The position numbers were made by a program, and so were the translations under genes. Shown here in pieces: positions 1 through 36,890 of a stretch of 36,890 nt of DNA. This DNA is from Bacteroidales bacterium. GTDB taxonomy: Bacteria > Bacteroidota > Bacteroidia > Bacteroidales > UBA932. Position 1 is the stretch's first letter. Every line of letters begins with the position of its first letter. The stretch lies in assembly GCA_017960545.1 (NCBI GenBank), contig JAGCYZ010000032.1:1-36890 (forward strand), written 5' to 3'. Under the pieces are notes generated by a model. It ran no database searches. It had not been told where the DNA came from and saw only the letters and a list, made by a program, of their open reading frames with translations.

Positions 1-1067
1 CCGCGCTGGAAGGCGGCGTGGGCGCTCTGGCAGTAGCCTCAGGCGCAGCCGCAATCACCTACTCCATCCTTAACATAACACGTGCGGGAGACCACGTTGT
101 GAGCGCCAAGACTATCTACGGCGGCACCTACGACCTGCTTCAGCACACCCTTGTGCCTTACGGAGTGACCACCACCTTTGTAGATCCTTCGGACATCTCC
201 AACTTTGAGAAGGCCATCCGCCCGGAGACAAAGCTCATCTTCATCGAGTCCTTCGGCAACCCCAACTCCAACCTCATTGACATAAAGGCAGCAGCTGACA
301 TAGCCCACGCGCACAACATCCCCCTTATCATTGACAACACCTTCGCCACGCCGTTCCTTCTCCGCCCCATTGAATACGGTGCCGACATAGTAGTGCACTC
401 AGCCACCAAGTTCATAGGCGGCCACGGAACAACCATCGGAGGCGTCATCATTGACTCCGGAAAATTCGACTGGAAGGCATCGGGCAAATTCCCCCAGTTC
501 ACCGAGCCTGACTACAGCTATCACGGAATTGTATTTGCGGATGCCGTAGGCCCCGCCGCGTACATCACCCGCGCCCGCGCAATCCTGTTGCGCGACACGG
601 GCGCCACGCTCTCCCCTGTCAGCGCCTTCATCTTCCTCCAGGGACTGGAAACCCTCTCGCTGCGCGTAGAAAGGCACGTAGAGAACGCTCTCAAGGTGGT
701 GGACTACCTCTCCAAGCACCCCAAGGTGGCCAAGGTGAACCATCCCGCACTGCCATCACACCCGGATCACGGGCAGTACCTGAAGTACTTCCCCAACGGC
801 GGCGGCTCAATATTCACCTTTGAGATAAAGGGAGGCAAGAAAGAAGCGTTCCGCTTCATAGATTCGCTGGAAATCTTCTCCCTCCTTGCCAATGTGGCCG
901 ATGTCAAGTCCCTTGTCATCCACCCTGCCACCACAACCCACTCCCAGTTGACGGAGGCCGAGCTCACGGACCAGGGCATCTTCCAGAGCACCATAAGGCT
1001 GTCGATAGGCACCGAGCACATAGACGACCTGATAGCGGATCTGGACCAAGCCTTCGAACAGATATAA
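1..1067 (+). CDS. metY: O-acetylhomoserine aminocarboxypropyltransferase (5' end missing)
   Basis: PLP-dependent Cys/Met metabolism enzyme that makes homocysteine from O-acetylhomoserine and sulfide in the cytoplasm. The reading frame is open from the window edge (first whole codon at base 3), so about 355 residues are visible of a family usually near 425-440; the N-terminus lies outside. The PLP lysine motif SATKFIGGHG is clear, preceded by the PLP-contacting IIDNTFATPF segment. The C-terminal LSIGTEHIDDLIADLDQAF is typical of MetY/MetB-like enzymes. The GTG at 18 is internal, since the frame continues upstream with family-like sequence (ALEGGVGALAVASG). MetY is preferred over MetB/MetZ because of the long insertion around DWKASGKFPQFTEPDYSYHG, which is characteristic of the acetylhomoserine sulfhydrylase branch. 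A strong hairpin terminator follows immediately. Confidence 0.9.
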   Translation, partial: ALEGGVGALAVASGAAAITYSILNITRAGDHVVSAKTIYGGTYDLLQHTLVPYGVTTTFVDPSDISNFEKAIRPETKLIFIESFGNPNSNLIDIKAAADIAHAHNIPLIIDNTFATPFLLRPIEYGADIVVHSATKFIGGHGTTIGGVIIDSGKFDWKASGKFPQFTEPDYSYHGIVFADAVGPAAYITRARAILLRDTGATLSPVSAFIFLQGLETLSLRVERHVENALKVVDYLSKHPKVAKVNHPALPSHPDHGQYLKYFPNGGGSIFTFEIKGGKKEAFRFIDSLEIFSLLANVADVKSLVIHPATTTHSQLTEAELTDQGIFQSTIRLSIGTEHIDDLIADLDQAFEQI

Positions 1068-1101
1068 TAAAAAAGGCCTGCAGCAATTGCAGGCCCTTTT
1101 T
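1068..1101. terminator. Two-way intrinsic terminator between metY and the ribosomal operon
   Basis: An 8-bp perfect stem GGCCTGCA/TGCAGGCC (1075-1082 with 1088-1095) has a 5-base loop. A-rich sequence lies on its left and a T-tract on its right, so it reads as an intrinsic terminator on both strands: for metY (plus) and for the DUF4295 end of the minus-strand operon. Confidence 0.85.
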
Positions 1102-1122
1102 ATAATGTGTTCTCAGGAGAGA

Positions 1123-1281
1123 TTACTTCTTGTCGAAGTACTCCTTTGCCTTGGACTCTTCTACGAGATGCTCTACAAATACGTATGCACCGGTCTTGGG
1201 AGATTTCTCCATACGGATGCACTTGACCATGCTCTTGGCACCGGCCTTTGCTGCGAATGTAGCTACTGCTTTCTTTGCCAT
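1123..1281 (-). CDS. DUF4295 family small basic protein
   Basis: A 52-residue lysine-rich protein beginning MAKKAVATFAAKAGAK and ending KAKEYFDKK. It matches the size, composition and position of DUF4295, a Bacteroidetes family found just downstream of rpmB-rpmG. The context suggests a ribosome-associated protein, but the function is not established. It is 22 bases downstream of rpmG on the same strand, so very probably cotranscribed, and is the last gene before the terminator at 1075-1095. Confidence 0.85.
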   Translation of the reverse strand: MAKKAVATFAAKAGAKSMVKCIRMEKSPKTGAYVFVEHLVEESKAKEYFDKK

Positions 1282-1303
1282 AGTGTTATACTCCTGATTT
1301 TAA

Positions 1304-1492
1304 TTACTTGATCTCACGGTGAACGGTAACCTTCTTGAGGAACGGATTGTATTTCTTGCGCTCCAACCTCTCAGGATTGTTCTTCTTGTTCTTGGTGGTA
1401 ATGTAACGAGACATTCCAGGTACACCGCTAGCTTTCTGCTCTGTGCACTCAAGGATGACCTGCACCCTGTTTCCTTTAGCTTTCTTTGCCAT
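1304..1492 (-). CDS. rpmG: 50S ribosomal protein L33
   Basis: Protein of 62 residues beginning [20 protein letters not shown], with the L33 core [35 protein letters not shown]. It is the usual length. The zinc-binding cysteine pairs of C+ L33 are absent apart from one Cys, so this is a C- type protein. It sits 11 bases downstream of rpmB in the usual rpmB-rpmG pair and is translated as part of the large subunit gene block. Confidence 0.96.
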
Positions 1493-1503
1493 AATTCACG
1501 AGT

Positions 1504-1746
1504 TTAAACAAGGTTAATTAATCCTTTCTTCTGTGCATCCCTGAGGGTGGCGTCAAGACCATTCTTCTCAATGATCCTCATACCCTTGCAGGACACTTTC
1601 AATGTGACGAACCTCTGCTCCTCTTCTGACCAGAACTTTTTGGTCTTGAGGTTGAGGGAGAAATCACGCTTGGTGCGCAACTTTGAATGGGCCACATTGT
1701 TGCCCTTCATTCTCTTTCTTCCTGTTACTTGACAAACCTTTGCCAT
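1504..1746 (-). CDS. rpmB: 50S ribosomal protein L28
   Basis: Protein of 80 residues with the L28 signature MAKVCQVTGRKRMKGNNVAHS and the basic central stretch LRTKRDFSLNLKTKKFWSEE; normal length for Bacteroidetes. It begins 22 bases after the lepB stop on the same strand with an A/T-rich, Shine-Dalgarno-poor leader, as is common in this phylum. Cotranscription with the upstream thrS-lepB genes is likely, since no terminator-like hairpin separates them. Confidence 0.96.
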   Translation of the reverse strand: MAKVCQVTGRKRMKGNNVAHSKLRTKRDFSLNLKTKKFWSEEEQRFVTLKVSCKGMRIIEKNGLDATLRDAQKKGLINLV

Positions 1747-1768
1747 AATTCTATTCTTTTTTTAATTT

Positions 1769-3076
1769 TTAATTACAAACAATTTTAAAAAATCTGCGCC
1801 AACGGATATTCTTGGGGAACTTCTTGGACGAATCGGTAGAGAGCCATATCACTATGGGCCTTCCCACTATGTGGTCCTCCGGAACAAAACCCCAGTACCT
1901 TGAGTCAAGGGAATTGTGCCTGTTGTCTCCCATCATAAAATAATAATCCTGGCGGAAGGTATATGTACCTTCTCGCAGCGCAGCCTGAACGTCTCCTCCC
2001 TCGTAATCCTTGATGATCCTGCTGTAAAGCGGCAGGGTTTCCTCGTTGATCTCCACGCTCTGGCCTTTCTGCGGGATCCATATTGGACCGTAATAGTCGC
2101 GGCTCCAGCCGGTAGCGGTGAACGGGAAGAGTTCTGCCTCCGAAGGTTCCCTTTCCAGATTTGCCTCCACGCTCTGCACAACGTCAAGTTCCTTGACCTG
2201 CGGGAGCATTGCGGCGGTAAGCGGCATGGCCGGATACCCCGGCAAAGCCGGATCGTAGAAGAGTTCCGAGGCGTTCACGCCTAGTTTTTCAAAGAACTTT
2301 TGATTTATCTTTCCACCTGTGGTGACAACCTTGTAAGTAAGCTGTATGCCCGGGTAAACTTCCTGCTGCTGGCCGTTTATGTAAACCAGGCCGTCAATGA
2401 CCTGAAGCCAGTCTCCCGGCGTAGCCACGCAACGTTTCACATAATGGTCTTTCTTGTCCGCGGGACGAACCTTCACGGGGCCCCAGTTCCTTATTACCGC
2501 ATCCCTGCCAATCATACGGCAAAGAGTGTAATAGTCATCTACGGGAGCTTTCACAAGGACGCTGTCGCCGTTGGGAAAGCCAAAGACCACATTGTCTCCC
2601 TTTTGCACTTCCCTGAATCCGCGGAGCCTCTTGTAATCCCTTTGGATAAGTTTGGAATAGGATTCCTTTCCAAAGATCACGTTATGCGTGAAAGGGACTG
2701 TGAGCGGCGTCTGGGGAAGCCTTGGCCCATATGTCAATTTGCTTACGAACAGGCGGTCGCCTGTGTAAAGCGTACTTTCCATTGAGGAGGAAGGAATCTT
2801 GAAAGCCTGGAAAAAGAAGATGTTCAAAAATGTGACAAATACCACCGCGAAGATAATATCGTCCAGCCAGTCGTTGGCCGCATCCCTTTTTTCTCCTTTC
2901 TTGTAGCGTTTCTTCCAGAAGTTCCAGTGAACCTTCTTTGTGATGAAGATGTCAAAGATAACTATCAGGCCGAACAGCCACCAGAAGTTTCCCAGCCAGA
3001 TTACCCATAACACATAAAGCAGAGCCCAGAAAATGAAGCCCGTCCAGCGGTTATGGTAAAAATCCTTCCAGCCCAT
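1769..3076 (-). CDS. lepB: Signal peptidase I
   Basis: Membrane serine protease that removes signal peptides from exported proteins at the outer face of the inner membrane. The 435 residues are longer than E. coli LepB but usual for Bacteroidales. Hydrophobic segments at about 12-45 and 72-92 anchor the protein. The catalytic Ser98 lies in IPSSSMEST and the general-base Lys214 in DHYVKRCVATPGD; the box E motif GDNRHNSLDSRYWG is near the C-terminus. The long insert between about 240 and 370 is the Bacteroidetes-type extension. It starts 6 bases after the rplT stop, implying translational coupling within the ribosomal operon and linking secretion capacity to translation. Confidence 0.95.
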   Translation of the reverse strand: MGWKDFYHNRWTGFIFWALLYVLWVIWLGNFWWLFGLIVIFDIFITKKVHWNFWKKRYKKGEKRDAANDWLDDIIFAVVFVTFLNIFFFQAFKIPSSSMESTLYTGDRLFVSKLTYGPRLPQTPLTVPFTHNVIFGKESYSKLIQRDYKRLRGFREVQKGDNVVFGFPNGDSVLVKAPVDDYYTLCRMIGRDAVIRNWGPVKVRPADKKDHYVKRCVATPGDWLQVIDGLVYINGQQQEVYPGIQLTYKVVTTGGKINQKFFEKLGVNASELFYDPALPGYPAMPLTAAMLPQVKELDVVQSVEANLEREPSEAELFPFTATGWSRDYYGPIWIPQKGQSVEINEETLPLYSRIIKDYEGGDVQAALREGTYTFRQDYYFMMGDNRHNSLDSRYWGFVPEDHIVGRPIVIWLSTDSSKKFPKNIRWRRFFKIVCN

Positions 3077-3082
3077 GGGGAA

Positions 3083-3430
3083 CTACTCCGTAACAGACTT
3101 CAAAATAGCTTCGAATGCCTGAGGATTGTTCATAGCGAGGTCTGCCAGAACTTTGCGGTTGAGGCCCACATTCTTCTTGGCCAGCTGACCCATAAACTGG
3201 GAATAATTTACACCGTACTGACGTGCGGCTGCATTGATCCTTTGAATCCAGAGAGCGCGGAAATTGCGTTTCTTTGCTTTCCTGTCACGGTATGCATAAG
3301 TAAGACCCTTCTCATAGGTGTTCTTTGCAACCGTCCATACATTCTTCCTTGAAAGGAAGTTACCGCGAGTCTGCTTGAGAATCTTCTTGCGGCGTGCTTT
3401 TGAAGCAACTGAGTTGACTGATCTTGGCAT
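3083..3430 (-). CDS. rplT: 50S ribosomal protein L20
   Basis: Protein of 115 residues, [23 protein letters not shown] at the start, with the conserved basic N-terminal extension and the globular segment [27 protein letters not shown]20 binds 23S rRNA early in assembly and in many bacteria represses its own infC-rpmI-rplT operon. It follows rpmI by 82 bases; that spacer has a 6-bp hairpin (GCTTGC/GCAAGC around 3458-3472) which could take part in such control, though this is only a suggestion. Confidence 0.97.
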
Positions 3431-3512
3431 AATTTAATGATTTTTCTGGAGGCAGTGGCTTGCAGGGCAAGCGCTTCACAACTGCGTCATCCACGTTAAA
3501 CTTAAAATTTTA

Positions 3513-3707
3513 CTACAACGCAAGGAGCTCTTTAACCCTCTTCTCGTCAACCTTCTTGAGGATGGCGAAATGATCCAGGTTTCTCTTCTGCTTCTTGGTC
3601 TTCTTTGTGAGAATGTGGCTGTGATAAGCGTGCTTTCTCTTGATCTTTCCCGTTCCGGTAAGCGTGAAGCGCTTTTTGGCACCGGAGTTGGTCTTATTCT
3701 TTGCCAT
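3513..3707 (-). CDS. rpmI: 50S ribosomal protein L35
   Basis: Protein of 64 residues starting [20 protein letters not shown] and containing [24 protein letters not shown], the standard L35 fold. Length is normal. It sits between infC (36 bases upstream) and rplT in the conserved infC-rpmI-rplT order. An overlapping 68-residue reading frame in another phase is a shadow. Confidence 0.96.
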
Positions 3708-3743
3708 TTCTTTTGTTGTTAATAATTATTAATAGTTTCTGCC

Positions 3744-4343
3744 CTATTTCTTTTTGATAGGAGCAATGATCATTGTCATTCTCTTTCCTTCCAGAACCGG
3801 CATGTTCTCAGCCCTACCGAACTCCTCAAGTTCAACCGCAAAGCGGAGGAGCTGCTTCTCTCCCTGCTCCGCGAACTGTATTGAGCGTCCCCTGAAGAAG
3901 ATAGTAGCCTTTACCTTGGATCCCTCCTGGAGGAATTCCTGGGCGTGCTTGAGCTTGAACTGGAAATCGTGCTCGTCCGTGTTGGGGCCGAAACGTATTT
4001 CCTTGAGCACTATCTTGGCCGAATTCGATTTCATCTCCTTGGCCTTCTTCTTCTGCTGATACAGGTATTTCTGGTAGTCAAGTATCTTGCACACAGGAGG
4101 ATCTGCCTTCGCACTTATCTCCACGAGATCCAATTCCATCTGATCTGCCAAAGCCAGCGCTTTGGCCAGGGGGTAAATCCCCGGCTCAGGAATGTTGTCA
4201 CCCACCAGGCGCACCTGAGGCGCGGTTATCTCCTGGTTGATGTTAAGCTCGTTCTCGTCCTTCTTCTGGTTGGGATAAGGACGGTTTGGTTTTTTGCCGT
4301 TAGGCTTGAAGCCCGAGGGCTTCGGTCGGTAAGGTGCTGCGAT
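3744..4343 (-). CDS. infC: Translation initiation factor IF-3 with AUC start codon
   Basis: IF-3 binds the 30S subunit, keeps subunits apart and checks the start codon. The GTG at 4214 would lose conserved sequence: the frame continues upstream as NINQEITAPQVRLVGDN, the IF-3 N-terminal signature. Going further up, no ATG, GTG or TTG occurs before an in-frame TAA. An ATC codon at 4343-4341 lies exactly 7 bases after a perfect AGGAGG (4356-4351), giving a 199-residue protein starting (M)AAPYRPKPSGFKPNGKK. A rare AUU/AUA/AUC start is a known feature of infC that allows IF-3 to repress its own synthesis. The C-terminal domain (KEIRFGPNTDEHDFQFKLKHA) is intact. The gene lies 35 bases after thrS. 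Confidence 0.93.
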   Translation of the reverse strand: MAAPYRPKPSGFKPNGKKPNRPYPNQKKDENELNINQEITAPQVRLVGDNIPEPGIYPLAKALALADQMELDLVEISAKADPPVCKILDYQKYLYQQKKKAKEMKSNSAKIVLKEIRFGPNTDEHDFQFKLKHAQEFLQEGSKVKATIFFRGRSIQFAEQGEKQLLRFAVELEEFGRAENMPVLEGKRMTMIIAPIKKK

Positions 4344-4356
4344 AAAAAATCCTCCT
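4341..4356 (-). promoter_or_regulatory. Strong Shine-Dalgarno and AUC initiation codon of infC
   Basis: AGGAGG (4356-4351) is followed by seven bases (ATTTTTT) and ATC (4343-4341). Strong Shine-Dalgarno sites are uncommon before the other genes here, so a perfect one at ideal spacing to a non-canonical codon supports both this start and IF-3-dependent autoregulation. Confidence 0.85.
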
Positions 4357-4378
4357 AATGTTTAAAATAAACTTAAAT

Positions 4379-6310
4379 TTATGATAACTCATCGGCTATT
4401 GCCTGATGGATATACTCAACAAATCCATCCAAAGTCATACTGCCGGCATCCACGCCCTCGCGGCGCACGGATACCGTCTCGCTTTGGATTTCTTTATCTC
4501 CAACAATCACCAGTACAGGCACTCTGAGCAGGGAAATCTCACGGATTCTCTTGCCAAGTGTCTCATTCCTGGCGTCTATTGAAGCGCGAATATCGGAATT
4601 ATTCAGGAAACTACAAACTTTTTCTGCATAATCCGCGTATTTTTCGCTCACTGGCAGCACTTTAACCTGATCCGGAGACAGCCACAGAGGCAGGTGTCCG
4701 GCGGTGTGCTCCAGTACCACGGCGGTAAACCTTTCCATTGATCCGAAAGGAGCGCGATGGATCATCACGGGGCGCTTCTTGCTGCCGTCGGCGTCCGTGT
4801 ATTCCAGCTGGAAGCGCTCCGGCAGGTTGTAGTCAACCTGGATGGTGCCCAGCTGCCATTTGCGTCCGATAGCGTCCTTGACCATAAAGTCCAGCTTGGG
4901 GCCGTAGAAAGCGGCTTCGCCTTTCTCCACTACGGTCTTGAGGCCCTTCTTCTCGGCGGCGTCAATGATAGCCTGCTCGGCCTTGGCCCAGTTCTCGTCG
5001 GAACCGATGTATTTCTCCTTGTTGTCAGGGTCGCGGAGGGATACCTGCGCCATATAGTCCGTCATCTTGAGGGTCCTGAACACGTACAGGATGAGGTCGA
5101 TGACTTTCTCGAACTCTTCCTGGAGCTGGTCAGGGCGGCAGAAGAGGTGGGCGTCGTCCTGGGTGAAACCCCTTACGCGGGTGAGGCCGTGGAGCTCGCC
5201 GCTCTGCTCATAGCGGTAAACGGTTCCGAACTCCGCGAAGCGCAGCGGAAGGTCGCGGTATGAGCGCGGCGAGCTGCGGAAAATCTCGCAGTGGTGAGGG
5301 CAGTTCATTGGCTTGAGCATATACTCTTCGCCCTCCTGGGGAGTGCGGATTGGCTGGAACGAATCCTTTCCGTACTTGGCGTAGTGCCCCGATGTTATAT
5401 AGAGATCCTTGCTTCCGATGTGAGGAGTCACTACGGGAAGGTATCCCAGTTCTGTCTGCTTCTTGCGGAGGAATCCCTCCAGGATGTTGCGCATCACGGC
5501 GCCGCGCGGGAGCCACAGGGGAAGGCCCAGGCCCACTCTCTGGGAGAAGGTGAACAGTTCCATCTCCTTGCCCAGTTTGCGGTGATCCCTCTTCTTGGCC
5601 TCTTCCATCATCACCAGGTACTCCTCAAGCATTGATTTCTTGGGGAAGGTGATGCCGTAGATGCGGGTGAGCTGCTGGCGCTTCTCGTCTCCGCGCCAGT
5701 AAGCTCCTGCTATTGCAGTGAGTTTCACTGCCTTGATTGCCTCCGTGCTCCTGAGGTGAGGGCCGCGGCAAAGGTCTGTGAAATCTCCGTTTTCATAGTA
5801 GGTTATGGTTCCGTCCTGAAGCTCGTTGATAAGCTCCACCTTGTACTGGTCCCCTTTGGAGGCGAAATACTTCAGGGCGTCTGCCTTGCTGACGTCAATT
5901 CTCTTGTACTCTTCCTTGCGGGCGGCAAGCTCCAGCATCTTCTTCTCTATCTTGGGAAGGTCAGAATCTGTGATCTGCTGGCCGCAGAGGTCAACGTCAT
6001 AATAAAATCCGTTCTCGACGGCAGGACCGATACCGAACTTGACTCCGGGATAAAGGGCCTCCAGGGCCTCTGCCATAAGGTGGGATGAGGAGTGCCAGAA
6101 AACCCTCTTGGCATCGTCGCTGTCCCACTTCAGGAGAGATATCGTAGCATCCTGGTCGATTGGGCGGTTCAAATCATACACAACCCCGTTCACCTGGGCG
6201 GCAAGTACGTCCGCTGCCAGGCGAGGGCTTATGCTCTCAGCAATTTCGTAAGCGGTTATTCCTTCTACAAATGGCTTTACCGCTCCGTCTGGAAATGTTA
6301 TGTTAATCAT
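4379..6310 (-). CDS. thrS: Threonyl-tRNA synthetase
   Basis: Class II synthetase charging tRNA-Thr. The 643 residues hold the full bacterial architecture: TGS domain (about 1-60), the editing/SAD domain with [11 protein letters not shown] and the later [11 protein letters not shown], the catalytic core with [10 protein letters not shown] (zinc/threonine site) and [13 protein letters not shown], and the C-terminal anticodon-binding domain ([17 protein letters not shown]). It is the first gene of the minus-strand operon leading into infC and the ribosomal protein genes; thrS-infC linkage is common in bacteria. A TATATTTG promoter element lies about 20 bases upstream of the start. Confidence 0.97.
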
Positions 6311-6330
6311 ATCGTTAAATATAAGGAATG

Positions 6331-6338
6331 CAAATATA
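6331..6338 (-). promoter_or_regulatory. Bacteroidetes -7 element for thrS operon
   Basis: TATATTTG on the minus strand fits the TAnnTTTG consensus and lies 21 bases before the thrS start. No clear TTTG is visible at the -33 position. Confidence 0.6.
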
Positions 6339-6351
6339 CTGTTTTTTTCCG

Positions 6352-6359
6352 TATCTTTG
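6352..6359 (+). promoter_or_regulatory. Bacteroidetes -7 element for the DUF4199 gene
   Basis: TATCTTTG fits TAnnTTTG and lies 21 bases before the ATG at 6381; it is divergent from and adjacent to the thrS promoter. No convincing -33 TTTG was seen. Confidence 0.55.
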
Positions 6360-6380
6360 TATTAATAAACACCTCTGATT

Positions 6381-6929
6381 ATGAATAGCGACATATCTGC
6401 AAAGACACTTTGGGACTGCGGCGGCAAGGGCGGCCTCATCCTGGGCGGAATCACAATAGCCTTCACGCTCCTGAACCTGCTCCTAGGGCTTCTGCCGGAC
6501 AGTTCCGTAGGAATCTTCCTGTCCACGGTACTCAATTTCATCCTTTGGGGCGCCAAGCTGTTCTGTTGCATATACGTGCTGTATGCCCTTATGCGCAAGT
6601 TCACCCTTGACTTCCCCGGTTCCGACAGGAAAACGGTACGCAAATATGGCGTCATAACCGGTTTCACATCCGCCATCCTGGTAGCGGCTTTCAGTCTTGT
6701 TTACTTCCTGTACATCAATCCCGATGCGCTTTCACAAAGCTTCGCCGCAGCCACTGAGGCCTATTCCTCAATGCTGGACTCCAACTCTATGCAGGCTTTG
6801 GAGCAGGTACAGGGAAGCCTTCCGGCAATAACATTCTTTTCGATGCTTATATATTGCACCCTGTTCGGCTGGGCGGCATCCGCCATCATAGCCTCCAGGC
6901 TGGTAAAAGACGATCCTTTCAGGCAATAA
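6381..6929 (+). CDS. DUF4199 family membrane protein
   Basis: Integral membrane protein of 182 residues with four hydrophobic segments (about 18-38, 45-70, 88-112 and 146-170), the layout of the Bacteroidetes family DUF4199. The function of the family is not known. It is 1 base from the following GT2 glycosyltransferase gene, a pairing that is common in Bacteroidales and suggests a joint role at the inner membrane, for example in lipid-linked sugar metabolism (inference). Confidence 0.85.
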   Translation: MNSDISAKTLWDCGGKGGLILGGITIAFTLLNLLLGLLPDSSVGIFLSTVLNFILWGAKLFCCIYVLYALMRKFTLDFPGSDRKTVRKYGVITGFTSAILVAAFSLVYFLYINPDALSQSFAAATEAYSSMLDSNSMQALEQVQGSLPAITFFSMLIYCTLFGWAASAIIASRLVKDDPFRQ

Positions 6930-6930
6930 T

Positions 6931-7893
6931 ATGGACTACCCCGTTGACCTAAGCATAATCATCCCTTCCTACAACGAAAGGGAATCCCTTCCGGAACTCA
7001 TTTCCTGGATTCACAGGACCCTTGACCCGGACGGCAAGTCATTTGAGATAATCATCATTGACGACGGCAGCGACGACGGCACCTGGGAGGCCGTCAAGGA
7101 GCTGGCGGCGGCGGACGGCTGCATACGCGCCATCCAGTTCCGCCGCAACTACGGCAAGTCCGCCGCCCTTTTCTGCGGCTTCAAGGCCGCGCGCGGGCGC
7201 GTCGTGGTCACTATGGATGCTGACCTGCAGGACTCCCCCGAGGAGATCCCTGAAATGTACCGTATGGTCGTGGAAGACGGCTGGGACGTGGTTTCTGGCT
7301 GGAAACAGCACCGCCAGGACAACAAGCTTACCAAGAACCTCCCTTCAAAGCTCTATAACGCTACGGCGCGCCGCATCACCGGCATCAAGCTTCACGACAT
7401 GAACTGCGGTCTCAAGGCTTATAGGAACGATGTCGTAAAGAACATTGAGGTTTACGGGGAGATGCACCGCTACATCCCGTATCTTGCAAAGAATGCAGGC
7501 TTCACCCGCATAACAGAAAAGCCCGTACACCACCAGAAACGCAAGTACGGCAAGAGCAAATTTGGAATGGACCGTTTTGTGAACGGTTTCCTGGACCTGA
7601 TCTCACTGTGGTTCCTTTCCACTTTTGGGCGCAAGCCAATGCATTTCTTTGGCTACACGGGCATCTTCATGTTCATTGTGGGATTCATAATGACCGTGTG
7701 GATAATAGCGGCAAAACTGGTCCATCAGGCTCACGGACAATACTTCCGGGCCGTAACGGACCAGCCTCTGTTCTATCTTGCCTTGCTGGCTGTAGTACTT
7801 GGAGTAATGCTGTTCCTGGCCGGATTCATATGCGAGATGATCTCACGTACGTCCAGCGACAGGAACGCATATAACATCAAAGACACAATTTAG
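6931..7893 (+). CDS. GT2 glycosyltransferase, DPM1/GtrB-like, membrane-anchored
   Basis: Family 2 glycosyltransferase of 320 residues. The N-terminal GT-A domain (about 5-230) has the opening SIIIPSYNERESLPELI, IIIIDDGSDDGTWE for nucleotide binding, and MDADLQDSPEEI carrying the metal-binding acidic motif. Two transmembrane helices follow (about 240-265 and 277-302), the layout of polyprenyl-phosphate glycosyltransferases such as GtrB and dolichyl-phosphate mannose synthases. It likely transfers a sugar from a nucleotide donor to a polyprenyl phosphate; the sugar cannot be told from sequence. The start ATG follows the DUF4199 stop by 1 base, so the two are translationally linked. Confidence 0.9.
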   Translation: MDYPVDLSIIIPSYNERESLPELISWIHRTLDPDGKSFEIIIIDDGSDDGTWEAVKELAAADGCIRAIQFRRNYGKSAALFCGFKAARGRVVVTMDADLQDSPEEIPEMYRMVVEDGWDVVSGWKQHRQDNKLTKNLPSKLYNATARRITGIKLHDMNCGLKAYRNDVVKNIEVYGEMHRYIPYLAKNAGFTRITEKPVHHQKRKYGKSKFGMDRFVNGFLDLISLWFLSTFGRKPMHFFGYTGIFMFIVGFIMTVWIIAAKLVHQAHGQYFRAVTDQPLFYLALLAVVLGVMLFLAGFICEMISRTSSDRNAYNIKDTI

Positions 7894-7980
7894 ACCCTTC
7901 GCTGACGCTCAGGGTGACAGGGCAGAACTCAGGGTGACAGGGCAGAACTCAGGGTGACAGGGCAGAACTCAGGGTGACAG
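7893..7980. repeat. Dispersed repeat end with 20-base tandem array
   Basis: Just after the GT2 stop comes ACCCTTCGCTGACGCTCAG, one end of the dispersed repeat family also seen at 9953, 12939, 13452 and 36750. Its terminal CAGGGTGACAG is then repeated three further times, each after the spacer GGCAGAACT, giving exact 20-base units at 7921-7940, 7941-7960 and 7961-7980. It fills the gap between convergent GT2 and glyA genes; no other terminator is evident there. Confidence 0.9.
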
Positions 7981-7984
7981 GCTG

Positions 7985-9295
7985 CTAGTATTTGTTCAGC
8001 GGATAGATTTTGGTCATATTGTGGACCTTCCTGCGGATGGAGTCCACAACTGCAACGTGCTCCGGGCACTCAAGGTCTGTGGGATGAGCCGCCACGGATG
8101 AAAGGACCTCGTCAATCATTGAGACAATCTCTTCCATATCCCTTTCCACCATTCCGCGTGAGGTGACCGCAGGTGTTCCTATACGGAAACCGGAGGTCTG
8201 GAAAGCAGAACGGGAATCGAAGGGAACCATATTCTTGTTGAGGGTGATGTCTGCCTTGACGAGCTGCTGCTCAGCCATCCTTCCCGTCACCTCAGGGAAC
8301 TTGGAGCGGAGGTCAATGAGCATAAGGTGGTTGTCCGTTCCGCCGGAAACCACGTTGTATCCCCTCTTGAGGAAGGCGCTGCACATTGCCTGCGCGTTGG
8401 CTATGACCTGTTTCTGATACTCCACGAATTCCGGCTGCATTGCCTCGTAGAAAGCCACGGCCTTGGCGGCGATCACGTGCTCCAGAGGTCCGCCCTGGAT
8501 TCCGGGGAATACGGAGGAATTGAGTATCTGGCTCATCTTCTTGATCTCTCCCTTGGGAGTTGTGAGACCCCAGGGGTTGTCAAAGTCCTTGCCCATAAGG
8601 ATGACGCCTCCACGCGGTCCGCGAAGGGTCTTGTGGGTGGTGGAAGTGACTATGTGAGCGTATTTTACAGGATTCTTGAGGAGGCCTGCGGCAATGAGTC
8701 CGGCGGTATGGGCCATATCAATCCAAAGGAGGGCGCCTACCCTGTCGGCCAGTGCGCGCATACGCTCGTAGTCCCACTCGCGTGAATAGGCGGATGCGCC
8801 GCCGATGATGAGCTTTGGCTTGCACTTGAGGGCTGTCTGCTCCATCTTGTCATAGTCTATGCAGCCAGTCTCCTGGTCAAGGCCGTAAGCAACGGCATTG
8901 TACAGGATTCCTGATGCGTTTACGGGTGAACCGTGGGTAAGGTGTCCGCCCTGTGAGAGGTCAAGTCCCATAAAGGTGTCGCCCGGCTTGAGGACGGCCA
9001 TTATGACGGCCATATTGGCCTGGGCTCCGGAATGGGGCTGGACATTTGCGTATTCCGCATCGTAGATCTTCTTGAGGCGGTCTATGGCCAGCTGCTCTAT
9101 CTGGTCAACCACTTCGCAGCCTCCGTAGTAACGCTTGCCCGGGTAGCCCTCTGCATATTTGTTTGTGCAAATGCTTCCCATTGCGTCCATAACGCCCTGG
9201 CTTACATAGTTTTCAGATGCAATAAGCTCAAGGCCTGACGCCTGCCTGTCCCTTTCTTTCTTGATAAGGTCAAAGATCTGGATATCCTGTTTCAT
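7985..9295 (-). CDS. glyA: Serine hydroxymethyltransferase
   Basis: PLP enzyme interconverting serine and glycine while loading tetrahydrofolate with a one-carbon unit. The 436 residues include the N-terminal [11 protein letters not shown], the glycine-rich cofactor region, and the lysine motif [15 protein letters not shown]. The C-terminal [12 protein letters not shown] is typical. The folate theme is shared with folC about 3.5 kb away, although they are not in one operon. A TATATTTG element is 25 bases upstream. Confidence 0.97.
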
Positions 9296-9319
9296 ATTCG
9301 TATTGTTGATTCAAACAGA

Positions 9320-9327
9320 CAAATATA
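9320..9327 (-). promoter_or_regulatory. Bacteroidetes -7 element for glyA
   Basis: TATATTTG on the minus strand, 25 bases before the glyA start, matches TAnnTTTG. The -33 element is not clear. Confidence 0.55.
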
Positions 9328-9339
9328 ACAAAATAATGT

Positions 9340-9347
9340 TACTTTTG
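9340..9347 (+). promoter_or_regulatory. Bacteroidetes -7 element for the TrmH-family gene
   Basis: TACTTTTG matches TAnnTTTG and ends only 8 bases before the ATG at 9356. If it is used, the transcript would have almost no 5' leader. Confidence 0.5.
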
Positions 9348-9355
9348 CACCCATA

Positions 9356-9880
9356 ATGAGCCACCGCAAATTACTTAACAGCGAACTGGGCAGGATAAGC
9401 CCGGAACAGTACCGCCGCAGGCAGCCCGGCGGCGTCGTTGTGGTGCTGGACAACATACGCAGCGCCCACAACGTGGGCAGCGTATTCCGCACCGCAGACG
9501 CCTTTGGGATAGACAAGATCTACCTGTGCGGGATTTGCGCGTGTCCGCCTTCGGCGGAAATCCACAAATCCGCACTAGGGGCGGAGCAGAGCGTGGAATG
9601 GGAGCACTGCGCGGACACGCTGGAAGCGGTGGAGCGCCTGCGAGCCCAGGGCTACACGCTGGTAAGCGTGGAGCAGACGGAAGGCGCCGTCAGCCTGGAG
9701 GACTTCGTCCGCCGGGAAGGCGCCAGGTACGCGGTTGTCTTCGGCAATGAAGTTGACGGAGTGCAGCAGAGCGTCGCTGACGCCTCGGACCTGGTTCTGG
9801 AAATCCCCCAGTGGGGCACCAAGCACTCCCTCAACGTATCCGTAGCGGTTGGAGTGGTTCTCTGGCACTTCCGCCCTTGA
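9356..9880 (+). CDS. TrmH/SpoU family RNA 2'-O-methyltransferase
   Basis: SPOUT-fold methyltransferase of 174 residues. Motif 1 (LDNIRSAHNVGSVFRTADAFG), motif 2 (YAVVFGNEVDGV) and motif 3 (IPQWGTKHSLNVSVAVGVVLW) are all present, so the SAM knot is intact. It is a short form without an added N-terminal substrate-binding domain; the substrate (tRNA or rRNA position) cannot be assigned. It is read from its own promoter, divergent to glyA. An in-gene palindrome TCCGCC/GGCGGA at about 9546-9560 codes for part of the usual IHKSALGAE region and seems ordinary. Confidence 0.92.
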   Translation: MSHRKLLNSELGRISPEQYRRRQPGGVVVVLDNIRSAHNVGSVFRTADAFGIDKIYLCGICACPPSAEIHKSALGAEQSVEWEHCADTLEAVERLRAQGYTLVSVEQTEGAVSLEDFVRREGARYAVVFGNEVDGVQQSVADASDLVLEIPQWGTKHSLNVSVAVGVVLWHFRP

Positions 9881-9952
9881 CCCGTGACAATTTGGCAGTC
9901 TTCCGGCATTAGGCACAGACCTTGCGCTTATTCTTATGACGCAAGGTTGTCA

Positions 9953-10082
9953 TTCTGAGCATAGCGAAGAATCCAGACCCTTCGACAGAGCTCAGGGTGA
10001 CAACTATTTTCAGGGTGACAACTATTTTCAGGATGACAACTATTTTCAGGATGACAACTATTTTCAGGGTGACAAACTATTA
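9953..10082. repeat. Paired dispersed repeat with 18-base tandem tail
   Basis: Two copies of the dispersed repeat meet head to head (TGTCATTCTGAGC inward against GCTCAGGGTGACA outward, about 9952-10007), making an imperfect palindrome. From 9993 the end CAGGGTGACA plus ACTATTTT is repeated about five times at an 18-base period (9993, 10011, 10029, 10047, 10065), with G/A change in CAGGRTGACA. The array lies immediately before groES. The reading frame across it (CHSEHSEES..., then GDNYFQ repeats) is the repeat translated and not a gene. Confidence 0.9.
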
Positions 10083-10110
10083 AATGATACAATAATTAAA
10101 ACAGATAAAA

Positions 10111-10377
10111 ATGATAAGACCATTGGCAGACAGAGTGCTTATCGAGCCTCAGGAGGCTCAGGCACAGACAGTTTCCGGACTATTTATTCCGGATGTAGCT
10201 AAGGAAAAATCTCAACAGGGAAAGGTCATGGCTGTAGGGCCAGGCAAAAAGGATGAACCCATAGAAGTGAAAGTGGGGGATGAAGTTCTATACGGCAAAT
10301 ACTCCGGCACAGAGGTTACTGTTGATGACAAAACTTTCATTATTGTTAAACAATCTGACATTTTAGCAATCCTGTAA
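10111..10377 (+). CDS. groES: Co-chaperonin GroES
   Basis: Lid of the GroEL chamber, 88 residues. The start [27 protein letters not shown] holds the hallmark mobile loop; the [11 protein letters not shown] and [12 protein letters not shown] strands follow. It lies 3 bases before groEL. No TAnnTTTG promoter or inverted CIRCE-like operator was found in the gap upstream, which is filled by tandem repeats; transcription control is therefore unclear from the sequence. Confidence 0.97.
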
Positions 10378-12003
<1,626 letters not shown>

Positions 12004-12015
12004 TAACGTCGTAAT

Positions 12016-12100
12016 AGACTCAAAGACCCCTGTGGGGGGAAGGACCGACAAAGCAGGCTAAAGCCGAAAAGTCCTTCCCCCCACAGGGGTCTCTGAGTCT
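12016..12100. repeat. Long hairpin H1 with conserved cap (groEL downstream)
   Basis: Arms of 30 bases (12016-12045 and 12071-12100) pair with one mismatch. The 25-base cap between them, read on the minus strand, is TTTTCGGC-TTT-AGCCTGCTTTGTCG, the same motif as at 13393, 18988 and 36691. It sits between convergent groEL and the Ig-like gene and may end transcription both ways, but has no T-tract. Confidence 0.92.
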
Positions 12101-12113
12101 GTAAACGGGCCTT

Positions 12114-12497
12114 TTACTGGACGGTAACCTTGCAGGTGGCCTCGTACCCGCCATCCATTGTCTTTGCCTTGATTATGGCCGTTCCTGGCGCAATGCCGGT
12201 AACTGAACCGATGCACGGATTGTCAGCATAATGAGTGACCGTCGCTATCATTATGCTGGAGGAAGTCCAGTCTATTTCCTTGTTGGTTGCATTGGCCGGC
12301 TGGATGGTTGCATTCAGCAGGAAGTCTTGCGGATAAGAAACAGTTACATCCGTCTTATCCAGGGTTATGCCTGTCACGCTCACTTTAAGGGGCTTAGGCA
12401 CAGGTTGGGGAAAGGGTTTTGGCTTAACCAACTCCCCTTTGCGGCGGAAGACCTTTATCCGCAGAAAATTCACGAATTTTTTAAAAATATCTCTCAT
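12114..12497 (-). CDS. Small Ig-like (BIG2-type) domain protein
   Basis: Protein of 127 residues. A basic N-terminus (RDIFKKFVNFLRIKVFRRKGE) and a proline-rich linker (about 25-36) precede one bacterial Ig-like domain with the usual VTGITLDKTDVTVSYPQDFLLNATIQPANATNKEIDWTSS layout and GIAPGTAIIKAKTMDGGYEATCKVTV close. Such domains normally occur in secreted proteins, yet no signal peptide or lipobox is seen, which is odd. It may be cytoplasmic, or a remnant of a larger surface protein. It has its own promoter (TTTG-N20-TATATTTG). Confidence 0.75.
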   Translation of the reverse strand: MRDIFKKFVNFLRIKVFRRKGELVKPKPFPQPVPKPLKVSVTGITLDKTDVTVSYPQDFLLNATIQPANATNKEIDWTSSSIMIATVTHYADNPCIGSVTGIAPGTAIIKAKTMDGGYEATCKVTVQ

Positions 12498-12578
12498 TCT
12501 GACTTGGTATATAGTTTTAGAACTAGGTTATTGATTCTCGACAACGGTTACTACACAGGTTGCCGGCTCGATTATTTA

Positions 12579-12610
12579 CAAATATAACAACGAGGCTTCC
12601 GTATTGCAAA
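12579..12610 (-). promoter_or_regulatory. Promoter for the Ig-like gene
   Basis: On the minus strand TTTG (12610-12607), 20 bases, TATATTTG (12586-12579). This is a full match to the Bacteroidetes sigma-ABfr consensus. The ATG at 12497 is about 80 bases further on. Confidence 0.75.
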
Positions 12611-12632
12611 ATATTTCTAGACAATGTAATAC

Positions 12633-12660
12633 AAAAAAAGACGGCCGGAAAGGCCGTCCA
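12633..12660 (-). terminator. Intrinsic terminator after tRNA-Val
   Basis: On the minus strand, a 7-bp stem GACGGCC/GGCCGTC (12658-12652 with 12646-12640) is followed by a run of seven T (12639-12633). It lies directly after the tRNA 3' end. Confidence 0.85.
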
Positions 12661-12664
12661 TCGG

Positions 12665-12742
12665 TGGTGGGAGATGAGGGAGTCGAACCCCCGACCCTCT
12701 GCTTGTAAGGCAGACGCTCTAAACCAACTGAGCTAATCTCCC
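12665..12742 (-). tRNA. tRNA-Val (anticodon UAC)
   Basis: A full cloverleaf can be drawn on the minus strand: acceptor GGGAGAT/ATCTCCC, D arm GCTC/GAGC, anticodon stem TCTGC/GCAGA with loop CTTACAA (anticodon TAC), and T stem with loop TTCGACT. The 78 bases include an encoded 3' CCA (12667-12665). It lies between folC and the terminator at 12633-12660. Confidence 0.96.
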
Positions 12743-12799
12743 GTAGGGATTGCAAAGGTAAGGAAAAAATCAGGAGTTGCAAATTTTTTTTGAGTTTTT

Positions 12800-14164
12800 T
12801 CAAACTTCCTGCAGTTTGAGGTAGTCCGCAACCACAAAAGTGCTGCCTCCAATGTATATGAGGGACTGCGGAGTTGCCAAGGCCGAAGCCTTTGACACTG
12901 CGTCAGCGACGCTGTCACAGGCCTGGGCGTTGGGGAGCAGATCCTTCGCTTCGCTCAGGATGACAGAAGCAGGCAGGGCGCGCGGCGTATCCGGGGCGGC
13001 AAAGAAGTACTCCGCCTCCTGCGGCATCAGTGGAAGGATGCCAGCAAAGTCCTTATCGGCCATAACGCCGTAAACTATCAGCAATTTGTCATAGGTGCCG
13101 GAGGCCATCATCTCCCCCAGGCGCGCGAAGTTTCCTTTGAGCGCTGCGGGATTGTGGCCTATGTCCGCGATTGTAAGCGGGCTCCTGCGGACCGCTTCCC
13201 AGCGTCCGCGCAGCCCCGTCATCGCCGCAGCGCGGCACAAGGCGTCCACATTAGGTTCCTCCCCCAGCAAATCCAGCGCGCACAGCACTGTGCGAAGGTT
13301 TTCCGCCTGGCACTCCCCCTGCAGGTCCATCTGCGCCAGCACTTCTTCCAATGGCTCTACTTTGTCTGAAGGAGTACTTGGTTGAAAAGGGCTTTCGGCG
13401 TCAAGCCTGTTGTTATCGCCCTTTTCAACCAGGTGCTCCTTCTGGCAGCACAGATCCTTCGCTTCGCTCAGGATGACAGGGAAATCGGGGGCGAAGAAGA
13501 GAGGGCAGTGGGCCTCCGCGGCGGCGGCTTCGAAGACCGGAGCCGTTTCATCGTCCATCTCCCCCACGACCGCGGGCACCCCGCCCTTGAAGATTCCGGC
13601 CTTCTGGCCGGCGATCAGGGCGCGGGTGTCGCCCAGCAGCGCGCAGTGGTCCAATCCTATGGAGGTGACCACGCACAGCTCAGGCACTATGATATTGGTA
13701 GAATCCAAGAGTCCGCCCAGACCCACTTCAATGACGGCAATGTCAACCTGTTCCCGGTCAAAGTACCAGAAAGCCATCCCGGTAGTGATCTCAAAGAAAG
13801 ACAGTTCCGGCGAATCGAACCTGTCCAGGAACTCCACCACGCTCTCCCTGGGAATCATCTCGTAGCCGCCTTCCTCCACAATCTTTATCCTCTCCCTGAA
13901 ATCCAGCAGATGGGGCGATGTAAAAAGCCCCACGCGGTATCCGTTTCCTGCCAGGGACGCGGCAAGCAAGGAACAGACGGATCCTTTACCGTTTGTTCCG
14001 GCCACGTGGATGCACCTGAGCCGGCTTGAAGGGCTGCCCGCCCTGCGGTCCAGTTCCCTTATCCGGTCAAGCCCCGGCTTGTAGGAATCCGCCGAAAAAC
14101 CTGCCGTCTGCACTGACTGATGGCGCTCAAACAGGTTATTTATTATTTGTTCGTAGTCTGACAT
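12800..14164 (-). CDS. folC: Bifunctional folylpolyglutamate/dihydrofolate synthase with repeat insertions
   Basis: Mur-ligase-like enzyme that joins glutamate to dihydropteroate or folates. P-loop AGTNGKGSVCSLLAASL (about 54-70), the dihydropteroate loop TSPHLLDFRERI, GLGGLLDSTNI and the C-terminal DIGHNPAALKGNF are intact. At 454 residues it is somewhat longer than usual (about 420-430). The extra length maps to dispersed repeats in frame: VILSEAKDL at about 229-238 and again at about 400-409, both from the same 28-base DNA unit, and hairpin H2 coding for about 243-265 (HLVEKGDNNRLDAESPFQP). The insertions fall between conserved motifs, so activity may be kept. Its promoter is divergent from the gene at 14216. 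Confidence 0.93.
   Translation of the reverse strand: MSDYEQIINNLFERHQSVQTAGFSADSYKPGLDRIRELDRRAGSPSSRLRCIHVAGTNGKGSVCSLLAASLAGNGYRVGLFTSPHLLDFRERIKIVEEGGYEMIPRESVVEFLDRFDSPELSFFEITTGMAFWYFDREQVDIAVIEVGLGGLLDSTNIIVPELCVVTSIGLDHCALLGDTRALIAGQKAGIFKGGVPAVVGEMDDETAPVFEAAAAEAHCPLFFAPDFPVILSEAKDLCCQKEHLVEKGDNNRLDAESPFQPSTPSDKVEPLEEVLAQMDLQGECQAENLRTVLCALDLLGEEPNVDALCRAAAMTGLRGRWEAVRRSPLTIADIGHNPAALKGNFARLGEMMASGTYDKLLIVYGVMADKDFAGILPLMPQEAEYFFAAPDTPRALPASVILSEAKDLLPNAQACDSVADAVSKASALATPQSLIYIGGSTFVVADYLKLQEV
12939..12966. repeat. Dispersed repeat copy inside folC (site 2)
   Basis: A 28-base unit, AGATCCTTCGCTTC followed by GCTCAGGATGACAG, is identical to the copy at 13452-13479. On the folC strand it is read as VILSEAKDL, in frame, near the C-terminus. 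Confidence 0.93.
13371..13439. repeat. Long hairpin H2 with conserved cap inside folC
   Basis: Arms of 22 bases (13371-13392 and 13418-13439) pair at 20 of 22 positions. The cap (13393-13417, 25 bases) is TTTCGGC-GTCA-AGCCTGTTGTTATC, the family motif. The whole hairpin lies in the folC coding sequence without breaking the frame. Confidence 0.93.
13452..13479. repeat. Dispersed repeat copy inside folC (site 1)
   Basis: The same 28 bases as at 12939-12966, in the same orientation and same reading phase (VILSEAKDL). It is only 12 bases from hairpin H2, so two different repeat types sit side by side in the gene. Confidence 0.93.
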
Positions 14165-14165
14165 A

Positions 14166-14196
14166 TTTGAAGTGTTTCCAAAAATAGTTAATTTTG
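14166..14196 (+). promoter_or_regulatory. Promoter for the PurL/AIRS-like gene
   Basis: TTTG (14166-14169), 19 bases, TAATTTTG (14189-14196): full consensus. The ATG at 14216 is 19 bases downstream. Confidence 0.8.
14179..14186 (-). promoter_or_regulatory. Possible -7 element for folC
   Basis: TATTTTTG on the minus strand, 14 bases before the folC ATG at 14164. It overlaps the plus-strand promoter at 14166-14196, so the two divergent genes may compete for polymerase. No -33 TTTG at proper spacing. Confidence 0.45.
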
Positions 14197-14215
14197 AAGT
14201 CTTATAGAACGCAAA

Positions 14216-15337
14216 ATGAAGAAATTCTCATCGGCTCTTCTTTCCTCTTACATCATTGACGGGGTCCCCCAGGCTCTTTCTCCAATAGAAATGCTTAACG
14301 ACATTTCCATTGAGAAGCACCCTGTAGAGGACTTCTCCGAGACCATTGCCGATGAAACCACAGACCCCGAGCTCAAGACCTGCGCCGTTGACGCGGAGCA
14401 TATGCACTACTACCTGAACAAGGTGGCAGCCACTTCCCGCAAGGATTTCCCTTTTGCGTTCCCCGCCCAATACACTAAGAGCCTCATCGCCTGCGAACTC
14501 ATCGAGACCCTTTGGAAGGACGGCCATTTCAGGCTCCCGGACCTGGCGCTCACCGCCAAATGGGAGTGGTGCGACGGCGGTCTCGGGCGCTTCGCCGCTC
14601 TCTACTGGTCCTGCGAGGCCGCGGCAGACTTCATAGACGCACTTGGCATACGCCTTCAGAAATACAATGTTTACAAGGCCGATGATTGCCGCCTCAGTTT
14701 AAGCGCCGCAATAGCGGTGAACCAGCCCGAGGCCTTTGACGAACTCACCGACGCCGCATCTGAGGGAGAGCCATTCCTCCAGCGCAAGCTCATCGTGCCG
14801 CAAGGCATTGTCCCTGACGCCGAAAGCTGGCTGATATTCATCCCCTTCGACACCTGCGATTTCCGCCTTGGCGGATCCATTTTCTCCGAGGTTGTAGGAG
14901 GCACCCCCGACCCTGCCCCCGAGACCGGCGACGCAGACTATTTCATGGACTGCTTCGAACTGGTGCGCGAGCTTGCAGAAGACGGCATTCTGCTCAGCGC
15001 CGCAACCGTCCGCGAAGGCGGCTTGCTTGCAGCAATGCGCCGTATGAGCGCGGCCTGCGGCGCCTGCATCAACCTTGCGGACATCAAGAACACCTATCAC
15101 GAGAAAGACTCCATCCGAATCCTCTTTTCCGAGGTTCCCGGAGCACTCATCCAGATAAGGGACATCGACTTTGACTACATAGACGCAGAAATGCTCCTGC
15201 AGGACATAGTTTATTTCCCGCTGGGCCATCCCGACATAAAAAGCAGGGACATTACCGTGCTGGATTCCGGCAAAACTTCAATAGAAGCCATACTGGATTC
15301 GCTTATCCGCAGCCAAAGTTCAGAAGGTGAAGATTAA
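14216..15337 (+). CDS. PurL/AIR synthase-related protein, function unknown
   Basis: Protein of 373 residues without signal peptide or membrane segment. The second half (about 230-340) resembles the C-terminal domain of the PurM/PurL (AIR synthase) superfamily: a D.MDCFELVRELAEDGILLSAATVREGGLLAAMRRMSAACG stretch like PurL's substrate-dependent DGGL region, then SIRILFSEVPGALIQI like the family's LFSE.PGR strand. The N-terminal half, with LTAKWEWCDGGLGRF, may be the matching AIRS N-domain but is too divergent to be sure. ATP-binding residues of PurL cannot be confirmed, so enzymatic activity is doubtful; a PurL-derived paralogue is the best guess. It has a full consensus promoter and lies 63 bases before the pyruvate phosphate dikinase gene. 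Confidence 0.55.
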   Translation: MKKFSSALLSSYIIDGVPQALSPIEMLNDISIEKHPVEDFSETIADETTDPELKTCAVDAEHMHYYLNKVAATSRKDFPFAFPAQYTKSLIACELIETLWKDGHFRLPDLALTAKWEWCDGGLGRFAALYWSCEAAADFIDALGIRLQKYNVYKADDCRLSLSAAIAVNQPEAFDELTDAASEGEPFLQRKLIVPQGIVPDAESWLIFIPFDTCDFRLGGSIFSEVVGGTPDPAPETGDADYFMDCFELVRELAEDGILLSAATVREGGLLAAMRRMSAACGACINLADIKNTYHEKDSIRILFSEVPGALIQIRDIDFDYIDAEMLLQDIVYFPLGHPDIKSRDITVLDSGKTSIEAILDSLIRSQSSEGED

Positions 15338-15400
15338 AGTGCTGTTTAATAGAATATTTTTAGTAAATTCGCAAGTTTAATTACAAGGCTATATAAAAAT

Positions 15401-18121
15401 ATGTTTGAAAGGAAAAAAAGAGTTTACCGTTTTGGCGGAAAGACCGCAGAGGGTGACGGTAAAATGAGGGAGCTCCTTGGTGGAAAAGGAGCCAATTTGG
15501 CAGAAATGAGCAAGCTTGGCTTGCCGGTACCTGCAGGTTTTACAATTACAACTGAATGCTGCGCAGAATACTACGCTCTGGGCGGCTCATATACAGAGGA
15601 GCTCAAGGGAGAGGTTGCTGCCGCCCTTGAAGCCACCGAGGCCCTTATGGGCGCAAAATTCGGGGACAAGAAGAACCCGCTGCTGGTAAGCTGCCGTTCA
15701 GGCGCCCGCAGCTCAATGCCTGGTATGATGGATACCATCCTGAACATCGGACTCTGCTCCGACACCATCCCCGGAATGATAGAGAAAACAGGCAACCCAC
15801 GTTTCGTTTATGACGCATACAGGCGTCTCATCATGATGTACTCCGACGTTGTAATGGAGAAAGCCGAAGGCATTGAGCCCGAGGACGGCCAGGGCATACG
15901 CCAGCAGCTCGACAAGATGATGGGCGACCTCAAGGATGCAAAAGGATACAAACTTGACACTGAAATCACCGCCGACGAGCTAAAGCAGCTCTGCGAGCTC
16001 TTCAAGAAGAAGGTGAAGGAAGTCCTTGGAGTTGAATTCCCTGACAACGCAAAGGCACAGCTTTGGGGCTCAATTGGTGGAGTATTCAAGTCCTGGAACG
16101 GAAAGAGGGCCATCGCATACCGCAAGATCGAGAAGATTCCCGATGACTGGGGCACAGCAGTGAACGTACAGTCAATGGTATTCGGAAATATGGGCGAGAC
16201 CTCCGCTACCGGAGTTGCTTTCTCACGCAACCCTGCCATTGGAGACAACAAGTTCTACGGAGAGTGGCTCATCAACGCCCAGGGCGAGGATGTTGTTGCA
16301 GGTATCCGCACCCCCAACCCCCTGAACGAGGCCACCAAGACAGACCATAACAAGAGCCTTGTATCACTTGAGAAGGCTATGCCTGAGGTTTACAAGGAGC
16401 TCGATGACATCCGCATACTTCTGGAAAACCATTTCCACGATATGCAGGACATTGAGTTCACCATCCAGGACGGCAAACTCTATATGCTCCAGTGCCGCAT
16501 TGGCAAGAGGACGGGACTTGCAGCCCTCCAGATGGCTATGGATATGCTTGACGAGGGTATGATTGACGAGCGCACAGCCGTCCTCAGGGTATCCCCCTCC
16601 CAGCTTGACGAGATCCTCCACCCTATCCTTGCACCCGCTTCCGAGAAGAAGGCAAAGGTTATCGCCCACGGACTTCCCGCATCTCCGGGCGGAGCAGTAG
16701 GACAGATCTACTTCACCATCGAGGATGCAATGAAAGAGTACGCAAAGGGCAAGAAGGTGATCCTGGTCCGCGAAGAGACCTCTCCTGAGGATATCGAAGG
16801 AATGAGGGTTGCCGACGGAATCCTCACCACCCGCGGAGGTATGACCTCTCACGCAGCCCTTGTGGCCCGTGGATGGGGCAAGTGCTGTATCGTAGGATGC
16901 GAGGCAATGAAGATTGACTTCGCAAACAAGACCGTAAGCTTTGGCGACGCCAAGTTCAAGGAGGGCGACTGCCTCTCACTGAACGGATCCAAGGGCCTTG
17001 TTTACGGCAGCAAGATTGACACGATGGACGCTTCCGAGAACCCTCTGTTCAAGAAGTTCATGGCCATCGTGGACAAATACCGCCGCCTGGGAATCCGCAC
17101 CAACGCAGACACCCCTGAAGACGCCGCACGCGCGCTTCAGTTTGGCGCAGAAGGCATCGGCCTGTTCCGTATCGAGCATATGTTCTATGGCAAGCACTCT
17201 GAACTTCCTCTCTCCAAGCTTCGCAAGATGATCCTCTGCGACACCGAGAAAGAGCGCAAGGCAGCCCTTACAGAGCTTGAGCCGTTCATCAAGGCTTCCG
17301 TCAAGAGCACAATGAAGATTATGGACGGCAAGCCGGTTGTATTCCGTCTGCTTGACCCGCCTCTGCACGAGTTCGTTCCCAAGAGCAACGACAAGAAGGC
17401 CGAGATTGCAAAGGAACTTGGCGTAACCGTAGAGGAGATCGAGAAGAGAGGCGAGCACCTGCACGAGGTTAACCCTATGATGGGTCACCGCGGAGTTCGT
17501 CTGCACGTTTCCTTCCCTCTCATTGCTGAGACCCAGTACAGGGCCATCTTCACCGCTACTGCAGAACTTATCAACGAGGGTTACAAGCCAATCCCTGAGA
17601 TTATGATCCCTGTTACCATCTCTGCACGTGAGCTCAGCTTCCAGAAGGGAATCTGCGACCGTATCCGCTCAGAGGTTGAAGGCCGCTATATGATGACCAT
17701 CAACTACAAGTTCGGTACAATGATCGAGATCCCTCGCGCAGCCCTTACAGCTAACCGTATGGCCCGCACAGCAGAGTTCTTCAGCTTTGGAACCAACGAC
17801 CTCACCCAGATGACCTTCGGCTTCTCCCGTGACGACGTAGGAACCTTTATGGGCGACTACCTTGGCAACAAGATCCTGGATGCAGATCCGTTCCAGACCA
17901 TTGACACCAAGGGTGTAGGCAAGCTTGTAGAGTACGGTATCCAGGGAGGACGTTCCCAGAGACCTGACCTCAAGTGCGGTATCTGCGGTGAGCACGGCGG
18001 CGATCCTGACTCAATCGAGTTCTTCAACAAGATTGGTCTGGACTACGTTTCCTGCTCTCCTTTCCGCGTACCTATCGCACGCCTTGCCGCCGCACAGGCT
18101 GCAATCCGCCAGAGCGAATAA
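15401..18121 (+). CDS. ppdK: Pyruvate, phosphate dikinase
   Basis: Reversibly converts pyruvate, ATP and phosphate to phosphoenolpyruvate, AMP and diphosphate; in anaerobes it often works in glycolysis. The 906 residues carry the N-terminal ATP-grasp domain (GGKGANLAEMSKLGLPVPAGFT; SCRSGARSSMPGMMDTILN), the phosphohistidine domain with GGMTSHAALVARGWG (His484) and the C-terminal PEP/pyruvate barrel with CGICGEHGGDP (catalytic Cys862). Length is usual. The upstream gap holds TAAATTCG at 15364-15371, a weak match to the -7 consensus. The phosphatase gene follows after 7 bases. Confidence 0.97.
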   Translation: MFERKKRVYRFGGKTAEGDGKMRELLGGKGANLAEMSKLGLPVPAGFTITTECCAEYYALGGSYTEELKGEVAAALEATEALMGAKFGDKKNPLLVSCRSGARSSMPGMMDTILNIGLCSDTIPGMIEKTGNPRFVYDAYRRLIMMYSDVVMEKAEGIEPEDGQGIRQQLDKMMGDLKDAKGYKLDTEITADELKQLCELFKKKVKEVLGVEFPDNAKAQLWGSIGGVFKSWNGKRAIAYRKIEKIPDDWGTAVNVQSMVFGNMGETSATGVAFSRNPAIGDNKFYGEWLINAQGEDVVAGIRTPNPLNEATKTDHNKSLVSLEKAMPEVYKELDDIRILLENHFHDMQDIEFTIQDGKLYMLQCRIGKRTGLAALQMAMDMLDEGMIDERTAVLRVSPSQLDEILHPILAPASEKKAKVIAHGLPASPGGAVGQIYFTIEDAMKEYAKGKKVILVREETSPEDIEGMRVADGILTTRGGMTSHAALVARGWGKCCIVGCEAMKIDFANKTVSFGDAKFKEGDCLSLNGSKGLVYGSKIDTMDASENPLFKKFMAIVDKYRRLGIRTNADTPEDAARALQFGAEGIGLFRIEHMFYGKHSELPLSKLRKMILCDTEKERKAALTELEPFIKASVKSTMKIMDGKPVVFRLLDPPLHEFVPKSNDKKAEIAKELGVTVEEIEKRGEHLHEVNPMMGHRGVRLHVSFPLIAETQYRAIFTATAELINEGYKPIPEIMIPVTISARELSFQKGICDRIRSEVEGRYMMTINYKFGTMIEIPRAALTANRMARTAEFFSFGTNDLTQMTFGFSRDDVGTFMGDYLGNKILDADPFQTIDTKGVGKLVEYGIQGGRSQRPDLKCGICGEHGGDPDSIEFFNKIGLDYVSCSPFRVPIARLAAAQAAIRQSE

Positions 18122-18128
18122 TTGAATT

Positions 18129-18938
18129 ATGTTCAAACACTCTTATACCTTAAACTTAGGCCGCATTACCACCATTTTGGTTGCGGCCTTGTTGGTTGTT
18201 TCCTGCTCTACGGCAAGGAAAGCAACCCAGACCCAGGCTCAGGCCCAGACCCAGGCGGTTGCCGTGCAGCAGGGCTCCTCTTCTTCCACTGCCTATATGT
18301 CAGAGGAAGACCTTCCCGACGCCTCTGTATTCCTTCCGTCTCCCTCCAAGCCCGGAGATCCGCTATTTGAAGGTGACCTGGCGTACTATGCCTGGGGCAA
18401 GAGCGTCCGCGGCACCGAACGCGGCACCCTGGCTCACGATGACGCCAGCAGTTCTCTCTCCTATGTGGCAAAGAGGCTTGAACCGGCCATTGGCTTTCTG
18501 ATCAGTTCAGAAACTACTCCAAACCTTTACCGGCTGCTTTCCAAGTCTTACACCACTACCAACAATGCCAACAAGAAGGCAAAGGACTACTACAACCGCA
18601 AGCGTCCTTACGTTGAGTTCGATGAGCCAACCGGTGTTCCTGAGGGTGAGAGAGGTTCCAGGAACAGCGCTTCTTATCCTTCCGGGCATGCTACCAGGGG
18701 ATGGACCATCGCCCTTGTCCTGTCCGAGCTTCTTCCTGAGTGCAGTGACCAGATTCTCAAGGTGGGTTACGAGTATGGCGAGAGCCGCGTCATTGTTGGC
18801 TATCACTATCAGAGTGACGTTGATGCCGCCCGCATCGCCTCTTCCGCCGCATTTGCCGTCCTTCATTCTAACCCAGAATTCTTACAGGATTTGCAACTCG
18901 CCAAGGATGAGCTCCGCTCTCTTGGTTATCTGAAATAG
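18129..18938 (+). CDS. Class A nonspecific acid phosphatase (PAP2 family) lipoprotein
   Basis: Periplasmic or outer-membrane-bound phosphatase of 269 residues. A signal sequence ends in the lipobox LLVVSC (about 21-26). All three parts of the acid phosphatase signature are present: KDYYNRKRP (K-x6-RP), PSGHATRGW, and SRVIVGYHYQSD (SR-x5-H-x3-D), so it should be active on phosphomonoesters. A Gln/Ala/Thr-rich linker (about 32-50) follows the lipid anchor. It begins 7 bases after ppdK and is probably cotranscribed with it, though no functional link is obvious. Confidence 0.93.
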   Translation: MFKHSYTLNLGRITTILVAALLVVSCSTARKATQTQAQAQTQAVAVQQGSSSSTAYMSEEDLPDASVFLPSPSKPGDPLFEGDLAYYAWGKSVRGTERGTLAHDDASSSLSYVAKRLEPAIGFLISSETTPNLYRLLSKSYTTTNNANKKAKDYYNRKRPYVEFDEPTGVPEGERGSRNSASYPSGHATRGWTIALVLSELLPECSDQILKVGYEYGESRVIVGYHYQSDVDAARIASSAAFAVLHSNPEFLQDLQLAKDELRSLGYLK

Positions 18939-18966
18939 CCATACTGTAGCTCTGGACGCTACGGAT

Positions 18967-19033
18967 CACAGTAAAGGGTTGAAAGTGTAATAACAAGAGG
19001 CTCCGCCCAAATCACTTTCAACCCTTTACTGTG
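18967..19033. repeat. Long hairpin H3 with conserved cap (acid phosphatase downstream)
   Basis: Arms of 21 bases (18967-18987 and 19013-19033) pair perfectly. The 25-base cap, read on the minus strand, is ATTTGGGC-GG-AGCCTCTTGTTATTA, a diverged form of the family motif. It lies between the convergent phosphatase and RAYT genes. Confidence 0.92.
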
Positions 19034-19222
19034 CCTCCTCCGCTACCGTTCTGCACTTTCCAACCCCTGGGTCTTTCACTGAATACTCTGACAGCTCCGC
19101 CGAAAGCATTTTCATTCCCACTACCGCATCCTACCCTCTCCCAACCCTTTTCTGTGTCTCCTCCGCTACCGTTCTGCACTTTCCAACCCCTGGGTCTTTC
19201 ACTGAATACTCTGACAGCTCCG
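19019..19222. repeat. 81-base direct repeat at 123-base offset
   Basis: Bases 19019-19099 recur at 19142-19222 with two differences. The first copy starts inside the right arm of hairpin H3. Between the copies, 19094-19120 has CTCCGCCGAAA then GCATTTTCATTCCC, resembling half of an H-type hairpin (cap edge plus one arm). The open frame through it on the minus strand (repeated VRVFSERPRGWKVQNGSGG) is a repeat artefact. Confidence 0.88.
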
Positions 19223-19234
19223 GGGCGCACTCGT

Positions 19235-20077
19235 TCAGTTGGTTTTTCGATGGAGGGCGAAGACTCTGTCAATTACGGATGAGGGTGTTCCGTAATTATA
19301 CTTGAGGACATCGGCGATACTCCGTTTTATTTCAGGGGGCAACGCCTCTAAGGGTGAGTCCATACCGTACACGTGCCGCGCAATAGCCTTGGCTTTTGCG
19401 GAGGCCGTGGTATCGTTAGAGAGGAACTCGGTCTCGGCTGCATTCCCGGAAGAATCTCGGGCTCTGCCAACAAAATAATTGAGGGATTTGGACGTTTTCA
19501 TTATCCTCTCTACGTGCTCGGTGGTAATAATGCTGGCTGGATCGATTTGCCCGTTAGGGAGAAGCCTGACGTTCTCCGGTATGGGCAGACGCGTGTGATA
19601 TAGTTTTCTCTTGTTCTTTAACGGCTGTTCTGCAGGAAGATCCAGAAAGGGATGGAACTCGTTACGGAAATGAGCGGAAATAGAAGACCAGGGATAATAA
19701 TAGGCATTGTTGGTCAGTCCGGCCCTCACCGGGTTCATATAGTCGTAGCCGATACAAGTCTTAACATCCTCGTAGTCCTCACATTGTCTGATCTTACACG
19801 GAACACGGGACAGGACCTTGTTCATTCCATACTTGTTCCTATACCACATAGAATACAGTTTCTTCATTCTATTAACTTGTGCTTCAATCACATCCAAAAA
19901 ACCATATACTATGATATGTATATGATTGCCCATAATTGAATAGATTACGATGTCTGTACCCTCATCCTGCGAAAATACAATGGCAAGTATCAGTATAATC
20001 TGCCTGAAATCCTCTTCGTCCTTAAAGAGATTGTTATCCAGTCCCTTGGTGCTGATATGGTAATACTGTTTCTTCAT
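19235..20077 (-). CDS. REP-associated tyrosine transposase (RAYT, Y1/HUH, IS200-like)
   Basis: Single-stranded-DNA nuclease/transposase of 280 residues. The HUH motif is HIH at 52-54 (MGNHIHIIVYG); the catalytic tyrosine is probably Tyr111 in YDYMNPVRAGL, and the RAYT-typical YPWSS follows at 128-132. The C-terminal part (about 200-280; SAKAKAIARHVYGMDSP...) has a helical, possibly DNA-binding region. RAYTs act on REP-type palindromes and are usually single-copy, non-IS-bounded genes; here the gene is flanked by hairpin H3 and direct repeats on its 3' side and a REP-like array on its 5' side, with no simple IS ends. All key residues seem intact. Confidence 0.9.
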   Translation of the reverse strand: MKKQYYHISTKGLDNNLFKDEEDFRQIILILAIVFSQDEGTDIVIYSIMGNHIHIIVYGFLDVIEAQVNRMKKLYSMWYRNKYGMNKVLSRVPCKIRQCEDYEDVKTCIGYDYMNPVRAGLTNNAYYYPWSSISAHFRNEFHPFLDLPAEQPLKNKRKLYHTRLPIPENVRLLPNGQIDPASIITTEHVERIMKTSKSLNYFVGRARDSSGNAAETEFLSNDTTASAKAKAIARHVYGMDSPLEALPPEIKRSIADVLKYNYGTPSSVIDRVFALHRKTN

Positions 20078-20098
20078 AGTTCAAGCGGTTATCGGTGC

Positions 20099-20129
20099 CC
20101 AAAATAGAGAATAGTCCCTCAATATCAAA
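20099..20129 (-). promoter_or_regulatory. Possible promoter for the RAYT gene
   Basis: On the minus strand TTTG (20129-20126), 19 bases, TATTTTGG (20106-20099), one off the TAnnTTTG consensus, 21 bases before the start codon. Confidence 0.45.
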
Positions 20130-20171
20130 ATAATAAACGTTTATCTGACGATGCCAGCGGAGGATTGTACG

Positions 20172-20486
20172 CACCGCGACCGAAAAGGGATGATTCTGGG
20201 CGCGGTGGGTTCGTGAGAGATGCACCGCGACACGGATGGGGCAAATCCTGTCGCGGTGCGTGGTGGGAGCGCACACCAGGCCCGCGGAAATGGCCCCGGA
20301 GAGCCATGGGAGACGCATCGCAATGACGCGGTGCGCGAAAAGACTACCCACCGCGACAGGAGAGGGACGATTCAGGGCGCGGTGGGTCTGCACGGGAGGC
20401 ACCGCGACAGGAAAGAGGCGATTCAGGGCGCGGTGTGCTCGTGCGGGAGGGACCGCGACACGGATGGGGCAGATCCTGTCGCGGTG
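20172..20486. repeat. REP-like array of five 36-base hairpins
   Basis: Units at 20172-20207, 20223-20258, 20349-20384, 20400-20435 and 20451-20486 are each 36 bases, open with CACCGCGAC (GACCGCGAC in the last) and close with CGCGGTG. Start-to-start steps are 51, 126, 51 and 51 bases. Units 2 and 5 fold best: 10 bp of outer stem plus GGAT/ATCC (unit 5's outermost base pair is a G/G mismatch). A lone right half (GACGCGGTG) ends at 20333. The array adjoins the 5' side of the RAYT gene. GC content is well above that of the neighbouring genes. Reading frames across it are not credible genes. Confidence 0.9.
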
Positions 20487-20535
20487 CGTGGTGGGAGCGC
20501 ACACCAGGCCCGCGGAAATGGCCCCGGAGAGCCAT
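20224..20535. repeat. 84-base direct repeat extending REP units 2 and 5
   Basis: Bases 20224-20307 and 20452-20535 are identical but for one base. Each holds a REP hairpin plus about 48 bases of shared flank (CGTGGTGGGAGCGCACACC... GGAGAGCCAT), showing recent duplication or conversion within the array. Confidence 0.9.
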
Positions 20536-20554
20536 AGGAGGGGCGCTGGAGGCT

Positions 20555-20669
20555 CGGAGGGATAGGTATGCAAAACCCGTGGCCGCCCATGGCCTCGTGA
20601 ATGGGTGTCCTGAGCGTAGCGAGGGACGGGATGGAGCGAAGCGGAAGGTTTTGCATACCTATCCCTCCG
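20555..20669. repeat. Hairpin with 23-bp perfect arms and 69-base cap
   Basis: Arms 20555-20577 and 20647-20669 are exact inverse complements. The cap (20578-20646) is different from that of H1-H4: it holds GTCCTGAGCGTAGCGAGGGAC, a relative of the dispersed repeat core, and small palindromes (GGCCGCCCATGGCC). It lies between the REP array and the OmpA-family gene terminator. Confidence 0.9.
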
Positions 20670-20720
20670 GGCGGGAAGCGGAAGATAACACGGAAGGCAG
20701 GGGGAAAGACGGAGGTACAA

Positions 20721-20756
20721 ATAAATAAGGTGACCCGAGGGGGTCACCTTATTTAT
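20721..20756. terminator. Terminator hairpin after the OmpA-family gene
   Basis: A 16-bp perfect inverted repeat (ATAAATAAGGTGACCC, 20721-20736, with 20741-20756) has a 4-base loop. It is A/T-rich at its foot on both sides and lies 20 bases past the stop of the minus-strand OmpA gene. Confidence 0.8.
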
Positions 20757-20776
20757 GGTGTTGTCTGTTAGTCAGA

Positions 20777-21928
20777 TTACTTTGTTACGAGAACAGATAC
20801 ACGGTTTTCAGGAGCGGTCTCGAACGGGTTAACGGTATCTCCGAAGTACTCGGTGGTGATACGGTTAGCGGCGATTCCGGCAGCCTTGAGAGCCTCAGCA
20901 ACAACCTCGGCACGACGCTGTGAAAGGGTCATGTTCCAACGAGGGTTACCGGTCTGCTTGTCAGCGTAAGCGCTGATGGTAACAACAGCCTCAGGATACT
21001 GCTTCATGATGTTGACAACGCGGTCAATCTTCTCCTGCTCTGAAGGACGGATCTTCCACTGGTCGATAACGAAGAGTACGTTCTCAGTGATAGCGCGGGC
21101 GCGGGCGCGAGCTGCAGCCTCCTGAGCTGCCCTCTCTGCTGCTGCCCTTTCAGCTGCAAGGCGAGCGGCCTCAGCGTCAGCGGCGGCCTTCTCAGCTGCT
21201 GCCCTCTCTGCTGCGAGACGAGCGGCCTCAGCTGCAGCCCTTTCGGCTGCGAGGCGAGCGGCCTCAGCCTCTGCTGCAGCAAGAGCTGCGGCTTTCTTCT
21301 TGGCTGCGCCGAAGTTGAACTTAAGACCTGCGAGAGCGTTGATCTGATAGTCAAAAATATCACCAACCTTTGAGTTGAAATGATCTGAGTAGCCATTTGC
21401 TACAGCCTCGAGCTCAAGGGCAACGGCGTCTGACAGTCTGAAGTCGATACCGGCACCTGCGCGGCCAAGGAGAGAAACGGTTCCCTTGTCCCAAAGGTAG
21501 TTGTCCTTATAGAAATGATCCTTAACGGCAAGAGCCTCGTCATTGTTGAAACGATAGTTTGCACCGGCTCCAATCAAAACATAAGGATTGATAACACGCT
21601 CCTTGTAACCAGCGAAGAGGCTTGCAATGTCAAAGGTAGCATCCAAAGCAGCCTGTGCATAGTTGAATTTATAGAGGTCCCCATAAAGAGGAAGCGCTCC
21701 CTTGGCCTGCCAGCCTGCAATGTCTCCGCGAAGGCCGAACACAGGAGTAAACTGATAGCCTACATTGAGAGCAGCGGCGGGAGAAAGCAGGTTCTGCCAG
21801 TTAGTCTCACCGATTGTCTCGCCAACGCCTCCCTTGATACCGATGTACCAGTCAGGGAAGAACTGCTGAGCGTTTACGCTGAAGGTAAGCGCAAGAAAAG
21901 AAGAAAGAACTAATAATGCTTTTTTCAT
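20777..21928 (-). CDS. OmpA-family outer membrane protein with Ala-rich stalk
   Basis: Outer-membrane protein of 383 residues. Signal peptide about 1-20 (cleavage after SVNA), an N-terminal beta-barrel of the OmpA/OprF type (about 22-208), a helical Ala/Glu/Arg stalk with repeated ARLAAERAAAE (about 210-280), and a C-terminal OmpA domain (about 284-383) with TISAYADKQTGNP, LSQRRAEVV and the closing NRVSV, which binds peptidoglycan. The stalk may span the periplasm or form a coiled coil. It has its own full-spacing promoter and a terminator, so it is monocistronic. Confidence 0.93.
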   Translation of the reverse strand: MKKALLVLSSFLALTFSVNAQQFFPDWYIGIKGGVGETIGETNWQNLLSPAAALNVGYQFTPVFGLRGDIAGWQAKGALPLYGDLYKFNYAQAALDATFDIASLFAGYKERVINPYVLIGAGANYRFNNDEALAVKDHFYKDNYLWDKGTVSLLGRAGAGIDFRLSDAVALELEAVANGYSDHFNSKVGDIFDYQINALAGLKFNFGAAKKKAAALAAAEAEAARLAAERAAAEAARLAAERAAAEKAAADAEAARLAAERAAAERAAQEAAARARARAITENVLFVIDQWKIRPSEQEKIDRVVNIMKQYPEAVVTISAYADKQTGNPRWNMTLSQRRAEVVAEALKAAGIAANRITTEYFGDTVNPFETAPENRVSVLVTK

Positions 21929-21965
21929 ATTAATATTTGTTATTACAGAATAATCCTATATACTG

Positions 21966-21996
21966 CAATATTACGCATTTTTTTTCTATTGTCAAA
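21966..21996 (-). promoter_or_regulatory. Promoter for the OmpA-family gene
   Basis: On the minus strand TTTG (21996-21993), 19 bases, TAATATTG (21973-21966), one base off consensus. It lies 37 bases before the ATG at 21928. Confidence 0.65.
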
Positions 21997-22007
21997 ATAT
22001 TACATAA

Positions 22008-22040
22008 AAAAGAGACACCCCGGATTGGGGTGTCTCTTTT
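22008..22040. terminator. Terminator after the large lipoprotein gene
   Basis: A 14-bp perfect stem (22008-22021 with 22027-22040: AAAAGAGACACCCC and its complement) has loop GGATT, with the A/T foot forming a T-run on the minus strand. It lies 27 bases past the stop of the 991-residue gene. Confidence 0.9.
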
Positions 22041-22067
22041 GGAATATTTGATTAAAGATCAATCTGA

Positions 22068-25043
22068 TTACGGTTCAGGAGTAACAACTGATCCTTTCTC
22101 AACGAACTTAACGGTAACGTAGGTCTTATTCATTTCAAGACCGCGGTCAAGCATATGGAACAGGGTTACAGGAACCTTGATAATGATAGGTTCAACGATT
22201 ACACCCTGGTTGAGTCTCAGGTTGAGAACGCCAGCAGGGCCCCAAGTAAGGTCGAGTTCCTCGATGTAATCAGCACCGCCGATAAGCTCGAAGTCCTTGA
22301 TATTGCCATACTGCAGCATCTGGTCGTAGTTAACAACTACCTCGTCAGCATCAGCATCGTATCCAATAGCACGGAGACCATTCTCGTCGTTCAGGTCAAT
22401 GCCGTTGAGATCCTTGATTGTGAGTGCAGCTGCAATGTTTGCAGAAGCAAGCTGATCTTTCTCGTGCTCTACGATGAGCATGTCACCACCATCAAAGACA
22501 GGGATAGGATTTGCTGTCCAGAGTTCTACAGTTGCAGAGTCAATGCGGGCTGAACCGTCAGCAACAGGGTAGAGGATAGCAGCAACTTTGAAGCGGAGAC
22601 TGTCATAAGTATCCCACTTGAAGTTCTGGTGGCTCTGATTATCGCCTGCATCCTTAACAAGGTTTGCGGTAGTAGGATCTTCTACGAGCCTTTCAAGATC
22701 TGTAGGCTTGTATGGAGCCCATACTGTGTTGCCGGAAACCATCTTGTCAATGGTCTTAAGCTCAACCTTGAGTTCCTCAGAATCCTCAGCGTAGTCAACT
22801 ACCTTGAGGTAATCTGTGAACGGCATATCCTTGATGAAGTAGTGATACCTGTTGGCAGCGCCAGCGGTGGTGTCAACATCACCCTTAACCTCTACGCTGT
22901 AGTTCTTGGTAGCTGCATCTTCAACAGTTACATAAGCAGCCTTAGGAGCAAGGTGTGCAGGGTTGTTCTTAGCGTTGATAGTAACGACGAAGGTGTAGTT
23001 GATATTTGCGAAGACAGTCTTGACAGTGATCTTCCACTCACCAACCTTGTTCAGGAGAACGTCGAAGTTGGTTGTCTCCTTGCCGTTAGCGTAACCGAAG
23101 CCGGCACCGGAGATGAGGGATGCGTCAGCAGCCTTACCGTCGATGGTAACCTCTACGCTCTTCTGCTGACCCATTGAGATAGCGTCAGCTGCAACCTCGT
23201 CGAGAGTATAAGGATCGTAAGCATCCTTGTGGAAGTTGTAAGCGGCGGTGATAGCGTCAACAACGATGTTGGTAGGACCGTCGAAGCGAACCATTGTGTC
23301 GATAGGACCAAGTTCGATGACTGCGTCTGCAGGACGTGCCTTTACGATATACTCGAACTCACCTACGTACTCGGTAGCGTTGGTCTGGTCGAACTTCTGG
23401 ATTGAATATACATATGTAGAGTCAACCTTTCCGTACTCGGCCTTAGAAAGGAGTTCAGCGTCGATAGCCTTAGCGTCGTTGGTGTGCTTTTTAACATCGC
23501 CTACACCCTGGGTGTAATCTGTATCGGTTTCCTTGTTCCAGGTAGGAGTCTTGTCAGCACCTACGAGCTTGTCACGGTCACCGTCAACCCAAATCTTGGC
23601 GATGAGGGTATCCTCGATGTCATCATAGAACTTGTAGTCCCAAGGAATTATAACATCTCTCTCAGGAGTGAGAATATATTTAACTGTGTCAGGAACAGCG
23701 TGATATACGCCATAAGCCCAACCGGACTCAGGTCCACCTACGTGGCCGTTCTTTACAGCTACTCCAAGATATCCGTAAGGCTCATTGTCAACGATAAGGT
23801 CAACAACGGTCTTAGGACGTGTAGGATGCATTGTGGACTCGAAAGCAGCAGGCTCATATGAATAATAAGCGGCATCAGCGTCGAGGTCATATACCGTATC
23901 ACCAGGGATAGGGGAAACGAGCTTGATATCAGATACTCCGAAGAGAGCCTTAGCCTCAGCAGGGGTCATATAAGCTCCGGCTACGTCTGCAACGATTGAC
24001 CAGCGGCCAGGAGTGAATACCTTAACAGAATCTGAAATAGAAGAAGGAGAAACCCTTACCTCGTGATCGTCTGTATAACCACCAGGAGGAACAATGTCAC
24101 CTTCCTCAGCGTCATATACCTGGAACAGGAGATCCTGTGCAGGGCCGCCGATTACATTGGCATAGTCAGAAGTAACGGACTCCTTGAGAGTGGCGTCGCC
24201 CTCACCAACGGTCTGCTCAACTTCCAGAGCCACTGCAAAGGCAGGAATAGGAAGAAGGTTGCCGGGGGTGAGATTCAAACCCTTAACGATAGCGAATACA
24301 TCTACATAACCGGGAGCGTCATCCCTGTAAACGAGTTCCTTGATTGTCAGCTCTGTGGGTGCTGCTGCGGCTGCCTTTGTGGCAACGGCTACCATCTTGG
24401 CGGTCTCGTCAGTAACGCGTGAAACTGCCTCGGGAGGAGTTACCATGAAGGAAAGAACCAGCAGGGTGTCAGACAGTGTCTGGCCATCGGTAAGCCTATA
24501 AGCTGTAGCTGTCTCAATTCCGAAGGTTGAGCCAGGTACGTAAGCAATGCTCTGGATGAACTTTGCATACTCACCGAAGAGGTCACCGATAGCTGCGGAA
24601 GCTGTTCCGAGGGAAGCGATAGCCTCCTCGAGCTCAGCAATGCGGCCTTCCTCGCCGTCAAGAGCGTCAAGACGAGCCTTGAGGTCATCGATAGCGTTGT
24701 TGACATTAAGGAGTTCCTCCTGTACGGCAGATTTGTCAGCCTTCTTGTCAAGAGCAGTGTTAATGTTGCCGATAGCGGTGTTTACCTGAGTGGTAAGATT
24801 GTCGATCTGCGTCTTAAGCGCATCGTCTCCAATGGTAACCTTTGGCTTGAGGGCGTTCAGGTCATTAACAAGTCCCTGGAGAGTTGTCTTAACCCAAGGC
24901 AATCCATCAGTGTTGTTGTTGATGGCATCGATCTGCTCCTGGAGTGAACTAATGTCCGGAGAATAGTCTTTTGTACAGCTAGTGTACAACAGTGCAGAGC
25001 CCGCAAGGACAAGCACTAACGCCATTCTAAGAATTTTTTTCAT
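22068..25043 (-). CDS. Large surface lipoprotein, DUF4988-like N-terminus
   Basis: Protein of 991 residues. A signal peptide ends in the lipobox ALLYTSC (about 17-23). The next 130 residues are a heptad-rich coiled coil (LQEQIDAINN, LKTQIDNLTTQVNTAIGNINTALDKKADKSAVQEELL, DLKARLDAL), like the N-terminal DUF4988 segment of Bacteroidales lipoproteins. The rest is acidic, Asp/Thr/Val-rich, and probably beta-sandwich repeats; there are few aromatic clusters or catalytic motifs I recognise. It is likely exposed at the cell surface. It stands alone with a strong terminator; function is unknown. Codon use is like that of highly expressed neighbours. Confidence 0.8.
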   Translation of the reverse strand: MKKILRMALVLVLAGSALLYTSCTKDYSPDISSLQEQIDAINNNTDGLPWVKTTLQGLVNDLNALKPKVTIGDDALKTQIDNLTTQVNTAIGNINTALDKKADKSAVQEELLNVNNAIDDLKARLDALDGEEGRIAELEEAIASLGTASAAIGDLFGEYAKFIQSIAYVPGSTFGIETATAYRLTDGQTLSDTLLVLSFMVTPPEAVSRVTDETAKMVAVATKAAAAAPTELTIKELVYRDDAPGYVDVFAIVKGLNLTPGNLLPIPAFAVALEVEQTVGEGDATLKESVTSDYANVIGGPAQDLLFQVYDAEEGDIVPPGGYTDDHEVRVSPSSISDSVKVFTPGRWSIVADVAGAYMTPAEAKALFGVSDIKLVSPIPGDTVYDLDADAAYYSYEPAAFESTMHPTRPKTVVDLIVDNEPYGYLGVAVKNGHVGGPESGWAYGVYHAVPDTVKYILTPERDVIIPWDYKFYDDIEDTLIAKIWVDGDRDKLVGADKTPTWNKETDTDYTQGVGDVKKHTNDAKAIDAELLSKAEYGKVDSTYVYSIQKFDQTNATEYVGEFEYIVKARPADAVIELGPIDTMVRFDGPTNIVVDAITAAYNFHKDAYDPYTLDEVAADAISMGQQKSVEVTIDGKAADASLISGAGFGYANGKETTNFDVLLNKVGEWKITVKTVFANINYTFVVTINAKNNPAHLAPKAAYVTVEDAATKNYSVEVKGDVDTTAGAANRYHYFIKDMPFTDYLKVVDYAEDSEELKVELKTIDKMVSGNTVWAPYKPTDLERLVEDPTTANLVKDAGDNQSHQNFKWDTYDSLRFKVAAILYPVADGSARIDSATVELWTANPIPVFDGGDMLIVEHEKDQLASANIAAALTIKDLNGIDLNDENGLRAIGYDADADEVVVNYDQMLQYGNIKDFELIGGADYIEELDLTWGPAGVLNLRLNQGVIVEPIIIKVPVTLFHMLDRGLEMNKTYVTVKFVEKGSVVTPEP

Positions 25044-25230
25044 AAATGGAATAGATTTAAAAAGTTAAACTATAATAATTGTATTTGTTTCACTTTGTAA
25101 CAATAATCGCATTTTTGCTATGCTGAAAAGTATCCAATACCGCACTTGGTACCGACACAATACAACATACAACGCACAAAGATATGCAGAATATTTCTTT
25201 TATGCAATAAAATTTAACGATTTTCGTGCA
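25044..25230. other. A/T-rich gap without gene
   Basis: Space between the start of the large lipoprotein gene and the end of batD/E. It must hold the lipoprotein promoter, but no TAnnTTTG with proper spacing is evident on the minus strand. No hairpin terminator for the bat operon was found. Confidence 0.6.
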
Positions 25231-27822
25231 TCAAATGACTTCCATATCAGCTTCTGGAAGCCATCCCTGCCTGCCGTCAGGCAATTCCACGTTCATCCAT
25301 TCCCCCACGGAATCCAGTATCCTGACCTTGGTCCCTGCGTGCAGGACGAACAGGTCTTTTGCCGAACCGCTGTCCGGGGAGCTCTTGACGGAAGTCACTG
25401 CCCTTGTAACAATGGCGTCAGTGGCGTTTATGTACTGGTTATACTGCATACGCGAAAAGGCGAAGCATAGCGCGCAAAGCAGCAGGGCTGCTATTCCGCC
25501 AAAGAAGCCCGCCTTGCGGCGCGCAGGCGTTCCGCCAAGCGCGAAAAGCAGCGACAGGCCAAGCGCGGCAGCCAGCAGCACCAGGAAAAGGACGGCCCAC
25601 ACATCCCTTGGGAAGATACGGGACAGGTTGCGGAACCACTGTGCCAGGAAGAATTCCGGCACGGTCTCTATGTTGTCCTGGATGAATTCCTCCGCATATT
25701 GGAGGTTATGCTTGATATCTGCGGAGGACGGATTAAGTTTCAGTGCACGCTCGTAGAAGAGAATGGCGTGCGCGTAGTCAGATGTCTTGAAATAAGCGTT
25801 GCCCAGGTTATAGTAAAGGTCAGCGGATTCAACCCCAAGGCTCTCTATCCCCTTCCAGGCCTGCAGGGCGTCGTCCCATCGGCCGTCAGAATAGGACGCG
25901 GTTCCGGCATTCCACAATGAGTCCGGATAACTGTCCTGCGCGCGGAGCGCGGCGCCGGGCAGCAGCAACAGCAGCCGGGCCGCCGCCGCGGCTCCGCCAG
26001 CCCTGGTCTTTCTGTTCACCTTCATAGCACTGTCAATTTCTGAAATAACCTCAAGGGATTTCTTGTAATGCTCGGACATCGCCTCGTGGCCGGAATCCGG
26101 AGAATAACGCGCGTACTCGCACGCATCCAGCAGGTCCGTAAACTCCTGCGCCGTCTGTGCGGGGGTGCCGCGGGAGCAGAGTTCGGCGCTGATGTTCTCC
26201 TTGGACATATCGGCAAGGTCCATATTGAGCTTGTCGCCCACAAAGCCCAGCAGGGCCTTGTGCAATTCCTCATAGAACGCCGTATAAAGGTTCTTGTCCA
26301 GGAATACGCCGGCCTGGGCGAGCTTCTTGCGGGCCATTGCCGTGGCCTTGCGGTTCTTGGTGAGGGCTACGTCCGCCCGTCGGGCGCCTATGCGCCTGAG
26401 CGCAATGAAAGCCGCCGCCCAAAGCAGCAACAGCGCCGCCGCAAGGGCCCAGAACGTCTTGCTAAAGGCGAATCCGCTTCCAGCGGAGTTGAACTTGGGC
26501 TTCTTTGTCACAATATAGCGGATGTCGCTGTCAAGGTTGCGTACATCCCTCCTGGAAACATTGTTTATGACTCCCGCGTTGGGGCTGTCGGTGTTGGTGC
26601 CGCGGGCTACGCTCAGCGGCATCACATCGGACTTCAGGGTGACGTACTTGCGGGTGTTGATGTCAAAGTAGCTGTACTCGACCGGACCTATCTCAAAATC
26701 ACCGGGGCTGCGGGGTATGAACGGATACTCGAAGACCTTAGCCCCCGGGGAATCGGAAATCTTTACGTCGTAAACCTCGAAATCCGGAGGGAACTGCACC
26801 TTGGGCGCTTCCAGCAGGTACACGTTGCCGCTTCCGGAAACGGTAACCTTGAGGGATCCGGCATCGTGCGCGTCCAGCGAGGCGGCGGACAGCGCCGTGT
26901 TCATCGTGAACGTTCCCACGCCGCCGCCGAAGGACGCCGGAGCGCCGGACGGGAGCGGTGTAACCTTGACTGTATATCCCTTGGAGTATATGCGTTTGCG
27001 CAGGGTGCGGTAATCGTCCTGGAAGAAACTGTCAAAGATGCTTCCTCCTCCTGTGGCTACGCGCACGTTCACCAGGCAAACCAGTTCGGCCGGCTCGATT
27101 TCCAGGTCTCCGCTCTGCTGCGGGATGATGGTCCAGGTGCGCAGGATGGCGGAATTGTAAAGGCTGCCGTTGTAGTTCTCACGGGTGAACTCAATGTTGG
27201 TGGGGGCCTGTATCTCCTGGCTCCAGAAGCCGTTGAATGACGGGAAGCGGGCATCTTCGAATCCGGCCACACTCACCCTCTGGTAAAGTTTCAGGGACAC
27301 GTTGATGGGCTCGCCCACGACTGCGGAAGTACGGCTGAGCGTCAGCCTGAGGAAGAGGTCGTCGTCAGATATGCTGCCGCTCTCCTGGGAAGAGCCTCCG
27401 GACGCTCCGGAAGAGCCCTGCGACCCGCCGCTCTGGGCGGAAACCACTTCTACTGTACCGCCGGAGGACGATATTTCTTTCCCGCCCACCTTTGCGGTGG
27501 CCGTGGGCAGCGTGAACCTGCCCTCCTTCTTTGGCATCAGCACATAGGTGAACGTGGTCTGTGAAGTGCGGGAGCGCTTGCCGTTGACAATGGTAACGCT
27601 GGTGGAAGAACCCCTCTGGGGGCCCCATACAAGTTGGAAGTCATCGCCGGGACTCCACTGGAAATCCGTGGGGGAATCCTCTCCCTCAATGACAAAAGTC
27701 ACGTTGAACTGCTCGCTGACCGCCACCAGATTGGGGGCGTCCACGCGGATGGATGTCTGGGCACGCAGCATAAAGGCCGCGGCCAGCAACATAATTATGG
27801 CTACCAACCGTTTCATTACCAA
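25231..27822 (-). CDS. BatD-BatE fusion protein
   Basis: One frame of 863 residues carries two proteins that are usually separate. Residues 1-599 are BatD: signal peptide (ends FMLRAQ), repeated beta-rich domains (SIRVDAPNLVAVSEQFNVTFVIEG...), a membrane segment at about 450-475 and a helical cytoplasmic tail. Residues 600-863 are BatE: a new Met600 followed by a second signal-like stretch (ARLLLLLPGAALRAQ), TPR repeats (ADLYYNLGNAYFKTSDYAHAILFYERALKLNPSSADIKHNL), two membrane segments, and an SH3-like end (AGTKVRILDSVGEWMNVELPDGRQGWLPEADMEVI). Bat proteins form a membrane complex with MoxR and are tied to aerotolerance and envelope stress in Bacteroidetes. BatE may also be made on its own from Met600. 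Confidence 0.88.
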   Translation of the reverse strand: MVMKRLVAIIMLLAAAFMLRAQTSIRVDAPNLVAVSEQFNVTFVIEGEDSPTDFQWSPGDDFQLVWGPQRGSSTSVTIVNGKRSRTSQTTFTYVLMPKKEGRFTLPTATAKVGGKEISSSGGTVEVVSAQSGGSQGSSGASGGSSQESGSISDDDLFLRLTLSRTSAVVGEPINVSLKLYQRVSVAGFEDARFPSFNGFWSQEIQAPTNIEFTRENYNGSLYNSAILRTWTIIPQQSGDLEIEPAELVCLVNVRVATGGGSIFDSFFQDDYRTLRKRIYSKGYTVKVTPLPSGAPASFGGGVGTFTMNTALSAASLDAHDAGSLKVTVSGSGNVYLLEAPKVQFPPDFEVYDVKISDSPGAKVFEYPFIPRSPGDFEIGPVEYSYFDINTRKYVTLKSDVMPLSVARGTNTDSPNAGVINNVSRRDVRNLDSDIRYIVTKKPKFNSAGSGFAFSKTFWALAAALLLLWAAAFIALRRIGARRADVALTKNRKATAMARKKLAQAGVFLDKNLYTAFYEELHKALLGFVGDKLNMDLADMSKENISAELCSRGTPAQTAQEFTDLLDACEYARYSPDSGHEAMSEHYKKSLEVISEIDSAMKVNRKTRAGGAAAAARLLLLLPGAALRAQDSYPDSLWNAGTASYSDGRWDDALQAWKGIESLGVESADLYYNLGNAYFKTSDYAHAILFYERALKLNPSSADIKHNLQYAEEFIQDNIETVPEFFLAQWFRNLSRIFPRDVWAVLFLVLLAAALGLSLLFALGGTPARRKAGFFGGIAALLLCALCFAFSRMQYNQYINATDAIVTRAVTSVKSSPDSGSAKDLFVLHAGTKVRILDSVGEWMNVELPDGRQGWLPEADMEVI

Positions 27823-28499
27823 TTCTTTTCTTTCTTATTAGGGTTAGCCTGGGCTTTTTCCTTGTTCACCTTGTCCTGGGTCTCTTTCTCCTTGGCCTGG
27901 ATGGCGTTCAGCATCTGCTGGGCCTGCTGAGGGGATATCTTCTGCTCGCGGGGCGGCTGCTGCTGTTGCTGCTGGTCCTGGTTCTGATCCTGCTGCTGTT
28001 GCTGCTGATCCTGGTTCTGGTCCTGATTCTGATCCTGGTCCTGGTTGTCCTGGCCTCCGCCGTCCTGCTGCTGGTCCTGAAGCTTCTTCTTGGCGTAGAT
28101 GTAATTCTCCTTTGCATCCAGGTCTCCGGGATTGCGCAGGAGGGCCTGCTTGAAGGCCTCGACCGCAGCCTGGTAGTTTTCTGCCTGAAGGGCCACGTCG
28201 CCTGCGTTGTAGAAGTAGTCAGCGGCGTTGGGATGGCTTGGGGCCACGTCCTTTATGGTTTCCAGCGCCTTGGCAGCGCCGGCGTAATCTTCCTGCCTGT
28301 ACAGGGAGGAGGCAAGGTTGTACTGCGCCGCTACGGAAAGCGAATCCTTGAGGGCCGCCTTGCGGTAGTCTATCTCGGCCTGACGGAAGTTGCCCCCGCG
28401 GAACTTGCGGTTGCCTTCCCTCACCTCCCTGCGGTCAACCTGCGCGTTTGCGCATACGGCCAGCAGTGCGGCTGCCAATATCAACAGTATCCTTCTCAT
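27816..28499 (-). CDS. batC: BatC, TPR protein with Gln/Asp-rich tail
   Basis: Protein of 227 residues with a signal peptide (ends AVCANAQ), TPR repeats (about 25-140; GNRKFRGGNFRQAEIDYRKAA, NAGDVALQAENYQAAVEAFKQALLRNPGDLDAKENY) and a low-complexity stretch of Gln, Asp and Asn (about 143-185) before a charged end. It overlaps batD/E by 7 bases and batB by 4. In the Bat system it is an exported partner of BatB and BatA. The DNA of the tail is a simple CTG/CTGRTC-type repeat prone to length change. Confidence 0.9.
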   Translation of the reverse strand: MRRILLILAAALLAVCANAQVDRREVREGNRKFRGGNFRQAEIDYRKAALKDSLSVAAQYNLASSLYRQEDYAGAAKALETIKDVAPSHPNAADYFYNAGDVALQAENYQAAVEAFKQALLRNPGDLDAKENYIYAKKKLQDQQQDGGGQDNQDQDQNQDQNQDQQQQQQDQNQDQQQQQQPPREQKISPQQAQQMLNAIQAKEKETQDKVNKEKAQANPNKKEKNW

Positions 28500-29497
28500 A
28501 CAAAAAGTTTTTTCCTGGGGCTCCTCTCCCCCAGCAGCATTTCCAGCATCAGGAATATCAGGGCAGCTGCAAAGAAGTACATGAACTGCTCGTTGTATTC
28601 CTCAAAAACTATAGAGTTGAAGCGTTCGTCCTCCATCTTGCGGATGTCTTCCACAATGGGGTTCAGACCGAACTCTTCGTTGCCTGCGTGCACATACGCC
28701 CCGCCTCCCGCACCGGCAATCCTGCGGAGGGTCTCCTCGTCCAGGCGGGTCACCACTATGTTGCCCTCCGAATCCCGGAGCAGGTCCCCGCCGTACGGGA
28801 TTGGCTGGCCTTGGGTGGAACCTACGCCAATGGTGTAAACCTTTATTCCCTGCTCGGCTGCAAGGGCCGCCTGTTCAACGGGGTCGTCCTCGTGGTTCTC
28901 GCCGTCCGTAATCACTATGATTGCGCGGCTCTTCTCGCTCTGGGCGCTGAAACTGCGGATGGCGGTATTGATGGCATCCCCTATCGCGGTGCCCTGGACC
29001 GGCACGGAGCGGTTGTCCACGGAAGAAAGGAACATTTTTGCCGATATGTAGTCAGACGTTATGGGCAGCTGGACAAACGAAGTCCCGGCAAACACTATAA
29101 GTCCTATCCTGTCTTCCTGCAGGCCGTCCACAAGCCTTGTTATGGCAAGCTTCGCCCTGTCCAGGCGGCTGGGGGAATAGTCTTCCGCCAGCATTGAGTT
29201 GGAGACGTCAAGGCATATCATAATTTCCGCTCCTGCGGATTCGTGCTCGCGAATGGTGGCGCCTATCATAGGGCGCGACAGTCCCACTGCAAAGCAGGCG
29301 AAGGCTATTGCCAGCAGGATGCAGCGCAGCCAGCCCTTGACGGCTGAGTAGCGCGGCATCAGCTCCCTGACCAGAGCCTCGTCCCCGAATTCCCTCAAGG
29401 TCCTGCGCCGCCTGTAGCGCATTATGCCATAGCCCGCCAGGATGACGGGAACAAGCAGCAGGAGCCACAGGAAGTGTATGTTTCCAAAATAAATCAC
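28496..29497 (-). CDS. batB: BatB, von Willebrand factor A membrane protein
   Basis: Membrane protein with vWA domain (333 residues). The GTG at 29497 is chosen as start: it overlaps the batA stop (GTGA) and gives (M)IYFGNIHFLWLLLLVPVILAGY, the normal BatB N-terminal membrane helix; a longer frame to 29557 would add 20 residues inside batA that have no family likeness. The MIDAS motif DVSNS is in MICLDVSNSMLAED, followed by TSD and ITDGEN. Membrane segments are near the N-terminus (two) and at the C-terminus (FMYFFAAALIFLMLEMLL). Confidence 0.92.
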   Translation of the reverse strand: MIYFGNIHFLWLLLLVPVILAGYGIMRYRRRRTLREFGDEALVRELMPRYSAVKGWLRCILLAIAFACFAVGLSRPMIGATIREHESAGAEIMICLDVSNSMLAEDYSPSRLDRAKLAITRLVDGLQEDRIGLIVFAGTSFVQLPITSDYISAKMFLSSVDNRSVPVQGTAIGDAINTAIRSFSAQSEKSRAIIVITDGENHEDDPVEQAALAAEQGIKVYTIGVGSTQGQPIPYGGDLLRDSEGNIVVTRLDEETLRRIAGAGGGAYVHAGNEEFGLNPIVEDIRKMEDERFNSIVFEEYNEQFMYFFAAALIFLMLEMLLGERSPRKKLFV

Positions 29498-30477
29498 GGC
29501 AGTTTCTTGAACAGGAATCTCAATACAAGTTCCAGGAGCAGCAGGGCAAGCGCCCACAGCGCGTACTTCAGGAACAGTTCTTTATATACTGGGAAATTGT
29601 CCACGGTGACCCGTGTCTTTTCCATCTTGTTAATCTCTGAATAAATCTCCGCCAGCTTGGTATTGTCCGTGGCTCGGAAATACCGTCCGCCGGTTATGGA
29701 GGCTATGCTGCGGAGCAGGTCTTCGTCCAGCTGGACGGGCAGGTTCTGCATCTCTATGCCCCAGGGGGTCATCACCGGGTAAGGAGCGTTACCGTTGGCA
29801 CCCACTCCAATTGTGTAAACCCTGACACCGTAAGTGGACGCAATCTCCGCCGCGGTCTCCGGGGCGATCTCGCCGCTGTTGTTCTCACCGTCGGTAAGAA
29901 GGATCACGACGCGGCTCTTGGCATCGGAGTCCGTAAGGCGGGCCACCGCCGTGGCTAGGCCGTTGCCAATTGCGGTGCCGTCGTCTATCAGGCCGGTCTG
30001 AAGTTCCTTCATAAGGTTGATGAGCGTGGCGCGGTCCGTGGTGAGCGGGCACTGGGTGTAGCTCTCTCCCGCGAACACCACTATTCCCATACGGTCCGAA
30101 GGCCTCTGCGCTATGAACTCCATCGCTATGTCCTTGGCCGCGTTGATGCGGTCAGGCTCAAAGTCGCGCGCAAGCATACTGGTGGAGACGTCCATCGCCA
30201 GCACGATGTCAATTCCTTCCGTATCCACCCTTTCCGACTGCGATGACGAGCGCGGGCGCGCTATGCACACCACCAGAAGGCACATCGCGGCAAGGCGCAG
30301 GAGCTCCGGCAGGTGGCGCAGCACCTCCAAAGGGGTGCGCCCGCCGCTCTGCCACTGCTTCCCGGAAGCCACGTTCAGGCTGGTGCGCCTTCCCGTGAGC
30401 TCGCGGAACAGGTAGAGCATCCCCAGCAACGCCGGGACAATCATCAGCCAAAGCAACTTGGGATACTCGAAAAACAT
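29494..30477 (-). CDS. batA: BatA, von Willebrand factor A membrane protein
   Basis: Protein of 327 residues, paralogue of BatB. N-terminal membrane helix (LLWLMIVPALLGMLYLF), a second at about 55-75, then the vWA domain with MIDAS residues DVSTS in VLAMDVSTSMLARD, the threonine of CPLTTD, and LLTDGENNSGE; a C-terminal membrane helix closes. It starts within the stop of the upstream gene (TGATG) and overlaps batB, so it is translationally coupled on both sides. Confidence 0.93.
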   Translation of the reverse strand: MFFEYPKLLWLMIVPALLGMLYLFRELTGRRTSLNVASGKQWQSGGRTPLEVLRHLPELLRLAAMCLLVVCIARPRSSSQSERVDTEGIDIVLAMDVSTSMLARDFEPDRINAAKDIAMEFIAQRPSDRMGIVVFAGESYTQCPLTTDRATLINLMKELQTGLIDDGTAIGNGLATAVARLTDSDAKSRVVILLTDGENNSGEIAPETAAEIASTYGVRVYTIGVGANGNAPYPVMTPWGIEMQNLPVQLDEDLLRSIASITGGRYFRATDNTKLAEIYSEINKMEKTRVTVDNFPVYKELFLKYALWALALLLLELVLRFLFKKLP

Positions 30478-31430
30478 CAGGCGGCCTCCTCCTCTTCTTT
30501 CTGCTCACCTTCCAACTGTGTCTGGTAGGTGGACGTTACAAATTTAACTGCCGAAGGCACGGCCGCGGCATTCTGCTGCTCCGTGGCGGAGAACTTGGCG
30601 AATTTCACGAAGTCCGCGGTCTCGAACAGTTCCTTGGTCTCGGCAAAGAGGTCATCGGGGACGCGACCGTCAAGGGCTTCGAAAATCTCGGCCGTGGTCA
30701 TCTCCTCGGCATTTATGCCAAAGACGTTCTCAATATATGTGCGCAGCGTATCCGTTATGCCGGAATACAGCGTTTTCTGCTTGTCAGGCGCCCAGTATTT
30801 GTCTCCGCGCAGGCGGTCAAGGTCTCTCAGGGCCACAATGTAAGGAGGATCGCGGCGGACTTCCGTCACGGTCCTGGTGCGGCGGGACATTATTATCAGG
30901 CAGCCGATCACTATAGCCAGCAATGCCAGAAGATGGATGCCTATGATATAAGGCAGGATTTCCGCAAAGGTCAGAGGATATTTTATCTGGCCTTTGATGT
31001 CGTGTATCTGGAAAGTGGCGGTATCTATGGGGATGGTCTTGGCCTCGAACTCCATACCGTCGAACAGAAGGGTGTCCAGCTGGGAGCCCGCCGTGCGCTG
31101 CACGGCAATGTCCGGCAGCTGGTAATGGCCTTCCTCGAACGGTGCCACTACAACGGACGCACGCAGGTTGAACTTCATATCAGCGTCCCTGCCCGTAACC
31201 TTGAGAGTGTCTATGCGCCAGTTCCTTACCAGGGTGAGAGTGTCAGTGAAGGCACGGGTGTAATCCTGGAAGGCCAGGGTGGTGCCGGCGGCCACGCCGT
31301 TGATCTCCACTCCGTATTCAAGCTGGTCCGCTATCAGGATGGAATCCCTCTGCTGGAGCTGCTTGAGGTAGCTCTGGCCGGATGGGATGATTCCCGCCGC
31401 CAATACGTATATGGCTAACAACAGTCTCAT
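30477..31430 (-). CDS. Bat-operon membrane protein of unknown function
   Basis: Protein of 317 residues with a signal peptide (about 1-19), a periplasmic beta-rich domain (about 25-150), one membrane helix (about 157-180: ILPYIIGIHLLALLAIVIGCLIIM) and a cytoplasmic helical domain (about 195-290) with RLRGDKYWAPDKQKTLYSGITDTLRTYIENVFG. The cytoplasmic part resembles that of BatD and DUF4381-type proteins that sit between DUF58 and vWA genes in similar operons. It overlaps DUF58 (ATGA) and batA (TGATG). It probably joins the Bat complex. Confidence 0.75.
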   Translation of the reverse strand: MRLLLAIYVLAAGIIPSGQSYLKQLQQRDSILIADQLEYGVEINGVAAGTTLAFQDYTRAFTDTLTLVRNWRIDTLKVTGRDADMKFNLRASVVVAPFEEGHYQLPDIAVQRTAGSQLDTLLFDGMEFEAKTIPIDTATFQIHDIKGQIKYPLTFAEILPYIIGIHLLALLAIVIGCLIIMSRRTRTVTEVRRDPPYIVALRDLDRLRGDKYWAPDKQKTLYSGITDTLRTYIENVFGINAEEMTTAEIFEALDGRVPDDLFAETKELFETADFVKFAKFSATEQQNAAAVPSAVKFVTSTYQTQLEGEQKEEEEAA

Positions 31431-32329
31431 TTCTTGCTGAACAGGGTCATAAGGCCCTTAACATAGTCATCGTTGGTTGCAATGTCCACTGAGTCAACCT
31501 TGTAGCGGTTGAACATCTTCTTCTCTTTTTCCGCCACCGTCCTGTACCAGTCCTCGTACGCGGCGCGCATACGCTTGCTGGAGGTGTTCACCCAGGTACC
31601 GGTTCCGGTTTCCAGGTCGTGTACGTACACAAGGCCAAGGTCCGGGATGCTCTGCTCCCGGGGGTCGTGTACCTTGATCACGGAAAGGTCGTGGCGGTTC
31701 ACGGCAACCTTGAGGGCGTCTTCGTAGCGAGGGTTGCCCTGGTCGTCGGCATCCATCATATCGCTAAGCACAAAGGCCGTGCATTTCTTCTTGATGGCGT
31801 TGGTCAGGTAGCGGAGCGCCTCTCCGATATCAGTGCCGCGGGAGGCGGGTTCAAGGTCTATGATCTCCCTGATGATGTGGAGCAGGTGGCTTCGGCCCTT
31901 TCCCGGAGGGATGAACTTCTCCACGCGGTCGCTGAAGAAGAGGGCGCCCACCTTGTCGTTGTTGAGTATGGCGCTGAAGCTGAGCACGGCGGCAATCTCC
32001 GCCAGCAGCTCCCTCTTGGTGCGCGACGCGGTCCCGAAGAATCCGGATCCGCTGACGTCCACCAGCAGCACCACCGTCAGCTCGCGCTCCTCCTCGAACA
32101 CCTTCACATAAGGGGTGCGCAGGCGCGCGGTGACGTTCCAGTCCATAGAGCGCACGTCGTCTCCCCACTGGTACTCGCGCACCTCGCTGAAAGCCATACC
32201 GCGTCCCTTGAACGCAGAATGGTATTCTCCGGCGAAAATCTGGTGCGAGAGAGCCCGCGTCTTGATCTCTATCTTGCGGACTTTCTTCAGCAGGTCTGCA
32301 GCGCTTGTGCTATGGGACGATAACTGCAT
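31427..32329 (-). CDS. DUF58 domain protein
   Basis: Protein of 300 residues of the vWA-like DUF58 family that accompanies MoxR ATPases. The family signature GRGMAFSEVREYQWGDDVRSMDWNVTARL is present near residue 45-75, and a MIDAS-like DVSGSG at about 108. It lacks membrane segments. The start overlaps the moxR end by 20 bases. It probably is a client or adaptor of MoxR in assembly of the Bat complex (inference from family). Confidence 0.93.
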   Translation of the reverse strand: MQLSSHSTSAADLLKKVRKIEIKTRALSHQIFAGEYHSAFKGRGMAFSEVREYQWGDDVRSMDWNVTARLRTPYVKVFEEERELTVVLLVDVSGSGFFGTASRTKRELLAEIAAVLSFSAILNNDKVGALFFSDRVEKFIPPGKGRSHLLHIIREIIDLEPASRGTDIGEALRYLTNAIKKKCTAFVLSDMMDADDQGNPRYEDALKVAVNRHDLSVIKVHDPREQSIPDLGLVYVHDLETGTGTWVNTSSKRMRAAYEDWYRTVAEKEKKMFNRYKVDSVDIATNDDYVKGLMTLFSKK

Positions 32330-33302
32330 TGATCACTTGCTCGATGATGTCTTCGGACTTGACATTTTCTGCCTCCGCCTCGTAGCTGAGGCCGATACGG
32401 TGGCGCAGGACCTCGTTGCAGACGGCCCTGACGTCCTCCGGGATGACGTAGCCGCGCCTCTTGATGAAGGCGTACGCCTTGGCGGCCATGCTCAGCGAGA
32501 TGCTGGCACGCGGCGATGCGCCAAAGGAAATGAGGCCTTTGAGGTTCTTGAGGCCGTATTCCTCCGGAGTGCGGGTTGCGTAAACGATATCCACAATATA
32601 ACGCTCAATCTTCTCATCCATATAAACGTCGCGGACAACCTCGCGCGCCCGGACAATGTCCTGGGGGTTGATTACGGGCTCGGCCTTGGGGAAGGTCCCG
32701 GAATTGTTCATACGGACAATCAGCCTCTCCTCCTCTTTCTTTGGATAGCCCACGATAACCTTGAGCATGAAACGGTCCACCTGGGCCTCGGGCAGAGGAT
32801 AGGTTCCTTCCTGCTCTATAGGGTTCTGGGTGGCCATTACCAGGAAAGGCTCGGGGAGCTTGTAAGTCTTGTCTCCAAGGGTTACCTGGCGCTCCTGCAT
32901 AGCTTCCAGCAGGGCGGACTGGACCTTGGCCGGGGAACGGTTGATTTCATCCGCCAGGACGAAGTTTGCAAAGACGGGACCTTTGTGAACCTCGAAAGCC
33001 TCGTTCTTCTGGGAGTAGATCAGGGTTCCCAGCAGGTCCGCCGGCAGGAGGTCCGGAGTAAACTGGATTCGGCTGAACTTGGCGTTGACCGCCTGGGACA
33101 AAGTATTGATAGCCAGGGTTTTTGCCAAGCCCGGAACGCCCTCCAGGAGGATGTGGCCGTTGGCCAGGAGGCCAATGAGCAGGTTCTCCACCAGATGCTT
33201 CTGGCCCACTATCACCTTTCCCATCTGCATTGTGAGCAGATCCACAAAGGCGCTCTCCCTCTGAATGCGCTCGTTGAGTTCTTGGATGTTGATATTTTCC
33301 AT
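32310..33302 (-). CDS. MoxR-type AAA+ ATPase
   Basis: Chaperone-like ATPase of 330 residues. Walker A is GVPGLAKT, Walker B VLADEINRSPAK, followed by sensor motif ATQNPIEQEGTYPLPEAQVDRF, which marks the MoxR family. It heads the moxR-DUF58-bat operon on the minus strand. No clear TAnnTTTG promoter was seen in the 25 bases to truA, so the operon promoter might lie within truA or be divergent from the consensus. Confidence 0.95.
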   Translation of the reverse strand: MENINIQELNERIQRESAFVDLLTMQMGKVIVGQKHLVENLLIGLLANGHILLEGVPGLAKTLAINTLSQAVNAKFSRIQFTPDLLPADLLGTLIYSQKNEAFEVHKGPVFANFVLADEINRSPAKVQSALLEAMQERQVTLGDKTYKLPEPFLVMATQNPIEQEGTYPLPEAQVDRFMLKVIVGYPKKEEERLIVRMNNSGTFPKAEPVINPQDIVRAREVVRDVYMDEKIERYIVDIVYATRTPEEYGLKNLKGLISFGASPRASISLSMAAKAYAFIKRRGYVIPEDVRAVCNEVLRHRIGLSYEAEAENVKSEDIIEQVINAVIVP

Positions 33303-33320
33303 TATATTTTAATAATTTTG
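33289..33320 (+). promoter_or_regulatory. Promoter for truA
   Basis: TTG (33289-33291), 21 bases, TAATTTTG (33313-33320). The ATG at 33328 follows only 7 bases after the -7 element, so the mRNA would be leaderless or nearly so. Confidence 0.55.
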
Positions 33321-33327
33321 CATTCGT

Positions 33328-34143
33328 ATGCGTTATTCCATAACCCTTTGCTATGACGGCTCGTCCTTTTTCGGCTGGCAGACCCAGCCGGGGGTCCCTA
33401 CCGTCCAGGGCACCCTGGAAGATGCCCTTGGAAAACTGCTCCGCGCTCCAGTGAGCGTTACCGGAGCGGGAAGGACTGACACCGCCGTGAACGCCATAGG
33501 CTACATTGCCCATTTTGACGCCCAGGAGGGCCTGGATACGGAGGCATTGGGCTACAAATTAAATGCCATCCTACCCCCTTCCATAGTGGTTCTGAAGCTG
33601 TCGGAAACCTCTGCGGAATTCCACTCCAGATTTGACGCTACAACCCGCAAATATACATATTTTTTGCATCGTAGAAAAGACCCGTTCGCCGGGCGCTATT
33701 CATTCCAGTGCACATATTCCCTTGACCTGGAAGCAATGGAAAAAGCCGCCTCAATGCTGCTTGGAACCCACGACTTCCGCTGCTTTCAGAAAACCGGCAC
33801 GGACGTAAAGACCTCAATATGCACGGTGACCGAGGCCGGATGGCATTCCTACGCCCCGGTCCACTGCTCTGTGATGGACTTCCCTGCCGGGCAGGGAGAT
33901 TATCTTTATTTCAGGATCTGCGCCGACAGGTTCCTGCGCAACATGGTCCGCGCCGTTGTGGGATCCCTGATTGACGTGGGCCGCGGAAAGATGACCCTTG
34001 AGGACTTTGGCGCACTTATCCTTCCCCCGGATACAAACGGGCGTCCCGGAGACGGACGCCTCCCATCGCGCAGCGATGCGGGCGAGTCCGTTCCGGGACA
34101 CGCGCTGTTCCTTTCCGGGATTACTTACCCTGACCCAGAATAG
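33328..34143 (+). CDS. truA: tRNA pseudouridine synthase A
   Basis: Makes pseudouridine at positions 38-40 of tRNA. The 271 residues begin MRYSITLCYDGSSFFGWQTQPGVPTVQGTLE, with the catalytic Asp in GAGRTDTAVNA and the conserved RNMVRAVVGSLIDVGRGK near residue 205-225. Length is normal. Its last 23 bases overlap the convergent GH97 gene. The region coding for DTNGRPGDGRLPSRSDAGE near the end is slightly longer than in typical TruA. Confidence 0.95.
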   Translation: MRYSITLCYDGSSFFGWQTQPGVPTVQGTLEDALGKLLRAPVSVTGAGRTDTAVNAIGYIAHFDAQEGLDTEALGYKLNAILPPSIVVLKLSETSAEFHSRFDATTRKYTYFLHRRKDPFAGRYSFQCTYSLDLEAMEKAASMLLGTHDFRCFQKTGTDVKTSICTVTEAGWHSYAPVHCSVMDFPAGQGDYLYFRICADRFLRNMVRAVVGSLIDVGRGKMTLEDFGALILPPDTNGRPGDGRLPSRSDAGESVPGHALFLSGITYPDPE

Positions 34144-36115
34144 CAGGATTTATCCAGGAACTTACAACTGCCACTACGGCATCGGCTGTAGCCACGTCGA
34201 TGGCTTTAGCCGGAACCTTTGTGCTGACGGTGGCGTCGTTTCCTCCGGTGTAGAGCACGGTCTGTGAAATGCCCGCGTCTATTCCAAGTTTTTTGTAAAC
34301 GGCATTCAGGTCAAGCTTCACGGGTTTTTCCTGGGTTCCGTTCAGGGAAACTATATACCAGGTGTTGCCTTTGCGGCGTGCCATTGTGACATATTTGCCG
34401 GGATATCCGTCAATGAGGCGGGTTTCGTCCCAGGTTGTGGGCACCTTGCGCATAAAGTCAAGGCAAATCTCGGAAGTGCCGTCGGTAAGGTTGGTGGGTG
34501 AAAGGGCGAAATTCTGTACCGGGTTCTGGTAAACTACCGCCAGGCCAAGCTGGAACACGTCCGTGGTCACCCTGCGGGATCCTCTCTCAGGGTTGCGGTT
34601 CAGGCGCCTCTGAAGGAATGTTCCACCAAATTCCATTGAAGCCACGGTGTTGCGGATGAACGGATGCAGGCAGGCGAATTCCGGCTCCAGGTTGCAGTCG
34701 TTCTGGTTGAACACCATATTCTCCGATGCCCTTACAGCTTCGCTTCCAACAAAGTTGGGATACATCTTCTCCCATCCGCGCGGCAGGGTGGCTCCGTGGA
34801 AGATACACATAAGGCCGTAATCGTTGGCGTCGCTGAGGATGTCCTCGTAGTAGCGCATCGTCTGCTGCTTGTCGCCTCCAAAGAAGTCAACCTTGATTCC
34901 CTTGACGCCGGCTTTCTTCATCCAGGCCATTTCCTTCTTGCGGCTTACCGCCGTGGTGAGGTTGTCCTTGGGGGTTTGCGGGATGTCATTCCACCAACCG
35001 CTGGAGCTGTACCACAGGAACACGTCAACGTTCTTGCTGTTTGCGTACTGGATCAGTTCTTCCATCTTCTCATAGCCAAGGTTCCTGTCCCAATATGCGT
35101 CCACCAGGGTATATTCCCAACCCATTGCTGCGGAGAGGTCTATGTATGCTACCAGGTCGTCCCAGTTGATGCTGGGATCCTGCCAAAGGATCCAGCTCCA
35201 GCTGCTTCGGCCGAACTTATAATCGATGGAAGGCTCGTACAACTGGTCAACTACGTCCCAAGCCACGGTGGTCTCTGCTATTGGAGCCAGGTCTTTGCCA
35301 ACGGTGATGGTTCTCCACGGCGTTGCTCCGGGAACGGAGAAAGCGGCTCCGGCATCGCCCTCGCCATTGTTCTCTTCAGGAAGGGGGAACGCGATGGTGT
35401 AACCCTTCACCGGGTCCCAGTCGCTGAGGTGCGAAGCGCAGTACCGGCTGTCCACGCCGGTCTCGCTTATGAGCACCCACGCTCCCTGGGCCGTCTTGAA
35501 AAGGCACGGGAATGTATATCCGTGGCCGTACTCGGACTTTTCCTCAAGGGGTTTCTCAAGGTAGTAGAACTCCTCGTAACTTGGCTTTGTACGGGCGAAG
35601 CCAATCATTGCATCGCTCTGCGGGGTAAGGAACGAAACCGTTCCGGCAGGCAGCTTGAATGCGGAAACCTCCTCTGATATGCGGATTCCTCCCGGCGCGT
35701 AACCGCGTGTCCTTGGGCGGGGAATGACATACCTGAAAGCAATGTCATTGTCGCTGACCCGGAACTCCACGTCAACGCTGAGGCCCGCCTCGTTCTCAAA
35801 GGTTACTACAGCAACGTTTGCTTTATAGTTCACCTCCGATGCCTTGATTGAAGGAACCTTATACGTCTGGTCCAGCTGGGAATTCTTCACTTCCTGGAAC
35901 CTCAGTACGGAAAAGTCTCCAATATTGGCCTTGAATCCCAACGCAGACGGTTCCAGCACCTGAATCCCGTCATACTCCACGCTGTACTTGGCGTCAGCCG
36001 ATATGTTCACTTTCAGTTTTCCGTCCGGTCCGCTGACCGTTGCCTGGGCGAATGCGCCCACCATTGCCGCCACTGCCAAAACGGCTGTCAGAACGGCTCT
36101 AGATATCTTTCTCAT
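34121..36115 (-). CDS. Glycoside hydrolase family 97 (SusB-like)
   Basis: Exported alpha-glycosidase of 664 residues, signal peptide about 1-23 (ends GAFAQA). The N-terminal beta-sandwich (SPDGKLKVNISADAKYSVEYDG type), the (beta/alpha)8 barrel with WSWILWQDPSINWDDLVAYIDLSAAMGWEYTLVDAYWD, and the GIKVDFFGGDKQ segment are typical of GH97. The Asp in KVDFF is at the place where retaining GH97 members (alpha-galactosidase type) have their nucleophile, so a retaining enzyme is more likely than a strict SusB-type inverting alpha-glucosidase; the substrate is uncertain. No susCD pair is in the window. Confidence 0.92.
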   Translation of the reverse strand: MRKISRAVLTAVLAVAAMVGAFAQATVSGPDGKLKVNISADAKYSVEYDGIQVLEPSALGFKANIGDFSVLRFQEVKNSQLDQTYKVPSIKASEVNYKANVAVVTFENEAGLSVDVEFRVSDNDIAFRYVIPRPRTRGYAPGGIRISEEVSAFKLPAGTVSFLTPQSDAMIGFARTKPSYEEFYYLEKPLEEKSEYGHGYTFPCLFKTAQGAWVLISETGVDSRYCASHLSDWDPVKGYTIAFPLPEENNGEGDAGAAFSVPGATPWRTITVGKDLAPIAETTVAWDVVDQLYEPSIDYKFGRSSWSWILWQDPSINWDDLVAYIDLSAAMGWEYTLVDAYWDRNLGYEKMEELIQYANSKNVDVFLWYSSSGWWNDIPQTPKDNLTTAVSRKKEMAWMKKAGVKGIKVDFFGGDKQQTMRYYEDILSDANDYGLMCIFHGATLPRGWEKMYPNFVGSEAVRASENMVFNQNDCNLEPEFACLHPFIRNTVASMEFGGTFLQRRLNRNPERGSRRVTTDVFQLGLAVVYQNPVQNFALSPTNLTDGTSEICLDFMRKVPTTWDETRLIDGYPGKYVTMARRKGNTWYIVSLNGTQEKPVKLDLNAVYKKLGIDAGISQTVLYTGGNDATVSTKVPAKAIDVATADAVVAVVSSWINPAILGQGK

Positions 36116-36148
36116 TATGGTTAATAGTTTGATTATCCTTTACATCCT

Positions 36149-36178
36149 GCAATATACATCTTTTTTGCCTATTTCAAA
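36149..36178 (-). promoter_or_regulatory. Possible promoter for the GH97 gene
   Basis: On the minus strand TTTG (36178-36175), 18 bases, TATATTGC (36156-36149), two bases off the -7 consensus; 33 bases before the ATG. Confidence 0.4.
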
Positions 36179-36280
36179 ACACCCCTCCCGCGCTCCTTCC
36201 GCTCTCCCCCGTGTGCAAAACACCCCCTTTTTGCTCACGGCCAACTGATTCCAGTCCCAATAGTTGCTGCATCCAAAATA

Positions 36281-36393
36281 GCGGTGGAGTATAAAGTGTT
36301 GATTATCAGGGTAATCAATGATTCAATACCCCCTGATTTCGAAGGTATTAAAAGTATCATTTAGCTGATCCCCAAATAGTTGCGCTCCACCGC
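36281..36393. ncRNA. Candidate structured element with two complementary-loop hairpins
   Basis: Bounded by GCGGTGGAG (36281-36289) and CTCCACCGC (36385-36393). Inside, hairpin A is TTGATTA/TAATCAA (36299-36305 with 36312-36318), loop TCAGGG. Hairpin B is AATACC/GGTATT (36325-36330 with 36344-36349), extended by ATGAT/ATCAT (36318-36322 with 36356-36360; its first base is shared with the end of hairpin A), loop starting CCCTGA. The two loops are exact complements (TCAGGG and CCCTGA), so a kissing or pseudoknot contact is possible. AATAGTTGC occurs at 36259-36267 and 36375-36383. No coding frame; strand not fixed. Confidence 0.5.
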
Positions 36394-36412
36394 CCCTCAA
36401 GAACCTGATCTT

Positions 36413-36635
36413 CACCGCACCCGAAGCAGGACCGGGGCGGAGCGATTAGGCGGTAAATGAAGGTGCAAGGCCCTCCAGCGAACGTGCGTTGCTCCGCACG
36501 ACGGCGTGTGTTTGACGAGTGTTAGACGGGGTTGGGGCCCCGGCTAAAAGGGAGGAGTTAGCCGTCGAGCACGAGAGCGCTGGACTTGCCATTTGCCGCC
36601 GTCAGCGAGGCCCCGGTCCTGCTTCGGGTGCGGTG
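36413..36635. ncRNA. Candidate 223-base multistem RNA or mobile hairpin element
   Basis: A 26-bp perfect outer stem (36413-36438 with 36610-36635; CACCGCACCCG... / ...CGGGTGCGGTG). Inner stems: GGCGGTAAATG/CATTTGCCGCC (36449-36459 with 36590-36600), GCAAG/CTTGC (36465-36469 with 36585-36589), TCCAGCG/CGCTGGA (36474-36480 with 36578-36584), hairpin CGTGCG/CGCACG (36483-36488, 36495-36500), ACGGC/GCCGT (36501-36505, 36561-36565) and TTAG-a-CGGGG/CCCCG-g-CTAA (36522-36547). The nesting is consistent. It shares CACCGC/GCGGTG ends with the REP units. No known RNA family was recognised. Confidence 0.6.
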
Positions 36636-36670
36636 TGGGCAGGCGGGAATGAAGAGAGAGGGGAGGATGC

Positions 36671-36734
36671 GATTCTGGGGATGAAAGTGCTTTCGGCGTC
36701 AAGCCTGCTTTGTGGCACTTTCATCCCCAGAATC
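36671..36734. repeat. Long hairpin H4 with conserved cap
   Basis: Arms of 20 bases (36671-36690 and 36715-36734) pair perfectly, and with one bulged base extend by GGATG/CATCC. The 24-base cap (36691-36714) is TTTCGGC-GTCA-AGCCTGCTTTGTG, identical in its first 17 bases to the cap of H2 in folC. Confidence 0.93.
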
Positions 36735-36749
36735 CATCCGGACCGTGAT

Positions 36750-36807
36750 AGATCCTTCGCTGCGCTCAGGATGACAAAGAGGGCTGGCGCTCAGGATGAC
36801 AAAGAGG
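36750..36807. repeat. Dispersed repeat copy with doubled end
   Basis: AGATCCTTCGCTGCGCTCAG, then GATGACAAAGAGG; the last 21 bases (GCGCTCAGGATGACAAAGAGG without break, 36762-36782) recur at 36787-36807 (25-base period). It is the same family as at 7893, 9953, 12939 and 13452. Confidence 0.9.
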
Positions 36808-36836
36808 ACTGTCTTCGACCGGAGCGGAGGCAGCGG

Positions 36837-36890
36837 TTACCAGGCGGCGTTGCCGCCGGTGGCGGCCTGGTACTCGTGGTCGGTGGGGAG
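36837..36890 (-). CDS. 3' end of an unidentified gene
   Basis: On the minus strand an open frame enters from the window edge and ends in TAA at 36839-36837 after 17 codons, reading LPTDHEYQAATGGNAAW. The GC-rich codons and acidic/aromatic content look like a real protein end, but too little is visible to name it. Confidence 0.4.
   Translation of the reverse strand, partial: LPTDHEYQAATGGNAAW

What the first reader, a model, noticed from the sequence alone, without database searches (positions are those of the whole stretch)
12016..36734. A family of long hairpins with differing arms but one shared 24-25-base cap
Four sites (12016-12100, 13371-13439, 18967-19033, 36671-36734) share a design: 20-30-bp near-perfect inverted arms around a cap of 24 or 25 bases. 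The caps align as TTT, C or G, GGC, two to four variable bases, AGCCT, G or C, then TTTGT or TTGTTAT. The cap has its own small stem (GGC/GCC; GGCT/AGCC in H1), and the middle changes while pairing holds. The arms differ greatly in sequence yet pair at 29/30, 20/22, 21/21 and 20/20. Some arms near the cap share GAAAGTG-like sequence. Ordinary REPs or MITEs keep the stem and vary the loop; this family does the opposite, which suggests that arms are copied from the site (for example by fold-back synthesis primed at the cap) or that the cap is a recognition site needing only a duplex beneath it. I know of no named family with this pattern.
Basis: partly seen in the sequence, partly recalled or inferred. 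Interest (0 to 1): 0.85.

Follow-up and report, generated by a model that had tools for sequence, protein, structure and literature searches.

The report
Mobile DNA hairpins sharing one cap
Five related gut bacteria carry dozens of small mobile DNA hairpins whose loop is conserved while the two arms change together, some of them sitting inside working genes, which gives a natural case for studying how paired DNA arms stay matched while their sequence drifts.

Summary
The four hairpins are real and far beyond chance. They belong to a dispersed family: 85 model matches in five related Bacteroidales species, 27 of them in this genome, plus one single copy elsewhere in the genus. The cap is conserved; the arms differ between copies yet pair at 97.7% of cells, and all 20 arm pairs modelled show changes on both sides.

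Arms are not made from the insertion site. Empty orthologous sites (folC in the sister species; rlmI in nine outgroups) hold neither arm; recent copies share arms; 24 orthologous groups show long inheritance in place. Between sister species arms mostly change in step (14 paired double changes against 7 single), and in two groups the cap is inverted between nearly unchanged arms. Both are published signs of template switching between inverted-repeat arms.

Of 82 sites, 50 lie within 40 nt of a stop codon; some copies lie in frame inside genes, as Rickettsia palindromic elements do. Residual mismatches are mostly G·T on the cap-sense strand (43 against 9 A·C), pointing to one strand that folds. 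The mobilising enzyme is unknown; the REP-transposase test gave no support. I read it as a new variant of the small palindromic mobile elements.

The parts
12016..12100 (-). H1: cap hairpin, arms 30 bp (29/30), 12 nt after the groEL stop codon; cap-sense strand is minus, cap 12046-12070
   Evidence: R1 and R2 matches
13368..13442 (+). H2: cap hairpin, arms 25 bp (23/25), inside the 454-aa Mur-ligase-family (folC-like) ORF, which reads through it in frame on the minus strand; cap 13393-13417
18967..19033 (-). H3: cap hairpin of the second cap type (ATTTGGGC..CTCTTGTTATTA), arms 21/21, 28 nt after the stop of a PAP2-family gene; cap 18988-19012
19095..19131 (-). half copy near H3: one arm and the first part of a cap, no second arm
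   Evidence: position checked; 81-nt direct repeats around it
36659..36744 (+). H4: cap hairpin 36671-36734 (arms 20/20, cap 36691-36714) with the flanks AGGGGAGGATGC / CATCCGGACC shared by a young sub-family
12800..14164 (-). folC-like ORF holding H2 in frame, plus two copies of another repeat read as VILSEAKDL
10381..12003 (+). groEL; H1 lies in its 3' untranslated region
18129..18938 (+). PAP2-family gene just upstream of H3

Best explanation
The hairpins are copies of a small non-coding palindromic mobile element (about 65-110 bp). It consists of a conserved cap with an invariant GGC/GCC mini-stem, on a duplex stem mostly 17-39 bp long. SHOWN: it is dispersed in five related species; recent copies carry their arms with them; the empty sites seen lack both arms; copies lie mostly just after stop codons and sometimes in frame within genes (folC-like, rlmI-like, rluA-like). 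SHOWN: once in place it is inherited for long; its arms mostly change as matched pairs, and the cap can flip between nearly unchanged arms. INFERRED: the arms have no sequence duty beyond pairing, and DNA template switching between the two arms copies changes from one arm to the other and occasionally inverts the spacer. So stems drift and stay paired, while the cap, the only part read by sequence, is conserved. INFERRED, weaker: the form that matters is the folded cap-sense single strand, probably ssDNA recognised by an unknown mobilising enzyme, because leftover mismatches are mostly G-T rather than A-C on that strand.
For: Family: 27 sites in this genome; 26, 12 and 9 matches in G125, G126 and G127 after removing reverse readings; 11 in G001. 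Pairing: 53 dissimilar copies, 20 of 20 arm pairs with changes on both sides, 97.7% of arm cells paired, covariation score 0.859 against 0.186 shuffled and at most 0.169 in slid controls. Whole unit mobile: copies within this genome share 84-93 bp including arms; the same composite sits in the adjacent rlmI and rluA genes of Y. Empty sites: folC in Y and in outgroups; rlmI in 9 outgroups. Inheritance: 24 orthologous groups. Coupled change: 11 X-Y pairs, 274 arm pairs: 252 same, 14 paired double changes, 7 one-sided, 1 other double; about 1.2 doubles expected if the sides were independent. Spacer inversion: X_L081 against Y (25 of 27 arm pairs the same) and G127_L261 against G001_L095 (29 of 30 the same). 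Arm homogenisation plus spacer inversion is the published signature of template switching between inverted repeats (abstract of PMC8604942; abstract and part of the introduction of PMC8794818). Strand asymmetry: G-T 43, A-C 9, p = 2e-6; collapsed by arm cluster 29 against 8, p = 0.0008, and 10 clusters against 1, p = 0.012.
Against: No mobilising gene was found. Y1/REP-type transposase genes occur with and without the hairpins. No target-site duplication or insertion motif could be defined; base composition at the stem foot shows no tag. Selection for pairing with short-lived intermediates could also give double changes. Some orthologous pairs show only one-sided changes (X_L061/G126_L244: 4 one-sided, 0 double; G001_L094/G127_L243: 4 and 0; X_L071/Y_L278: 2 and 0). 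Four of 16 X-Y pairs have strongly different arms at the same place (9-13 of 20-22 pairs the same), which slow coupled drift does not explain and which needs replacement or re-insertion. The G-T excess weakens when related copies are collapsed, and a mutational strand bias could mimic it.
Confidence: 0.62

Rival explanations
1. The hairpins are structured RNA elements of 3' untranslated regions (bidirectional terminators or mRNA stabilisers). The stem is kept by selection on the transcript and the cap binds a protein.
For: 50 of 82 sites lie within 40 nt of a stop codon; 31 of 82 lie between convergent genes, and at 13 of these both stops are within 25 nt of the stem (ORF calls only). Relatives without the family often have ordinary terminator-like hairpins after groEL.
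Against: No T tract follows the stem (T 22% in the 10 nt after it; L083 and Y_L281 end in T5). Copies lie in frame inside three different genes. At 18 sites where neighbouring or host genes read only the anti-cap strand, leftovers are still G-T on the cap-sense strand (8 against 1), as at the 6 sites of opposite orientation (7 against 1). By eye, G001 has an ordinary terminator-like hairpin after its groEL cap hairpin (sequence). No Rfam match in the window or in 7 further loci with copies, apart from tRNAs.
Confidence: 0.2
2. Compensatory evolution by selection alone, without template switching: mispaired intermediates are disfavoured and soon rescued.
For: Same covariation data; one-sided leftovers are mostly wobble-compatible on one strand; some pairs show one-sided changes only.
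Against: In 11 X-Y pairs, paired double changes outnumber one-sided ones 14 to 7, and two runs of double changes lie side by side (X_L058/Y_L241). The cap is inverted between nearly identical arms in two groups, which selection does not produce.
Confidence: 0.3
3. Arms are fold-back copies of one flank made when the cap inserts.
For: Arms of many copies are unrelated to one another and perfect.
Against: Neither arm is present at the empty folC site; copies at different sites carry the same arms; many orthologous arms diverge gradually.
Confidence: 0.05
4. REP elements mobilised in trans by a RAYT (TnpA-REP) transposase of the Y1/HUH type.
For: Small palindromes near gene ends; the strand asymmetry fits strand-specific ssDNA hairpin recognition as described for TnpA-REP (passages of PMC8266576). 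Y1_Tnp genes occur in four of the five species, and one Y1 gene of Y (G125:C35:15115) lies about 1.5 kb from the rluA copy.
Against: None found in G001 (74% complete); Y1 genes also occur in four of six other genus members searched (G004, G011, G017, and G016 below cut-off; not G013, G022), in which R1 found no copy, and in the single-copy species G239. None of 8 Y1 loci (about 1.5 kb each side) holds a cap hairpin with arms; L232, L236 and L353 hold other short palindromes. No GTAG or CGTC tag at the stem foot.
Confidence: 0.12

Closest known systems
Rickettsia palindromic elements (RPE) and Wolbachia palindromic elements
   Same: Palindromic repeats of roughly 84-150 bp, present between genes and in frame inside genes, kept at the same sites in related species; different element types sometimes occupy the same site in different species (passages of PMC10969869 and PMC3767692).
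   Different: Different phylum. That RPE families conserve the stem sequence is my recollection; PMC10969869 says each encodes a conserved peptide. Here only the cap is shared and the stem sequence is free. Sequence relation to RPEs was not tested.
REP/BIME palindromes with RAYT transposases
   Same: Small hairpins near gene ends; strand-specific hairpin recognition (passages of PMC8266576).
   Different: REP stems are 6-13 bp with mostly short loops and a GTAG or CGTC tag (passages of PMC3733652); here stems are mostly 17-39 bp, loops 22-27, no tag, no linked RAYT shown.
Template-switch (quasi-palindrome) correction of inverted repeats
   Same: Arm homogenisation and spacer inversion (abstracts of PMC8604942 and PMC8794818), both patterns seen here.
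   Different: It is a mutational process, not an element; here it would act on a whole dispersed family with a shared spacer.
Coding palindromes in Nematomorpha mitochondria
   Same: Long perfect inverted repeats inside working genes (abstract of PMC6649704).
   Different: There the arms encode conserved protein; here arms and cap are extra peptide absent from outgroups.
Intrinsic terminators
   Same: Hairpin after the stop codon.
   Different: No T tract as a rule, longer stems, conserved 22-27 nt loop.

Membership tests
Rickettsia palindromic element-like (protein-coding palindromic repeats) | palindromic repeat dispersed in many copies between genes | tested here: met
   27 sites in this genome; 85 model matches in five species
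Rickettsia palindromic element-like (protein-coding palindromic repeats) | in-frame insertion in protein genes, absent from outgroup orthologues | tested here: met
   folC-like, rlmI-like, rluA-like
Rickettsia palindromic element-like (protein-coding palindromic repeats) | element sequence, stem included, conserved across a family (recalled) | tested here: not met
   82 sites fall into 21 arm clusters at a loose threshold, one of 45 sites; 20 of 20 arm pairs vary on both sides
REP (GTAG/CGTC) elements | tetranucleotide tag at the foot of the hairpin | tested here: not met
   base counts at the stem foot
REP (GTAG/CGTC) elements | association with a RAYT/Y1 transposase gene | tested here: inconclusive
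   no armed cap hairpin in 8 Y1 loci, though one Y1 gene of Y lies about 1.5 kb from a copy; Y1 genes also in species without copies found, none found in G001
Intrinsic terminator | T tract directly after the stem | tested here: not met
   T 22% in the 10 nt after the stem over 82 sites; L083 and its Y orthologue are exceptions with T5 at the end of the arm
Known RNA family (Rfam 15) | gathering-score match | tested here: not met
   only tRNAs in the window and in 7 other loci with copies
Template-switch-maintained inverted repeats | paired changes in both arms and inversion of the spacer | tested here: met
   single events were not observed directly, and some pairs show one-sided changes only
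MITE of a DNA transposon | target-site duplication and a parent transposon with the same ends | tested here: inconclusive
   no filled/empty pair close enough to define ends

The most novel reading that the evidence does not exclude
An undescribed class of mobile hairpin in which a protein recognises only the unpaired cap on the folded cap-sense single strand. The stem serves merely as a handle, so its sequence is free to be rewritten, arm by arm, by template switching. The element thus renews its stem without losing function, and can also insert in frame into housekeeping genes.
Probability: 0.3. Interest if true: 0.82.

Novelty: new variant of a known kind. Interest (0 to 1): 0.62.

Why it matters
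Repeated hairpins in bacteria are usually grouped by their stems. Here the loop is the constant part, and the stems of orthologous copies can be followed through five related species as they change in step and as their spacer flips. That makes the family a natural data set for measuring template switching between inverted-repeat arms in bacteria; the abstract of PMC8794818 calls the upkeep of paired stems a long-standing dilemma. It also gives Bacteroidales an analogue of the protein-coding palindromic elements of Rickettsia and Wolbachia. The paper searches made here (one search was on template switching) listed no description of this family, but they cover only open-licence papers and I read only the papers named.

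Tried and rejected
Chance: rejected. Arms copied from the target: rejected at folC and rlmI. RAYT/REP mobilisation: no support. Phage spread: two exact cap hits in viral contigs, L056 and L057, have no arms scoring 8 or more, and the second cap type gave no hit. A general habit of the genus with other caps: 400 kb of G016 (20 stretches of 20 kb, of a genome of about 2.4 Mb) held 2 hairpins at score 15 or more, neither of this build; one genome only. Exact insertion ends and target duplications: H3 lies in a stretch of about 1.8 kb absent from Y; Y_L274 and Y_L273 have unalignable or otherwise occupied counterparts in X; no ends defined. Orientation to transcription: same-direction neighbours 12 against 6, nearest 3' end 41 minus against 21 plus; suggestive only. 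G306 and G169 matches are not credible copies: L334 shows no hairpin above the cut and L335 a hairpin with a 5-base loop. R1 was built with the mini-stem one column off; R2 corrects this. In the 101- and 400-genome scans stricter filters and few scored candidates per genome (12) can lose weak or extra copies.

Rows dropped: two spurious palindromes in L080; the script found 82 of the 85 model matches; 5 of 16 X-Y orthologous pairs were left out of the change count: four with strongly different arms (L065/L256, L072/L245, L066-/L262+, L062/L253; nearly all of their changes are double ones) and one with shifted register (L066+/L262-). One search gives all pairs. The 24 groups were put together by hand from the flank matches. 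Matches on one flank only carry: X_L065, G126_L247, G127_L267, both X_L058/Y_L241 pairs, X_L062/Y_L253, X_L064/Y_L268; rearranged neighbours: G001_L088 and X_L075/G126_L254.
Full report
OBSERVATION. With loops of 15-35 bases they are the only hairpins in the window at score 12 or more; 20 random sequences of the same length and neighbour composition never exceeded 12, against 19-27 here. The cap pattern gave 25 matches in this 2.0-Mb, 78%-complete genome and none for the reversed control; 20 of the 25 lie between long arms and the other 5 have arms scoring 5 or less.

THE FAMILY. An alignment of those 20 (A1) gave model R1, which found 27 sites in this genome (28 rows, one the reverse reading of H3) and 11 in one relative, G001, with none in the 99 other genus members sampled. 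A scan of the genome collection (84,980 species by its description) with one cap type gave 77 stretches: 24 had arms scoring 17 or more, one scored 11, 52 scored 4 or less. The 24 lie in four Bacteroidales/Bacteroidia MAGs: RUG10680 (8), RGIG10149 (8, yak rumen by its title), RGIG8042 (5, buffalo rumen), RGIG2877 (3, goat omasum). RGIG10149 appears to be G001: a contig of 49,174 bases and the arms are the same. R1 on the other three genomes gave 26, 12 and 9 matches after removing reverse readings. I call this genome X and RUG10680 Y (G125); RGIG8042 is G126, RGIG2877 G127. A second model, R2, from 53 dissimilar copies, run over 400 genomes of the genus, hit 8: five with many copies (X, G001, and three that by coordinates are G125, G126 and G127), one with a single copy (G239), and two weak matches that are not credible. 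On a groEL tree of 23 genomes X, Y, G001 and G126 form one group with support 1.00; G127 was not in that tree.

ANATOMY. Over 82 sites the loop is 22-27 bases and the arms 17-39 bp (one 13). In A2 the three mini-stem pairs are invariant; the arm helix is paired in 97.7% of cells and all 20 pairs show changes on both sides; over the whole structure 98.0% of cells pair, against 64% on average in shuffles and at most 50% in slid controls. Inner arm positions keep a GAAAGTG-like bias. The cap comes in two main types (TTTCGGC..GCCTGCTTTGTG and ATTTGGGC..GCCTCTTGTTATTA) with a variable mini-loop.

WHERE THEY SIT. By longest-ORF calls, 31 of 82 sites lie between convergent genes, 12 have both neighbours reading the anti-cap strand, 6 both reading the cap strand, 14 lie inside an ORF (some of these ORFs are probably spurious), and the other 19 have a neighbour missing. 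Outside ORFs, 50 sites lie within 40 nt of a stop codon, and 13 of the 31 convergent ones within 25 nt of both. A few lie elsewhere, such as Y_L274 just upstream of a gene. H1 follows groEL. In G001 the same cap in the same orientation follows groEL with arms that agree at only 5 of 28 pairs. Of 24 other groEL loci of the genus and order, 23 could be read; none shows a cap hairpin in the stretch listed (260 nt or to the contig end), and several show ordinary terminator-like hairpins. H2 is read in frame inside a Mur-ligase-family, folC-like ORF; the names folC, rlmI and rluA are my reading of Pfam hits and recalled motifs. Y has two copies in adjacent genes, rlmI-like (Methyltrans_SAM with PUA_3) and rluA-like (PseudoU_synth_2), again in frame.

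EMPTY SITES. Nine outgroup rlmI proteins lack the insert (two have a few other residues there); X and Y have it; G001 has another insert there with at most a decayed cap (R2 E = 0.84). In rluA, Y has the insert, X a damaged form, G001 another insert, and G015 and G012 none. At folC, X, G001 and G126 carry the hairpin; Y has 15 bases in place of 123 (a stretch that also holds a copy of another repeat) and neither arm. So the element came, or went, as one piece with both arms. H3 lies within about 1.8 kb that is absent from Y, where the gene is followed by the terminator that X has at 20721-20756.

INHERITANCE AND CHANGE. Flank matching gave 24 orthologous groups, some resting on one flank (listed under Tried and rejected). 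In 11 X-Y pairs of the same arm family, 274 arm pairs: 252 unchanged, 14 paired double changes, 7 one-sided, 1 other double; if the sides were independent about 1.2 doubles would be expected. Double changes also dominate in most of the more distant pairs, but not in all: X_L061/G126_L244 and G001_L094/G127_L243 each have 4 one-sided changes and no double. The cap is inverted relative to the flanking genes between X_L081 and its orthologues in Y, G001 and G127 (25 of 27 arm pairs the same as in Y), and between G127_L261 and G001_L095 (29 of 30 the same); a third inverted pair (G001_L092/G127_L255) also has different arms. Four of 16 X-Y pairs have strongly different arms at the same place (9-13 of 20-22 pairs the same); some of these hairpins belong to young sub-families with shared flanks (AGGGGAGGATGC/CATCCGGACC; GCGAAGAAGT/CTTCG). 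This means replacement or repeated landing at the same spot.

MECHANISM. Arm homogenisation together with spacer inversion is what template switching between inverted repeats is reported to cause (abstract of PMC8604942), and template switching has been proposed to create and maintain stems (abstract and part of the introduction of PMC8794818). I take this as the likeliest reason that stems drift while staying paired. The cap is then the part under sequence constraint. Residual mismatches are G·T 43, A·C 9, others 11 of 2,104 arm pairs on the cap-sense strand. After collapsing related arms it is 29 against 8, and 10 clusters against 1. At 18 sites where neighbouring or host genes read only the anti-cap strand it is 8 against 1; at the 6 sites of opposite orientation 7 against 1. 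The bias thus follows the cap and not the direction of transcription, which argues against pairing being kept for the sake of the mRNA and for a folded cap-sense strand. I cannot tell ssDNA from an antisense RNA, nor exclude a mutational bias.

MOBILISER. Y1_Tnp (PF01797) genes occur in X, Y, G126 and G127, none found in G001, and also in four of six other genus members searched, where R1 found no hairpins, and in G239. None of eight such loci has a cap hairpin with arms. The one weak match (L348, E = 0.05) is, by position, the extra cap of the rluA insert; that Y1 gene thus lies about 1.5 kb from a copy. Three loci (L232, L236, L353) hold other short palindromes. The two viral contigs with the cap have no long arms.

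COMPARISON AND NOVELTY. The nearest described elements are the Rickettsia palindromic elements, which also insert in frame and persist at the same loci (passages of PMC10969869 and PMC3767692), and REPs (passages of PMC3733652 and PMC8266576). The present family lacks the conserved stem I recall for the first, and the tag and stem size of the second; the RAYT link is not shown. No Rfam family matches in the window or in seven further loci with copies, apart from tRNAs. Paper searches listed no description of it; the library holds only open-licence papers. I rate it a new variant of a known kind.

Noticed in passing
window 12938-12966, 13451-13479, 36749-36777; also in the rlmI and rluA genes of X (L286): A second dispersed repeat (ATCCTTCGCTTCGCTCAGGATGACA) that is read in frame inside genes as VILSEAKDL or SERSEESRSFG, followed in X by short tandem QDDKEP-type units; in X it interrupts the insert of both rlmI and rluA after the same GCCGC.
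   Followed up: partly
Y L271 1600-1720 and 2940-3060; X L286: In the rlmI and rluA inserts a second cap without arms follows the hairpin, and the mini-loop of both caps agrees within one insert (AAA/AAA in rlmI, GGA/GGA in rluA), which looks like local conversion; X rluA seems to have lost one arm by joining the two caps.
   Followed up: partly
82 sites in five species: Species-wise mini-loops: GGA in 14 of 27 X caps, TTT in 10 of 26 Y caps, with 4 of 11 compared orthologous pairs going from GGA in X to TTT in Y, as if caps were homogenised within a species.
   Followed up: no
window 20168-20540: Tandem-like family of about 90-140 bases (CACCGCGACAGG...) inside the stretch around H3 that is absent from Y.
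   Followed up: no
window 9992-10081, 7908-7981: Short tandem arrays TCAGGGTGACAACTATTT (period 18) and CTCAGGGTGACAGGGCAGAA (period 20).
   Followed up: no
L236, L353 beside Y1 transposase genes: Short palindromes with CACCTGG/CCAGGTG-like arms next to Y1_Tnp genes, perhaps this clade's own REP family.
   Followed up: no
G000:C12, about 28140-28277 (L359): Where Y has a cap hairpin after a gene (L273), X has a different long repeat; gene 3' ends may be common landing places for several repeat families.
   Followed up: partly
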